Shown piece after piece: positions 1 to 64,000 of a stretch of DNA of 64,000 nucleotides. The DNA lies in NCBI GenBank assembly GCA_017443345.1, contig JAFSNR010000171.1:1-64000 (forward strand), written 5' to 3'. Source of the stretch: Prevotella sp. GTDB lineage: Bacteria; Bacteroidota; Bacteroidia; Bacteroidales; Bacteroidaceae. Made by a program: the position numbers and the translations under genes. The notes beneath the pieces were generated by a model. It had not been told where the DNA came from. It searched no databases and saw nothing but the letters and a program-made list of their open reading frames with translations. The first letter of the stretch is position 1, and every line of letters starts with the position of its first letter.

Positions 1-117
1 ACCATCGATGTCAGGACAGATGGAGTGCGTGGGGTGTCAAAGCGAACGCTGTTTCTCACGGAAGAACAGAAAGCCATCAAGCAATTGTTCGAAATGGATA
101 CCACAAAAGGTGATTAG
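1..117 (+). CDS. C-terminal end of an unknown protein (cut by window edge)
   Basis: Frame 1 is open from the first base to a TAG stop at 115-117, giving about 38 residues. The composition looks like real protein (it contains LFLTEEQKAIKQLFEM), unlike the frame-2 reading of the same bases. No family is recognised. An open stretch this short can occur by chance, so confidence is low. If real, this gene ends 25 nt before the fimbrial/carbohydrate-binding remnant that follows in another frame. Confidence 0.3.
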   Translation, partial: TIDVRTDGVRGVSKRTLFLTEEQKAIKQLFEMDTTKGD

Positions 118-141
118 GGTGACGCATCGACGAAGTCAGGA

Positions 142-460
142 GATGGGAACAACGATAGGCGTACTCGACGGATCAAAGGCCATCCTCGCCTACACCACTC
201 CTGGCAGCAACACTGGAACGGCACTGATGATCTCATCGCCCTCTTTCAAGAGTGGCAGCAGCTACACATTGCGCTCGGGTTGTGATGTTACTGGTGGCAC
301 TTCCTTCTATAACCTCACCACTGGCTGCACCATTGGCAGCGGAAGTCAGTCGGTCGACGTAACGGCCAGCACCAGTATCAACGGATCCATGGGTGGCATG
401 GGCGGCATGGGCAGTGGAGGCAACTTTTCCGGCAATGGTCCTGGAGGCGGACACTGGTAA
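142..460 (+). pseudogene. C-terminal remnant of a Cthe_2159-like carbohydrate-binding surface protein
   Basis: From the ATG at 142 the frame gives 105 residues, starting in the middle of what looks like a beta-rich domain (GTTIGVLDGSKAILAY, then SPSFKSGSSYTLRSG) and ending in a Gly/Met-rich tail (GSMGGMGGMG...GGGHW). This tail style and the S-F-K-S-G-x-x-Y-T-L block resemble the end of the Cthe_2159-type carbohydrate-binding proteins common in Bacteroidales. There is no signal peptide and no N-terminal beta-helix. The same frame stays open to the left edge, but residues before 142 read like out-of-frame sequence, while frame 1 upstream ends at 117. I read it as a truncated remnant; a live short gene or a frame error upstream are alternatives. 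Confidence 0.4.
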
Positions 461-463
461 AAG

Positions 464-2597
<2,134 letters not shown>

Positions 2598-2606
<9 letters not shown>

Positions 2607-3596
2607 ATCCCAATAACTGATAGTCCGCGTCTGATGAACGGTAGCCATCTGAGCACGCTGATCCTTCTCCCAATAAGTAAGGCTCAGCGTGTTTTTCGTC
2701 CAGTTACCATTATCATCATGTTCCTCATAGTTATTCTTCATCGTGATTGACAGCACACACTCGTTCTCCTTGTTGAACACCTTCTGACTCTGCTGGGAAA
2801 TCTCATTGTCACTGTTGTACTTGTACTCATTCACCGACTTAATCCCAGAGGCCATATTCACCAGCGTACGACGTCTCAGGTTATTCTCCTGGTCATACTC
2901 ATAGGTCAACAGACTCTTTTCGCCGGTCTTTTCCAACATAGCAGCACGCACCAGATAGCCTGCCTGATTGTACACACGGTCTATGAGATCCTGACCTTCG
3001 AGCTTACCTTGTTGGTCGAAATGCTCGATGTTGTTTTCCGCCACGGGGTTATCCGTAATGACCTCCTGCACAAAACCTTTCATGCCCAAATTCGCCACAT
3101 CTTTATAATAAGGAGCCGAATTCAGGTAATAATAACGAATGGAATGTGAACCGTTCTCATGAAGTATCTGAGACTGCTGGATATAGCCATAGTCGTTCAA
3201 CAGATAGAGCGAGCCATCGCCTTTGGCCTTGAAATTGCCCCACTCACGCTGGAGTCTCGTGAGCAGGTACTTCTGATTCTTGTCGTACATCGCCCGGGTG
3301 TGATAAGGACCACAGGTCACCATCACTTCCGACAACAATCGGGTCTCTCCATCTACCGTGACGGACATCCTAGACTTGATGCCATAGAAGTCTCCTGTGA
3401 AATAATAGGTGTCAGGTTCTGGATCTTCAGGCGTAATTCGGGTGAATCCGACGGACTCAAAGGCCGGTACGAAAACAGAGTCTGGACCTTCCAACGGCAC
3501 ATCCATTAGCGACACACACTTCGTATCGGTGAACGTCTGTCCCCAAACACTCACCACCGCCAACAGCAGACTACATATAATCCCAATCCTCTTCAC
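2598..3596 (-). CDS. Secreted protein of unknown function
   Basis: I start it at GTG 3596, which overlaps the acyltransferase stop as GTGA; this gives 332 residues and a clean signal peptide (KRIGIICSLLLAVVSVWG). A longer frame to 3665 would put 23 extra residues before the signal and inside the upstream gene. The mature part is rich in Y, N and polar residues, with repeated N-x-x-G-x-x/Y-x-Y-D elements such as NQAGYLVRAAML and YEYDQENNLRRRTL that recall YD/RHS-like beta-strand repeats, but no family is recognised firmly. It is translationally coupled to the acyltransferase and probably lies in the periplasm or outer membrane. It ends inside the CTAG array. Confidence 0.75.
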
Positions 3597-4735
3597 CTTC
3601 CACCAGTTAAAAGACGACAGACCTTCGGAGCGTATCTGTTCAAAATGACATACGTAGCCAGACATACCAGAATAGTCAAGGTCACAATACCGAAGAAGAA
3701 TAGGAACAGCGTGATAGGTTCATCTTCAAGATGAAGCATCACAAATATAAATTTACCCATTTCCCACATAATCGTCATATGCATACAGAACACAAAGAAA
3801 CTACTCTCCGACAACAGTTTATTCTCTTTCACAACGCCTTTTTCTAACAGATAAGACATGAAGATAATAGCCGTAATGGCACCGAGCGGAACTGATGCAT
3901 AGTGGACAAACATGTTATTATTATAGAGGTATGTATCTAGGAAAGACATGGGAAGATAGATATAGGGTACCCACTTTAACTTCCGCATCTCAACAATCAA
4001 GTTCTGCTTGTTAATACTATAATAGGCTCCCCATGAGAAGAAGAAAGGTGCATCGAGAAACATACCGAAACTGGTTCCGTTAGGGGCTACCATGGGTGAA
4101 ATCACATAAGCCAGAATAGCCCATAATACTATAGCCCAAAACTTCAGCTTCTTGATGAGCCAATAAAGAACAGGAGAAATGAGAACGGCAAACATGAGGT
4201 CGCGCACAAACCACAAGGGAGCATCTATTGGCATGGTCGTGGTCTTAAGTGTCTCATAGGGGTAGATAAACAGTCCCTCGTTATGGAAATTGTCATAATA
4301 GGTATGAAGGAAACCCGAAAGCGTGAGATTCACTTTCACTTGATCCATACCCGGTACAAGCGAAGAGAACACTGGCAGAAACCTGATGGCTATCAACAGA
4401 ATAGCGATGGTGTTCCACATGACGTAGGGAACAAACAACGAGTGGAAACGGTTCTTCAACTTCTTCTTGTAGACCTCGAAGTTAAACGTCTTTCCAAAGA
4501 AGAACAGGTAACCGGCAATCATAAAGAACAAAGGAACACCCATGGTAACCAACGTCATACCCGGATAATTGATCAAGAATTTCAGAAAGTCAGGCATGTG
4601 CTGACCATACATGACACCATGGATGCCGAAGCCCCTGTCATTATTTACAAAATTGAAATGTCCCATCACCACCATCACCGTCAGTGGAAACCGCAGGCTA
4701 CTAATGGTCTTCGACATCAACTCATCGTTCGTCAT
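3593..4735 (-). CDS. Acyltransferase 3 family integral membrane protein
   Basis: 380 residues, with about ten hydrophobic segments. The N-terminus has the family hallmark of a first helix with a conserved His (RFPLTVMVVMGHFNF), followed by a MGVPLFFMIAGYLFF helix. This family (OafA/NolL/WecH type) transfers acyl groups to sugars of surface polysaccharides or to other envelope molecules; the substrate cannot be told from sequence. It is the first gene of a two-gene operon with the secreted protein that overlaps its stop. A -7 box, TAACTTTG, lies 26 nt upstream. Confidence 0.88.
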   Translation of the reverse strand: MTNDELMSKTISSLRFPLTVMVVMGHFNFVNNDRGFGIHGVMYGQHMPDFLKFLINYPGMTLVTMGVPLFFMIAGYLFFFGKTFNFEVYKKKLKNRFHSLFVPYVMWNTIAILLIAIRFLPVFSSLVPGMDQVKVNLTLSGFLHTYYDNFHNEGLFIYPYETLKTTTMPIDAPLWFVRDLMFAVLISPVLYWLIKKLKFWAIVLWAILAYVISPMVAPNGTSFGMFLDAPFFFSWGAYYSINKQNLIVEMRKLKWVPYIYLPMSFLDTYLYNNNMFVHYASVPLGAITAIIFMSYLLEKGVVKENKLLSESSFFVFCMHMTIMWEMGKFIFVMLHLEDEPITLFLFFFGIVTLTILVCLATYVILNRYAPKVCRLLTGGR

Positions 4736-4760
4736 AATTGCAATTCTCTTATTTCGGCTG

Positions 4761-4768
4761 CAAAGTTA
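4761..4768 (-). promoter_or_regulatory. -7 box for the acyltransferase operon
   Basis: TAACTTTG on the minus strand, 26 nt before the ATG at 4735. No good TTTG at the expected distance. Confidence 0.5.
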
Positions 4769-4854
4769 CAAAGAAAATATGAATTTAAGAATTGTTATTC
4801 TGTTAATATGTCTTTATTCTTTGGTCCTTATGGTCTTATGTCTGAAAAAAATAG

Positions 4855-4862
4855 TAACTTTG
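4855..4862 (+). promoter_or_regulatory. -7 box for the patatin gene
   Basis: TAACTTTG ends only 5 nt before the ATG at 4868, so a transcript from it would have almost no leader. Confidence 0.5.
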
Positions 4863-4867
4863 CAGCC

Positions 4868-5716
4868 ATGAAGAAAGGACTTGTACTCGAAGGCGGTGCC
4901 ATGCGCGGACTCTTTACTTGCGGCATCATCGACGTGATGATGGAGGCTGGTGTCGAGCCCGATGGCCTGATCGGTGTCTCTGCCGGAGCGGCTTTCGGTT
5001 GTAATTATAAGTCGAGACAACCTGGAAGAGCCATCAGATATAATAAAAGGTTCGCGCGCGATAAGAGATTCTGCAGTTGGCAGTCATGGCTGAAGACGGG
5101 CGATCTCTATAATGCGGAGTTCGGCTATCATACGATGCCGACACAACTCGACATCTTCGATGACAAGGCCTTCGACGAAAATCCGATGCAGTTCGTGGTT
5201 GTCTGTACCGATGTCATGACGGGAAAGCCTGTCTATAAGGAACTGATGAAATGCGAACCCGTCACCTACGACTGGATCCGGGCCTCTGCCTCGATGCCAG
5301 TGGCCTCTAAGGTGGTAGAGCTCGAAGGCAGGAAGGTGCTCGACGGGGGCGTGGCTGACTCCATCCCTCTCGAATATTTTGAGAGGATTGGCTATGACCG
5401 AAACATCGTCATCCTCACACAACCCGATGGCTACGTCAAGGAACATAACCGTCTGATGCCTCTGATGAGGATAGGCCTCAGAAAATATCCTCAGATGATT
5501 GAGGCCATGGACAAGCGCCACCTGATGTACAACCACCAACTCGAATTTGTCCGTCAGGCAGAACGCGAAGGCCGCTGTCTGGTCATCCGTCCTGATGAGA
5601 AACTGCCCATCGGACATGTCTCTCACGACCCGGAACAGATGCAGACCGTCTACAACATCGGCCGCCGCAAAGGCGAAGCATGCATCAATGCCATCCGCCG
5701 TTTCTACCACCTCTAA
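4868..5716 (+). CDS. Patatin-like phospholipase
   Basis: 282 residues. A lipid acyl hydrolase of the patatin/RssA-YjjU type with a Ser-Asp dyad. The N-terminus MKKGLVLEGGAMRG carries the oxyanion-hole glycines, GVSAG is the GxSxG nucleophile motif (Ser about 41), and DGG in KVLDGGVADSIP is the Asp motif. No signal peptide, so cytoplasmic or membrane-associated. The longer open frame beginning at 4283 runs antisense through the acyltransferase and is rejected; the ATG at 4868 gives the standard family start. The stop codon TAA (5714-5716) is part of an AACCNCT repeat array that continues to the trmD start. Confidence 0.92.
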   Translation: MKKGLVLEGGAMRGLFTCGIIDVMMEAGVEPDGLIGVSAGAAFGCNYKSRQPGRAIRYNKRFARDKRFCSWQSWLKTGDLYNAEFGYHTMPTQLDIFDDKAFDENPMQFVVVCTDVMTGKPVYKELMKCEPVTYDWIRASASMPVASKVVELEGRKVLDGGVADSIPLEYFERIGYDRNIVILTQPDGYVKEHNRLMPLMRIGLRKYPQMIEAMDKRHLMYNHQLEFVRQAEREGRCLVIRPDEKLPIGHVSHDPEQMQTVYNIGRRKGEACINAIRRFYHL

Positions 5717-5744
5717 CCCCTCACCTCTAACCCCTAACCCCTAA
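5711..5744 (+). repeat. AACCNCT heptad array between patatin gene and trmD
   Basis: About five heptads, with one CACC variant. It contains the patatin stop codon and ends 4 nt before the trmD ATG, replacing a normal ribosome-binding region. Confidence 0.85.
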
Positions 5745-5748
5745 AAAA

Positions 5749-6429
5749 ATGAGAATCGATATCATCACCGTATTACCCGAAATGCTGGAAGGATTCGTCC
5801 ATGAGTCCATCCTCGCAAGGGCCGAGAAGAAAGGACTGGCAGAGATCTGTCTGCACAATCTGCGCGACTACACGCTCGACAAATGGCGACGCGTAGACGA
5901 TTACCCCTACGGTGGTTCCGCTGGAATGGTCATGCAGTGCGAACCCATCGACCGCTGTATCACGGCTCTCAAGGCTGAACGCGACTACGACGAAGTGATC
6001 TTCACCTCACCCGATGGTGAACGCTTCGACCAACATATCGCCAACGAACTCTCTCTGAAGGGCAACCTCATCATCCTCGCAGGCCATTATAAAGGGATTG
6101 ACCAACGTATCCGCGATCATCTCATCACTCGCGAGATCTCCATCGGTGATTTCGTGCTGACGGGTGGCGAACTCGTGGCTGCGATGATTGCCGATGCCAT
6201 TGTCCGAGTGGTACCAGGCGTCATCGGCGATGAGCAGTCTGCCCTCTCTGACTGTTTCCAGGATGATATCCTCGCCGCCCCCATCTACACCCGTCCTGCT
6301 GACTACAAAGGTTGGAAGGTGCCCGACATCCTTCTCAGCGGCAATGAGGCCAAAATCCGTGAGTGGGAGTTTGAACAGGCCATGGAGCGCACCCGCCGCC
6401 TCCGTCCTGACCTACTTTCTGATAAATAA
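5749..6429 (+). CDS. trmD: tRNA (guanine(37)-N1)-methyltransferase TrmD
   Basis: 226 residues, typical length. It methylates G37 next to the anticodon using S-adenosylmethionine, preventing +1 frameshifting. Seen: [12 protein letters not shown] start, the LRDYT and [13 protein letters not shown] motif, and the SPOUT trefoil-knot region with [13 protein letters not shown] and [13 protein letters not shown]. It follows the patatin gene with only the repeat array between them, and may be read from the same transcript. It is convergent with trpS. Confidence 0.97.
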
Positions 6430-6435
6430 AGTTAT

Positions 6436-6551
6436 AGAGGTGAGTGGTTAGGGGCTAGGGGTTAGAGAATAGCTAGTAAACCCAGTAATTATTCCGGAAA
6501 TAAGGAAGCGGAATAGGTAATCTCTAACCCCTAACCACTAACCCCTATCCA

Positions 6552-6554
<3 letters not shown>
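6436..6554. repeat. Inverted pair of AACCNCT arrays between trmD and trpS
   Basis: The left array (6436-6467) reads AGGGGTT-type on the plus strand and the right array (6521-6554) reads AACCCCT-type, so they form an imperfect inverted repeat around 53 bp. Inside, TATTCCG and CGGAATA give a second stem. The trpS stop (TAG, 6554-6552 on the minus strand) is within the right array. It may act as a terminator for both convergent genes. Confidence 0.8.
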
Positions 6555-7655
<1,101 letters not shown>

Positions 7656-7673
7656 TTATTTCAAATTTGGCTG

Positions 7674-7705
7674 CAAAGGTACTCTAATTCTTGCGAAAAA
7701 CCAAA
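7674..7705 (-). promoter_or_regulatory. trpS promoter
   Basis: On the minus strand TTTG (7705-7702), then exactly 20 nt, then TACCTTTG (7681-7674): a full Bacteroidetes -33/-7 pair, 31 nt before the ATG. Confidence 0.75.
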
Positions 7706-7808
7706 TAATATTTGAGTTTTTCCGATGCAACCTATCTTCGATTCTACCCTCCTGCATAAATAATGCAAAAAAATAACAGTAAGGTAATGCTATTTAATAA
7801 ATAAGTTG

Positions 7809-7816
7809 TATCTTTG
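7809..7816 (+). promoter_or_regulatory. -7 box for the Xaa-Pro aminopeptidase gene
   Basis: TATCTTTG, 36 nt before the ATG at 7853; no clear -33 box. Confidence 0.5.
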
Positions 7817-7852
7817 CCAACAAATTGACAATTAACAATAGATATTTGACAA

Positions 7853-9244
7853 ATGTTTAGTAAAGAAACTTATATCGCACGCCGTGCCGAACTCAAGAAA
7901 CTCGTAGGCCAAGGCGTTATCATCTTGTTCGGAAACAACGAGGCACCAGCCAACTACCCCGCCAACTCGTATGCCCCGATGCGACAGGACTCGTCGTTCC
8001 TGTATTACTTCGGACAGCATCGCGACGGACTCGTGGGCGTGATCGACATCGACAACGACGAGGAGTGGCTCTTCGGCGACGACATCGACGTAGAGGATAT
8101 CGTCTGGATGGGCTATACCCCCTCGGTAGCCGACCTCGCCGCCGAGGTAGGCGTCTCCAAGACCGCCCCCATCAAAGCTCTAACCTCTCACCTCTCACCC
8201 CTAACCACTAGGAACATTCACTTCCTCCCACCCTACCGCCACGACATTCAGATCCTGATCATGGACCTGTTGGGCATCCATCCGTCCCAACAAAAGGAGA
8301 AGGCGTCACTCACTCTGATCCAGGCAGTTGTAAAAATGCGCTCAACAAAGAGTGCAGAGGAAATCGCTTATATCGATGCAGCCTGCGATGTGGGTTATGT
8401 GATGCATACCACCGCCCAACTGTTGATCAAACCGGGTGTCACAGAACGATTCGTTGCCGGACAGGTGGATGGTATTGCGCGTAGTCTGTCACAAGGCAAC
8501 GGCTTCCCCACCATCTTCTCCCAGCATGGTGAGATTATGCACGGCAGCCCCTCTAACGCCAAGTTGGAAGACGGACGACTGGTGATCTGTGATGCTGGCT
8601 GCGAACTGGGTGACTACTGCTCCGACCACACCCGCACGATGCCTGTCAATGGCAAGTTCAACCAGCGTCAGCTGGAGCTCTACAGCATCGTAGAGGCCTG
8701 TCACGACTACGTACTCGAAGTGGCCAAACCGGGTGTGAAATATATGGATGTCCACTTTGCCGTCTGCCGACTGATGACGGAGCGACTGAAGGAACTGGGA
8801 CTGATGAAGGGTGATGTCGATGCGGCCGTAACTGCTGGCGCCCACGCCATGTTCCTGCCTCACGGACTGGGACACATGATGGGAATGGACGTACACGATA
8901 TGGAGGGACTGGGTCAGATCTATGTGGGTTTCGACGAGGAGACTCGTCCGAATCTGGAGCAGTTCGGTACGAACTGTCTGCGCATGGGTCGCCGTCTGCA
9001 GGAGGGTTTCGTCATGACCGACGAACCTGGTATCTACTTTATCCCTGCCCTTATCGACGACTGGAAGGCCAGCGGACATTGCAAGGAGTTCCTCAACTTC
9101 GACAAGATCGAGACCTACAAGGACTTCGGTGGCATCCGCATCGAGGACGATCTCCTCATCACCGCTGATGGCTGCCGCTTCCTGGGCACCAAGCGCATCC
9201 CCTACCACCCCCAGGATCTCGAAGCCTTCATGGCCACCAACTAG
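7853..9244 (+). CDS. pepP: Xaa-Pro aminopeptidase (M24B family)
   Basis: 463 residues. A cytoplasmic dinuclear-metal peptidase removing an N-terminal residue before proline. N-terminal creatinase-like domain (NYPANSYAPMRQDSSFLYYFG) and C-terminal pita-bread domain with the metal ligands in order: Asp (ICDAG), Asp (YCSDHTRTM), His (LPHGLGHMMGMDVHD), Glu (TDEPGIY) and Glu (GIRIEDD). Odd: residues 110-120 (LTSHLSPLTTR), in the N-terminal domain, are encoded by an AACCNCT heptad array. The TAG stop (9242-9244) lies in the first unit of a CTAG nonamer array. Confidence 0.95.
   Translation: MFSKETYIARRAELKKLVGQGVIILFGNNEAPANYPANSYAPMRQDSSFLYYFGQHRDGLVGVIDIDNDEEWLFGDDIDVEDIVWMGYTPSVADLAAEVGVSKTAPIKALTSHLSPLTTRNIHFLPPYRHDIQILIMDLLGIHPSQQKEKASLTLIQAVVKMRSTKSAEEIAYIDAACDVGYVMHTTAQLLIKPGVTERFVAGQVDGIARSLSQGNGFPTIFSQHGEIMHGSPSNAKLEDGRLVICDAGCELGDYCSDHTRTMPVNGKFNQRQLELYSIVEACHDYVLEVAKPGVKYMDVHFAVCRLMTERLKELGLMKGDVDAAVTAGAHAMFLPHGLGHMMGMDVHDMEGLGQIYVGFDEETRPNLEQFGTNCLRMGRRLQEGFVMTDEPGIYFIPALIDDWKASGHCKEFLNFDKIETYKDFGGIRIEDDLLITADGCRFLGTKRIPYHPQDLEAFMATN
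8178..8210 (+). repeat. AACCNCT heptad array, in frame inside pepP
   Basis: About five degenerate heptads, two of them the CACC variant. Codons give L-T-S-H-L-S-P-L-T-T-R, nearly the same peptide as in LigA. Confidence 0.85.
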
Positions 9245-9285
9245 AACAACTAGCACGACTAGTCCGACTAGCCCAACTAGAAAAC
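9241..9285 (+). repeat. Five tandem CTAGNNNNA nonamers after pepP
   Basis: Units start at 9241, 9250, 9259, 9268 and 9277. The first CTAG contains the pepP stop codon. Confidence 0.9.
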
Positions 9286-9304
9286 AACCACAATAATTAA
9301 TAAA

Positions 9305-10516
9305 ATGATGAAAAAAATTCTAACTTTCGCATTGATGGCGACAATCGCCCTCAGTGCATCGGCTGCCAAGAAAAAGGCACCCGCCAAAGACGCCAACAAA
9401 CCCGTCTTTACCACCATCAAAGAGAACCCTATCACCAGCGTGAAGGACCAGAACCGCTCGGGTACCTGCTGGGACTACTCCACCCTCTCGTTCTTCGAGG
9501 CTGAGATCCTGAAGGCCACGGGTAAGACCTACGACCTCGACGAGAGCTTCGTAGCCAACAAGACCTACATGGAGCGCGCCATCCAGGTGGTTCGCTATCA
9601 TGGTGACTGCCAGTTCGCACAGGGCGGCTCGTCTGAGGACGTGCTTCAGACGATGAAGACCCACGGCATCATCCCACAGGGCATCATGCCCTTCCCAGGC
9701 TCTCTCTACGGTGACTCACTGAACAACTTCAACGAGTTCTTCCACGTACTCGAGCCTTATGTGGCAGCTATCGCCAAGAGCGATGCCAAGAAGATCAGCA
9801 ACGCCTGGAAGACTGGTATGCAGGGCATCCTCGACGCTTATCTCGGCAAGTGCCCTGAAAAGTTCACCTTCGAGGGCAAGGAGTACACCCCGAAGAGCTT
9901 TATGGCCAGCCTCGGCATCGACCTCAACGACTACGTGAGCATCACCAGTTACACCCACCATCCTTTCTACTCAGCCTTCGCTGTGGAGGTTCAGGACAAC
10001 TGGCGCTTCCCGTTGAGCTATAACCTGCCGATGGACGAGATGATGCAGGTCATCGACAACGCCATCGACAACGGCTACACCATCGCCTGGGGCGGTGACG
10101 TCTCTGAGGATGGTTTCACTCGCAAGGGTCTGGCTTACGCCGTCGACAGCAAGAAGACGCAGCAGAGTCTGCAGGGTAGCGACATGGCTAAGTGGCTGAA
10201 GATGACCACCACCAAGAAGCGCGACATCATCGACTCACTGGGTTGCACCGTTCCCGAGATTATCGCGACTCAGGAACTGCGTCAGGAGCGTTTCGACAAC
10301 TGGGAACTCACCGATGATCACGGTATGCTCATCTATGGCGTGGCCAAGGATCAGAACGGCAAGGAGTACTACATGGTGAAGAACTCTTGGGGTGAGACGG
10401 GCGACTACAAAGGCACCTGGTATATGACCAAGACCTTCATCGCTGCCAACACGATGGACTTCCTCATCAACAAGAACGCTATCCCGGCAGAAATCCGCAA
10501 AAAACTCGGAATTTAG
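9305..10516 (+). CDS. Secreted C1-family peptidase, bleomycin hydrolase/aminopeptidase C-like
   Basis: 403 residues with a signal peptide (KKILTFALMATIALSASA). Papain-fold cysteine peptidase. The catalytic Cys is Cys55 in DQNRSGTCWDYS, the His is in TDDHGMLIYGVA, and the Asn in YYMVKNSWGE. Length and the layout match the bleomycin hydrolase (C1B) group, which are usually cytoplasmic; the leader suggests this Bacteroidales form acts in the periplasm or outside. It follows pepP by 60 nt including the CTAG array, so both peptidase genes may share a transcript. A strong terminator follows. Confidence 0.92.
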   Translation: MMKKILTFALMATIALSASAAKKKAPAKDANKPVFTTIKENPITSVKDQNRSGTCWDYSTLSFFEAEILKATGKTYDLDESFVANKTYMERAIQVVRYHGDCQFAQGGSSEDVLQTMKTHGIIPQGIMPFPGSLYGDSLNNFNEFFHVLEPYVAAIAKSDAKKISNAWKTGMQGILDAYLGKCPEKFTFEGKEYTPKSFMASLGIDLNDYVSITSYTHHPFYSAFAVEVQDNWRFPLSYNLPMDEMMQVIDNAIDNGYTIAWGGDVSEDGFTRKGLAYAVDSKKTQQSLQGSDMAKWLKMTTTKKRDIIDSLGCTVPEIIATQELRQERFDNWELTDDHGMLIYGVAKDQNGKEYYMVKNSWGETGDYKGTWYMTKTFIAANTMDFLINKNAIPAEIRKKLGI

Positions 10517-10544
10517 GGAGAAATATCATCCTTTTTAGATAAAA

Positions 10545-10584
10545 AACGGCATAATCTGTTAAATTTTCAGCAGATTATGCCGTT
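10545..10584 (+). terminator. Terminator after the C1 peptidase gene
   Basis: AACGGCATAATCTG (10545-10558) and CAGATTATGCCGTT (10571-10584) are perfect 14-bp arms around a 12-nt loop, followed by ATTTCATTTTTT. Confidence 0.85.
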
Positions 10585-10601
10585 ATTTCATTTTTTATGC
10601 T

Positions 10602-10609
10602 TACCTTTG
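10602..10609 (+). promoter_or_regulatory. -7 box for recJ-recQ
   Basis: TACCTTTG, 66 nt before the recJ ATG and directly after the terminator; -33 box unclear. Confidence 0.5.
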
Positions 10610-10675
10610 GGCGCTATATTGCCTTAATAGGCCTTATAGCCACCGGAGCGATTAAGAATAAAAAATAACATATAA

Positions 10676-12397
10676 ATGCATTTCAAATGGAATTACGAAC
10701 CACCTACATCAGAACGACAGACGGCAGCTAAGGAGCTGGGAGAGAAGATCGGCATGAGCCCGATCCTCGCTGACCTGCTCATTCAGCGCGGTATCAAGAC
10801 GGAGAGTGCGGCCAAGCGCTTCTTCCGCCCGATGCTAAACGAACTGATTGACCCGTTCCTGATGAACGACATGGACGTGGCAGTCGACAGGCTGAACGAT
10901 GCGATGGGACGCAAAGAGCGTATCATGGTGTATGGCGACTATGATGTCGACGGATGTACGGCGGTAGCTTTGGTGTACAAGTTCTTACTGCAGTTCTATT
11001 CCAACATTGAATACTATATTCCCGACCGTTATGAGGAGGGTTATGGTATCAGCAAGAAGGGATTGGACTATGCAGCCGAACAGGGTATCAAACTCATTAT
11101 TGTGCTGGATTGCGGCATTAAGGCAATCGATGAAATCGCCTATGCAAAGACGCTGGGCATCGATTTCATCATCTGTGACCATCACGTGCCCGACGATGAA
11201 TTGCCCGATGCTGTGGCCATTCTGAATCCGAAGCGTGAGGACTCTACTTACCCCTTCAAGCATCTCTGTGGATGCGGCGTGGGATTCAAGTTCATGCAGG
11301 CATTTGCCAAGAACAACGGCATTCCCTTCTCCCAGCTCATTCCCCTACTCGATTTCTGCGCAGTCAGCATTGCCGCAGATATCGTACCCATCATGGGCGA
11401 GAACCGCATCCTGGCCTTCCACGGACTGAAACAGCTCAATGCCAACCCCTCTGTAGGACTGAAGTCCATTATTGAGATCTGTGGACTGACTGGCCGTGAG
11501 ATCACGATGAGCGATATCGTCTTCAAGATCGGACCGCGTATCAACGCCTCCGGACGTATGCAGAACGGTACCGAAGCTGTCGACCTGCTGGTAGAACGCG
11601 ATTTCAACAAGGCCCTGGCTGAAGCGAATCTGATCAACGAATACAACGAGCAGCGCAAGGATGTCGACAAGCAGATGACTGAGGAGGCCAACCAGATTGT
11701 GGCCGAACTCGAGAGTCAGAAGCACCACGCCAGCATCGTGCTCTACGACGAGAACTGGAAGAAGGGTGTCATCGGCATCGTGGCTTCACGACTGACGGAA
11801 CTTTATTACCGTCCTACGGTGGTGCTCACCAAACATAACGGTCTGGCCACAGGCTCTGCCCGAAGTGTGGCTGGCTACGATCTCTACGACGCCATCAAGA
11901 GCTGTCGCGATCTGCTCGAGAACTTCGGCGGTCATACCTATGCCGTAGGCCTCTCCCTGAAGATTGAGAATATCCCTGAGTTCCGTCGCCGTTTCCAGAA
12001 ATATGTCACCGAACATATCCTGCCCGAACAGACGGAGGCAACCCTCGATATCAATGCGGTCATCGATTTCAAGGATGTCACGAAGAAACTGCATAACGAC
12101 CTGAAGAAGTTTGCACCTCACGGGCCTGATAATCCCAAACCGCTCTTCTGCACCCGTAATGTCTACGACTACGGCACCTCGAAGGTGGTGGGCCGCCAGC
12201 AGGAGCATATCAAACTCGAACTGGTCGACTCCAAGTCGAGCAATGTCCTCAACGGCATCGCCTTCGGACAGAGTGCTTCTGCCCGCTACATCAAGTCGAA
12301 GCGCTCGTTCGATATCGTCTACACCATCGAGGACAATATCTACAAGCGCAGTGAGGTCCAACTGCAGATCGAGGATATTCAACCAAGCGAGGAGTGA
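10676..12397 (+). CDS. recJ: Single-stranded-DNA-specific exonuclease RecJ
   Basis: 573 residues. DHH/DHHA1 nuclease that digests single-stranded DNA 5' to 3' in recombination and repair. Metal-binding motifs: YGDYDVDGCTA (DHH motif I), LDCGIKA, and ICDHHVP (DHH). DHHA1 signature NFGGHTYAVG lies near residue 420, followed by a C-terminal OB-like domain. It overlaps recQ by four bases (GTGA), so the two repair enzymes are translationally coupled, which fits their known joint action at gapped DNA. Confidence 0.96.
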   Translation: MHFKWNYEPPTSERQTAAKELGEKIGMSPILADLLIQRGIKTESAAKRFFRPMLNELIDPFLMNDMDVAVDRLNDAMGRKERIMVYGDYDVDGCTAVALVYKFLLQFYSNIEYYIPDRYEEGYGISKKGLDYAAEQGIKLIIVLDCGIKAIDEIAYAKTLGIDFIICDHHVPDDELPDAVAILNPKREDSTYPFKHLCGCGVGFKFMQAFAKNNGIPFSQLIPLLDFCAVSIAADIVPIMGENRILAFHGLKQLNANPSVGLKSIIEICGLTGREITMSDIVFKIGPRINASGRMQNGTEAVDLLVERDFNKALAEANLINEYNEQRKDVDKQMTEEANQIVAELESQKHHASIVLYDENWKKGVIGIVASRLTELYYRPTVVLTKHNGLATGSARSVAGYDLYDAIKSCRDLLENFGGHTYAVGLSLKIENIPEFRRRFQKYVTEHILPEQTEATLDINAVIDFKDVTKKLHNDLKKFAPHGPDNPKPLFCTRNVYDYGTSKVVGRQQEHIKLELVDSKSSNVLNGIAFGQSASARYIKSKRSFDIVYTIEDNIYKRSEVQLQIEDIQPSEE

Positions 12398-14319
12398 AAT
12401 ATAAAGAAATCCTTCGCCAATACTGGGGCTATGATGATTTCCGCGGGATCCAGCGCGAGATTATCGAGTCCATAGGTAGCGGTCACGACACGTTGGGACT
12501 GATGCCTACCGGTGGTGGCAAATCCATTACATTCCAAGTGCCTGCCCTTGCAAGGGAAGGCACTTGTGTGGTTATTACGCCACTCATCGCTCTGATGAAG
12601 GATCAGGTCGAGAACCTCCGTCGCCGTGGCATCCGCGCAGCAGCCATCTATTCGGGACTCACCCGCGAAGAGATTGTCATCACCCTCGAGAACTGCATCT
12701 TCGGTGCCGTGAAGATTCTCTACGTCTCCCCCGAGCGACTTTCCTCCGACCTCTTCCAGGCGAAACTCCGCCACATGAACGTCAGTTTCATCACCGTCGA
12801 CGAGGCTCACTGCATCTCCCAGTGGGGCTACGACTTTCGCCCCTCCTATTTGGAAATCGCTAAAATCCGGAAGCTCCTCCCCAATGCCCCCGTCCTCGCC
12901 CTCACCGCCACCGCCACCCCCCAAGTGGTCGAGGATATCCAAGATAAACTCTCCCCCCTAACCCCTAACCCCTCACCTCTAACCCCTTTCAACATCTTTC
13001 GGATGTCCTTCGAAAGACAGAACCTCGCCTACGTCGTTCGCCGCGCGACTGATAAGCGCGAACAACTCATCCATATCCTCAAGAGCGTCAAGGGCTCAGC
13101 CATCGTCTACACTCGTAGCCGCCGTCGCACCAAGGAGTTTGCCGAACTGCTCAACGAGGCGGGCATCTCAGCCACCTTCTATCACGCCGGACTAGAATCT
13201 GCTGCCAAAGACGAGCGACAGCTCGCCTGGCAAAACGATAAGATCCGCGTGATGGTCGCTACGAATGCCTTTGGTATGGGTATCGACAAGCCCGATGTCC
13301 GGGTGGTCATCCATGTCGACTGTCCCGATAGTGTCGAGGCTTATTTCCAGGAGGCTGGCCGTGCTGGTCGCGACGGACAGAAAGCCTATGCCGTACTGCT
13401 CTATAACGATGCCGACCACCGTAAACTCGAGAAACGTATCTCCGACACCTTCCCCGAGAAGGATTTCATCCGTGAGGTCTATGAGCATCTGGCCTTCTTC
13501 TACCAGATTGGCGTCGGCTCAGGCTATAACCACACCTTCGAGTTCAACATCGACAAGTTCTGTCATGCCTTCCACCACTTCCCCATCCAGGTCGACTCTG
13601 CCCTGAAGATTCTCAACCGTGCTGGCTACATCGAATACACGGAGGAACAGGACAATCAGGCTCGCGTCATGTTCACCGTCAGTCGCAACGAACTCTACCG
13701 ACTGGAGCACAACACCGACAACGAAGAGCGCGTCATCACCGCCCTGTTGCGCAACTACGGTGGACTCTTCACCGACTACAACTACATCGACGAGTCATTC
13801 ATCGCCCAACAGTGTGGCTTGCAGTCCCAGCAGGTCTACATGATCCTCAAGAGTCTCAGCCAGCGCCATATTCTCCACTTCATCCCACAGAAGAAGACAC
13901 CCTATATCCGTTACACCCAACGGCGCGAGGACAAGGAACATATCCAGATCATGCCCGTCATCTACGAGGAGCGGAAGGCGCAATATGCCGACCGCATCCA
14001 CGCCATGATTGACTATGCCACTGACGACAGCGTCTGCCGAAGCCGCCAGTTGCTCCGCTACTTCGGTGAGGAGAACGACCATGACTGCCGCCAATGCGAC
14101 GTCTGTCTCAGCCATCGTCCTGAGGGCATGGTGTCCGAACCGCGTTTCAATGAGGCGATGGAGAAGATCCTCGCCCTCCTCGACGACGGCAAGCCCCACC
14201 CCATCACAGATTTACGCGACATTCAGTTGCCTACCGACGAACTGAATGCCGCGCTCGATTATCTGTTCCAAGAAGAATACATCCGCCAATCCGACGGCCT
14301 CCTCCTCTCTAACCACTAA
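12394..14319 (+). CDS. recQ: ATP-dependent DNA helicase RecQ
   Basis: 641 residues; starts at GTG 12394, overlapping the recJ stop. Superfamily 2 3'-5' helicase. Walker A MPTGGGKS, aromatic-rich loop and DEAH box (VDEAHCISQWGYDFRPSY), motif III LTATAT, motif VI QEAGRAGRDG, RecQ-Ct zinc site (CRSRQLLRYFG ... CRQCDVC). No clear HRDC domain; the C-terminus is a short winged-helix-like segment. Odd: residues 186-198 (LSPLTPNPSPLTP), in the loop between motif III and the following helicase motif, are encoded by a heptad repeat array, and the last three residues plus TAA stop come from a second array. Confidence 0.96.
   Translation: MKYKEILRQYWGYDDFRGIQREIIESIGSGHDTLGLMPTGGGKSITFQVPALAREGTCVVITPLIALMKDQVENLRRRGIRAAAIYSGLTREEIVITLENCIFGAVKILYVSPERLSSDLFQAKLRHMNVSFITVDEAHCISQWGYDFRPSYLEIAKIRKLLPNAPVLALTATATPQVVEDIQDKLSPLTPNPSPLTPFNIFRMSFERQNLAYVVRRATDKREQLIHILKSVKGSAIVYTRSRRRTKEFAELLNEAGISATFYHAGLESAAKDERQLAWQNDKIRVMVATNAFGMGIDKPDVRVVIHVDCPDSVEAYFQEAGRAGRDGQKAYAVLLYNDADHRKLEKRISDTFPEKDFIREVYEHLAFFYQIGVGSGYNHTFEFNIDKFCHAFHHFPIQVDSALKILNRAGYIEYTEEQDNQARVMFTVSRNELYRLEHNTDNEERVITALLRNYGGLFTDYNYIDESFIAQQCGLQSQQVYMILKSLSQRHILHFIPQKKTPYIRYTQRREDKEHIQIMPVIYEERKAQYADRIHAMIDYATDDSVCRSRQLLRYFGEENDHDCRQCDVCLSHRPEGMVSEPRFNEAMEKILALLDDGKPHPITDLRDIQLPTDELNAALDYLFQEEYIRQSDGLLLSNH
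12949..12987 (+). repeat. AACCNCT heptad array, in frame inside recQ
   Basis: About 5.5 heptads encoding L-S-P-L-T-P-N-P-S-P-L-T-P. TCA stands where the frame would otherwise meet TAA. Confidence 0.88.
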
Positions 14320-14353
14320 CCACTAACCTCTAACCCCTAACCTCTAACCACTA
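14307..14353 (+). repeat. AACCNCT heptad array at the recQ 3' end
   Basis: About 6.5 heptads. It supplies the recQ stop (TAA, 14317-14319) and fills the gap to the end of the convergent PurF-like gene (stop at 14360-14358). Confidence 0.9.
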
Positions 14354-14357
14354 TATT

Positions 14358-15809
14358 CTAAAACTCCAGCTTCAGCTGCCTCTCATCCTCCCCATCACGC
14401 TCATGACAGTAGCTGCTGCCATCGAAACAGTGCGTACAGAGCTTACACTTCGGCATGCCGATAGCCTCAACGAGATCCTCCAACTTCGCAAACTTCAGCG
14501 AAGTCAGACCCAAGCGTTTGGCAATCTCGTCCACCATCCGCTTGTATTCGGGCGAATCCGTCTGGGCATACTTCTCCAGATTCTTCTTGTCGTCACCCTC
14601 AAAGTCCTTGATGATACGACGTGTGATCAGCTCCATATCACTCTTCGACGAGGTGAAGCCGATAAACGGACAACCGTATACCAGTGGCGGACATGAGATA
14701 CGACAGTGCACCTCCTTGGCTCCATACTCGAAGAATGTTCTCACGTTATCCTTCAGCTGCGTGCCGCGGACGATCGAGTCATCGCAGAACACCACGCGCT
14801 GGTCTTTCAGGATGGCAGGGTTCGGAATCAGTTTCATCTTGGCCACCAGTGCACGACGCTCCTGATTACCAGGGGTAAACGAACGGGGCCATGTCGGGGT
14901 GTATTTCAGGACGGCACGCTTATAGGGCACACCCTTACCGTCGGCATAACCCAGAGCCATACCGACACCCGAGTCAGGCACACCACAGACGCAGTCCACC
15001 TCCATCGTGTCCTTCCGTCCCATCATCTCACCGTTCCTCTCACGCACGGCCTCCACGTTGATGCCATTATAGTCCGAAGCGGGGAATCCGTAGTACACCC
15101 ACAGGAACGAACAGATCTGCTCACGCTTCAGCGGCTCCTGCAGCACCTCCATCTTGTCGGCTGTCAGGAAAACGATCTCACCAGGACCCAGATCCTTCAC
15201 ACGGTGGAACTCCAGATTCGGGAAACTCGTCGACTCACTCGACACGGCGTAGGCCCCCTCTTTTTGGCCGATGACAATGGGGGTACGTCCCAGGAAGTCA
15301 CGGGCGGCAATCAGACCCTTCTCCGTCATGATGAGCATCGAGCACGAGCCATTTATCTTACTGTAAACCAGGTTAATACCCTCCACGAACGTGCGACCCA
15401 TATTAATCAGCAATGCCACGAGCTCCGTCTGGTTGATGGTGTTGGCCGAATACTCACTGAAGTGCATCCTGCGGTCGAGCAGCTCCTGGGCAATCTCTTC
15501 CATATTGTTGATCTTCGCCACGGTCACGACCGAGAATCGCCCCAGATGCGAGTTCACCAGAATCGGCTGTGGATCGGTATCACTGATCACGCCGATACCC
15601 TGATTACCCGAAAACGAGTCGAGCTCGTCCTCGAACTTCGAGCGGAAATAGTCGCGCTCCAGGTTATGAATCTTACGGCTAAAGCCTTTCTCCTTGTCAA
15701 ACATCACCATACCCGCACGCTTCGTTCCAAGGTGCGAGTTATAGTCCGTGCCATAAAAGAGGTCGTTTACACAACTTTTCGTAGAAATGGTTCCAAAGAA
15801 TCCTCCCAT
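14358..15809 (-). CDS. PurF-like glutamine amidotransferase/phosphoribosyltransferase lacking the catalytic cysteine
   Basis: 483 residues. The fold is that of amidophosphoribosyltransferase: an N-terminal Ntn glutaminase domain and a C-terminal PRTase domain with the PRPP loop VVFCDDSIVRGTQL. True PurF starts M-C-G-I after which Cys becomes the N-terminal nucleophile; here the chain starts MGGFFGTIS, so the nucleophile is Gly and no Cys follows at the tip. PRTase motifs and Cys residues near the C-terminus (CKLCTHC) remain, the latter where B. subtilis-type PurF binds an iron-sulfur cluster. I recall similar MGGFFG proteins in other Bacteroidales, annotated as PurF. It probably does not use glutamine; ammonia-dependent or regulatory function is inference. 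A heptad array lies 12 nt upstream of the start. Confidence 0.85.
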   Translation of the reverse strand: MGGFFGTISTKSCVNDLFYGTDYNSHLGTKRAGMVMFDKEKGFSRKIHNLERDYFRSKFEDELDSFSGNQGIGVISDTDPQPILVNSHLGRFSVVTVAKINNMEEIAQELLDRRMHFSEYSANTINQTELVALLINMGRTFVEGINLVYSKINGSCSMLIMTEKGLIAARDFLGRTPIVIGQKEGAYAVSSESTSFPNLEFHRVKDLGPGEIVFLTADKMEVLQEPLKREQICSFLWVYYGFPASDYNGINVEAVRERNGEMMGRKDTMEVDCVCGVPDSGVGMALGYADGKGVPYKRAVLKYTPTWPRSFTPGNQERRALVAKMKLIPNPAILKDQRVVFCDDSIVRGTQLKDNVRTFFEYGAKEVHCRISCPPLVYGCPFIGFTSSKSDMELITRRIIKDFEGDDKKNLEKYAQTDSPEYKRMVDEIAKRLGLTSLKFAKLEDLVEAIGMPKCKLCTHCFDGSSYCHERDGEDERQLKLEF

Positions 15810-15821
15810 ATATTTATTATT

Positions 15822-15854
15822 AGGGGTTAGGGGTTAGAGGTTAGGGGTTAGAGA
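15822..15854 (-). repeat. Left inverted heptad array beside the four-helix-bundle gene
   Basis: 4.7 heptads in the AGGGGTT orientation. It matches the reverse complement of 16289-16321 at 31 of 33 positions. Confidence 0.92.
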
Positions 15855-15875
15855 TATGTTTTCCCCTTGATAACC

Positions 15876-16265
15876 TCATTCACTCATAACCGTATTATTA
15901 TTTATTTTTTCTTCCAAATTCTTTCTTAAACCTAGAACCATCTTTGCTATAGTTGCAATTTTGGTATCTTGTATTTGCAATTCTTCATCTGAGATATAAC
16001 CCAATCTGTGAGCTATCTCAAGCTGACACATAACTTCCATCAAAGAACCATTACTGATATCTATGAAGCGAATACGATCCTTGATAGAGAATCGGCCCAT
16101 ACCTTCTGCTATGTTTGATGGTATGGATACAGCTGCACGTTGAATTTGGTTGGAAAGCCCGTGCAACTCTGTAGAGGGAAATTTCTTGGTGAGTTGATAG
16201 ACGTCTTCTAATAGTACCATCGCATCCTGATAAACCTTCAACTTCCTATAAAAGAAATCTTGCAT
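15876..16265 (-). CDS. Four-helix-bundle protein, 23S rRNA IVS/S23 (TIGR02436) type
   Basis: 129 residues, mostly helical. It has the family pattern: an N-terminal KLKVYQDAMVLLEDVYQLTKKFP segment, then the conserved LSNQIQRAAVSIPSNIAEG and, later, LEIAHRLGYI. The family forms pentameric basic bundles; members are found in 23S rRNA intervening sequences, free-standing in Bacteroidetes genomes, and as Avd in diversity-generating retroelements. No reverse transcriptase or variable repeat is seen nearby. The basic face suggests nucleic-acid binding. It is flanked on both sides by inverted AACCNCT arrays, the right one 23 nt upstream of its ATG. Confidence 0.88.
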   Translation of the reverse strand: MQDFFYRKLKVYQDAMVLLEDVYQLTKKFPSTELHGLSNQIQRAAVSIPSNIAEGMGRFSIKDRIRFIDISNGSLMEVMCQLEIAHRLGYISDEELQIQDTKIATIAKMVLGLRKNLEEKINNNTVMSE

Positions 16266-16288
16266 CTTTTCTGCGTTTATCCAACTAT

Positions 16289-16321
16289 TCTCTAACCTCT
16301 AACCACTAACCCCTAACCCCT
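16289..16321 (+). repeat. Right inverted heptad array beside the four-helix-bundle gene
   Basis: 4.7 heptads in the AACCCCT orientation. It overlaps the stop codon of the maoC-like gene (TAG on the minus strand, 16322-16320). Confidence 0.92.
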
Positions 16322-16784
16322 ATACAAAATAGTACAGGAACGAAGCAATACCTTCCAGTGCCGGCTTGCGCTGTCCCTCTATCTCAATCTTGAAATCAAT
16401 CTCCACCTTACAGATACCGCGAAGGTTCTGGATATTATGCAACTTCGTGGTCATTCTGACGCGCGAACCCGTCACCACAGGCTGTCCGAAGCGCATCTTG
16501 TCCATACCATAGTTCACGAGCATCTTGATATTGTTCACCTCGATGATCTGATCCCACAGATACGGCAGCACGGAGAGTGTCAGATAGCCGTGGGCGATGG
16601 TGCTGTGATACTGGCTCTCCGTCTTGGCACGCTCCACGTCCACGTGGATCCACTGATGGTCGAGCGTGGCGTCAGCAAAGAGGTTGATACGGTCCTGGTC
16701 GATCTGCAGCCAGTCCGAAACACCTAGTTCCTGTCCCAGATGGCTGGCGAATTCATCATAAGAGTTGATGACTAATTTACTCAT
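16320..16784 (-). CDS. MaoC-like hotdog-fold dehydratase
   Basis: 154 residues. The R-specific enoyl-CoA hydratase/MaoC pattern is visible: DQDRINLFADATLDHQWIHVD carries the Asp and His catalytic pair of the hydratase 2 motif, and AHGYLTLSVLP follows. It would hydrate or dehydrate a 2-enoyl thioester. It is 57 nt downstream of ilvC but separated by a strong terminator, so it may have its own weak promoter in the short gap. The stop codon is supplied by the end of a heptad array. Confidence 0.9.
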   Translation of the reverse strand: MSKLVINSYDEFASHLGQELGVSDWLQIDQDRINLFADATLDHQWIHVDVERAKTESQYHSTIAHGYLTLSVLPYLWDQIIEVNNIKMLVNYGMDKMRFGQPVVTGSRVRMTTKLHNIQNLRGICKVEIDFKIEIEGQRKPALEGIASFLYYFV

Positions 16785-16800
16785 TGTTATATGATTAAAT

Positions 16801-16832
16801 AAGTTCGGGGGTGCGCACGCACCCCCGAACTT
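16801..16832 (-). terminator. ilvC terminator
   Basis: Perfect 15-bp arms (16801-16815 and 16818-16832), GC-rich with GGGGGTGCG/CGCACCCCC cores and a 2-nt centre; it lies 9 nt after the ilvC stop. Confidence 0.85.
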
Positions 16833-16841
16833 GATATGATA

Positions 16842-17891
16842 TTATACCTCTTGATTCTCTGGACGCAGCTTACGCACGGTCTCACCAGCGCGCCACATCT
16901 CCTGATTACGCATGGCCTCGAGCTCTTTCTCCAGTCCGGCACGATAGTCGGGCTTCGAGTTGGCATCGATCGTGATCTGAGCCTCGTTACCAGTCTGTAC
17001 AGAGTAGTACAGCCACTCCATCACAGGCTTGATGGCATCGTGGAAACGGGGAGCCCAGTCGAGTGCACCACGCTGAGCGGTGGTCGAACAGTTAGCGTAC
17101 ATCCAGTCCATACCCTTTGCGCCGAAGAGCGGGCCAAGGCTCTGAGTCAGCTCCTCAACGGTCTCATTGAAAGCCTCCGAGGGAGAGTGTCCATGCTCGC
17201 GGAGCACCTCATACTGTGCCAGCAGCAGTCCCTGGATAGCACCCATCAGACTTCCGCGCTCACCAGTCAGGTCAGAGGTAGCCTCACGCTGGAAAGTGGT
17301 CTCGAACATATAACCGGCACCGATACCGATACCGAAGGCCAGTGTCTTCTCCTTGGCCTTACCAGTAGCATCCTGATAAACGGCATACGAGCAGTTCAGA
17401 CCGCGACCCTCGCAGAACATCGTACGGAGGCTGGTACCTGAACCCTTAGGAGCTACCATGATCACGTCAACGTCAGCAGGAGGAATCACACCTGTGCGGT
17501 CGCTCCAGTTGATAGCGAAGCCATGAGAGTAATACAGTGTCTTACCAGGCTTCAGATATTTCTTGATGGTGGGCCACTGCTGAATCTGACCAGCATCACT
17601 CAGAAGCATACAGAGGATAGTACCCTTCTCAGCGGCCTCCTCGATAGAGAACAGCGTCTCTCCGGGAACCCAACCGTCGGCAACAGCCTTGTCGTAGGTC
17701 TTACCCTGACGCTGGCCAACAATCACGTTGAAACCATTGTCGCGCAGGTTGCAAGCCTGTCCAGGACCCTGAACACCATAACCGATCACGGCGATGGTCT
17801 CATTCTTCAATACTTCACGTGCTTTCTCCAAAGAGAACTCCTTGCTGGTGACTACAGTTTCCATCACGCCACCGAAATTCATTTCTGCCAT
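16842..17891 (-). CDS. ilvC: Ketol-acid reductoisomerase
   Basis: 349 residues. Second step of valine/isoleucine synthesis: isomerises and reduces acetohydroxy acids with NADPH and Mg2+. The Rossmann signature VIGYGVQGPGQACNLRDNG is near residue 35, and the C-terminal knotted domain carries the metal ligands (SDLTGERGSLMGAIQ with the Asp and Glu). It is separated from the other ilv genes by the fimbrial block and has its own consensus promoter with a leader of about 130 nt, followed by its own terminator. Confidence 0.97.
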   Translation of the reverse strand: MAEMNFGGVMETVVTSKEFSLEKAREVLKNETIAVIGYGVQGPGQACNLRDNGFNVIVGQRQGKTYDKAVADGWVPGETLFSIEEAAEKGTILCMLLSDAGQIQQWPTIKKYLKPGKTLYYSHGFAINWSDRTGVIPPADVDVIMVAPKGSGTSLRTMFCEGRGLNCSYAVYQDATGKAKEKTLAFGIGIGAGYMFETTFQREATSDLTGERGSLMGAIQGLLLAQYEVLREHGHSPSEAFNETVEELTQSLGPLFGAKGMDWMYANCSTTAQRGALDWAPRFHDAIKPVMEWLYYSVQTGNEAQITIDANSKPDYRAGLEKELEAMRNQEMWRAGETVRKLRPENQEV

Positions 17892-17933
17892 TTTACTTTT
17901 TTACTTTTTAACTTTTAACATCATCCCTATGAA

Positions 17934-17995
17934 CCATGCCTGCCCTACCCGAGAGCCGTCGTCTTACTAGTCCATTCCCACCCTACTCGAGAGTG
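17934..17995 (-). repeat. Imperfect direct repeat in the ilvC leader
   Basis: Two 24-bp copies at 17934-17957 and 17972-17995, sharing CCCTAC and CGAGAG, match at 18 of 24 positions. They lie between the ilvC promoter and start. No leader peptide rich in Ile, Val or Leu was found. Confidence 0.6.
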
Positions 17996-18025
17996 CGACG
18001 AGGGCTTAACTTTAGAAATCGGTTG

Positions 18026-18057
18026 CAAAGGTAGTGCAAATTGAGCGAAAAACCAAA
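18026..18057 (-). promoter_or_regulatory. ilvC promoter
   Basis: On the minus strand TTTG (18057-18054), 20 nt, TACCTTTG (18033-18026): full consensus. It lies between the thioesterase stop and ilvC. Confidence 0.75.
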
Positions 18058-18106
18058 AGAAACTAATGTTTTTTTTGTTTTTCCGAAATGCAGCCTACCT
18101 TCGACG

Positions 18107-18889
18107 TCAGTCAGAGGTACGAAAGATCGGGCAAAATACAATTTTGCTCCTACATGTTTCGACATCTTCGCCCGTGGCGGAATCGGCCTTACAGATGCGG
18201 ATGCAGTACTCCTGCTCCCCCGTCTGCTCACGATAGAAACTCAGTTGGTCGCCCGCATGCGCCTCAGCCACATAGGCAATCTCGAATCGCTTAATGGCGT
18301 GCTCCCGATACCAGTCAAGATCCCAGAGGTCCAGCACATGCTCGATATACTTCACCGAGTTGATATGCCCATTGATGTCCACATCATTATAATAGGTATC
18401 AATCGTGCGCACGAGTTCGGCCCCGTCGCCCATCTTCACGCGACCGCCCTTATCAATCGGACACTCTTTGTCCTTCACGATCCAGTTGTTGATGGCCCCA
18501 TTGTCGATGGCGAAGATATCCGTCGGCTGACGAGTCTCCGTATCGATCATTGCCCAGATGGAGCGACCGTATCCATACACCTTACCGTCATTATCGACCA
18601 CACGGAAGTTACGACTCGTGAAGTAGCGCATCGCACTCTCCACCCACGTCTCCACGTTGAACTTCGTGTACATCCTCGGCATCTCCTCCATCTCGATCGC
18701 CAGTCTTGACAACACCCACGACCGCTGGATGGTCAACAGATACCGCATGCCGAACCCTCGGTCCGTCGAGTGAAAGTCCGCCGCATTCAGCATATGGTTC
18801 CCCAGATGCCCCATAAAGAGCCGCCCCGAGAAATCACAATGAAACGGCTCCGCCATAAATTCATATTTTCCTACTTTATCTAACTGCAT
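18107..18889 (-). CDS. Acyl-ACP thioesterase (FatA/oleoyl-ACP hydrolase family)
   Basis: 260 residues, a double hotdog fold. It releases fatty acids from acyl carrier protein. The second hotdog carries the family motif DINGHINSVKYIEHVLD with the catalytic Asn and His. In Bacteroidales this gene usually lies between ilvN and ilvC (from memory). Here its ATG is 2 nt after the stop of the Rpn-type nuclease gene, so it is now coupled to that gene and its promoter at 19952-19983 instead of following ilvN. Confidence 0.92.
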   Translation of the reverse strand: MQLDKVGKYEFMAEPFHCDFSGRLFMGHLGNHMLNAADFHSTDRGFGMRYLLTIQRSWVLSRLAIEMEEMPRMYTKFNVETWVESAMRYFTSRNFRVVDNDGKVYGYGRSIWAMIDTETRQPTDIFAIDNGAINNWIVKDKECPIDKGGRVKMGDGAELVRTIDTYYNDVDINGHINSVKYIEHVLDLWDLDWYREHAIKRFEIAYVAEAHAGDQLSFYREQTGEQEYCIRICKADSATGEDVETCRSKIVFCPIFRTSD

Positions 18890-18891
18890 GT

Positions 18892-19923
18892 TTACAACTT
18901 TTCAATCTCTTCTTGAGACAAGCCAAGACTCTTGGCAATGACTTCTATTGGTACGCCATTAATTTTCAGGTTTTTGGCATTTTTGAGTCTTTCGGCAATC
19001 TCACCCTCAGCACGACCTTTCTCTATACCTTTCTCTATACCTTTCTCTATACCTTTCTCTATACCTTTCTTTATACCTTTCTCAATACCTTTCTCAATAC
19101 CTTTCTCAATACCTTTCTCAATACCTTTCTCTAAACCTTTCTCCCATCCCTCATGATAACCTTTCTTGATAGCGGCCTCACGAAGGATACGTTCATCCAC
19201 AACAGACATCCAAAACCTCTCATATGCATACAACTGACCTTCTGTCATAGCCGACTTCTCGACAAGCCCCAAAGCCTTACGAGTTGCCTCATTCTCTAAA
19301 AGTTCTGCTGGTGCCTCAACAGTATCCTCTGCAATTTCAGTCAGGAAACGCAGCCATAATACGGCCATCTTTTTCTCGGCTATGCTTTGGGGCCTAAATT
19401 TCGGCAATTCGACAAATACAAACCTTAACCCCTCTATATGACGATCGGTATGCTCCACATCAACGATAGCATAGTCATGATAGAACTCTTCAGTTTCATA
19501 GTCGAAAGCTTTATCGTTCACAAGACTCAGACAATAGACAGGCTGGATAAGCGAATAGTCCTCACCCTTGTCAAGCTGTCGTACAATGGCCTTTGAAGCG
19601 TTGAGCAGAACGCGACGTTTAAACTCCTCATTCCAATAGAGTTGCATCTCGACAATAAACTGTCGTCCCTGCTGGTCTTTGCATCGTACATCAACGATAC
19701 TATCTTTCTTTGCCGGATTCTCTGGCACCATCTCGGGCGTAAGATACTCCACGCTTTCAATCTGACCGTCGGCTGGTAATGGCAGCAGAGCATTCAGCAA
19801 ACTCATCACCAAGTCGGGATGCTCGCCGAAAACCAGTTTGAATGTCAAATCTGCTTTTGGATTCAGATACTTACCTTTCATCGTCTTTTCTCCTTTCGTT
19901 GTTTTGTTTCTGTTATTCTCCAT
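18892..19923 (-). CDS. Rpn-family PD-(D/E)XK nuclease (transposase_31 type)
   Basis: 343 residues. The N-terminal KYLNPKADLTFKLVFGEHPDLVMSLLNALLP is the family hallmark, and the nuclease core IVDVRCKDQQGRQFIVEMQL has the D ... E-x-Q arrangement. Rpn proteins are DNA endonucleases that promote RecA-independent recombination; many are annotated as PD-(D/E)XK family transposases. The C-terminal part is an (EKGI)-like four-residue repeat of about ten units, encoded by a 12-bp tandem repeat, followed by a short helix-turn-helix-like tail (VPIEVIAKSLGLSQEEIEKL). It has a consensus promoter 29 nt upstream and is 2 nt from the thioesterase start. Confidence 0.9.
   Translation of the reverse strand: MENNRNKTTKGEKTMKGKYLNPKADLTFKLVFGEHPDLVMSLLNALLPLPADGQIESVEYLTPEMVPENPAKKDSIVDVRCKDQQGRQFIVEMQLYWNEEFKRRVLLNASKAIVRQLDKGEDYSLIQPVYCLSLVNDKAFDYETEEFYHDYAIVDVEHTDRHIEGLRFVFVELPKFRPQSIAEKKMAVLWLRFLTEIAEDTVEAPAELLENEATRKALGLVEKSAMTEGQLYAYERFWMSVVDERILREAAIKKGYHEGWEKGLEKGIEKGIEKGIEKGIEKGIKKGIEKGIEKGIEKGIEKGRAEGEIAERLKNAKNLKINGVPIEVIAKSLGLSQEEIEKL
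19016..19147 (-). repeat. 12-bp tandem repeat encoding EKGI units
   Basis: Eleven 12-bp units (plus strand CCTTTCTCTATA and close variants) code for repeated Glu-Lys-Gly-Ile. The period is a multiple of three, so copy-number change keeps the frame. Confidence 0.95.
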
Positions 19924-19951
19924 AATACATTGATTTTTGGGTTTGACGGTG

Positions 19952-19983
19952 CAAAGGTATAGATTTTATTTCAAACGGCCAAA
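19952..19983 (-). promoter_or_regulatory. Promoter of the rpn-thioesterase pair
   Basis: On the minus strand TTTG (19983-19980), 20 nt, TACCTTTG (19959-19952). Confidence 0.75.
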
Positions 19984-20007
19984 TATTATTGAAATTATAT
20001 TCAAAAA

Positions 20008-20041
20008 TAAGTGCCACTTATTGCAAAACAAGCGGCACTTA
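20008..20041 (-). terminator. Terminator after the second giant gene
   Basis: TAAGTGCC (20008-20015) pairs with GGCACTTA (20034-20041), with extra AAG/CTT pairing inside. It lies 25 nt past the stop of the giant gene and would end the long fimbrial transcript before the Rpn gene. Confidence 0.6.
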
Positions 20042-20066
20042 GTACGAGATACTCTATAGTTAATTG

Positions 20067-23000
20067 CTATGGTGTAGTAGTTGTTGTACCATCTTTTCCG
20101 ATAACCACATTGGTATTACCACTCACATTGGCCTTATTACCACCGCCATAGACATTACCAGTGATATTGGCACCAATAACGTTAGCTTCATTCTCCTTGA
20201 TTTCGGTTGAAGCATTATCATGAACAGAAGTCAGCGTAACCTTTGGTACAGTGCCTATATTCACATGCGTATTGCCTACGACATTAGCCTCGTTACCACC
20301 ACCGAAAACGTCACCGATCTCTCCAAGAGATGTAGCCACAGCATCATATTTCGTCTTATTCGCATCACTATACGCCTTTCCATAAATCTGATTAATATTC
20401 ACTGTGGGGTTGCCATAGACAGTAGCATGCTCTCCAAGGCCACCTCCAAATACCTTGCCGATGCTGGTACATGAGATCACATTTACTTCGGGATCAGCAT
20501 AAATCTTAGTGCCTTCAGTCTTACATGTACCATCAGCATTATATCCATATACCGAATAGGCTGCATCATTACCACATCCATACAGCTCCCCAATAACGAT
20601 TGGGCGACAACCCGTCTCCTCGATATTCACCTTGATATGTCCCTCGATAACTCCACCAATATTATTACCTCCGAACACCTTTCCGAAAGTTCCGCTGGTG
20701 ATGGTCAGCTCCACGTTACCATGAACGTCGGCATTATCAGCGCCACCAATATACTCATCGACTGGAGCCTCGGGTTGACAACCCAGGACGGTAATAATGT
20801 CTCCCCAGACCTCTGCATTTTTACCAGAGCCTACAATCTTGCGCAAATCCAATGCGCAATCACAGGTCGGATCTTCTGCATTAGTGTTAAAAAGGATGTC
20901 CCCCTCAATGGTACCTTTCTCATTACTACCACCATAGGCTTCATGGATATAGCCACCAGTCAAAAGGGTCGTAGCATTACCAAGGACATCGGCTCCCGCA
21001 TTAGTGATCCACTCGTTGCCTTTTTTATACTTGTCCTTACCGTTACCACCTCCGAACACATGATCTATCTCCCAGGCTCCCTTAACAAGCACATCTGTTT
21101 CCGATACCTTCGCGGCATTACCGCCACCATACACATCCTGCACACTGACGTCACAAGTATGTATAATAACTGTCGCTTTCTTACCTGCAGTCGCATAGTC
21201 AGCCAAGTTTCCACCTCCATAGACAGCAGCAACTTGATAAGTATGATCTGTAGCATTTCTGTTTGCTTGCTTTGTATTATCAGGATCTTCCTCTGTTCTA
21301 TCTACATTTCCTTTTACCGTCTTATACACATTCACCGTCACATTGCCCTTTGGCGAACCGTTCAGATTATTGGTACCAAACACACGACCACTCTTGATGA
21401 CCTGCACAGGGGCTTCAGCCGTGCCAGAATTATCAAAGCTGATATTGAAAGCTGTTGCAGTCCCAGGTACAGCAGGATTATCTCCATTTGCTGGTGTACC
21501 CGTAGTACCCAAATTCACAGTAATATCTCCATATACCGTCGCCTCAATATCCGAAGCACCACCATTAAAACCAGTCTTCTGTCCTAATCCGCCACCGTAA
21601 GCATCGCCTCCGATAGATCCTCCAGTTAAGTTGACCGTCGTGGTATTGGTTGTTTTTCCTGTAGTTGCATTGTACATGCCTTCTGCCCAGCCGCCAGCAC
21701 CATCGTTTAATGTCGCATTCCAGTTGGCAGTATTCGAATCAGCCAAGGCGCCACCGCCATAGACATCTTCACCGATAGTACTATTGCCTTCGATGTTGAC
21801 AATCACAGTCCCTTGTACATTACCAGCCTCACCGCCACCGAATACCGAGCGATTGATTTGGGCATTTCCCGAGATGGTCGTAGTTGTATTCTTCGCCAAA
21901 CCGAATCGGGGATCAGCAGACGTACCCTTACTTCCACCAAATACATCACCGATAGTAAAGTTGGAGTTCCTTAAAACACCATTATCAACTGCACCTATAC
22001 TACCCCCAGAGATATTAACTGTTATATGGCCGTGAGTTTCTGTCTCAGTATCTGCCTGCATCTTGCCATATCTTTCATCATTAGCATTAGCAAAATAAGT
22101 ACCAACCGATGCCAAACGTCCACCACCAAAGACTGATCCAAGCATAATTCCATTGCTGATATTGACCTCGACATTACCACCCACAACACCAGCTGTTAAT
22201 GCCGTTTCACTGAATCCACGTCCACCGCCGAATATATTTCCATCAACGCCGGATGTTCCTCTGGTACCAATAATGACGTTTGAATAATTCTTGACTTCTG
22301 TTGTACCATCTGCCTTTGTGATAGTGACATCTCCGCCGATATTTGTTTTAGCATTACCTATGACGTGGCCATCCTCACCACCACCAAACGTAGAACCATA
22401 GATGCGAGCATCGCCAGAGATATTCACCTCAGTACTTCCTACATTGGTCCAGGTGTTGAAGTTGATGCGCTGGTCGCCCTTACCTGCTCCGAAGACATAA
22501 CATGTAACAGGGTGATTTCTCATCTGCTCATGTGTACGGGGTACGCCGACAGTACCGCCCGTCATATTGATAGTACACTTACCTCCTGACCACACTGTGC
22601 GCACGCCATCTTCATCCTCAACGTATGTACCCACATCTGTCTGCTCATTACCGCCATAGACGCTGGTCAGGATATGGCCACCAGTGATATTCACCACAGT
22701 ATTGCCACCTACAGAACCTGCCTCACGATGCCATAATCCGTCGCCATAACCCTGCTCTGCCATAGCATTCGTAAAATTAGGATTACGCTTATACGGATAG
22801 TAGCCACTACCACCGCCAAACACATTACCATAGAAGGTATGGCCGTCAGTTGCGAAATCTGGCGTACCATCCCCATCAGAGTCTTTATAAATATCGTAAG
22901 GAAGATGCTCTCCTTCAAATGGCCAACTGTCGCATTCCAAATCTCCAGTGACAGTATAGTTATTTCCCCATACGTCATTTTGATAACGCTCCGTTGTGTT

Positions 23001-26000
23001 TTTACCACAGCCAATCTGTCCACCATTAATCGTCACTTGCGTATCGTGCTGCACATGGCCATTCATACTACCACCATAGACGGAGCCCTTGACGAAGGCA
23101 TTTCCATCGATGGTCACGTATGTCTGAGTTGCTAAGGCCTGGGTTTCAATGAATGAAAGGTATTTGGCTTCTTTGCCTTCATAACATTCCCAAACATCGC
23201 CTGGAGCCATACGTCCTGGGTGCTTCTTCCCAGCATGACTTGGGTCTGTGAGTTGACAATCGAAGTCGTCTTCATTCTCGTATGGAAGGATTCCTTTACC
23301 CGCACCAAAGACGTGTCCTGCATCATCAGGCCCACCTGGTGAAGTCATCTTCATATTATCTGGACCAATTTCAGCATTGCCTTGGATGGTTACGTTACAA
23401 TATCCAGTTCCATTATTTGCCAACGACCATGGCATTCCTACTTCCAACTCAGGATGCGCTGCAACAAAATCCTCATCATTCATATCCGCTTCTGTAGTAA
23501 TGTTATATTTACCCACAGATGCAATTTCACCACCACCATAGACACTGAGACCAACTTTAGCATCGCCCTGAATGGTGACAAAAGTATTACCACGAACCAA
23601 AGCCGCATAACCATACTGCTCTACGCCCTTACCAGCACCGAACACATCCTTCTTGATAACAGGAGCGCTAGTTCCTGTTGGTAGACCAACCTTCACCACC
23701 GTATTCCATTCCACACGGCCAACCTCGCCACCACCATAGACGGTACCATTTACCGTGCCGTTTCCGATGATGACCTTCGTACCCTTATTAACACTTTCTG
23801 CTGTGATATTTACAGACCCATTATTATCACCATTAACACCCACCATGGCTTTATCACATTTGAATGAGTCCGTGAGTCCTTTACCGCCGCCGAACACATC
23901 ACCAGTGATGACTGGAGTACCGTCTACAGGCGAATACTTGGTTGGATCATTAGTATCCTGAACAGCGCAGATATTCACATTTGTATTGCCTTTGACTATA
24001 CTCTCATTACCGCCTCCATAAACATTACCTCTAACTTCTGTGGTACCACTAATCGTCAGGGTAATGTTACCTTCTACGGCACCTAGGCCTTCAAGCGACT
24101 CTGTAGTGAGTACATACCATTTATTGCTCCCCACAGGATATTCAAAAGTGGCCTTCAAATTCGTTGTAGTGCTTGCATCGGATGGGATGACCACCCCTTC
24201 GGGAAAGAATTCTGTAGCAGATTTGCGGTAGCACCACGTATAATAGCGGTCTGTACCATCAGCATTCTTTACATAATCGAATACACCATTTGCATTCTGC
24301 ATCACACCTGCCTTGTCAATATAGGGATATTTCGTTTTGCTCTTATCATGAATACGGAAAGGCTCAATCTTCCCAGAATAGCCTCCACCAAAGACATTAC
24401 CTTTTACAGTACAATCTTTAAGATTAGAGGTCACAGAGCCATTAACATTTCCGAGGTTTCCACCTCCATAGAAATTTTCTTCAATAATGCAATCATCAAG
24501 AAAATTTGTAATATCACCCGTAGAAGTTTTACCAAACTGTGCCCAATTGAGATAAGAACGAATCGTTGGTTTTGTTGCAATACCATTTGACTCCACAAAA
24601 CACTCAAATTCAAACAATGCATGGTAACCTTTATTATCGCCACTTCCTTGATATGCATTACCTACACCACTGATTGTATTGAGTGGATTAAATATATTAT
24701 ATCCATACTTATTCCAATAAGCCTCTGTTGAAGGATTTGTAAATTCGACATTACCATCTTGTCGTTTTTCTCTGAAATAACTAGTACCACCATTGCCGCC
24801 ACCATAGTATTGGGTGAATATTGTGCCAGTAGCATGAGTTGTTACAGTCTTACCATCATTCATAACTCCCACTTTTGGCCCACCACAAAACTTTGTCACT
24901 TTACTGTGATCGATGGTGACATCTATGCTTCCTTGAACCGGTTTAGAACCATTAATACCACCGCCGTAGAATTCATCAATAATGGAATGGTCTACCTTAA
25001 AAGTGACATCCCCCATAACTTTTTCGTAACCAGCACCGGCAATCATGCCGAAGCGGCCACCATTGGTGTAACAATGCGGGTTTCCTTGAACAGCCAATGT
25101 GGGATTAACACCCGTATTGTAAATACCAGAAAGATAAAACTCTGGATATTCACCCCCAATGCAGTTAACAGCACAAAGACGCACCACTGTACTCTTAGCA
25201 TCGTCATTGGCATGCGCTCCAGGTGTGAATCGTAACATACGGAAATGACCGCCCATCAAGAAATACTGTATATTGTTGAATGGTGGATAACGTACAATAA
25301 CCTGCTCAAAGTGACCACCGTTAAGAATTATCGGAGCTGGTACTTTTGTTAATGTATTTTTATTTTTGTTTCCATCATACTCAAACTGGGTTGTATGCAT
25401 AAATGAAGTCTCAGTAATTTCAAAATGCCCCTGTGGAACAAAAATGCCAATGGTGTTCTGATTTACATCGTGGCGAACTGCTAAACCTAATTCTGGAACT
25501 GGCAAGAAATCAAAACGAATAGGCTGGATTCCATCTCGGTTATAATCTTTTCGGTATTGAAACTCGAAACAATAGTCGGGTTCATTATCTAAGTCTTGGT
25601 CAATGCTCATAATTGTATAAGGATGCCATTTGCTGTCAATGTTTGTTCCAATAGCGCCATTCTCATTTCTCAATTGATAATTGCTAAGTAAGACGATGGC
25701 CTGGTCATAAACGGAGAGACTGAGTTTCTCATCTGCACCTGATCCTGTTTTGGTGGCCGCATCTAAGTTTGTAACTGCTGTGTGCCATTCATCGTAAACG
25801 GTTTGTTCCTGGAAAGTGGTGGATAATGTGCCTGCAGGTTCAAAAGGGTTACCTACTGTACGGTTACCGCTCGATGCTGTAATGTTTACGCGGTCGAGGT
25901 TGTGGCCTTTGTTATGGAGATATACAGCTTTGCCCCAATAAGCCTCAATGGTGATAGAAGTAACACCCTCAGGCACATAAAAGAACCCTCCCTGAGCAAA

Positions 26001-29000
26001 GACACGAGGATTGGTGGGTGAATATTTATCTTTAGTAGTACAATAGCGATCAGCATAATTATAACCACTTTCCCAATTTGGGGTAAAAGTATGATCAAAA
26101 GCAACGCCATTAGCATCAGTACCTGTCGAATTGGTAACATTAGCCACACCTCCAGGAATATCAGTTATCTTCCATCCTGTGACAACATAACCTTTGTAGT
26201 TTCCACCATAACGTTTGTCCCATTTAGTATTATAATCCTCAGCTGTAGTGGCAGGTATCTGTACTGTTGGATCACCAAACAATTCATTATAATATGGCAG
26301 TTGAACTTTATAGTAACCGTAATCGTGATTCAAAATATCCATATCGGTAATGGTCAGAGAAATAGTTTTAGAAACGACTCCACTAGCAGCATGCCCACCT
26401 GGATTGACAGTGACGCTTAACTTTTGTGTAAAACTCTTACCATGATAAGGTTCTGCAGTAGAACGAGCCTGCCAGTCACCTTTACCATTATTGGCTTCAG
26501 GATCCCATGTCCGGTCTGGATCTGGATTTATAATAGAAGGATATTTACCCCACTTCTTCAGTATAGGATAAGGAGCAATGCTGGGGTCGAGCACCCACTT
26601 GGCTATCAATGCAGTGTCTGCAGCAGTCTGATTACTTACAGCTTTGTCCGTGACCCAGTAAGTACAAAGCTGACGGTTACTATTAAGAATACTACGATAA
26701 TACTCAAAACGTGTCAAATACTCTTCATCAGCAGGCCATGAACGCTTATAATATTTAATATTACCATAACTATCATCAAACGTAGCATTCCCCCGGAAGT
26801 AATTATAGGGATTAACACCATTAGTGGCATCGTTCTTAATCATAAAGTCATCACTGGGTCCTCCATAAACTGGATATTTTTTATTTCCCCCAGTAATATC
26901 TCCATAAAACATGCAATTAACCACCATCCCGACATCTCCAACATTACCTTGATTGATAGCATCTGTTGCGATATTACCGACGACACCTGCCACAATAGCA
27001 CCACCTGTAATAACAGCATAACTATAACAATTGATGACGCGTGAAGAACCTACGAGTTTGCCAACTATACCACCAACATTGTTTGTGCCACTAATCTGAC
27101 TCGTGCCTGTGACACTGGTAATATTACCATCGTTATCTTTGGTTTCTGTAATCTCACCCAAAACACCACAATTATAAATGCGAGAAGCACCAGCGGCATT
27201 ACAGCAAATGGCACCAGCATCGCCTTCAGTATTACCACTATTGATCTTGATATTTTCAAGTATCACGTTCTTAATGGTAGCATTCTTAGCATATGCAACC
27301 AAAGGCACAGATAGTCCGCTCAATGGATTGAGCTGGCCGTCAATAGTCCCTGTGAAGGCGTGTTCGTCGTCTGTACCTAACGAAGTAAAAGTAGATGTAA
27401 ACGTAAAGTCTGGAGCCAGGATATAATAACCTCCTAAATCAGTAAACTCTGTAGAAGAGTGAATCACTTTTGGCCTTAAAGAAAGTGTTATGGACTGATT
27501 CGCACTGCCGGAAGGTTCAAGTGCGGTAAAGGAGGTCACAACTTTCTGATGGTCAAAGCGCGGCATCAACTGCAAATTGCCATTGCCATCGTCCACCACC
27601 ATAAAGGTGGCGTTGGTAATGTTCAGCGTGGTCTGGTCGTAACCTGTCGCCGTCTGGCGAGAGGTGGTCGTCATATTCTGCAATGACACGCTACTTGACG
27701 TACCAGTCCAGGCACCACCTGATAATGCAGATCCTGTTGTATTAGCCGTGAAATAGCGCTGGGTATAAGCCTTGTTTTGAATCTGCAGATTGTATGGATC
27801 AAAGCCATTACGTCCTTCGTCGTAGTTTTCTGCATCAGTAGCAGCTTTGGTCTTAGCCTCAGACTGGGCACCTGTTTCCCCTGCATATTTATAACCCATC
27901 TCACGGTCGATATTGAAGTTGGGTTTCAGATACCACTGTATATCGTCTTCTGCATCGTCTACTGAGGCAGGTGCCTCAGTAGTAGTAAGTATTGTTGCCG
28001 TTCCATCAGACTTGGCATAGATATCCCCTTGTTTCAACAGGAATGGAGATGCCGTTGTTTCTTCTTCCAAAGCAGCGCCCGTATAGGTTTTGGCGTAATC
28101 GGACTTCACGTCGTAAGTAACGTAGAAGTCGGTTTTGTACTTTTTGTCCTGATTAGCATAACCATCCAAATTGCCGTCAGGAGTTACAGCAAGAGAACTG
28201 GATGAGAATGGTTCACTTTTATAACAATACCACTCTACTATATTGTTGTTATTAGGATTTTCGCCCTTCATATACACATCGATGGTAGGTTCAGGATTGC
28301 TAATTGTGTATTTATGATAACCTGTGGATTTAACAGCTTTGGGATACCAATGGTACTCCTCCACCATCGGACTATTAAACTTTCTCAGACCATCTGTATT
28401 TACTACTGTAAAGTCAGCATCAGTGTACATTGGCGTACGCATGATTTCCCATCCATGCTGGTCAAGGAGAATGACTTGCGGAGCTAGGTCTACCGCCTCT
28501 AATGTGAATTTGCCATCACCCATGTCAATCGTCTGGAACCAATGGTCGTCCTCTTTTATAGATTTTTCTTTAGCGTTACCGCCCCATTCTGCCGCAAATG
28601 CCCATGCTTTATATTGATGCCATTCCATTCCTGTTAGCATAGCGTTGTTAGCAGCAGGATTGTCACCGACAAGGTTATGCACCGTGGGGTTGTTCTTCCA
28701 GTACTGCTCAAACTTATTGACTATTTGACGGTCGTCTCCTATAACGCCAAATGTCTTCAATGTCATGTTATCCAACGAAGTACCAAGAAGCATGTATTCT
28801 GTTGGTTCTCCATTAACTATTGAGGCGGTCATCTTGGGTTCTTTTTCATTGGTGTAATAACCACTATTTTCGTATGCAACACTCGTTACGACTCCAACTT
28901 CGTCGTTAGGTTTATATGTGCGCAAATATGATTTGCCCTCATACTCCTCTGTATTACTGATTTTAATCTTCTGATTTTGTTCAGACTTAATAATGACATG

Positions 29001-31436
29001 ATAGGGGTCAATAGCATCACCCGTCAAAAGATTACCATCTTTAGAGCTGACTATTTTCCACAACCAACGGGTACGGGTAGAGGCACCACTTGCCAACTGT
29101 TTATCCCATTGCGCCTGACCATAGACATAAAGATTAAAGTCTCCATTATTGTAAGGATATATGGCCTTAGTAGCCGTTTCTTCAATACCATCGCTTCCAT
29201 TTTCCTGATTGAACGACACACCGTTAAGGAATTTCAGAAGATAGGTTTTGCCTCCTGTTAGGTCGATGGAATTGCCGACATTATAGGTCACATAGATCTT
29301 TTTATCGTCTCCTGCATCTAGAGGACTGGAGATTTCATTTGTAGGTGCATAGGTATCAGTAGATTCGTTGTATCCAGACGTTTTGAAATAGTGATACTCG
29401 GAAACTAATGGACTAACCCACTCTGAAGGCAGTTCCAAGTCAGAAGAAGAACTCGATATATCTCCTTCTATAAGCCTACCCGCCTTATCTATCAGATAGT
29501 ATTTTGTAGACAGATTGACGGTGTGAGCTTGAACCTGAAGCGAGGCATCTCCTGTGGCTGTTGTACTGATATTCATACCATCAGGACGGCCTATACGATA
29601 ATAGTCTGAACCACCTGTGGCTGCCATCAACTCCATCTGCTCATAGGTTTTCGGATTTCCTTCGTCGTTGGCACTTCCTGCCATCAAGATGAAATACTTG
29701 TTATCAGAGGCATTGGCAAGCGAAAGCGTAGACGGAGTGGTGTATGTCAGGAAAAGATTCGAATCAGCATTTTTGATTTGTATGGCATAAGGATCACTGC
29801 CTGCTAGATACCACATACGATTATCTGTCGACACATTACCTGCAGAAGATTCATGAGCAAGGGTTCCGTTATCATCATATATGTAATGGTCGTTCACCTT
29901 AATATTATATACGGCTGTCCCATGCAGGTTTAGGAATTTGTCTGCAAGGTGGTCTGTCGTGTAGACCACATAAATGTTAGCATCTGCCAAAGGAGTTTCG
30001 GTAATTTGGTTATCATCAATGAGATTATCTTGCGAATAATCACCACTAAATGAATAGAATTTCACCGATTCTCCTGCAATATATGGACTGCGGATAGCTT
30101 CTGGGATGTCGCTATATCCATCCAATTTTGAACCAGCTTGCTGTGTTACATGATACTTGATAGCAACTCGTCCACTACGATCGACAACGCTGTAAGTATA
30201 CGCGTTTGTCACAGCCTCGAAAACAAGATCACAATTTTTGTAGTCGTTGCCGCCATACGCTTGATAACGGGACTTGCCGTTGTCATTATTGTTGAGGTAG
30301 CCATGACCGAATTGATCTCGTCCATCAGCATTAGCAGGCATTTTATATCCGTCGGCAACAATTAACTGATAAGTATTTTCAGCGTTGCCATTGAGGAGTC
30401 CGAAAGCCCATACTTTATTATTTTTTGCTGTAGAAAGTGGATTTCTGAGACGAATATCGCCTAAACCACCAGCTTTAGCTGAAAGGAAATAATTAAAATA
30501 AGCCGTACTTTTACTTTGAATCGTAATCTGATAGGGGTCTACAATATTGAATTTCCAAAGGTATTTGGCCGTTTTAGGATTGGCAGTTGTCTCTGTGGCC
30601 GTATTTGGATCACCTTGCCATTCGTTTTGATAAAGATATCTGTTACCTGACAATTTGATATTATAAATGTCACCATCAGACAAGCCAATAGTACTGAGTT
30701 TTGTTTCATCCAACTCATAAGTGACATAAATATCAGCATCACCCGCTAATGTCTCGCCCACAGATAGCGAGGGGTCAGAATTAAATGTACATACCCTGGA
30801 TGTTTGATTGAACGTCACGTCGCGTGAAGAATAATAATTCCAATTCTTAGCCAACGGACTTTTGTATTTGTCGGGCACAGCGACTTTTTCATCGCTACTT
30901 GTCGTAAACGTCAGGGCCTCAGTACGTTCACTGCCAAGAGTGCCATCATTATTTAGTCTTCCAAGATTGATGATATGATACGTGAGAGTGCCACCTCCCT
31001 TGGCATCTCTTCTTTTACTCCGGAATTCGGTTTTCTGAACCCATGCATTGAGACCAGAAGGGACGTTAAAGGAATAGACAGCGTAGTTGGGATATGAGAC
31101 TGCATCTTTGGTGCCACTGAGTGTAAGGTCTTGAGCTATCTCCGGAGTACGAGTGTTGCTCTCGCCGCCAACAGGTCGGACAGCCACAACAGTAATATCC
31201 TCCATTTTGATGGAGTAGCCTTCGGATGGATAAACAGAAATATAGACAGTGGTACTACCGTCATCCTCTTCAGTCTGCAACAACACGGAAACCTTTCCGC
31301 CTGAGCCAGAGAACTCTTTTTCTCCTTTTTCTCCGAATAGTACCTCAACATCAGCCCATGCCCCCGTGCTGACCATCGTTAGCATCAGCACAGTGAATAA
31401 CCTTGTCATATATGTCTTCACCATATTTCGTATCAT
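20067..31436 (-). CDS. Giant secreted repeat protein B (about 3789 aa), C-terminal VYGGG beta-solenoid
   Basis: ATG at 31436 is preferred; the frame also opens at TTG 31439. Signal peptide about residues 1-28 (LFTVLMLTMVSTGAWA). Residues 29-135: a beta domain also found in the neighbouring 453-aa protein. About 136-1290: four or five copies of a module of 200-300 residues marked by IYVTY, Y-N-I-K and D-P-Y-x-I-x-I. About 1335-1510: GLUG-like repeats (GGIVGKLVGSSRVINCYSYAVI). About 2150 to the end: some 33 rungs of V-[YF]-G-G-G-[NEK]-x-[AG]-x-V-x-G-N-T-x-V-x-I. The chain stops within the repeats (GKDGTTTTTP) without a T9SS-like tail. Probably a cell-surface or released beta-solenoid adhesin; family name unknown to me. 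It is the last gene before a terminator. Confidence 0.85.
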   Translation of the reverse strand: MIRNMVKTYMTRLFTVLMLTMVSTGAWADVEVLFGEKGEKEFSGSGGKVSVLLQTEEDDGSTTVYISVYPSEGYSIKMEDITVVAVRPVGGESNTRTPEIAQDLTLSGTKDAVSYPNYAVYSFNVPSGLNAWVQKTEFRSKRRDAKGGGTLTYHIINLGRLNNDGTLGSERTEALTFTTSSDEKVAVPDKYKSPLAKNWNYYSSRDVTFNQTSRVCTFNSDPSLSVGETLAGDADIYVTYELDETKLSTIGLSDGDIYNIKLSGNRYLYQNEWQGDPNTATETTANPKTAKYLWKFNIVDPYQITIQSKSTAYFNYFLSAKAGGLGDIRLRNPLSTAKNNKVWAFGLLNGNAENTYQLIVADGYKMPANADGRDQFGHGYLNNNDNGKSRYQAYGGNDYKNCDLVFEAVTNAYTYSVVDRSGRVAIKYHVTQQAGSKLDGYSDIPEAIRSPYIAGESVKFYSFSGDYSQDNLIDDNQITETPLADANIYVVYTTDHLADKFLNLHGTAVYNIKVNDHYIYDDNGTLAHESSAGNVSTDNRMWYLAGSDPYAIQIKNADSNLFLTYTTPSTLSLANASDNKYFILMAGSANDEGNPKTYEQMELMAATGGSDYYRIGRPDGMNISTTATGDASLQVQAHTVNLSTKYYLIDKAGRLIEGDISSSSSDLELPSEWVSPLVSEYHYFKTSGYNESTDTYAPTNEISSPLDAGDDKKIYVTYNVGNSIDLTGGKTYLLKFLNGVSFNQENGSDGIEETATKAIYPYNNGDFNLYVYGQAQWDKQLASGASTRTRWLWKIVSSKDGNLLTGDAIDPYHVIIKSEQNQKIKISNTEEYEGKSYLRTYKPNDEVGVVTSVAYENSGYYTNEKEPKMTASIVNGEPTEYMLLGTSLDNMTLKTFGVIGDDRQIVNKFEQYWKNNPTVHNLVGDNPAANNAMLTGMEWHQYKAWAFAAEWGGNAKEKSIKEDDHWFQTIDMGDGKFTLEAVDLAPQVILLDQHGWEIMRTPMYTDADFTVVNTDGLRKFNSPMVEEYHWYPKAVKSTGYHKYTISNPEPTIDVYMKGENPNNNNIVEWYCYKSEPFSSSSLAVTPDGNLDGYANQDKKYKTDFYVTYDVKSDYAKTYTGAALEEETTASPFLLKQGDIYAKSDGTATILTTTEAPASVDDAEDDIQWYLKPNFNIDREMGYKYAGETGAQSEAKTKAATDAENYDEGRNGFDPYNLQIQNKAYTQRYFTANTTGSALSGGAWTGTSSSVSLQNMTTTSRQTATGYDQTTLNITNATFMVVDDGNGNLQLMPRFDHQKVVTSFTALEPSGSANQSITLSLRPKVIHSSTEFTDLGGYYILAPDFTFTSTFTSLGTDDEHAFTGTIDGQLNPLSGLSVPLVAYAKNATIKNVILENIKINSGNTEGDAGAICCNAAGASRIYNCGVLGEITETKDNDGNITSVTGTSQISGTNNVGGIVGKLVGSSRVINCYSYAVITGGAIVAGVVGNIATDAINQGNVGDVGMVVNCMFYGDITGGNKKYPVYGGPSDDFMIKNDATNGVNPYNYFRGNATFDDSYGNIKYYKRSWPADEEYLTRFEYYRSILNSNRQLCTYWVTDKAVSNQTAADTALIAKWVLDPSIAPYPILKKWGKYPSIINPDPDRTWDPEANNGKGDWQARSTAEPYHGKSFTQKLSVTVNPGGHAASGVVSKTISLTITDMDILNHDYGYYKVQLPYYNELFGDPTVQIPATTAEDYNTKWDKRYGGNYKGYVVTGWKITDIPGGVANVTNSTGTDANGVAFDHTFTPNWESGYNYADRYCTTKDKYSPTNPRVFAQGGFFYVPEGVTSITIEAYWGKAVYLHNKGHNLDRVNITASSGNRTVGNPFEPAGTLSTTFQEQTVYDEWHTAVTNLDAATKTGSGADEKLSLSVYDQAIVLLSNYQLRNENGAIGTNIDSKWHPYTIMSIDQDLDNEPDYCFEFQYRKDYNRDGIQPIRFDFLPVPELGLAVRHDVNQNTIGIFVPQGHFEITETSFMHTTQFEYDGNKNKNTLTKVPAPIILNGGHFEQVIVRYPPFNNIQYFLMGGHFRMLRFTPGAHANDDAKSTVVRLCAVNCIGGEYPEFYLSGIYNTGVNPTLAVQGNPHCYTNGGRFGMIAGAGYEKVMGDVTFKVDHSIIDEFYGGGINGSKPVQGSIDVTIDHSKVTKFCGGPKVGVMNDGKTVTTHATGTIFTQYYGGGNGGTSYFREKRQDGNVEFTNPSTEAYWNKYGYNIFNPLNTISGVGNAYQGSGDNKGYHALFEFECFVESNGIATKPTIRSYLNWAQFGKTSTGDITNFLDDCIIEENFYGGGNLGNVNGSVTSNLKDCTVKGNVFGGGYSGKIEPFRIHDKSKTKYPYIDKAGVMQNANGVFDYVKNADGTDRYYTWCYRKSATEFFPEGVVIPSDASTTTNLKATFEYPVGSNKWYVLTTESLEGLGAVEGNITLTISGTTEVRGNVYGGGNESIVKGNTNVNICAVQDTNDPTKYSPVDGTPVITGDVFGGGKGLTDSFKCDKAMVGVNGDNNGSVNITAESVNKGTKVIIGNGTVNGTVYGGGEVGRVEWNTVVKVGLPTGTSAPVIKKDVFGAGKGVEQYGYAALVRGNTFVTIQGDAKVGLSVYGGGEIASVGKYNITTEADMNDEDFVAAHPELEVGMPWSLANNGTGYCNVTIQGNAEIGPDNMKMTSPGGPDDAGHVFGAGKGILPYENEDDFDCQLTDPSHAGKKHPGRMAPGDVWECYEGKEAKYLSFIETQALATQTYVTIDGNAFVKGSVYGGSMNGHVQHDTQVTINGGQIGCGKNTTERYQNDVWGNNYTVTGDLECDSWPFEGEHLPYDIYKDSDGDGTPDFATDGHTFYGNVFGGGSGYYPYKRNPNFTNAMAEQGYGDGLWHREAGSVGGNTVVNITGGHILTSVYGGNEQTDVGTYVEDEDGVRTVWSGGKCTINMTGGTVGVPRTHEQMRNHPVTCYVFGAGKGDQRINFNTWTNVGSTEVNISGDARIYGSTFGGGEDGHVIGNAKTNIGGDVTITKADGTTEVKNYSNVIIGTRGTSGVDGNIFGGGRGFSETALTAGVVGGNVEVNISNGIMLGSVFGGGRLASVGTYFANANDERYGKMQADTETETHGHITVNISGGSIGAVDNGVLRNSNFTIGDVFGGSKGTSADPRFGLAKNTTTTISGNAQINRSVFGGGEAGNVQGTVIVNIEGNSTIGEDVYGGGALADSNTANWNATLNDGAGGWAEGMYNATTGKTTNTTTVNLTGGSIGGDAYGGGLGQKTGFNGGASDIEATVYGDITVNLGTTGTPANGDNPAVPGTATAFNISFDNSGTAEAPVQVIKSGRVFGTNNLNGSPKGNVTVNVYKTVKGNVDRTEEDPDNTKQANRNATDHTYQVAAVYGGGNLADYATAGKKATVIIHTCDVSVQDVYGGGNAAKVSETDVLVKGAWEIDHVFGGGNGKDKYKKGNEWITNAGADVLGNATTLLTGGYIHEAYGGSNEKGTIEGDILFNTNAEDPTCDCALDLRKIVGSGKNAEVWGDIITVLGCQPEAPVDEYIGGADNADVHGNVELTITSGTFGKVFGGNNIGGVIEGHIKVNIEETGCRPIVIGELYGCGNDAAYSVYGYNADGTCKTEGTKIYADPEVNVISCTSIGKVFGGGLGEHATVYGNPTVNINQIYGKAYSDANKTKYDAVATSLGEIGDVFGGGNEANVVGNTHVNIGTVPKVTLTSVHDNASTEIKENEANVIGANITGNVYGGGNKANVSGNTNVVIGKDGTTTTTP

Positions 31437-31471
31437 CAATCTTACTTTGTCTCTATTTGTTTCTACCTATA

Positions 31472-31581
31472 CCCTAGGCATACTCTAAACACGCTCTAAG
31501 CATACTCTTGGCAAGCTCTAGGCATAGTCATTGGGTATGCTTACACTATGCCTACACCTTGCGAAAACCTTGCCTAACATG
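31472..31581. repeat. Ten degenerate 11-bp tandem units between the BspA-like gene and giant gene B
   Basis: Consecutive 11-mers from 31472, for example CCCTAGGCATA, CTCTAAGCATA (31494) and CTCTAGGCATA (31516). The first five share CTCTANGCATA; the last five drift to TGCCTACACCT-like units. It fills most of the 164-bp gap. Confidence 0.8.
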
Positions 31582-31600
31582 AGCGAGCTCTGCTTTATTC

Positions 31601-32962
31601 TCACTTAATCACGACCTTTTTACCATTCTTGATATAGAGTCCCTTCTTAGTGGGAGCGGTGGGCAACTGACGGCCATCGAGGGTGTACCAGGCAGATTGG
31701 CCCTCTACCTTATTATTATATATAGGAGCGATGGCCGTAGTGCCATCGCCATGGAGCGAATAGCTACCACGGGTGCGCATCTCCGATGTCGCCTGGAGGT
31801 AGACATTGCCTGTTGGGATGACACCTGCCTGGGAGTAGTAGAATACGTCGTTGTAGAGGATATAAGCATCACCGAGACTTACCTCATGACCACCTTTTCC
31901 TTCGTCTTGTGCCACTTTCAGCAGACTGGTAGTCCTCGAAGGCTCTTCGTCCGTGGGTGCGGTATAGATAGTAACATCTGAAGGAATCTCCTTCGCGTTG
32001 TACACCAGAACGGCCATACCTGATGTGATGACCTTAACTTCAGTCAGACTCAAATTGGTCTCATTGATACCCGTGATGGCATAAGCCTTCAGTACTGATG
32101 GTACCACGATGGTTTCACTGGCTGCAAAAGTGTCGTACTCGTTGCTGGCGCTGAACTTGATGTTATCCATCCTAACGGCATTCTCACTGCCCATCGTAAA
32201 GTCCTTCCAGCCATCGGTGATATTATACTCCGTCAACAAGTTGGCTGGCACATTAATCTTGAGACCTTCATTGGCAGGGATAGCGCCCTCGCCCATCTTC
32301 AACACCTGATTGGCATTATCAATCCTGATGCTCGTCAGACTGGTACAGCCAGCAAAGATATTCGCACCGATACTGGTAACACCCTTCTCGATCACCACAC
32401 TGGTCACCTGTGCTCTGACAGATGCCCATGGATCTGTCTCGCCACCAAAGTCAACAGTAGATCCCTCGCCCGTGATCATCATAGTGCCGTTGTCCGCATC
32501 ATACGACCAGGTGACATTAGAACCCTCTGCACTGATATCATTAGTGGGTTCCTGAGGCCCTGGTCCCGGCTCTGGCTGCACCTCCACAACATGGAAGTTC
32601 GCCTCCTTCACCCAAGCACCAAGTCCAGCTTTTACCGTAAAGGTATAGTCGCGCTTCAGGGTCAGGTCCTCGGGATCATCACCCGAGAGTTCAATATCGC
32701 CGACCACCTCAGGCGCACGCGTACCACCTGGGGCAACAGTCGAAACAACCTTGATATCCTTCTTGGCGATGTAATAACCCTCAGCAGGGGCCACTGTCAG
32801 CGTCACGAGCACACTTCCGTCCTCAGAGGCTTCTGCCTGATTGGCAGAAATCGAACCACCCGTATAGGATTCATTCAGGTCGATCTTGACCTGCGCCGTC
32901 GCTGCCATACTGACGATTGTCAGCACTGCCAGCATCCAGATTCTGTTCATTACCTTTTTCAT
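31601..32962 (-). CDS. Secreted BspA-like leucine-rich repeat protein with T9SS-like C-terminal tail
   Basis: 453 residues. Signal peptide (MLAVLTIVSMAATAQ). Residues about 25-125 form the beta domain shared with giant protein B (APAEGYYIAKKDIKVV ... GLGAWVKEANF). After a Pro/Gly linker (EPGPGPQEP) comes a BspA-type LRR segment (VTSVVIEKGVTSIGANIFAGCTSLTSIRI). The C-terminus WYTLDGRQ...KGLYIKNGKKVVIK is the short tail common on Prevotella surface proteins, resembling T9SS type A sorting signals. It lies between the two giant genes, so it may be their partner on the surface. Confidence 0.85.
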   Translation of the reverse strand: MKKVMNRIWMLAVLTIVSMAATAQVKIDLNESYTGGSISANQAEASEDGSVLVTLTVAPAEGYYIAKKDIKVVSTVAPGGTRAPEVVGDIELSGDDPEDLTLKRDYTFTVKAGLGAWVKEANFHVVEVQPEPGPGPQEPTNDISAEGSNVTWSYDADNGTMMITGEGSTVDFGGETDPWASVRAQVTSVVIEKGVTSIGANIFAGCTSLTSIRIDNANQVLKMGEGAIPANEGLKINVPANLLTEYNITDGWKDFTMGSENAVRMDNIKFSASNEYDTFAASETIVVPSVLKAYAITGINETNLSLTEVKVITSGMAVLVYNAKEIPSDVTIYTAPTDEEPSRTTSLLKVAQDEGKGGHEVSLGDAYILYNDVFYYSQAGVIPTGNVYLQATSEMRTRGSYSLHGDGTTAIAPIYNNKVEGQSAWYTLDGRQLPTAPTKKGLYIKNGKKVVIK

Positions 32963-32991
32963 AATGCTTCTATTTTAAATTTTTACTTTTT

Positions 32992-33026
32992 CACTTTTCA
33001 CTATTCACTTTTCACTTCTCACTTCT
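32992..33026 (-). repeat. Five CACTTTT-type heptads after giant gene A
   Basis: Units CACTTTT, CACTATT, CACTTTT, CACTTCT, CACTTCT: the reverse complement of the AAGTGAA family at 464-498. Degenerate copies continue into the giant gene's stop codon at 33030-33032. Confidence 0.8.
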
Positions 33027-33029
33027 CTA

Positions 33030-36000
33030 TCACTTCACTATCACTTTCTTCACATACTTGCCGTTATCGGCATAGACGATATAGACGCCTGCGCTGTAGA
33101 CCTGCGTCTCCACAAACTCACTCGACTGGATCGAGTAAGCTGCCAGCGTAACACCAGCAGGTGTAACGATGCGTACATCGGTTGTATAGCGCAACTGCGA
33201 CTCCACGCAGATCTTCTTCTTTCCAGCCGTCACAATCAGGTCGTCATCACCGCCTAACTGATTCTGAGCCTTGGGCACATTCATCTGAGCCATATCACCG
33301 CTAAAGATAATGCTGTTGACATTCCCCTCGCCACGGGTTTCCTGTGCTCCTGACTTCTTCATGAAGTAAGGACGGAAAGGCAATGCCGTCTTAGAGGCTG
33401 TCAGTTTCTTATACTTATTTCCTCCATCGCTGGAATTAAGCAGGAAGTCGCCAGAGGCCAGCTCCTTATTCTGGTAATTCGGATAGAAGATATAATTATC
33501 TTTCTCTACACTCGCCATTTCATCATCACTGACGCCGATCGGTGCCTTCTCAGCCGAGGCGAAGGTGATCGTCTGCGTACCAAGTTTTGCAATGGCCGCA
33601 TAGGTATTCTTGGCTTCGAAATTACCACTTAAGTCAAACTCATAGTAGCTGACTCCAGGGAATCCTATCAGATACGGAGAACCTGCCTTCAGATATGGAT
33701 ACTTATCATAGGTACGCAGACCATTATAATATGACTTGTAGATGTCGCTATTAGCATCTTTACTCTCTGATTGACTATAATAGTAATCATAGAGGAAGGT
33801 GTTGGCATCACTCTTAGAGCCACTTTCTGCAGTAGCAGGATATGTAAACTTGGCCGCCAACTCGTCAGTCGTCGAGGTTGTAGCGTCAATGCCATCGTAT
33901 ACTCTCAGCCAGTACTCATGGCCCTCGGTACTTCCATCGAAGAAGTGGGTAATCTCACCCTTATCCTGTGTCGTTACCAACTCTGCTGTAAACGGCAGAC
34001 TGATATCCTCCCAGCCCTTTGACTTGCCTGTGCTAGTCTCAATCGTCACGAAGTTCTGCGGTTCACGCTGATACCACATGACATTGTTCTCACCCATCTT
34101 GTAGCCAATCGGGCAGTTGAAGTCCTGCTTGTCCACGAGCAGGTGGTCACCAGCAGAAGTCTTGTTGCTGAGGACCAAGTGTCCATAGATAGTTGGAGTG
34201 GGAGCCACCTTGACGCGACGATATACATCATTGATATAGTACTGGCTATAAACCGGTTCCTTGAAGTAATCTGCCAAGACATTATAAGTCTTACCACTAG
34301 CTGGTGCATATACCAGCAGGTTTGGTGTCTCGTCACGGTTCACGATACTAATAAGTCCATCATCGTCGAGCAATGGCTGATAGAACAAGCTACCGTTGAG
34401 TCCTAATTGATATGTCGCATCATTGTGGCCGGCAAAGTCGATGGCCGTCATACCCGGATAGGCCGGATGAGTGTTCAAATCAGCAGCGTTCTCAGGCTTG
34501 GAATGAGATACCAGATTGACACTTGGATTAAAGTGTGCCACACTCATATTCTTATTACCATAGTAGGCGGGTGCACGATAGACGCGGTTGCTCTGGTCGG
34601 TACTCAGCAGACGACCACTGCTCTTCACGATAGGCGACGGCACTTCCTCATGTGGCCTGGCCTCATTCCAATTGTACGTCAGCATCTGTCCGAAGTAGAT
34701 ATAATCATCTGGCCAGATGGGATAATAGCTGGTCTCATTGGTCGTCGTATTGGTATGGGCGCGTTCCTCTGCCGATTCTGGAATATTACCGCCTGCATAG
34801 CGGAAGTCGCCATCTATGAAGCGATCCTCGACATACTTCTCGCCATTATAGCCTGATGAACAATAACTAAAGTTGCTGCCATAATGTCCAGTTTGGGGCT
34901 CCGACAAGGTATTATTATTCGCATTGATGGTGTAATACTGATAGTCTGTGCCCGTTGCGCCAGCATGATCATTGTAACGCTTATAGAGATAGAAGCCATT
35001 GAGATTATAGGCTACGGTTCCATTATAGAAGTCCTTTTCCGACATCGGACGTGCGATGCCATGTGTCTCATCAGAAGTAACCTTATAGGCATTCGTGTCG
35101 AGATAATAACAGTTGACGATCTGCTTGTTACCTGTCGTCGACGGATTTCCAAAAACTGCACGAACACCATCTGGGAATCCTGTCGTCTGCTCACTCTTCA
35201 CCCAACAGTTCTCCACATAACCGTCACCTGTATCAGCCACACCAGCAGAAGTGAATGAACCCATGACGCCAAGATTATAGACATTACCACAGAGACTTCC
35301 AAACAGAGAATTGTTAATACCGCTGATGTAATGTCCATCACCATGGAAGTTACCACTGAAGCACTTGGTCTCATTGCCAATAGGAGTCCAGTTGGTATAG
35401 GCTTTAGGACTCATATTACTCTTCAGGATAAACTCCAGATTATCACAGCCACTGACATGACTGTCGAGCGGAGTATGCCCACCAGAAGCAGAGAGACTCA
35501 GGTCAAAGAAATCCTTCAGCAAGTCGAGTTCGTTCTTGCTGGCATCGCTCTCACATGTACGATTATCGATATAAATCTTTGGGTCACGAATTGCCCCTGG
35601 ATGATCCACATACATGTGGTGCTCCTTGTCCTTCATCACAGCATCGAGGTCATGATAGTTGGCCACCTTGATAGCTACGGGGTTCGAATAGGTCTTGCCC
35701 AGATAATTCTTTGAGTAGAAAGCAACCCATACCTTCTCGTTCTGATACCAATAGACTGGCGTATTACCGTTATCGAAAGGCAATCCGTTACGATGATTCT
35801 CGGCATCGTCGAGGTTGGTGTATATTTCCCATCCGTTACCCATTGGCTCATAGAGTCCGGGATCTACCGTAGGTGCCTTGAGTCCGACAGTATAACCAGG
35901 CAGCACCGTTGCAGGAGGATTCAGCACACCGAGTCTGGGCACACCACTCTCCAGCTGCAGATGGATATTCACCACGTGCAGCTCGTTGGCCTGTTTGATA

Positions 36001-39000
36001 CCGCCACCGTCTTCATCCTCATAATAGGTATACTGATAGACCACTGTAATAATCTTCTCCTTGGTCACATCGTTGATGTCACTCTCCCTGCTCACATAAA
36101 GGGTTGTCGTTCCCGTAGGTTCCTTTCCTTGAATGATAAAGTATTTCTGGTCGTTAGTCAGAGCACCATATTCCGACTTACTGAGAGTCTGGCCCTTTGA
36201 AATTGAACTGCCAGAAGCATTCGTATAGCCCTCATAACAGTAATACTGTTCACCAGTTGAGGTGAATGTGACCCCTTCTACATTTGGATTAGTGTATAAA
36301 TCCGCATCTTCAATCACCTGTCCCTTTCCATAAGGAATACCTTCATAATCGAAATTCTCTTTGGCAAAGTAGACTTTGTCATTTTCGTTAGCAATAACCA
36401 CACGAGTATAGTGACGCTGATCGTTCTTGATCTTGGTTTCAAAGATGGTATTGGAGATACGTGGATTAGTACTGGAGACTGACCCTCCCTCATAAGTCAA
36501 TGTCGTGGTACCACTGTGATCCGCTCCATATGCCTCAGGCTGGAAGACCGCATCGTATTCTACATCCACCTGGTCGCTATAAGGCGATCGATAGGCTTGT
36601 GCTACGGTTTGCGTATTGTTAGCATCATAGAAGTCCAAATAGTTCGGATCCGACAAGACATCAAAGGCATCGTGGTTGTACGTGAAGTTACTACGGTCTG
36701 TCTGGGAGAGTGAACACCATGCACTGATGGCACTATAGTTGGTGCCACTTAAATACTGTTTACCTCCATAATAACCTGGACTCGTGATGATATAGGCAGG
36801 TGTCATCGCTGCAGTGATTTCTAAAGCTTTTGATGAATAGCTGGCACTAGTATTGTTTATCTGACCTTGTGTCATTAAATCATTCAACAACAAATAGTTC
36901 TGATCGTCGAGTTTGACAGTGTTGATACATACAAATGCTTCGCCGAAGGCATCTTTGGTTGTTGCATCTAAAGCATCATATTCTGTAAAAGAGATGGCCG
37001 TACCCTTGTTGACAGTCTTTACTGTACCATTGTAAGTATAGGTCACATTCTGTGTGGCTACATATGCCCTCTCTACTTCAGCCTCAGGATCATTAGGATC
37101 GGTGGTCGTCTTACTGGTATGATGATTCTTTGTATCCTCAGTGATAATCTCACCTTTATTATATTGACGATGTCCGTATACACCATTCGACGCCGTCGTG
37201 AAGGTCGGACCTTCCCGATATCCATCTTGCTCTGTCTGTATTCTATTGGTAGTCACTGTACCATTTTCATTAACAGTATAGGTCGTCGCATCTGTTTCAG
37301 GGCTATACCAGTTGTCCCAGATCTTGGGGCTGTCCATGTCGAACGTCAGTACATAACCCGTATTATGTCCGATATTGTTCGAAGAACGGAAAATGTAATC
37401 GACACCAGCCACATTACCATTACGGTCATGGATATCCTGGCCATTGGCATCCTTAAACGTATGTGAACCTACTCGGAATGTCGTAAAGGCAGTCTCGTCC
37501 ATCACGTAAGTGCCTGCCTCGTATTCGGTCCCGTCAATTGTACATGTCATGCAATTGACATAAGTCTCTTTACGGAATAGTCTCTGCTCATTTGGCTTGA
37601 GATTATGCCAGTCCCACCAGGTGATGACGTCATTCAACTCATAGCTGTCGCTCTCACCGTTGACAAACACCTTATCATATTCCTTCTCGCCTTCTTTGGT
37701 GCCAATCTTGACCACTTGGTCATTATCATTCAATGTATCATAAGCATACAGACTTGGCTTGACGTTCATCAGTTGTAACTTTCCGTGTGAGGCAGCTGTG
37801 ATAGTCAACGGGATCTTCACCTCTTTCGCATATGCATTGGCACTACCTGTATAGGCCGACACATTCACATCGTAGATATATACATCACCCTTCACATACC
37901 AGTAGTGGGCATCAGAATAAGGAGTCTGCCCGATAGTATATGCATTATTCGTGGGGTAGCAGTCGTCTATGATTCGCTTCTGAGGATGGATAAAGTTTCC
38001 TGAGGTTTCATACGACATCGTTTCATAGACGTTGGCCTCATCTCCGCTGATAACTTCAGACGTTGATTCTGTTGACCAGTCTCCATCATCAGCTATAGAA
38101 TAACGATAGCGCTTATGAGTACGTGCATCATCGCGCAATTCTATATTATTTACTTTCTTTTCCCTATTATATTCAGACAAGAGGTCGTTATCCTTGTTTG
38201 GATAATACCTTGGCACACGGTGCTCGTTCTTGGCATACACGAAGCCACCACCCACCTGATCTCTCTTCACATTGATCAAGTCGAGCTCAACCACACCGGT
38301 GATATAGCCATAGTCCTTTTTTTCTGCAGTACTGTTTTCTGTAGTCAGTTCCAGGAACACGCCTGAAGCCAAAGCCACCTGATTGCGACTAGAGCCCTTG
38401 TTTCGGTCACTGCTTGTTGGGTTAGATGCCTTGTGGCTGTAATACGTCTTGCTATTATCCTGTACACCATTTCCATCCACATATGTATCACCAAACTTCA
38501 CGTCACTAGTCAAGTTACCCAGATGGTTTACGACACTATAGATACCGAAGTAGTTACCATGAACAGCATCGTCCCCGGAATCTGTATTAATCACCGAATG
38601 TTGTTGGTTCAGTGATAACTCACCCACACGGTTAATGGTATAGACAGTGGCATCGCCCACGTCGGCCACACGATCCTTGGCACCCTGAAGTACCAGTCGC
38701 GAGCCATAGACACCACAGAGGTCCGCACGCTGGATGGTATTCAGCAGTCGGCCTGCATAGATAGAGCAGAATCCATAAGGTGTAAACGCTGCCTTAATCT
38801 GGGCTGTAGTAGGATTCGTAATTGATGAGGAATTATCAATATACTTCTGATAAACATCCTCATCAATAGGCTGACTTGAGGTTGTATAGGAAGTTCCGTT
38901 GATGATAATATCAGATACGCATACATATTGTAGCTTAAAGTAAGCACGCTCACGGTTGGAAAGATTACGGTAGTCATCAAGTTCAATTCTCGAGTCGAGT

Positions 39001-42000
39001 CTATAGAAGTCCGTGCCGTAGTTAGTGATGTTGAGCTCTCGGTAGCCATCAACCATCGAGAGGTTTCCACCTCCATAGAGACCACCTGTGTGCTCTGTTC
39101 CCACGGTAATGAAGTCACGGTGATAAACATCATAGAGTGTCGCAGTGGTATTTCCATAAACCGTCGTAGCATTAGCGTAGGTCTGGTCACTGTTCGATGA
39201 CACGTTACCTCCAGCGAACACTGCATTATGAATCATCACTCCACGATCATTCTCACCTTCCGTGGTGATAAAGTTCTGCCATTCTACCGGCCAGTCCTCT
39301 GCACTTTTTTCTTTCTTTGGCAAGGTGTTCAGATAATCAGTGGGCACATAGTCGAATGGTTTGTAAGTTATCCCTTCGTATGTTACATTACTACCACCCT
39401 TTTTTATCTGAAGTCTGGGCGCAACCACGACCTTACAATCTTCGGTCAAATGACCATTTTTATAATAATAGGTATGTCCAGGCGAACCCGTAGATGTTTT
39501 GCGGCTTGCATCATCAAAATAACCCGTACTGTAAACATAGCCGACATTTCCACCACCGAAGACATTGCCATAACCATCGGCAATACCAGCCACAGTTCCG
39601 ATCTCACCACCATAGATGTAGACAGCCGTCTGTCCGAATACATATCCGTCAGTATAGCGTCTTTCCTGATCTGCCTTATGACCGAATCCCAGAAGATTGA
39701 ATCCTTTGCCACCGCCATAGACATCACGAAGCACATGACCGTTATACATCTCGACATTTGTCGATCCATAATGATAGACTTGGTTAAGCGTGCGCTTAGC
39801 ACCTTCCTCCTTAGTAGAGCCACGGCCTACAGTGGCAATCTCACCACCACCATAGACACTATTCCTGATTAAGCCACCAAATATAGCAACATTTGAATTA
39901 TCCACATTACTATTATCATCGTATCCGCCGCCATAGACATTACCGCAGTCCTCCAGGCGGTAATTGGGTTGCCCCTTCGGATGAGATTCGTCAGACCATG
40001 TCTCGTCGTGAATCTTCTCCTGATAGTAGTCAGAACCATCCTTTACATAAGTAAGGTCTGTGTTGGTGGTTGGCTCTGCATCGAAATGCTCATAGCCGAT
40101 ATAGCCGTTGTTAAGTGTCACGTGTGTCGTACCATAAACGGCTCCACCCTCACCACCTCCGAAAGCATTTCGCTGGATGGCGGGAACGCCCTTCAGGAAA
40201 CCGTATCCAGTAGGAAGGGAAGCCTGATCCTTGCGGATGCCGATGACGACATGGGTCTCACCCGAGATATCGCCTGTGTCTGAAGCAGAGAGAGCTCCTA
40301 CATGATGACCTACACTGCCTTCCCAGCCTCCACCATAGACATTACGTACACTACCGCCCTCAATGTAGGCATTGGCACTAGCAATAAAGCTGCCAGCTCC
40401 ATGAAGATCTTCTACAGAGCCACTGGTTCCTGCTGCATAAACGTCTTTTCCAACTGTACCACCCAGCAGGGCGATATAGGTCGTTCCTGCAACGACAGCA
40501 TCAGCGCCCAGTCCTCCACCGTATGCGTAGTTCGACACTTCTGCCCCTTGATTGATGATGACATTGGCATTATACTGATAGGTTTTGGTTGAACGGTCGT
40601 CCATCTCTGCCTCTCTTACCAACGGATTATTCAGATTCGTGGCATCATTGTTGACATAGGAGGTACTAGATTCACTGAAGGTAAACGGTGAGGGATCATA
40701 GCCTTCGCCCAGCGTCCAGGCATACAACCAATCTGCTGAGGTAAACTCATTTCCAACTACAGTTTTATCCTCGGAATCTGCTGGCCACTCCGATGGCTTA
40801 TAGGCATTCATGAACTTCTGTACACTCTCGGCATTATGCACCTTTCCTGCCTGTCCACCGCCATAAACCTCATAGACCTTAGCACCGCTTTCCAGATTAA
40901 CCTCAGTATACTCTGACCACGAATCACCACCAAAACCTGCACCATAAACCGTTCCCAAATATAGCGCACCTGTTGTAGGATCCGATTTACCTGTATAAAC
41001 AGGTGCAGAGATATTCACTTTGCCATAGAGCGTACGGCGCTTATTGTTATTACCACCATAGATAGCTCCCTCTACAATGGAGGTTGCACTCCGATAGTTG
41101 ACATTGGCCTCATAGACATCGCATGGATGATAAGTGTCTGTACCGTATGCACCACCGAAAATATTATTGACCTTGATCGTAGAACCCTCAGGTACGTTTA
41201 CCAACGTGCGACGGGTTACACCTTCTTTATAACTGCCACCATAGACATTCTTGATATCGCCACGGATAAGGTCGATAATGGCTGAGCCTTTATCAGGTTG
41301 TCCCTGAATAATTTTTGTTTCATCAGCAGGATCCTTATGATCCACAAGAACTGATGGAGTTATTCCCATACCGACACCACCACACTCTCCACCACCGAAG
41401 ACGACAGTGCTCTGGAAAGCTTGCATGCTTTGAGGAATATCAATGAGAATGTAACTGCGGTTCTGCATCTTGTTCTCCTCTTTCTCACCGAAGAATCCCT
41501 GTCCCGCGCCGTAAATTTGGCCTACCGCATTATACTCGCTGTTACTACTTGAAGGACGGAAATTGATAAAGGCATTGTCCATCCAAGGTTTGGAGTAGCC
41601 GGTGCGAGCCGTTCCTTTGTTTGAATCAGTTGTACCTGTGCCGCCTGAGGCATAGAAGAACTGTCCATATAGTGGATTCGTATAGTCGTAGACGCCATAG
41701 CATCCACCGAAAATCTTCTCAACCCTACCTTGCTGGTATTCGATATAAGCCGAAGCATTGAGCACAGCAGACTTATCATCATTTGATGCGCTGTAGCCAT
41801 GAACCTTGGCCAACGTACCATTACCATTCTCAGTATTATCATCGTCGTCACGTACACGGCTCCAGAACTTACCTTCACCAAGGATTTTTCCACCCAAATC
41901 ATTACCACCATATACATAGTCGCGGACGTATGGGAAGCCATTCACACCGATGTAAGTCTCTGTATGACCATAGATATCTGCATTACAACTGCCAGCAAAC

Positions 42001-44576
42001 GTATTGAAGATTCGACCGTTTCCTAAATTGATGTGGGTATCACCAGCAATAGGACCCTCGAAGCCTCCACCATAGATGAACTCTATCTGAGCCATCTCGT
42101 CACTGATGTCCTTAGATTTAGGAACACCTGGATGATTGCTCGAGCCCGACAGATTGACGTAGGTACTATAAGCAGGATTATAGGTGTAGTTCCCATCATC
42201 CCCCTTCTTACCGATAGCACCCTCTTCACTGCCTCCAAAGATCTGGAAGGTGTAGCCTGCATTCAGATTAACAGTGGCACTGCCCCAGATTTCTGTCTCC
42301 TGACCCTTACCGCCACCAAAGACGTTCAGAGCTTTACCGAGCACATCCATACCCTGCTGACCCAGGATGACACCTGAATGTCTTTTAGTTATCGTATAGG
42401 TATTACCGTAGAGTTTATCTTCTCCAGTCTCGTCATCAGTATCCACTTCATCGAACAAGATATCGCGGTCTACGATCGTCGCATTGATGTTGATAATGAC
42501 ATTGCCGTTCACGATACCACTGGAATAACAACCGCCATAGATATTACCGCCTTTGAAACGTCGATTCAGATCATCAGATGAAGCAGAACTGACTGGAGCA
42601 TTAGCAGCTATCACATTTTTATCGTTACCGATGAATGTATTCCATTCCAAGCCTTTAGTTCTGTCGCTTTCATCAATCCAACGCTTGGGCTGGATCTTCA
42701 GACCACTGAGGTTGAGTCGCAGCTTGTTACCGATGGTCTTACCAGCCTCAGGTGTTTCATATGAGCCTTTAACACCACCCACATAAGCTGCATTCAGACC
42801 TTCGCGGAATGGCACATTGGCATTGTTACAACCTGCCACCAGTTTATCGTATATGATGACTTCGTGCTCGAAATCGACTGAAACCAAACCATCCTTGATG
42901 ATACTTCCCACATTACCACCACAATAGAATGAACCGAACTGGGTACTATATGGCTTGTAAATATCTGGAGAATTAACACCGTCATCAAATACCACATTTG
43001 GATCGATCTTCATAGCACAACCATCCATGTACGTATCGAAGACATTACCTTCTCCTACCAGTTGCAAACTACTGAAATTAGCATCCGCATACTTTCCAAG
43101 TACACTCTGCTCTACCATGTTTTCACCATTGTTGCCGAGGAAAACCTTGTCAATGATGACATAAGAGCCAATCTTCAGCTCCGCTGTTGCTCTGGCGATA
43201 TCTGCAGACTTCTTCTCCAGCGTAGCACTGTTACCTCCTACATAGAGAGCCCCCTCGACAATGGTAGGTTTCGCTTCTGTTCCACTGACTCGGATTGACA
43301 CACGCTCTGCATTGGGGCGATGGGCATTGAGCGCCGCAACAGAACTGGAACCAGGATTATAATAGAAGTCTCCCCACTGCGGATCGTCCTTAAGTGAAGC
43401 TTGGTCTGTATAGGCATACGATCCATTACCACCGCCATAGACATTACCATGGATGGTCGTGAATATACCTACGGTATTGCCACCATAGACTGTACCTGAT
43501 ATATCGTTGCCACCATAGACATTGTTGACGTATCCACCTAGAACACGTACACGTGCAGCATAACCGGCAGGAGCCTGACCTGGGTTATCTTCATCAGGTA
43601 ATTTAATCTCCTCTGTGGGAACAGGGACAGAGGTTGAGTTAGCATAAGAATACTCCGGACGCACATCAGACTTACGACAACCGCCATAGACATTGTCAAT
43701 CCATAATACTTCGGCATCTGTCGTCTCGGCATTTGGTTTATCTGCATCAATTTGCAGGAGGAGACCTTCCGGACTGGTCATACGGCCCTCATTACCTCCG
43801 CTGTAAAGGTCACGGATTTTGCCTTTCTTAAGGAACCACCGCGGGCGGATAGCCATATCGGCAAAGTTGTTGCCGCCAAAGACACGGCCAAACTGGAACG
43901 AGCCTTCAACATTAGTCTGCGTCGTATTTAGGTTCATCTCCTGAATACGGGTATCATTAAGCAATTCCGTATTCCCCTCCTTGATACTATTCACCACGGT
44001 GCTAGTATTATCGATACAAATAGTGGTATTACTAGTCACCGTGGCATTGTTACCACCGCCAAAAAGTTGGCCGAAAGTACCACCATTGATCTGCAGATAG
44101 GTCTTCCCGATGACTGGTGACGACATACCGTAATAGGGATTATCCGTCTCGCCATCACTTAATGTAGCAGAAGTATAGTCATAATTGCCATCGCCACCGC
44201 CAAAGAGTTTGCCGATGAAGATTTTATTGGCAGAGAGGTTCGTACGAATAAAAGAATCGAAGGTGTTATCAACATGAGTCTTGGTATCGGTGTTTACCTC
44301 CGGTGTAAATGGCAGAACCTTCGCTGTTGCGTCGGTTCCGATAGAACCAGAGACGTCATTACCTCCATAAACAGCATTAATGACGACATCGAAATGGTCT
44401 GCACTGATATCCACAAAGGTAGAGCCACCGACATCTGCCTGACAGGCACCGCCAAACACCTTTCCATGGATATTAATCTGTGCGCGACTCGTCGCCACTG
44501 TAAACACAAATAGGAATAGGAGCAGCATTCGCAGGCCGTTCCTGAAGTATGTCTGATATGGTAGATTCGTCCTCAT
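33030..44576 (-). CDS. Giant secreted repeat protein A (3848 aa), N-terminal VYGGG beta-solenoid and C-terminal sorting tail
   Basis: Signal peptide about residues 1-33 (MLLLFLFVFTVATSRAQ). About 34-1840: some 38 copies of the V-[YF]-G-G-[GNC] rung motif starting immediately after the signal (GKVFGGACQADVGG, AVYGGNDVSG). About 1880-2800: a second repeated element of 40-50 residues with a Gly-x-x-Tyr core and a following Glu-Tyr-x-Ala-Leu or similar. About 2970-3110: GLUG-like segment (FSGNFHGDGHYISGINNSLFG). Final 80 residues: a T9SS type A-like domain ending GVYIVYADNGKYVKKVIVK. Predicted to cross the outer membrane by T9SS and stay on the surface. It is 5 nt after the last fimbrillin-like gene, so it belongs to the fimbrial operon. 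Confidence 0.87.
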   Translation of the reverse strand: MRTNLPYQTYFRNGLRMLLLFLFVFTVATSRAQINIHGKVFGGACQADVGGSTFVDISADHFDVVINAVYGGNDVSGSIGTDATAKVLPFTPEVNTDTKTHVDNTFDSFIRTNLSANKIFIGKLFGGGDGNYDYTSATLSDGETDNPYYGMSSPVIGKTYLQINGGTFGQLFGGGNNATVTSNTTICIDNTSTVVNSIKEGNTELLNDTRIQEMNLNTTQTNVEGSFQFGRVFGGNNFADMAIRPRWFLKKGKIRDLYSGGNEGRMTSPEGLLLQIDADKPNAETTDAEVLWIDNVYGGCRKSDVRPEYSYANSTSVPVPTEEIKLPDEDNPGQAPAGYAARVRVLGGYVNNVYGGNDISGTVYGGNTVGIFTTIHGNVYGGGNGSYAYTDQASLKDDPQWGDFYYNPGSSSVAALNAHRPNAERVSIRVSGTEAKPTIVEGALYVGGNSATLEKKSADIARATAELKIGSYVIIDKVFLGNNGENMVEQSVLGKYADANFSSLQLVGEGNVFDTYMDGCAMKIDPNVVFDDGVNSPDIYKPYSTQFGSFYCGGNVGSIIKDGLVSVDFEHEVIIYDKLVAGCNNANVPFREGLNAAYVGGVKGSYETPEAGKTIGNKLRLNLSGLKIQPKRWIDESDRTKGLEWNTFIGNDKNVIAANAPVSSASSDDLNRRFKGGNIYGGCYSSGIVNGNVIININATIVDRDILFDEVDTDDETGEDKLYGNTYTITKRHSGVILGQQGMDVLGKALNVFGGGKGQETEIWGSATVNLNAGYTFQIFGGSEEGAIGKKGDDGNYTYNPAYSTYVNLSGSSNHPGVPKSKDISDEMAQIEFIYGGGFEGPIAGDTHINLGNGRIFNTFAGSCNADIYGHTETYIGVNGFPYVRDYVYGGNDLGGKILGEGKFWSRVRDDDDNTENGNGTLAKVHGYSASNDDKSAVLNASAYIEYQQGRVEKIFGGCYGVYDYTNPLYGQFFYASGGTGTTDSNKGTARTGYSKPWMDNAFINFRPSSSNSEYNAVGQIYGAGQGFFGEKEENKMQNRSYILIDIPQSMQAFQSTVVFGGGECGGVGMGITPSVLVDHKDPADETKIIQGQPDKGSAIIDLIRGDIKNVYGGSYKEGVTRRTLVNVPEGSTIKVNNIFGGAYGTDTYHPCDVYEANVNYRSATSIVEGAIYGGNNNKRRTLYGKVNISAPVYTGKSDPTTGALYLGTVYGAGFGGDSWSEYTEVNLESGAKVYEVYGGGQAGKVHNAESVQKFMNAYKPSEWPADSEDKTVVGNEFTSADWLYAWTLGEGYDPSPFTFSESSTSYVNNDATNLNNPLVREAEMDDRSTKTYQYNANVIINQGAEVSNYAYGGGLGADAVVAGTTYIALLGGTVGKDVYAAGTSGSVEDLHGAGSFIASANAYIEGGSVRNVYGGGWEGSVGHHVGALSASDTGDISGETHVVIGIRKDQASLPTGYGFLKGVPAIQRNAFGGGEGGAVYGTTHVTLNNGYIGYEHFDAEPTTNTDLTYVKDGSDYYQEKIHDETWSDESHPKGQPNYRLEDCGNVYGGGYDDNSNVDNSNVAIFGGLIRNSVYGGGEIATVGRGSTKEEGAKRTLNQVYHYGSTNVEMYNGHVLRDVYGGGKGFNLLGFGHKADQERRYTDGYVFGQTAVYIYGGEIGTVAGIADGYGNVFGGGNVGYVYSTGYFDDASRKTSTGSPGHTYYYKNGHLTEDCKVVVAPRLQIKKGGSNVTYEGITYKPFDYVPTDYLNTLPKKEKSAEDWPVEWQNFITTEGENDRGVMIHNAVFAGGNVSSNSDQTYANATTVYGNTTATLYDVYHRDFITVGTEHTGGLYGGGNLSMVDGYRELNITNYGTDFYRLDSRIELDDYRNLSNRERAYFKLQYVCVSDIIINGTSYTTSSQPIDEDVYQKYIDNSSSITNPTTAQIKAAFTPYGFCSIYAGRLLNTIQRADLCGVYGSRLVLQGAKDRVADVGDATVYTINRVGELSLNQQHSVINTDSGDDAVHGNYFGIYSVVNHLGNLTSDVKFGDTYVDGNGVQDNSKTYYSHKASNPTSSDRNKGSSRNQVALASGVFLELTTENSTAEKKDYGYITGVVELDLINVKRDQVGGGFVYAKNEHRVPRYYPNKDNDLLSEYNREKKVNNIELRDDARTHKRYRYSIADDGDWSTESTSEVISGDEANVYETMSYETSGNFIHPQKRIIDDCYPTNNAYTIGQTPYSDAHYWYVKGDVYIYDVNVSAYTGSANAYAKEVKIPLTITAASHGKLQLMNVKPSLYAYDTLNDNDQVVKIGTKEGEKEYDKVFVNGESDSYELNDVITWWDWHNLKPNEQRLFRKETYVNCMTCTIDGTEYEAGTYVMDETAFTTFRVGSHTFKDANGQDIHDRNGNVAGVDYIFRSSNNIGHNTGYVLTFDMDSPKIWDNWYSPETDATTYTVNENGTVTTNRIQTEQDGYREGPTFTTASNGVYGHRQYNKGEIITEDTKNHHTSKTTTDPNDPEAEVERAYVATQNVTYTYNGTVKTVNKGTAISFTEYDALDATTKDAFGEAFVCINTVKLDDQNYLLLNDLMTQGQINNTSASYSSKALEITAAMTPAYIITSPGYYGGKQYLSGTNYSAISAWCSLSQTDRSNFTYNHDAFDVLSDPNYLDFYDANNTQTVAQAYRSPYSDQVDVEYDAVFQPEAYGADHSGTTTLTYEGGSVSSTNPRISNTIFETKIKNDQRHYTRVVIANENDKVYFAKENFDYEGIPYGKGQVIEDADLYTNPNVEGVTFTSTGEQYYCYEGYTNASGSSISKGQTLSKSEYGALTNDQKYFIIQGKEPTGTTTLYVSRESDINDVTKEKIITVVYQYTYYEDEDGGGIKQANELHVVNIHLQLESGVPRLGVLNPPATVLPGYTVGLKAPTVDPGLYEPMGNGWEIYTNLDDAENHRNGLPFDNGNTPVYWYQNEKVWVAFYSKNYLGKTYSNPVAIKVANYHDLDAVMKDKEHHMYVDHPGAIRDPKIYIDNRTCESDASKNELDLLKDFFDLSLSASGGHTPLDSHVSGCDNLEFILKSNMSPKAYTNWTPIGNETKCFSGNFHGDGHYISGINNSLFGSLCGNVYNLGVMGSFTSAGVADTGDGYVENCWVKSEQTTGFPDGVRAVFGNPSTTGNKQIVNCYYLDTNAYKVTSDETHGIARPMSEKDFYNGTVAYNLNGFYLYKRYNDHAGATGTDYQYYTINANNNTLSEPQTGHYGSNFSYCSSGYNGEKYVEDRFIDGDFRYAGGNIPESAEERAHTNTTTNETSYYPIWPDDYIYFGQMLTYNWNEARPHEEVPSPIVKSSGRLLSTDQSNRVYRAPAYYGNKNMSVAHFNPSVNLVSHSKPENAADLNTHPAYPGMTAIDFAGHNDATYQLGLNGSLFYQPLLDDDGLISIVNRDETPNLLVYAPASGKTYNVLADYFKEPVYSQYYINDVYRRVKVAPTPTIYGHLVLSNKTSAGDHLLVDKQDFNCPIGYKMGENNVMWYQREPQNFVTIETSTGKSKGWEDISLPFTAELVTTQDKGEITHFFDGSTEGHEYWLRVYDGIDATTSTTDELAAKFTYPATAESGSKSDANTFLYDYYYSQSESKDANSDIYKSYYNGLRTYDKYPYLKAGSPYLIGFPGVSYYEFDLSGNFEAKNTYAAIAKLGTQTITFASAEKAPIGVSDDEMASVEKDNYIFYPNYQNKELASGDFLLNSSDGGNKYKKLTASKTALPFRPYFMKKSGAQETRGEGNVNSIIFSGDMAQMNVPKAQNQLGGDDDLIVTAGKKKICVESQLRYTTDVRIVTPAGVTLAAYSIQSSEFVETQVYSAGVYIVYADNGKYVKKVIVK

Positions 44577-44581
44577 GATTC

Positions 44582-45649
44582 TTATTCACTACTCAATGTT
44601 ATGACCGGATTGTCCAGATCATTATCTGATAATATATATAAATAGGTAGGCTTCACCGTCAGGGTGACAGTTTTCTTCATACCAGGTGCAGCCGGATTGG
44701 ATTCAGGCCATGTGGTATTAAGTGTATTCACCGAAGTTCGTGTATTACCTATTTTATGGTTACTCTTATCATATACGTCATATTTACTGGTGATAGTAAT
44801 TTCCGTATTGTCTGTATAAAGACATGGGGCACAATATGCCTGCTTGAGCGATACGGGGGTGGATGTCGTCGTCTTGTCAAGCACGACCTCTGCGTCAGAA
44901 TTCCCAGTATTATCCACCAACAATAATGAGAGTGTTCTCTCAATGCTAGTGCCAGTTTTTGTGATAGAAGGAGTTCCTATCCCCTGCCCTTTCCTGATGT
45001 TCACTACAGCATATACATCATTGTACGTATAGGTCAATGTGCATTCCCGCAAATGAATGCTGCGCACCTTGGCATAGTCGGCATCCAATCTGAATCTGAT
45101 CTCCAGACCCGTAAAAAGGTGAGCCATCAGCAGGTTGACATAGTTCTGGGTATTGATGCCTGAGAGATAGCCGTAATTTCCTTCTGTAACAGTTGCCGAG
45201 GATGCAGCCTTAACTCGCTGCACACCAACGACGATACAGATATCATTTGTCGTAATGGCAGGCAAATCGCTGAAAGTCAGGTTAATACCATTTGAATAAC
45301 CACCATCAGGTGCTGTCTGAGTAGCTAGAATAGTTGACGGCATATAACCATAAATATAGTATTGACTCTCCTCTTTCACATTGAGATTAGATGCCCATCC
45401 TGAAGCAGAGAATTCACCATTTTCATTTACCATGCCGGCGTCATTAGTGAGATAGATGCGGATATTCTGACTACCGGTGTATGACGCCGCGCCTTCGGTA
45501 CGAGTGACAGCACCGAGTTGGAGCGGCACGCCTTGCTCAGGCTGCTGAAGGTCATCCTCTGACCTGTCGGTACAGCCCGTCAGCAGCAGGCTGCCTGCTA
45601 CCAGACAGCTCCACAACCAGCGATATGTCATTCTTCCCTCTATCATCAT
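44582..45649 (-). CDS. Fimbrillin-like lipoprotein (small)
   Basis: 355 residues; lipobox LVAGSLLLTGC. ATGs at 45649, 45646 and 45631 are all possible; the last is preceded by a GAGGGAAG-like site. After the lipid Cys comes a polar stretch and a VTRTEG-type motif, then a fimbrillin-family N-terminal pattern (NIRIYLTND, YYIYGYMPS) and AHLFTGLEIRFRLD, as in Mfa-like/FimA-family proteins. C-terminal strand-rich domain ends VTLTVKPTYLYILSDND. Probably an accessory or tip subunit of the type V fimbria. Only 5-6 nt separate it from its neighbours. Confidence 0.75.
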   Translation of the reverse strand: MMIEGRMTYRWLWSCLVAGSLLLTGCTDRSEDDLQQPEQGVPLQLGAVTRTEGAASYTGSQNIRIYLTNDAGMVNENGEFSASGWASNLNVKEESQYYIYGYMPSTILATQTAPDGGYSNGINLTFSDLPAITTNDICIVVGVQRVKAASSATVTEGNYGYLSGINTQNYVNLLMAHLFTGLEIRFRLDADYAKVRSIHLRECTLTYTYNDVYAVVNIRKGQGIGTPSITKTGTSIERTLSLLLVDNTGNSDAEVVLDKTTTSTPVSLKQAYCAPCLYTDNTEITITSKYDVYDKSNHKIGNTRTSVNTLNTTWPESNPAAPGMKKTVTLTVKPTYLYILSDNDLDNPVITLSSE

Positions 45650-45655
45650 CTCTTC

Positions 45656-46861
45656 CTACCAGTTATATACTTCCTGCGGTGTATCTATATTCATCCAGTT
45701 CTTGATCTCAACCATACTCACCAACAGATTTCCACTGCTGACGAAATAGCCGTATACAATCCATGTGTGGTTACGCGAGAAATCATCTGCACTCTCAGTT
45801 TGGAAGGCGACAGTTCTCTTCGTGGTACCTATCGTATAGGTGACCTTACCTGTCACCTTTTTATCAGATTCACGCAGATAATAATGGCCTAACTCCGATA
45901 GCTTTTCTTCTTTGATTCCATTATTGATCTTATCCTCGTAATCCTGACTCGTCATCGTGGCTTCATCATAACTATATGCAGCGGGGCTGTCGTTTACTTT
46001 AATAGTGGTGCCATCGATATTGGAAATCAACTCCGTCTGGGTCACATAGTCTCCAGTTGTTTTGACTTTATAGCGATTTGTAGGATATGCCCCATCCAGA
46101 AACAGATATTCCTCATTGGGCAGAACGCTGTTATCCAGCTTAATACTATTAACGGTCAGATTGTCTGTATTCTTAGACGACTTGCTGAACACAAATCTGA
46201 TCTTCGACACGGCACGCACCAGACGAACATTACTCAGTCCCCCACTCTCCGGGCCAACACGAAGTACAGGCGACGAGCCGGATACCATCTGATCCTTCAA
46301 GACGCCCGACATCGGCAAACCATCACCTGGTACAGAAGTGATCAGAGGCGAAACACCAAAATAACCACTCTTGATTGTGGCTCCCTCCAAAGTAGCCCTA
46401 TCGGTATATGCATCAAGTGACAACCCGCTGTTTGAACTGGTCACATTGGCTGCCACATAGACATCCACGTTTGGTTTATTCTCTGCAAAATCGTCGCTGA
46501 TATCCATCGATACTTCACTGCCTGCCTCTGAGAGCGCCACATTGGTCAGGGCGACATGGCCAACGAACTTACCGTCATCTTCTTTTTTAGGATCTTCGGC
46601 TTTTGTGTGATTCTCAAAGACCCAGACATGGAGACTATGGATCTCGTTCTCTTCGGCAGTGGCATCGACATCACCACCATCGGCACGAGTCACGACAGGA
46701 CGGTCTGGTGCAAAGACATACACCTTGAGCACGGGCTTTTTCTTGTCCGGCTCGGGCTCATCGCCACCCTCCGACGACTTAGAACAAGCCGTGAAGAGCA
46801 GGAGTAGCAACATCAGCATACCGCTCAGCCATCGTGTGATATATCGTCTTTCGTCTCTCAT
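45656..46861 (-). CDS. Fimbrillin-like lipoprotein (FimA/Mfa1 superfamily)
   Basis: 401 residues. Lipobox LLLLLFTAC, then KPVLKVYVFAPDRPVVTRADGG. The region EENEIHSLHVWVFENH matches the I-x-x-L-x-V-x-V-F strand at the start of the major fimbrial subunit N-terminal domain, and RLVRAVSKIRFVF and the C-terminal LLVSMVEIKNWM are typical of P. gingivalis FimA/Mfa-type proteins. Lipidated in the periplasm, moved to the surface and matured by protease, then assembled. The gene starts 16 nt after the preceding one and is followed by another fimbrillin gene after 6 nt. Confidence 0.8.
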   Translation of the reverse strand: MRDERRYITRWLSGMLMLLLLLFTACSKSSEGGDEPEPDKKKPVLKVYVFAPDRPVVTRADGGDVDATAEENEIHSLHVWVFENHTKAEDPKKEDDGKFVGHVALTNVALSEAGSEVSMDISDDFAENKPNVDVYVAANVTSSNSGLSLDAYTDRATLEGATIKSGYFGVSPLITSVPGDGLPMSGVLKDQMVSGSSPVLRVGPESGGLSNVRLVRAVSKIRFVFSKSSKNTDNLTVNSIKLDNSVLPNEEYLFLDGAYPTNRYKVKTTGDYVTQTELISNIDGTTIKVNDSPAAYSYDEATMTSQDYEDKINNGIKEEKLSELGHYYLRESDKKVTGKVTYTIGTTKRTVAFQTESADDFSRNHTWIVYGYFVSSGNLLVSMVEIKNWMNIDTPQEVYNW

Positions 46862-46877
46862 TGCCTTTTCCTCATTT

Positions 46878-48698
46878 TTAATCCATGATTACAGGACCCG
46901 TAGGTTTCACTGCCACCCACTTAGGCGTAGTCTGAACACCTATCTCCAGATTCTTTGCCAGAATACTGGGTAGCACATTATAGGCCTTTTCCAACGTTTT
47001 TACCGTCATTTCGACAGATGTAGTATAGTCTTGCGTGAAAACACGCTTCTCGTGGTCTTTAATGTTGTTCGGGTCTGCAGGAGTTATATCTTTCATCTTC
47101 AACTCACCCACCAGATAGAAGCGGGTATTGGGATAGACGTAGCCATTCAGACATTTAAACGATTGAGTACCAGTATATTCAAACTCCAAAATGACTTTTA
47201 CATCCTCGCCATCACAACTCTGAAGCAACAGTGTATTAAACTCTTTTGCATTATCAAAATCAGTAGTTGTCAGATAAAAGTCGTTTCCTACCTGAGTGTC
47301 ATAAACGAACTTCATATCAGAATCCAAATTGCTGGCAGGCTTAAACTGATAATTGACTAGTCTCTGACCACTGACGATGACACCCGTCAGACGGAAGTAA
47401 TTCGTGGTGACTCCCTCAGTGGTAGTTTTGATAGAAATGGTATTACCAGCTCCTTCCCGATATTTCAAATCTTCCGCATTAGCCCTCACTTTCAGTGCGA
47501 GTCTTGCCACAGCGTATTGCAGAGGATCGGCTATAGCGACGGTCTTGGTGTTCGCCTCTACCTGTAGAGGATAGGTTGTAGGGAACTTCGCATCTAGCAC
47601 AGCGGCCCATGTAGAATAACCTTTATAATCATTAAATGTCACTGAGGCTGTAGAAGTACGGATCCCACTCTCCACAAAGTAGTAGAGCGCTGGTGGATAT
47701 ACAAAGCGCGAGACGGTATTAATATCGTCGAGGGTCGTTGTCTGAAGCTGCGGCTCGAATTTTTTCCCAGTTTCACTATCCACCCATCTAATAGTAGCTG
47801 CACCATCTGGCAGATTGAGGTTTTTGGGATAGCTTGTAGCTGAGAGGGTGATGTTATTGGCCGCAGCCAAAGCATCCGATTGAATCTGTCGAAGGATATC
47901 CATTCCAGGATCATCAATGGCAGCGGGCGGATTGTCCAAATAGGCTTGTGCCGCATCGCTAAGCGCCTTTAACCACGTCTTTACACTGGCCGCAGAACCA
48001 GGAAGATTGAAACCGTGATTGGTAAAGTTGCCTAAGAGATTCTGGAGAAGCACATTACTGGATGCTCTCCATAAAGCATTAACAACACCCGTCATAGCAT
48101 CCGCCAAAGCGGTGGCCTCAGCAGGAACGACAGTTGCATCAGGATAAATTGGCTCTGGCTCGAAATAGATGTCACTCGTGGCAGTCAAATTAAAACCATC
48201 AGGAATGACCGCTTTCAGACTGCCGTTATAAACGATAGCATCAGATTTGATACTATTGTCAGCTTTCGCATAGACCAAACAGCCATTCACGCCATTGGCC
48301 ATATTGCAATAATGCGAGTGATAATACCTAAAATCGGCTTCATTCTGATTTGCAGAATAATAATTGATAGAATCTGAGGGATTGTCTACCGAACAGTCTG
48401 AAACCACCCCATCTTTCAGAGCGACAAAACGGAAATTGGTTATTTTGCGATAATAGTCATTCAACTGCACGACCTCATCTGCCAACCTTGTCAAAGCTCT
48501 ATTTGGGTTTGCGGGCGCACAAGCCAAGAGCAGACTCATTGGCTCTGGCTCTTTGGGCTCTTCGATGACTACTGGAGGCACGGGAACATCAGTCTCAGCC
48601 TTCTCCGACGCGCAACCTGAGAGCATGGCAACGAACAGGAGCATCAGACTGATCATCTGATGTCGCCTCAGCATTGCTATCGTTGAATATTCTCTCAT
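46878..48698 (-). CDS. Fimbrial accessory lipoprotein, paralogue of the major fimbrillin-like protein
   Basis: 606 residues from ATG 48698. Lipobox LLFVAMLSGC. An open frame extends up to 49061 but there it only reads the Pro-Gly repeat of the upstream gene in the wrong frame, so it is rejected. The C-terminal half aligns by eye with the 593-aa protein: NLPDGAATIRW / GLPDGAVGLSC, a STWA(A/E)V block, the DP-QYAVAR / NPIQYGVGR block, the FYLVGEL / FYLAAKL strand, and the end KAYNVLPSILAKNLEIGV / KAYNTIPDLRAAKMELGL. It is probably a minor or tip subunit. It ends PTGPVIMD without the final strand of its paralogue. Confidence 0.78.
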   Translation of the reverse strand: MREYSTIAMLRRHQMISLMLLFVAMLSGCASEKAETDVPVPPVVIEEPKEPEPMSLLLACAPANPNRALTRLADEVVQLNDYYRKITNFRFVALKDGVVSDCSVDNPSDSINYYSANQNEADFRYYHSHYCNMANGVNGCLVYAKADNSIKSDAIVYNGSLKAVIPDGFNLTATSDIYFEPEPIYPDATVVPAEATALADAMTGVVNALWRASSNVLLQNLLGNFTNHGFNLPGSAASVKTWLKALSDAAQAYLDNPPAAIDDPGMDILRQIQSDALAAANNITLSATSYPKNLNLPDGAATIRWVDSETGKKFEPQLQTTTLDDINTVSRFVYPPALYYFVESGIRTSTASVTFNDYKGYSTWAAVLDAKFPTTYPLQVEANTKTVAIADPLQYAVARLALKVRANAEDLKYREGAGNTISIKTTTEGVTTNYFRLTGVIVSGQRLVNYQFKPASNLDSDMKFVYDTQVGNDFYLTTTDFDNAKEFNTLLLQSCDGEDVKVILEFEYTGTQSFKCLNGYVYPNTRFYLVGELKMKDITPADPNNIKDHEKRVFTQDYTTSVEMTVKTLEKAYNVLPSILAKNLEIGVQTTPKWVAVKPTGPVIMD

Positions 48699-48717
48699 GC
48701 GCGTGTACTTATTTAAT

Positions 48718-50007
48718 TTATAAATCTGGGGTGTAGACACCTCCTGGATTCCAGTTGAGTGTAACTGAGACACTGACCTCACTAGAGGTCGTATCGGGCT
48801 CAGGCTCTGGCTCTGGTTCAGGCTCAGGACTTGGACCTGGATCAGGGCTTGGGCCTGGATCGGGACTGGGTCCGGGATTGGGATTATCCGGATTGTCTGG
48901 ATTATCTGGGTTGTCTGGTCCAGGGCCAGGATCAGGACCAGGACCGGGATCGGGGCCGGGACCGGGATCAGGACCAGGGCCGGGGTCAGGGCCAGGACCG
49001 GGATCAGGGCCAGGACCGGGATCGGGATCAGTCGTCGTAATGTTAACGCCACCGTCATCACCTATCCAGCACTTGATAATCTTAAACTGGCCAGCACGCA
49101 AAGGCGTCTTGATAGTGAGTACATTCTTCGTGATGCTACCATCAGGCTGGGGCACGTAGACCTGCATCTCCCAAAGTGGCTCGCCTGGTACAGTGATAAA
49201 CGGCTCCTCCGTCTCGATGACGGATCGCGTAGTCGTCTGCTTGGGTTCCCTCGACGGGAAAGTCACCGAACTGAAAGCCAGCTTATCCTCATCTTCTATG
49301 GTCGTGCGTGTTGTCCTGACAATAGGAGAACGAGCATCAAATTGATAAACACTGTCGCAGATGTTAAAACCAGTAGCAAATCCCGTACTGAAAACACGTA
49401 TCTTGTCAAGCTGTCCATGCCCCCTGGGGTCGATCACCAGTGTGGCGGAACAGTTGGCCATATAGAGGTGGACATTGAAATTCTGGTCAATGCCTTCGAG
49501 CACCTCCATCGGCTGCCGGGCCGTGAAGAGACCTGTGGTATGTGAGTCGATCGTATCACTGACGACCTGCTTGAGTATTGCCTGGTGACAGGAATTTCCG
49601 TTCTCCAGGGTCACCAACTCATTGTCGAGGATGTTCGCCGTCGCCAGGTGCATATAGCGGCGCATCGGCAGGTTCAGCGCATAACTGGCCTGGTTGGCGT
49701 CCATGAAATGCTCATCGTGCTGCAAACGAGTTGAGTCGCCCTGCGTATCGTAGAACGAGAGGTCTACGTCGTGGGCATAGTCGGTGAAGATGTTGCCAAG
49801 TTCCTGCTTCAAGGCATCGGCGATTTGGAGGTCCGTCTCCGTGGTCAGCTGCGTCTTCAACTCAGTGGTCATGTTTGTCACCAACCGCAGCTCATAGTCC
49901 ATCTTCGCCTGCTCCACACAGTCGCTCAGATCCTCGTCAATCACCGAACAACCGGTAACCGATGTCAGCAGTGCCAAGCACCAGAGATATGTCACTCGTC
50001 TCAACAT
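48718..50007 (-). CDS. FimB/Mfa2-family fimbrial anchor lipoprotein with a Pro-Gly-Asp repeat
   Basis: 429 residues from ATG 50007 (GTG 50034 is an alternative start with 9 more residues). Lipobox LLTSVTGC followed by SVIDEDLSDC, the hallmark of the FimB/Mfa2 family, which anchors the type V fimbria and limits its length. The MDYELRLVTNM, FTDYAHDVDLSFYD and HLYMANCSATLVIDPRG segments fit. Near the C-terminus a low-complexity tract of about 75 residues (repeated PDPGPG, then NPDNPD, PSPDPG and EPEPEP) separates the body from a final strand SVSVTLNWNPGGVYTPDL. Such a tract is not expected in this family and may act as a spacer. Confidence 0.88.
   Translation of the reverse strand: MLRRVTYLWCLALLTSVTGCSVIDEDLSDCVEQAKMDYELRLVTNMTTELKTQLTTETDLQIADALKQELGNIFTDYAHDVDLSFYDTQGDSTRLQHDEHFMDANQASYALNLPMRRYMHLATANILDNELVTLENGNSCHQAILKQVVSDTIDSHTTGLFTARQPMEVLEGIDQNFNVHLYMANCSATLVIDPRGHGQLDKIRVFSTGFATGFNICDSVYQFDARSPIVRTTRTTIEDEDKLAFSSVTFPSREPKQTTTRSVIETEEPFITVPGEPLWEMQVYVPQPDGSITKNVLTIKTPLRAGQFKIIKCWIGDDGGVNITTTDPDPGPGPDPGPGPDPGPGPDPGPGPDPGPGPDPGPGPDNPDNPDNPDNPNPGPSPDPGPSPDPGPSPEPEPEPEPEPDTTSSEVSVSVTLNWNPGGVYTPDL
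48797..49029 (-). repeat. Low-complexity repeat encoding Pro-Asp-Pro-Gly units
   Basis: Tandem 6-, 12- and 18-bp units encode PDPGPG, DNPDNP, PSPDPG and finally EPEPEP. The tract leaves a second frame on the same strand open, which extends the downstream gene's frame artificially. Confidence 0.9.
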
Positions 50008-50028
50008 TCCTTCATTTTTTTCTCCTTT

Positions 50029-50097
50029 TCTCACAATAGGGCGCTCGGCTCCGCCGCTTGCTACCGGGAGGGACGCAAGACTGTCCCCGTTGTGAGA
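50029..50097 (-). promoter_or_regulatory. Intercistronic hairpin between major fimbrillin and anchor genes
   Basis: TCTCACAA (50029-50036) pairs with TTGTGAGA (50090-50097). Within it are GC-rich stems: GGGAC/GTCCC around GCAAGACT, and GGCG...CGCC. It lies directly after the major subunit stop and before the anchor gene, a place where partial termination or RNA processing could set subunit ratios. Confidence 0.5.
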
Positions 50098-50098
50098 T

Positions 50099-51880
50099 TT
50101 ATTGGATTGTTACATTAAAAGACAAGCCTGTCGTCCAATTTAGATCTACAGATAGCCCCAACTCCATCTTTGCAGCACGTAAGTCTGGTATAGTATTATA
50201 TGCCTTTTTCAAAGAAGTGGCTCCAACAGTAAGTGTTACAGTAGTCTCAACATCCTGACAGAAAACCCTATTCTTTGTATTATCACCAGCTGCATAAGTA
50301 GTTCCTGTAGTAGGATTAAGTTTGGCAGCCAAATAAAATTTACTACCTGTCGGAATCAATTGGTTATTTTCCCCATAGAAGGCACCACCATCATTTACCA
50401 ATTCAACAACTACACTAATTTCTTCATCCTTATCCGTCTGTAAAGCTAGGGTGTAATTAGCTGCAGATGCAGTCGTCGTAGCCTTGACAGATGTACCTCC
50501 TGTCTGAATAGGATCATAAATCGTATATTGTGCAGCTCCTGTAGGTTCAAAATTCCAAGTGACATTCTTCTGACTTCCAATCAATATACCAGTAACAGGA
50601 TAGCCTGCAGCTGGAACAGTCACTGCAACTTCATTTCCATCAGCATCATTTGCCTTCAGTTCAGTAGTGCCTAACACAACCTGAGATTTCATGCGACCAA
50701 CACCATATTGGATAGGGTTGTCCAAAACAACACCACGCGTATTGCCTCCAACTTCTGTACCTGAATACAAGGCAACGACTTCAGCCCAAGTACTCTTTGA
50801 GGAGTAATTTGCCTCTTGTGCAGCTGTTGAAGTATGAATTGGCGTGTTTACTGTATAAAACAAAGAAGCTGGTTTGACATATGTATTCAACTCTGGCTGA
50901 GAATTTCCACCAACGACAACACTGGCAAAAGAAAACACATTAGATGAACAGCTAAGACCAACAGCTCCATCAGGCAGGCCAATATTATTTGGGAATGTAT
51001 TAGCAGTAGTCCATGTCAATGTATTATCAGGACTTGTTCCTTCTTCAGTGAAATATTCCTTGATTTTGTTTTTCACAGGATCTGTATATGTGGTTGCTGT
51101 AAAAGTAGTTCCAATATTGGTGAGCTTATTATATACATTCTGAACAAATGCTCTCACCGAATTGGCTGATCCCGCTTTTAAAGACTGGAAAGACTGCAGG
51201 AGCGCATTCAAATGGATTGCAGATGCATGAGCTGCAGAAACTGCTGCTGCCTCTTGAGTAGACAAAGTACTAATAATACCATTCAATGCCGCAAGGACTG
51301 CAGTTCCTTTTTCATCAGTAGAAATGTTAGAAAATGTTTTTGTTTGAATAGGCACTAAACTAAAGTTGATAGCATCTGCTGTACCAGACGTGGCATAATT
51401 AGGAGTTAAATCTCCGCCCTTTTCATCTGTGATTTCACCATAAAATAAGAAAGCTTTTGTTCCAATAGGTATATTAACATCAGCATAAACTTTTCCATGG
51501 AAATTACTAGCTGAGCCCGTTTTATCTAAGCCTGTTGCAGAAATATCGGTCAAGCCTCCAGCAGAGGTAATTGGTGCAGAAATTCCACTTGTAGAAGTTG
51601 CATATCTATTAGCATCCACAACACTGATTGGATAAAGATGTATATCCTTTATTCCCTTGAAAACACCATTATTTGGTGCCCCATCTCCATCCATACGGGT
51701 TGATGCTTGACTTCCTGATGTTGGAATTGAGATTGCAAACTGAGTCTTCACCGAATTCGTTTCCGGATTATAGTTCGGATTATCGATCACTTCGTCACTC
51801 GAAGACGAACAAGCGGAGAAACCTACTGCGCCTGTCAGTGCTATCGCACCAAAAAGGGCCAAATTGAATAATTTCTTCAT
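50099..51880 (-). CDS. Major fimbrillin-like lipoprotein (type V fimbria stalk candidate)
   Basis: 593 residues. Lipoprotein signal KKLFNLALFGAIALTGAVGFSAC, then an Asp/Asn-rich linker. N-terminal domain with KDIHLYPISVV, matching the fimbrillin strand pattern; C-terminal domain ends in ELGLSVDLNWTTGLSFNVTIQ, a C-terminal strand of the kind used for strand exchange. Ala, Thr and Ser rich and visibly AT-rich at DNA level. Position after the DUF3575 gene and before the Mfa2-type anchor gene suggests the stalk subunit. It is homologous over most of its length to the 606-aa gene product further down. Confidence 0.8.
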   Translation of the reverse strand: MKKLFNLALFGAIALTGAVGFSACSSSSDEVIDNPNYNPETNSVKTQFAISIPTSGSQASTRMDGDGAPNNGVFKGIKDIHLYPISVVDANRYATSTSGISAPITSAGGLTDISATGLDKTGSASNFHGKVYADVNIPIGTKAFLFYGEITDEKGGDLTPNYATSGTADAINFSLVPIQTKTFSNISTDEKGTAVLAALNGIISTLSTQEAAAVSAAHASAIHLNALLQSFQSLKAGSANSVRAFVQNVYNKLTNIGTTFTATTYTDPVKNKIKEYFTEEGTSPDNTLTWTTANTFPNNIGLPDGAVGLSCSSNVFSFASVVVGGNSQPELNTYVKPASLFYTVNTPIHTSTAAQEANYSSKSTWAEVVALYSGTEVGGNTRGVVLDNPIQYGVGRMKSQVVLGTTELKANDADGNEVAVTVPAAGYPVTGILIGSQKNVTWNFEPTGAAQYTIYDPIQTGGTSVKATTTASAANYTLALQTDKDEEISVVVELVNDGGAFYGENNQLIPTGSKFYLAAKLNPTTGTTYAAGDNTKNRVFCQDVETTVTLTVGATSLKKAYNTIPDLRAAKMELGLSVDLNWTTGLSFNVTIQ

Positions 51881-51914
51881 ACTGTTATCGTTTTTATTGT
51901 TTTTATTTTTGATT

Positions 51915-52505
51915 TCAATTGATGATATACACTACATTAACGCCTAACTGCGGGAGGAGGAAGATGCGGTTGCCCTCACCGAGGTAGGTGCCACAGTGGG
52001 GACATTCATATTCCTTATACCAGGCGTAACCGACGGCTACACCGGCCTCGGCCTCGATGCGCCAGGCACGACCCAGAATCCAGCTATAGCCATATTTGCC
52101 ACCGAGGGCGAAGAGGTCACCCTGCAAACGACGATCCTGGGCGCTTTTGTAAAGGCCAAAGGGAATCTTCGTATTGCCTACGTTATAATGGCTGTAAATC
52201 AAATCAGCCTCGATATAACTCTTATGAAACAATGTATCGTTCAACCAGCGACGCACATTCGGAGCCACTAATATATGGCGCCACTTCTTGTTCTCATCCT
52301 TGTTGATGTCCCAGGCATTCAGACCAACGACAGCACCTGCCGACCACTTGGAATTCAGACGGACATCGAAACCGAGGTTAGGGGTCAACGTGGCGTCATA
52401 GAGCAGATTAGTCTTGAAGGCAAACGTCTGGGCGCTTACCTTCTCTACATTCACAAAAGCCAGTAGTGAGATGCAGGCAATGGTTAAAGATTTCAATTTA
52501 CTCAC
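51915..52505 (-). CDS. DUF3575 family outer-membrane protein
   Basis: About 196 residues from GTG 52505; the frame also opens at TTG 52517, which would be nearly leaderless from the -7 box at 52534-52527. Signal peptide SLTIACISLLAFVNVEKVSA. The mature part QTFAFKTNLLYDATLTPNLGFDVRLNSKWS is the DUF3575 hallmark, with alternating strands suggesting a small beta-barrel, and a CPHC pair near residue 175. DUF3575 genes often lead Bacteroidales fimbrial operons; a role in export or assembly is inferred. First gene of the operon. Confidence 0.88.
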   Translation of the reverse strand: MSKLKSLTIACISLLAFVNVEKVSAQTFAFKTNLLYDATLTPNLGFDVRLNSKWSAGAVVGLNAWDINKDENKKWRHILVAPNVRRWLNDTLFHKSYIEADLIYSHYNVGNTKIPFGLYKSAQDRRLQGDLFALGGKYGYSWILGRAWRIEAEAGVAVGYAWYKEYECPHCGTYLGEGNRIFLLPQLGVNVVYIIN

Positions 52506-52526
52506 GGTAATTACCAAATTTTAATG

Positions 52527-52534
52527 CAAAGATA
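52527..52534 (-). promoter_or_regulatory. -7 box for the fimbrial operon
   Basis: TATCTTTG on the minus strand, 21 nt before GTG 52505. No TTTG at the expected distance, which suits a regulated promoter. Confidence 0.5.
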
Positions 52535-52868
52535 GACAATTTCTTTATATTATAATGTGGAAAAGCGTTGTTTCTTTTAAAATTTTGTCGTTTTATTATA
52601 ACATTTCGTCCATAATTGATTTAAATCAACAGTTAATTATCCATAAAATCATGTATTATCCTTGACATATCGGACGGATTGTTTATGTATTATAACTAAT
52701 AATCCGTCTGATCTGTCATATAATAATTTGTCAGAAATTCTGGAAATCAATTACTTACAATTTTGGCATCTAAACGATATCTTAAATTGTAACGAATGGA
52801 AATAATCTTTACTTTCAAAACTACCCCCCCCTAAAATACAGGCTAAAAAACACGAAAAGAAGCCATTA
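52535..52868. other. AT-rich intergenic control region of the fimbrial operon
   Basis: About 334 bp without a gene, between the regulator stop and the DUF3575 gene. It is strongly AT-rich, with one large dyad (52663-52718) and a run of eight C at about 52825-52832. No further ORF or terminator is evident. Confidence 0.6.
52663..52718. promoter_or_regulatory. Large imperfect palindrome upstream of the fimbrial operon
   Basis: TGACATATCGGACGGATT (52663-52680) and AATCCGTCTGATCTGTCA (52701-52718) match as inverted arms at 16 of 18 positions, 20 bp apart. Each arm spacing is about two helical turns, which fits a dimeric regulator site; an RNA hairpin is the other option. Confidence 0.6.
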
Positions 52869-54587
52869 CTATTGCTGGTTGGCGCGGAGGGCTGCGCCCA
52901 TCTTCTCGCGATATTCGGAAGGCGTCATTTTGTAAGTGTCCTTGAAGATACGGTTGAAGGTCACCGTGTTACTCATGCCACACTCCGTGGCAACGGTAGC
53001 AATCGTATAATCGGGCTGTTCCAACAACAATTTGGCACCATACTCCACGCGCTTACGGCTGATATAGACAGAGGTGTTGGAGGCATCGGAGTACTTGCCC
53101 ATCATCTTACCGAAACGGTTCTTATCGACACCAATCAGACGCATCAGATCCTCACGGCCAAGGCCGGGCTTCAGGAAGAGACGGTCGCGAGTGACCTGCG
53201 TATCCATCTCGATATAGAGCCGGCGGTCTTCATCGTCGGGAGCATCAACACCATGGGAAGAACCAGCATTGGACAGCTCCACCGTGCGCATCGTCTCTAC
53301 GGCTGCCACCACCTTCGGTGATGTGAGTGCATCGCCATTAAGCACAGCCCGACGATAGGCATCCAGACTATTGAGCACCTTCATCAGCTCGACATTACGT
53401 CGACGGATATAACGGACATAATAGAGAATGACCAAAGCCAGAACAAGTATTGCCACCAGAATGACAATCATGACGGTGAGCCACTGGGACTTCTGCTGAG
53501 AGGAGGACTCTTCCTTCAACAGGCGATAGGTGGTCTGCATCTGCTCGCCAGACTTGATGATATGTAGCTTGTGGGCGATGACAGCTACCTGACGGCCACA
53601 AGCGGCAGCCTGTTCATAGTCGCCCATATCCATACGGAGCAGAGCCTCGCGGTTAAGGGCGGAGAGCATACGATAAGAGATGGTGTCGCCCTGTTCGCTG
53701 ATAAATTCACGGTAACGGACAATGATACCGAGGGCTTCCTCATGATGATGGCTGAGCTGCAGATAGTCAAAGATATCCATATCGTCGATGGCGTTGCCAC
53801 AGGTGGTCTTCTTCCAGGCAGCATAGGCTTTGTTAGCCTCAGTCATATCTCCGGCATGGGCATACATACTGGCTCGGAGGGCATAGACCTGGCGCAGACC
53901 GCGTTCCCTCGCTTTGAGCATGATGGCAGGCGACGGGTAGAGGGCCTCAGCTTCTTGATATCGGGACATGTGGATGGCATCCTCGTAACGCCCATCGCGC
54001 GTGTACATCTTTAATAATTCCCCATAATAGTTGCGCAATTCGATATGCTTGTTGACATATTCTGCCTCACGCATGATCTCGAGTCCCTCCAGACAGGAGG
54101 CATAGCCGAGGTCAATGTGCCCATGATAGTGGTGCTGTTTGCCACTCATGAAGACGGCCATCGACTCGAAGGCCCTATCACCACGGGCCCTGGCCATCTT
54201 ACGTAGATTGTAAATGGTTCTGACCAGATCATCGTGGAGATAGAGTTCGTCGTAGCAGTCCATCAGTCGTTTATAGAGGAGCAATTGTACATGGGAACTG
54301 TCGCGAAGGGAGGGTTCAGCCTTGACACGCTCGAAATAGGAAAGGGCCTTCAGATAACGACGCATGTTATAGTTCAGGTCACCCTCAGCAAAATCAATCC
54401 GCCAGGCTGGTTCCGTCTGACGCTCACGAATGGTCCTTAAAATGGCCTGTGCAGTATCGGGACTGGTGATGTTACAGGCATAGGATTTCGTGATGGTTAG
54501 CATGGAGTCGGGCAAGGAAATCTGCGCATCGCCAACTAGCGACACGAGCACGAGACAAACTATCAAAAAGCTTTTACGCATCCTCAT
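52869..54587 (-). CDS. TPR-containing membrane regulator with AraC-type DNA-binding domain
   Basis: 572 residues. Signal/anchor segment at the N-terminus (SFLIVCLVLVSLVGDA), a helical TPR-like sensor part to about residue 350 in the periplasm, one membrane helix (WLTVMIVILVAILVLALVILYYVRYI, about 365-390), then a cytoplasmic AraC/XylS helix-turn-helix pair ending YTIATVATECGMSNTVTFNRIFKDTYKMTPSEYREK. No kinase or receiver domain. Such proteins regulate surface structures in Bacteroidales. It lies directly before the fimbrial operon on the same strand and 23 nt after ilvN, with no promoter in between, so it may be transcribed from the ilvD promoter. Confidence 0.88.
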   Translation of the reverse strand: MRMRKSFLIVCLVLVSLVGDAQISLPDSMLTITKSYACNITSPDTAQAILRTIRERQTEPAWRIDFAEGDLNYNMRRYLKALSYFERVKAEPSLRDSSHVQLLLYKRLMDCYDELYLHDDLVRTIYNLRKMARARGDRAFESMAVFMSGKQHHYHGHIDLGYASCLEGLEIMREAEYVNKHIELRNYYGELLKMYTRDGRYEDAIHMSRYQEAEALYPSPAIMLKARERGLRQVYALRASMYAHAGDMTEANKAYAAWKKTTCGNAIDDMDIFDYLQLSHHHEEALGIIVRYREFISEQGDTISYRMLSALNREALLRMDMGDYEQAAACGRQVAVIAHKLHIIKSGEQMQTTYRLLKEESSSQQKSQWLTVMIVILVAILVLALVILYYVRYIRRRNVELMKVLNSLDAYRRAVLNGDALTSPKVVAAVETMRTVELSNAGSSHGVDAPDDEDRRLYIEMDTQVTRDRLFLKPGLGREDLMRLIGVDKNRFGKMMGKYSDASNTSVYISRKRVEYGAKLLLEQPDYTIATVATECGMSNTVTFNRIFKDTYKMTPSEYREKMGAALRANQQ

Positions 54588-54610
54588 TTAACTCCCTACA
54601 ACACCCAGGA

Positions 54611-55150
54611 TTAATGGGTAGACTCTTCGCGTTCCTCGAGGAACTCACTGACTTGCTCTTGCATGCCGCGGGTGACGGCGATGCGGCCAGAGCGGGTGTA
54701 CTGAAGTACACAACCGAAGGTATCGAGGGCACGGAAGAGGGAGATAATGTCCTCGGTGACGCCGTGCTTCATCACGATGGTATAGGTGGGGTTCACCTCA
54801 ATAATCTGGGCATCAAAACGGCGGATGGTACGCGAAATCTCTGAGTTCTCCAAAACCATCGGAGTGGCAAGCTTATAGAGGCCAGACTCACGGATAAACA
54901 ACTGATCGTCCGTGAAATAGTTGGCCTTGATGACATCGATCTTCTTCTCAATCTGACGGGCAATCTTGATGATCTGGTCCTCATCGCTCCAGGCGGTGAT
55001 GGTATACTTATGCACACCAGGAATACTGGAGGCCGACACGTTCAGACTCTCGATATTCACCTGACGACGCGTAAATACGGCCGTCACCTGATTCAGAATA
55101 CCGGCTACGTTCTCTGAATACACCAATAATGTATATAGTTTCTTCTCCAT
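54611..55150 (-). CDS. ilvN: Acetolactate synthase small (regulatory) subunit
   Basis: 179 residues from ATG 55150, 2 nt after the ilvB stop; the frame also opens at TTG 55156. It begins with the ACT domain (YTLLVYSENVAGILNQVTAVFTRRQVNIESLNV), which binds valine for feedback inhibition, followed by the C-terminal domain that activates the large subunit. Conserved IRESGLYKLAT and the C-terminal EFVALR-equivalent region are present. It is the last ilv gene before the fimbrial block. Confidence 0.93.
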   Translation of the reverse strand: MEKKLYTLLVYSENVAGILNQVTAVFTRRQVNIESLNVSASSIPGVHKYTITAWSDEDQIIKIARQIEKKIDVIKANYFTDDQLFIRESGLYKLATPMVLENSEISRTIRRFDAQIIEVNPTYTIVMKHGVTEDIISLFRALDTFGCVLQYTRSGRIAVTRGMQEQVSEFLEEREESTH

Positions 55151-55152
55151 AA

Positions 55153-56862
55153 TCAAATCTCCAACTTCATATCATCAACATTCATTCCCGGAGGCGTCAT
55201 TGGCAACACATTATCCTCCTCAAGGATGGCACACTCCAGAATATACGGACCGGCGGTCTTGAGCATCTTCTCAACGGCTGCAGCCAGATCCTGACGCTCA
55301 ACGACAGCCTCGTAGGGGATACCGTAGCCCTTGGCAATCTGTGAGTAGTCGGGGTTCATCATCTTCGTGAACGACTTGCGGCGCAGCCAGAACATATCCT
55401 GCCACTGACGCACGTTACCGAGGTAGTGGTTGTTCATCAGAATCATCTTCACGGGAGACTTCTGCTCCATGATGGTACCGAGTTCTTCGATACACATCTG
55501 GAATCCGCCGTCACCCATAAAACAGCAGACCGTACGCTCGGGGGCAGCGAAAGTCGCTCCAATGGCGGCAGGCATACCGTACCCCATCGTTCCCAGACCA
55601 CCACTGGTACAGATACTGCGTTGGTGGTGATACTTGAAGTAACGGGTGGCGAAAAGCTGGTTCTGACCAACGTCCGTCACCAGGATGGTATCGTCGGGAC
55701 TCTGTTCAGCCACGACATTCACCACCTCACCCATCAACAGCGGACCTTCCTTCGGATGGATGGCGGGTTCGATGACCTTCTGCCGCTCTTTCTTGTCGAG
55801 CTCACGGAACGAATCGCGCCAACCTTGATGCTTATTCTCTTTCAGCAGAGCGGTAATGGCTGGCAACGACTCCTTACAGTCGGCTACCACAGCCACATCG
55901 GTCTTGATATTCTTGTCGATCTCACTGCGGTCGATATCGAGGTGGATAATCTTCGCCTGCTTGGCGTAGGTCTTGGTATTGCCCGTCACACGGTCACTGA
56001 AGCGCATACCGATAGCGATGAGCACGTCGCACTCCTGTTCCTTCAGATTCACGGCGTAGTTGCCGTGCATACCGAGCATGCCGACGTTCAACGGATGATC
56101 GGAAGGCAGTGCCGACAGTCCGAGCATCGTACGACCAGCAGGGATATCGGCCTTCTCGAGGAAGGCTTTCAGTTCCTTTTGGGCATTGCCGAGTTCGACG
56201 CCCTGCCCTACCAGTGCCAAAGGCTTCTTGGCATTGTTAATCAGTTCGGCAGCCTCACGGATTGCCTTCTCGTCGAGTTTGGGATAAGGGACATACGAAC
56301 GCACAAAGTTCACCTTCATCGGCTCCCAGTCAATCTCCTCAACCTGTGCATTCTTAGCGAAGTCGAGCACCACAGGACCAGGACGGCCGGTACGGGCGAT
56401 GTAGAAAGCACGACTGACGGCCCAAGCAACATCCTCGGCATGACGGATCTGATAACTCCATTTCGAAATAGGCTGAGCCACACCCACGAGATCCACCTCC
56501 TGGAAGGCATCTGTACCCAGGGCTGAGATGGGCACCTGACCCGCAATCACCACTATCGGGGTGGAGTCGAGCATCGCATCGGCAATACCCGTCAGTGTAT
56601 TCGTAACTCCGGGGCCACTGGTCACCAAGGCCACACCGACCTCGCCCGAGACGCGGGCATAGCCCTCTGCGGCATGGGTCGCTGCCTGTTCGTGACGGAC
56701 CAGAATGTGGTCGAAACATTTCTTCTCTCCTCGTGTATAATCAAAAAGGGCATCATATACAGGCATAATCGATCCGCCGGGGTATCCAAAAATGGTCTTT
56801 ACCCCCTCAGCCTGCAATGCCCGCATCAACGCCTTCGATCCTGTAATTCTATCTCTTAACAT
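55153..56862 (-). CDS. ilvB: Acetolactate synthase large (catalytic) subunit
   Basis: 569 residues. TPP enzyme making acetolactate and acetohydroxybutyrate in valine/isoleucine synthesis. Catalytic Glu in VRHEQAATHAAEGYAR, FAD-region GMLGMHGNYAVN, and the TPP/Mg motif GDGGFQMCIEELGT with NNHYLGNVRQWQ. It follows ilvD with a CTAG nonamer array in the 111-bp gap and is followed immediately by ilvN. Confidence 0.97.
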   Translation of the reverse strand: MLRDRITGSKALMRALQAEGVKTIFGYPGGSIMPVYDALFDYTRGEKKCFDHILVRHEQAATHAAEGYARVSGEVGVALVTSGPGVTNTLTGIADAMLDSTPIVVIAGQVPISALGTDAFQEVDLVGVAQPISKWSYQIRHAEDVAWAVSRAFYIARTGRPGPVVLDFAKNAQVEEIDWEPMKVNFVRSYVPYPKLDEKAIREAAELINNAKKPLALVGQGVELGNAQKELKAFLEKADIPAGRTMLGLSALPSDHPLNVGMLGMHGNYAVNLKEQECDVLIAIGMRFSDRVTGNTKTYAKQAKIIHLDIDRSEIDKNIKTDVAVVADCKESLPAITALLKENKHQGWRDSFRELDKKERQKVIEPAIHPKEGPLLMGEVVNVVAEQSPDDTILVTDVGQNQLFATRYFKYHHQRSICTSGGLGTMGYGMPAAIGATFAAPERTVCCFMGDGGFQMCIEELGTIMEQKSPVKMILMNNHYLGNVRQWQDMFWLRRKSFTKMMNPDYSQIAKGYGIPYEAVVERQDLAAAVEKMLKTAGPYILECAILEEDNVLPMTPPGMNVDDMKLEI

Positions 56863-56874
56863 AATCTTATTATT

Positions 56875-56982
56875 CTAACTTATCTAGCTCATCTAGCTCG
56901 ACTAGCTCATCTAGCTTATCTAGCTTATCTAGCTCGACTAGCTCAACTAGCTCGACTAGCTCAACTAGGCCGACTAGTCTAT
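56875..56982 (-). repeat. Twelve tandem CTAGNNNNN nonamers between ilvD and ilvB
   Basis: One degenerate unit (CTAACTTAT) then eleven CTAG units, mostly CTAGCTCAT, CTAGCTCGA and CTAGCTCAA. The last unit (56974-56982) contains the ilvD stop codon TAG. It is the longest nonamer array in the window. Confidence 0.95.
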
Positions 56983-58827
56983 AACCCTTATTCCTCCCTT
57001 ATCGGCCGAGCTGACGCTCTGCGCATAAGCCCTCAGCGCCTTGCTGACTACACGATTCCGCTTCAACGGCTGCTGCGGACGTGCTGCCAATTCTTCATCG
57101 GAGAGCTTGACATTAATCGAACGACTCGGGATATCAATCACGATGATGTCTCCATCCTTGATCTTACCGATATTACCACCATTGGCAGCCTCGGGCGAGA
57201 TATGGCCGATACTCAGTCCTGATGTTCCGCCAGAGAAACGTCCATCGGTAATCAACGCACACTCTTTACCCATGTGCATACTCTTAATATAGGAGGTCGG
57301 ATACAACATCTCCTGCATACCCGGACCACCCTTAGGACCCTCGTGGGTGATGACCACACAGTCGCCCTTCTTGACCTTGCCACCAAGGATACCCTCACAT
57401 GCATCTTCCTGAGAGTCAAAGACCACTGCCGGACCCTCGAAATGCCACAGGCTCTCATCAACGCCTGCGGTCTTCACCACACAACCGTCCTGGGCAATAT
57501 TACCAAAGAGCACAGCGAGTCCACCGTCCTTCGTATAGGCATGCTCCAAATCGCGGATACATCCCTCAGCACGGTCGGTATCGAGACTCTCCCACTCTTC
57601 CGACTGGGAACCCATCTTCGTCGAGAAACGGTTACCAGGGGCACTGTAATAGATTTTTATTTTATCTGTCTCTTCTTCCTTGCCTCTTCCTACTGTCTCG
57701 CTACCCTCTTCCTTCTGTCTTGCTACGATTTTCGCAGTAATGTCATAACATTTCATCGCCTCGGCCAAAGTCATACCATCGACACGGATAGCAGAACCGT
57801 CAATTAGACCGCCCTTCGAAAGCTCATTCAGGATGCCGAGAATACCACCGGCACGTCCGCACTCCTGAACACTATACTTCTGGGTGTTCGGGGCCAACTT
57901 ACAAAGACAAGGCACTCTGCGCGAAAGTTCGTCGATATCCTTCATCGTAAAGTCAGCACCAGCCTCCTGGGCCACTGCCAACAGGTGCAGCACGGTATTC
58001 GTACTTCCTCCCATCGCAATGTCTAGTGCCATCGCGTTCATAAAGGCCTTACGGGTAGCGATCGAACGAGGCAATACGCTCTCATCACCATCCTCGTAAT
58101 AAGCAAACGCATTCTTCACCACCTGACGGGCTGCGGCCTTGAACAACTCAATACGATTGGTATGGGTAGCCAAAATGGTACCATTTCCTGGCAACGACAG
58201 TCCGATAGCCTCCGTCAAAGAGTTCATCGAGTTGGCCGTAAACATACCCGAACAACTACCGCAGCCCGGACAAGCACAAGCCTCGAGTTCCTTCATATCC
58301 TCATCACTTACCGTAGGATCAGCGCCTTTCACCATCGCCGTAATCAGGTCGGCATTCTCACCGCGCCAGCGGCCTGCCTCCATCGGACCACCCGAACAGA
58401 ACACCGTCGGGATATTCAGTCGCATCGAGGCCATCAGCATACCTGGCGTCACTTTGTCGCAGTTGGAGATACAAATCATCGCATCAGCCTTGTGGGCATT
58501 GACCATATATTCTACGGAGTCGGCGATAATATCACGCGAGGGCAATGAATACAACATACCGTCATGTCCCATAGCGATACCATCATCAATGGCGATGGTA
58601 TTAAACTCAGCGGCATAACAGCCCATCTTCTCGATCTCCTCGCGAACAATCTGCCCAATCTCATGCAGATGGGTATGTCCCGGAACAAACTGGGTAAATG
58701 AGTTCACTATGGCAATAATGGGCTTACCAAACTGCTCATGTTTCATACCTGTGGCCACCCAAAGGGCACGGGCGCCGGCCATACGTCTGCCCTCCGTGCA
58801 TACCGCACTTCTTAACTGATGCTTCAT
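56974..58827 (-). CDS. ilvD: Dihydroxy-acid dehydratase
   Basis: 617 residues. Fe-S dehydratase for the third step of valine/isoleucine synthesis. Cluster and metal motifs [34 protein letters not shown] and the C-terminal [19 protein letters not shown] are intact. First gene of the ilvD-B-N run, with a promoter upstream. Odd: residues about 366-385 ([20 protein letters not shown]) form a charged low-complexity insert, encoded by a 22-bp tandem pair, where I remember a short linker in relatives. Confidence 0.96.
57683..57726 (-). repeat. 22-bp tandem pair inside ilvD
   Basis: Two 22-bp copies, 57683-57704 and 57705-57726, differ at two positions; both end in TGTCT[CT]GCTAC. A degenerate third copy follows toward 57666. 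They code for the charged insert of IlvD. Confidence 0.85.
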
Positions 58828-58870
58828 ATCTTGAATTTACTTTTTTACCTTTTTACCTTTATTTTAGGTG

Positions 58871-58901
58871 CAAAAATACATTAAATCCGTCAAATAGCCA
58901 A
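58871..58901 (-). promoter_or_regulatory. ilvD-B-N promoter
   Basis: On the minus strand TTG (58901-58899), 20 nt, TATTTTTG (58878-58871). Confidence 0.6.
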
Positions 58902-58920
58902 CTATTTCGGGAAAATTTCG

Positions 58921-58928
58921 TATATTTG
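58921..58928 (+). promoter_or_regulatory. -7 box for the GH2 gene
   Basis: TATATTTG, 34 nt before the ATG at 58963; divergent from the ilvD promoter. Confidence 0.5.
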
Positions 58929-58962
58929 TACCCAAATTATTGATTACTAATGACAAATTGAA

Positions 58963-61446
58963 ATGAAAACGACCTTCTTTTCGCTGTTCTTGATGGCCGC
59001 CACAACAGCCACTACAGCCCAGACACAACATGCCACCACCCTTACTGAAGACTGGCAATTTTCACACGACAAACAGACATGGCAGACCGTTAGCGTTCCT
59101 CACGACTGGGCCATAGCCGGACCCTTCGACAAGAAATGGGACCTGCAGATGGTGGCCATCGAACAGAATGGTGAGAAAGAGGCCACAGAAAAGAGTGGCC
59201 GCTCGGGTGCCCTACCCTGGATTGGTAAGGGCCACTACAAGCGTACCATCACCATCCCAGCCAACTGCAAACACGCAGAACTGCTCTTCGACGGTGCCAT
59301 GGCAGAGCCTACCGTCTATCTCAACGGTCAGAAGGCGGGCTACTGGGCCTACGGCTACAACACCTTCCGTGTGGATATCACGCCCTTTATGAAAGCAGGC
59401 GATAATCTCTTGGAGGTTGACCTCCAGAATGTCGAGGAGAGCTCGCGCTGGTACCCCGGCGCCGGCATCTACCGTCCCGTCACACTCATCACCACAGGCA
59501 ACAACTGGATTGACCCCTGGAAGACTTTCATCCGCACCCGTGAACTCGCCACTGACAAGGCCATCATCGACGTCACCATCGGCTCTGGTAGTCCGCTCGA
59601 CGCCCAACTGGGCTTCGAGGTTGAACTCCGCGATGCCAAAGGCAAACTCGTGGGTCATGAGCACGCCTCAGACATCGACGACAACGGTGAGGCCCACATG
59701 ACCTTCACCGTTCTGAATCCCCAGCCTTGGTCGCCCGAATCGCCTTATCTGTATACAGCCCACATCAAATACATGCAGAACGGAGAACAGCTCGACGCCC
59801 TCACCCAGAAGTTCGGTATCCGTACCGTCAAGGTCTCTAAGGAGGGTGGTTTCCAACTCAATGGCATCACCCGTAAGATCAAGGGTGTCTGTCTCCACCA
59901 CGACCTTGGTCCACTCGGTGCCGCCATCAACAAGGCTGCCCTCATCCGTCAGATCAAAACGATGAAGGACATGGGCTGCGATGCCATCCGTACCTCACAC
60001 AACATGCCCTCCCAAATGCAAATGGATATCTGCGACTCCTTAGGTATGATGGTCATGGCCGAGAGCTTCGACATGTGGGTCTATCCCAAATGTAAGAATG
60101 GCTATGCCCGCTTCTTCAAGGACTGGTGGTACAAGGACATCGAACACCTCATCCTCGCTAACCGCAATCACCCCAGCATCATCATGTGGAGTATCGGTAA
60201 CGAGATTCCCGAACAGGGTTCTGAGGAAGGCAGACAAATATCCATCCGCCTGCAAGACGCTTGTCATGCCCTCGACCCCACCCGTCCTGTCACTCAGGGT
60301 CTCGACCATGCCGAGGCTTCTATCGAGAGTGGGGTCGCCAAGGTGATGGACGTACCTGGCTTCAACTACCGCGTACATAAATATGGTAATAGCATCAAAC
60401 AACTGCCTCAGGGATTCCTCCTGGGTTCCGAGACGGCCTCTACTGTCAGCTCCAGAGGCGTGTATAAGTTCCCCGTAGCAGTAACAGACAACTCGCAATA
60501 TGCCTCATGGTCACCCAACTACATCCCCGACGCCATCAAGAAGGCCGACGGTCAATGTTCTTCCTACGATCTGGAATACTGCTCATGGAGTAACCTACCC
60601 GATGATGACTGGGTATGGCAGGATGACAAGGACTGGGTCATCGGTGAGTTCGTGTGGACAGGTTATGACTATCTCGGAGAACCGACTCCCTACGATGAGT
60701 ACTGGCCCTCACGCAGCAGTTACTTCGGCATCTGCGACCTCGCCGGCCTGCCCAAGGACCGCTACTACCTCTACCGCTCCCACTGGAACACGGCAGAGCA
60801 CACCATCCACCTCCTCCCCCATTGGAGTTGGGGTCTCTCAAAGAAGGACAAGGGGAATCGCATCGGCAAGGTGACACCCGTCTACTGCTACACCGACTAT
60901 CCCTCTGGCGAACTCTTCGTCAACGGCAAGAGTCAGGGCCGTATCACCAAGAATCCTGCTGAGCGCCTCGACCGCTATCGCCTACGCTGGAACAATGTGA
61001 AGTACGAACCTGGCGAGATCAAAGTCGTGGTCTATGATACCAACGGCAACCCCGCTGGCGAACAGACCATCAAGACTGCTGGTACCCCTGCCAATTTAAA
61101 ATTTGATGTCTGGACTCAGAACACATCTCTAACCCCTAACCCCTCACCACTAACCACTGGCGACGACCTCGCTTTCATCACGGTCTCACTCACCGATGCC
61201 CAGGGCACACTGATACCTCAGGCCGATGATCAACTCACCTTCGAGGTCAGCGGAGCCGGCACCTTCGAAGCCGTCTGCAATGGCGATGCCAAGAGTCTGG
61301 AATCCTTCAAGCAGCCAACGATGAAACTTTTCAACGGCCAACTGGTTGTCATTGTCCGCAGTGCAAAGACACCAGGCACCCTGACATTGAAAGTGACGGA
61401 TGAGAAGCTGAAAATCAGTAATTCCATTGACATCACAGTCCAATAA
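58963..61446 (+). CDS. Secreted GH2 beta-galactosidase-like glycoside hydrolase
   Basis: 827 residues with a signal peptide (FFSLFLMAATTATTAQ). Order: sugar-binding jelly roll (DWQFSHDKQTWQTVSVPHDWAI), Ig-like domain, TIM barrel, then C-terminal beta domains. Acid/base Glu414 lies in MWSIGNEIPEQ and the nucleophile Glu490 in FLLGSETAST, as in GH2. The substrate may be a galactoside or another glycan; plant or host polysaccharide breakdown is likely but not shown. No SusC/D genes are in the window. Odd: residues 722-733 (SLTPNPSPLTTG) in an interdomain linker are encoded by a heptad repeat array. Confidence 0.93.
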   Translation: MKTTFFSLFLMAATTATTAQTQHATTLTEDWQFSHDKQTWQTVSVPHDWAIAGPFDKKWDLQMVAIEQNGEKEATEKSGRSGALPWIGKGHYKRTITIPANCKHAELLFDGAMAEPTVYLNGQKAGYWAYGYNTFRVDITPFMKAGDNLLEVDLQNVEESSRWYPGAGIYRPVTLITTGNNWIDPWKTFIRTRELATDKAIIDVTIGSGSPLDAQLGFEVELRDAKGKLVGHEHASDIDDNGEAHMTFTVLNPQPWSPESPYLYTAHIKYMQNGEQLDALTQKFGIRTVKVSKEGGFQLNGITRKIKGVCLHHDLGPLGAAINKAALIRQIKTMKDMGCDAIRTSHNMPSQMQMDICDSLGMMVMAESFDMWVYPKCKNGYARFFKDWWYKDIEHLILANRNHPSIIMWSIGNEIPEQGSEEGRQISIRLQDACHALDPTRPVTQGLDHAEASIESGVAKVMDVPGFNYRVHKYGNSIKQLPQGFLLGSETASTVSSRGVYKFPVAVTDNSQYASWSPNYIPDAIKKADGQCSSYDLEYCSWSNLPDDDWVWQDDKDWVIGEFVWTGYDYLGEPTPYDEYWPSRSSYFGICDLAGLPKDRYYLYRSHWNTAEHTIHLLPHWSWGLSKKDKGNRIGKVTPVYCYTDYPSGELFVNGKSQGRITKNPAERLDRYRLRWNNVKYEPGEIKVVVYDTNGNPAGEQTIKTAGTPANLKFDVWTQNTSLTPNPSPLTTGDDLAFITVSLTDAQGTLIPQADDQLTFEVSGAGTFEAVCNGDAKSLESFKQPTMKLFNGQLVVIVRSAKTPGTLTLKVTDEKLKISNSIDITVQ
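61127..61158 (+). repeat. AACCNCT heptad array, in frame inside the GH2 gene
   Basis: About 4.5 heptads giving S-L-T-P-N-P-S-P-L-T-T. TCA replaces TAA in the frame, as in the other coding copies. Confidence 0.88.
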
Positions 61447-61449
61447 AAC

Positions 61450-61477
61450 GAATCCCCTGCCGATTGGCAGGGGATTC
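61450..61477. terminator. Bidirectional terminator between GH2 and oxidoreductase genes
   Basis: GAATCCCCTGCC (61450-61461), loop GATT, GGCAGGGGATTC (61466-61477), followed by ATCTTTTATTT; the genes on both sides converge here. Confidence 0.9.
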
Positions 61478-61482
61478 ATCTT

Positions 61483-62028
61483 TTATTTCACTTCCTCAAT
61501 AATCTTAGCACCTTCTTTCAGTGCCTCCATATTCAGAGGAATCAGTCCATGATGGCGCTCAGGCAGGGTCTTCTTCAAAGCCTTCTCCACACCCTTGTCA
61601 CTGACAACAGGGGCAACCTTCAGCAGACCACCCAGTACGATCATGTTGAACACCTTACCGTTCTTCATCTCAGCAGCCTTGTCCATAGCGTTGATCTCAT
61701 AAACGGTGATATCTTTACGAGTGGGTTTATTGATGATACCAAAGCCGTCGTAGATCAGAATACCACCGGGCTTGATCTTCGGCTCGAACTTCTCGAGTGA
61801 AGGTTGGTTCAGTACCACAGCAATATCATACTTGCTGAGGATAGGCGAAGAGATACGCTCGTCGCTCACGATCACCGTTACGTTGGCTGTACCACCACGC
61901 TGCTCAGGTCCGTATGCAGGCATCCAAGTCACCTCTTTATCCTCCATCAGTCCTGAATAGGCCAGAATCTTACCCATCGAGAGCACACCCTGACCTCCGA
62001 AACCTGAAATTATAATTTCCTTTTTCAT
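61483..62028 (-). CDS. 2-oxoacid:ferredoxin oxidoreductase, gamma subunit
   Basis: 181 residues. Starts MKKEIIISGFGGQGVLSMGKILA, the glycine-rich signature of the gamma subunit family, and has the family segment AYGPEQRGGTANVTVIVS. It forms a complex with the TPP-binding beta and the alpha subunit encoded upstream; the complex oxidises a 2-oxoacid to an acyl-CoA while reducing ferredoxin. Substrate (2-oxoglutarate or branched-chain 2-oxoacids) is not fixed by sequence alone. 134 nt after the beta gene, the gap being filled by short repeats. Confidence 0.93.
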   Translation of the reverse strand: MKKEIIISGFGGQGVLSMGKILAYSGLMEDKEVTWMPAYGPEQRGGTANVTVIVSDERISSPILSKYDIAVVLNQPSLEKFEPKIKPGGILIYDGFGIINKPTRKDITVYEINAMDKAAEMKNGKVFNMIVLGGLLKVAPVVSDKGVEKALKKTLPERHHGLIPLNMEALKEGAKIIEEVK

Positions 62029-62062
62029 ACAAATTATCTTTTTAAGACAGAGTATCTTTTTT

Positions 62063-62149
62063 AAAGACAGAGTAACATATTAACATATTAATCATTACTC
62101 TTGGTATTCTGTTTTTTGTCTTTATTTGTTATTCTGTTACTATGTCTTT
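62063..62149. repeat. Inverted pair of AAAGACAGAGTAACA-type repeats
   Basis: AAAGACAGAGTAACA (62063-62077) and TGTTACTATGTCTTT (62135-62149) match at 14 of 15 positions as inverted arms, 57 bp apart. Additional part copies flank them (for example at 62154-62164, touching the beta-subunit stop codon). Confidence 0.75.
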
Positions 62150-62162
62150 CTTATTACTATGT

Positions 62163-62930
62163 CTAAATCGTAGTGTCTTTGAGGTCGCCTTTGGGATAGA
62201 AGGGGAACATATTCTCCTTCATCCATTCATTAGCCTTTGCAGGAGTAAGCTTCCAACCGCTGTTACAGGTTGACACAAACTCAACGAGACTTGAACCCTT
62301 ACCAGCCATTGAAGCTTCGAATGCCTTACGCAAAGCCTTCTTGGCCTTATTGATAGAGGCAACACTCTCTACGCTCTGACGAGTTACATAGCAAGTTCCC
62401 TCCAGACCAGCTGCGATATCAGCCATCTTCAGGGGATAACCATGCAACTGCGGATCACGGCCATAAGGACATGTAGAGGTCTTCTGACCAATCAGCGTCG
62501 TAGGAGCCATCTGACCACCCGTCATACCATAGATAGCATTATTAACGAAGATGATCACGATGTTTTCACCGCGATTCAGCGCGTGGATGGTCTCACAAGT
62601 ACCGATACAAGCGAGGTCGCCATCACCCTGATAGGTGAACACCAGACGATCAGGCCAGCAGCGCTTGATACCAGTAGCCAGTGCGGGAGCACGACCATGG
62701 GCAGCCTCCTGCCAGTCTATATCTATATAATTGTACGCGAAGACAGCACAGCCTACAGGCGATACACCTACGGCCTTGTCTTCCATACCCATCTCTTCGA
62801 TGACTTCGGCAATGAGCTTATGCACCACACCGTGACTACAGCCCGGGCAGTAGTGCATATTGTTGTCGTTCATCAGCGTCGGCTTCTTGCAGACGATGTT
62901 CTCTGGTTGAACTATTTGATTTCTATCCAT
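62163..62930 (-). CDS. 2-oxoacid:ferredoxin oxidoreductase, beta (TPP-binding) subunit
   Basis: 255 residues. CPGCSHGVVHKL is the typical N-terminal motif, and GDGDLACIGTCETIHALNRGENIVIIFVNN is the TPP/Mg-binding motif. The YGMTGGQMAPTT segment follows as in KorB/VorA-type subunits. It is 4 nt after the alpha gene. Works as the catalytic subunit in the same complex as its neighbours. Its stop overlaps a short repeat copy. Confidence 0.94.
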   Translation of the reverse strand: MDRNQIVQPENIVCKKPTLMNDNNMHYCPGCSHGVVHKLIAEVIEEMGMEDKAVGVSPVGCAVFAYNYIDIDWQEAAHGRAPALATGIKRCWPDRLVFTYQGDGDLACIGTCETIHALNRGENIVIIFVNNAIYGMTGGQMAPTTLIGQKTSTCPYGRDPQLHGYPLKMADIAAGLEGTCYVTRQSVESVASINKAKKALRKAFEASMAGKGSSLVEFVSTCNSGWKLTPAKANEWMKENMFPFYPKGDLKDTTI

Positions 62931-62934
62931 AGCC

Positions 62935-64000
62935 TTACATTACCTTTTTAAGTGCATTAACAATTTCTTCGGGATCGGGAACGATACCACCCAGACGTCC
63001 GAACTGCTCTACGGGCACAGCGCCATTCACAGCAAGGCGAACATCCTGTACCATCTGTCCGGCATTGATCTCAGCTACGAGGATACCCTTTACCTTCTTA
63101 GAGAGTGCAGCAATCTGCTTCTCGGGGAACGGGAACAGAGTGATAGGACGGAACAGACCTACCTTGATACCCTGCTCACGGGCAATCTCTACACTCTTCT
63201 CAGCGATACGAGCTGCAGAACCGAAGGCTACGATTGCATACTCAGCATCGTCCATCAGCTGCTCCTCGAAGCGAACCTCGTTCTCCTGAATCTTAGCATA
63301 TTTCTCCTGAAGGGCGATGTTACGCTGCTCCATAATCTCTGGCTTCAGCTCCAGAGAGGTGATAACCACACGCTCACGATTCTTTGGCTTACCAGTAGAA
63401 GCCCAAGGACACTGGGCAATCACCTCCTCGTCAGTACGACGGGGCTTGAATGGAGGCAGAACAACCTTCTCCATCATCTGACCAATCACACCATCGCTCA
63501 GAATCATAGCAGGATTGCGATACTTGAATGCCAACTCGAAGGCCAAGTCAACGAAATCTGCCATCTCCTGAACAGAAGAAGGAGCCAGAACAATCACCTT
63601 GTAGTCGCCATTACCACCACCACGGGTAGCCTGGAAATAGTCACCCTGTGAAGGCTGGATGGTTCCCAGACCGGGACCTCCACGCTGAACGTTCACAAAC
63701 ACACCTGGCACCTCGGCACCAGCCATATACGTGATACCCTCCTGCATCAGAGCGATACCAGGAGAACTTGAAGAGGTCATCGCACGCTTACCGGCACCGG
63801 CAGCACCATAGACCATATAAATAGAGGCCAGCTCACTCTCAGCCTGAACCACCTGCATACCAGTGGTTTCCCAAGGCTTCAGCTCTGCCAAAGTCTCAAT
63901 CACTTCACTCTGCGGAGTAATAGGATAGCCGAAATAGCCGTCGCATCCGCAACGAATAGCAGCATGGGCGATAGCCTCATTGCCTTTCATCAACACAACT
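62935..64000 (-). CDS. vorB: 2-oxoacid:ferredoxin oxidoreductase, alpha subunit (N-terminus beyond the window)
   Basis: At least 355 residues; the frame continues past position 64000 (VVLMKGNEA at the edge), so the GTG at 63996 is probably not the true start. GYPITPQSEV is the conserved alpha-subunit motif and SSSSPGIALMQEGITYMAGAEVP follows. The C-terminal part has the transketolase C-like domain (GLFRPITLFPFPE). The length and sequence match proteins annotated as VorB in Bacteroidales, from memory. A small ferredoxin-like delta subunit may lie further upstream, outside the window. Confidence 0.9.
   Translation of the reverse strand, partial: VVLMKGNEAIAHAAIRCGCDGYFGYPITPQSEVIETLAELKPWETTGMQVVQAESELASIYMVYGAAGAGKRAMTSSSSPGIALMQEGITYMAGAEVPGVFVNVQRGGPGLGTIQPSQGDYFQATRGGGNGDYKVIVLAPSSVQEMADFVDLAFELAFKYRNPAMILSDGVIGQMMEKVVLPPFKPRRTDEEVIAQCPWASTGKPKNRERVVITSLELKPEIMEQRNIALQEKYAKIQENEVRFEEQLMDDAEYAIVAFGSAARIAEKSVEIAREQGIKVGLFRPITLFPFPEKQIAALSKKVKGILVAEINAGQMVQDVRLAVNGAVPVEQFGRLGGIVPDPEEIVNALKKVM

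Follow-up and report, generated by a model that had tools for sequence, protein, structure and literature searches.

Two giant VYGGG-repeat proteins of opposite layout beside a fimbrial operon in Prevotella: putative partner segments of a surface fibre

Gene content of the locus

The window (the whole 64,000-nucleotide stretch analysed, positions 1 to 64,000 of contig JAFSNR010000171.1 in the Prevotella sp. assembly GCA_017443345.1) encodes two giant proteins on the reverse strand: A (33030..44576, 3848 aa from an ATG start) and B (20067..31439, 3790 aa from a TTG start or 3789 aa from an ATG one codon later). From its N-terminus, A consists of a signal peptide, a VYGGG solenoid, a module region of about 1,900 residues and a type IX secretion system (T9SS)-type end. 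Sequence and model strand E2-9 place the signal peptide and the first coil in residues 1-45 (44442..44576), and the first strand has no separate N-terminal cap domain before it. The solenoid (residues about 33-1850, 39027..44480) is delimited by its motifs, by an AlphaFold2 model covering residues 33-905 and by structural comparison. The modules (residues 1851-3720, 33417..39026) belong to no Pfam family and are conserved among relatives. The C-terminus (residues 3797-3848, 33033..33188) is a putative T9SS type A-like sorting domain: the window copy scores 22.6 bits against TIGR04183, just below the cut-off of 23, and 64 of 72 A-family C-termini match this model (E <= 0.01).

B is arranged the other way round, with N-terminal modules (residues 1-2115, 25095..31439), of which residues 1311-2115 are matched most often in other genomes, followed by a predicted solenoid that reaches the C-terminus (residues 2157-3790, 20070..24971; drawn from the motifs, the family ends and profile similarity to A) and closes with a terminal partial coil of VYGGG plus 15 residues to IGK (residues 3763-3782, 20094..20153), the conserved end of the B family. 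B has no NCBIfam match, and no T9SS family was found in any of 24 B-family C-termini (E <= 0.1). The B stop codon looks genuine because a terminator-like hairpin of 15 pairs with a T-run (20008..20041, reverse strand) follows it and because relatives end alike; truncation or a frameshift at the B end was rejected on account of this hairpin.

Between the two giants lies protein C (31601..32962, reverse strand, 453 aa), which has an N-terminal module in common with B (window 31020-31418 and 32591-32962, 40% identity over about 123 aa) with additional matches in this genome on contigs such as C12 and C185. Protein C has a weak match to BspA-type leucine-rich repeats, below the cut-off; its last 50 residues recur widely in the genome and look sorting-domain-like by eye, with no NCBIfam match.

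The genes close upstream of A, all on its strand, are a fimbrillin-like lipoprotein 5 bases away (44582..45649, no Pfam family, a homolog of which immediately precedes A in most relatives), a FimA-family fimbrillin (P0007, 45656..46861; PF06321 at 27.1 bits, cut-off 21.4, and 46.8 bits for its relative in L140), a lipoprotein without a Pfam family (46878..49061), a putative Mfa2-like anchor lipoprotein (48718..50034), a further lipoprotein without a Pfam family (50099..51880) and a DUF3575 protein (51915..52517, PF12099). The anchor has no Pfam match itself and is assigned through its homologs, of which three were scored against PF08842: L111 reaches 33.8 bits (cut-off 21.2), L117 falls just under with 20.5, and L140 has no match. 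Because of PF06321, DUF3575 and the PF08842 match in a relative, identification of these genes as a type V (FimA/Mfa) fimbrial operon is supported at the level of sequence families. A lipobox-like pattern is present in 281 of 351 fimbrial-type proteins; such a site occurs in 1 of 107 A proteins and in 3 of 103 B-type proteins. The Mfa2-like gene ends in an 18-nucleotide repeat (window 48794-49039) that codes for a PDPGPG-type array and keeps a second frame open, and therefore the listed GTG start of the lipoprotein gene at 46878..49061 is probably too early.

Within window 16842-58827, the block as a whole is bordered on one side by ilvD, ilvB, ilvN and an AraC-type regulator (52869-58827) and on the other by a gene of the PD-(D/E)XK transposase family, followed by an acyl-ACP thioesterase and ilvC (16842-18889), these names being taken from Pfam. 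With ilv genes on both sides, the fimbrial genes and the giants are suggested to form an island that entered a row of ilv genes. B is likewise followed by a thioesterase homolog in L133. The transposase-family gene (18892-19923) carries a 12-nucleotide tandem repeat near its 3' end, encoding an EKGI array. The first-pass annotation had described two open giant genes of 3848 and about 3789 aa in a fimbrial operon, with opposite layouts and a sorting domain on A only; the reading frames, motif positions, TIGR04183 scores and fimbrial families agree with this description on every count.

The repeat, its predicted fold and its distribution

The strict motif V[YF]GGG occurs 9 times in A and 15 times in B (shuffle mean 0.04), [VIL][YF]GGx 28 and 21 times (shuffle means 0.86 and 0.87, maxima 6 and 5 in 500 shuffles), and a looser pattern 34 and 28 times (shuffle mean 2.4, maxima 9 and 8), so that the excess over shuffled sequences holds under every pattern used. 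Thus the repeats noticed in the first-pass annotation are real, and its counts of 38 and 33 were somewhat high. The motifs of A are confined to residues 40-1833 of 3848, and those of B to residues 2157-3763 of 3790 apart from lone matches at 394 and 1524. When A and B were scanned, no Pfam or NCBIfam model named the repeat; the annotation likewise knew of no named family for it. A search of the PDB by sequence gave no relative of the solenoid (four nucleoprotein matches at E 0.52 were dismissed), and self-BLAST for internal duplications returned no rows, even for a related protein of 11,862 aa.

AlphaFold2 predicts residues 33-905 of A to be all-beta (pLDDT 92, pTM 0.93), and the best structural matches of this model are solenoids; its PDB matches include the self-associating autotransporters Ag43 and TibA. 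With high confidence, this part of A is modelled as a regular, coiled, solenoid-like fold, and a reading of the repeats as glycine-rich disorder was rejected on the strength of the same model. For B, the fold is predicted from profile similarity to A: hhalign aligned the B C-terminal profile with the A N-terminal profile at a probability of 97.9 (E 4.5e-13, 90 columns). The solenoids proposed in the first-pass annotation are thus upheld for half of the A solenoid by a structural model, and extended to B through the profile match. A beta-solenoid rises about 0.48 nm per coil; at one coil per motif and with the loose counts, the A and B solenoids would each measure at least about 13 nm.

Full-length relatives of A (34, from 33 further genomes) are 41-57% identical to it. 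The size of A is steady, with a median of 3,936 aa and 21-30 motifs among 69 closed copies, the motif number staying near 27; the shortest closed copy has 2,397 aa and is likely to be interrupted. The B protein varies, from 496 to 7,949 aa and from 10 to 117 motifs among 50 closed copies; these statistics leave out open-ended proteins and those that have under 9 motifs, and some entries may be fragments of genes broken by frameshifts. The longest protein read is the solenoid-only B2 protein (see below) of G104 (L047, L202, L216; G104:C104), with 11,862 aa and 199 motifs, the solenoid of which would be about 95 nm long at one coil per motif.

Among 80 named loci, the best of 346 found with an A query, which gauge the presence of B after A and not the reverse, a B-like gene follows A in 62 of the 64 that have at least 3 kb of downstream sequence (exceptions L165 and L175), a count repeated under a stricter definition of B, and fimbrial homologs precede A in 75 of the 77 whose upstream sequence exceeds 3 kb (exceptions L146 and L155). 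Eight of the 80 duplicate A genes of the genome set described below. Taxon names in the record titles are Prevotella, Prevotellaceae, Bacteroidaceae, Bacteroidales and, once, Muribaculaceae; many titles mention rumen, reticulum or abomasum, or carry the rumen-genome prefix RUG.

In 295 genomes, taken as a sample of the order Bacteroidales by inference, strong A matches were found in five and strong B ends in the same five, with a weak B match in one more genome (G449) and weak A matches in seven. Besides the pair in the window there are four pairs in this sample, of which three have A and B on the same contig and strand. In G456 (L211, L212; G456:C49), A and B share a contig but lie on opposite strands, and the roughly 10 kb that separates them contains fimbrial-type lipoprotein genes; here the pair survives rearrangement. 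The G449 protein (L215; G449:C1) has 3,459 aa, nine motifs in mid-chain (residues 1016-1454) and, by eye, a T9SS-like end; it comes from a different family within the order and is a weak, distant relative with another layout.

In a sample of 251 genomes of the family (strong A at 200 bits or more, strong B end above 70 bits), a count by hand gave 40 genomes with strong A, 40 with a strong B end and 36 with both; weak A matches occur in 15 more and weak B matches in 7 more. Four genomes combine strong A with only weak B: A runs off its contig in G145, B runs off its contig in G147, the B-type gene of G190 is on another contig, and the contig of G241 stops 4.2 kb past A with no B in that interval. 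Among the 36 with both, G040 and G068 have the B-end match on another contig, with none in the roughly 22 and 17 kb after A. Conversely, strong B was found without A in G169, G195 and G244, where the contig starts inside B, and in G197, which has a B2-type gene 2.3 kb from the contig start and no A or B1 recognised before it. These exceptions are incomplete bins and constitute neither proof nor disproof of pairing. The co-occurrence of the two genes, which the first-pass annotation had offered as a check on its pairing, is thus borne out in the order sample and largely in the family sample, and A and B are well supported as a conserved paired system.

Chain ends and split B genes

The B family ends in the consensus GADIRGNVYGGGNxAxVTGxTNVxIGK (24 sequences), often followed by a short tail. 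Closed B-type proteins with at least nine motifs end in a coil in 51 of 52 cases under the loose pattern, one of the 51 (G235) being evidently interrupted. The sole exception, in L171, is a closed B-type protein of 2,263 aa that does not end in a terminal coil. Where the last motif lies within 80 residues of the C-terminus (72 proteins), the commonest distance is 20 residues (20/72), with three proteins shorter; from the AxA signal cleavage site to the first motif the commonest distance is 7 residues (31/59), followed by 10 (10/59). Internal motifs are most often spaced 25, 26 or 27 residues apart, and therefore one end (20) and one start (7) together make one coil. In a held-out test, junctions of ends and starts assembled in silico score 42.3 bits versus 44.2 for internal coils and 29.9 for random pieces of A, and a scan of junction offsets has its optimum at zero offset, yet a broad one. 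One interrupted protein of 24 candidates was dropped before one alignment (A2), and five of 23 before that made for the B structure (A4), three of these being A proteins and the other two B-type proteins without a coil end.

Several genomes have split B into B1, which has the modules plus a small number of coils, and B2, in which solenoid directly follows a signal peptide. The B2 layout appears in 13 rows, two of which represent one contig; those two and L125 look like gene pieces. The ends of B1 and the starts of B2 have about the same coil phase as B ends and solenoid starts in general. At the corresponding place, the intact B proteins of G187, G139, G183 and G459 have one unbroken coil of 26-27 residues; of 13 further intact B proteins, that of G243 has 32 residues there, one yielded no row, and the remainder are ambiguous or contain insertions. 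Because split genes are cut where the coil of intact B is unbroken, gene fission suggests that the split phase is a working joint within B. By analogy, the same joint phase may operate between A and B.

A possible two-part fibre

We assign an even chance to the reading that A and B are partner segments of one modular surface fibre built with a type V fimbrial operon, A being the anchor and B docked distally. A would cross the outer membrane by type IX secretion via its C-terminal domain, and its C-terminal half would be held at the cell surface or on the fimbria, as for Mfa5. The N-terminal solenoid of A would point outward and end in an open, uncapped coil, on which the solenoid end of B, as the complementary part of the coil, would dock coaxially; the N-terminal modules of B would then form its outer tip and presumably serve adhesion. 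How far the fibre reaches would depend on the count of B coils, which varies from species to species, with A nearly constant. A more general formulation, put forward tentatively at somewhat under an even chance, is that giant secreted solenoids of neighbouring genes are cut at a constant place in the coil (about 20 + 7 residues) and that these segments (A and B, or B1 and B2) join non-covalently to one continuous beta-solenoid fibre, in which the sorting domain, present on A only, would carry or hold the chain and the length of a segment could vary freely from about 10 to about 200 motifs.

We infer docking of B on A, its geometry, the fold and export of B and its adhesive role; the docking itself is plausible but unproven. 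Anchoring of A by the T9SS is proposed from its sorting domain and from T9SS genes in the genomes: all 15 A-containing genomes tested have PorV above its cut-off, and 13 of these 15 have SprA, and in the window's own genome PorV was found and SprA gave no match. PorV is common in the family regardless (208 of 251 genomes over cut-off).

The end-to-end stacking imagined in the first-pass annotation gains from the pairing and from the matching phase of the ends, but contact between A and B is backed neither by fusion nor by co-variation, and these same results fit a doubtful though serious alternative, that A and B are separate adhesins of one fimbrial system, with natural ends and no mutual contact. 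No A-B fusion was seen in the loci and genomes read, and a mirror-tree comparison of A versus B revealed no coevolution (r=0.05). Some loci present two B-type ends against one A start, and a preferred phase would be expected of any uncapped solenoid. The strong co-occurrence and adjacency of A and B speak against their independence, as does the splitting of B at about this phase when the coil is unbroken there in four intact B proteins. It is distinctly less probable that the open ends pair homotypically, B with B (B1 with B2, or one B end with another, between cells as well), A being only a B-like anchor. The close proximity of split B1 and B2 genes, the highly variable repeat number of B and the self-associating Ag43 and TibA among the PDB matches of the A model would all accord with such pairing; however, where a single unsplit B is present, the A start is the only free solenoid start seen in the locus, and the first strand of A begins at model residue 2.

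Very improbably, B could be periplasmic, for instance a ruler or scaffold for assembly of the fimbria or of A. This placement would suit its plain signal peptide, the scarcity of lipobox-like sites in B-type proteins (3/103) and the lack of a T9SS family in all 24 B C-termini, but proteins of 7,949 and 11,862 aa would presumably be hard to fit into the periplasm. Moreover, Mfa1-4 of Porphyromonas gingivalis are exported to the surface independently of the T9SS, by another, unknown route, according to an excerpt of PMC7835359; therefore the missing sorting signal of B leaves its export possible.

If the two-part fibre is real, it represents an undescribed class of bacterial surface fibre in many Prevotella-type genomes of the ruminant gut, composed of proteins of up to 11,862 residues with a coupling rule legible from the sequence, and a natural case of hetero end-to-end solenoid stacking of use in protein design; it also raises the question of how a giant protein without a sorting domain travels to the surface. 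Among the matches listed in literature searches, judged by title, no paper describes this A/B pair, and the three papers found with the repeat motif are unrelated. The beta-helical surface passengers Ag43 and TibA resemble A in that they are among the best PDB matches of its model; autotransporters carry their own barrel, whereas the Autotransporter domain (PF03797) was found in neither A nor B, and A has a T9SS-type domain instead.

The subunits of CsgA and of bactofilins are small. Both are described in part of PMC10192328 as beta-solenoid subunits stacked end to end, the solenoids of curli being open-ended and uncapped, with coils that continue from subunit to subunit. They self-polymerise, whereas A and B are thousands of residues long, are encoded by different genes, and include one with a sorting domain. 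SprB-type adhesins are likewise very large surface proteins exported by the T9SS, but SprB has a type B domain and functions in gliding, whereas A has a type A-like domain and belongs to a fimbrial operon (excerpt of PMC10202324). A precedent is Mfa5 of the P. gingivalis Mfa1 fimbria, a protein of 1228 aa with a von Willebrand domain that is exported by the T9SS via its C-terminal domain and is, like A, an outsized ancillary protein of a FimA/Mfa operon (excerpt of PMC7835359). A differs in its 3848 aa and in having no von Willebrand match in Pfam (E <= 1; nor was such a family found in the module halves of four A relatives at E <= 0.1), as well as in its solenoid and its giant solenoid partner gene. 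If the proposed fibre is correct, the idea embodied by Mfa5, a T9SS-exported protein in a fimbrial operon, extends to a giant made of two parts.
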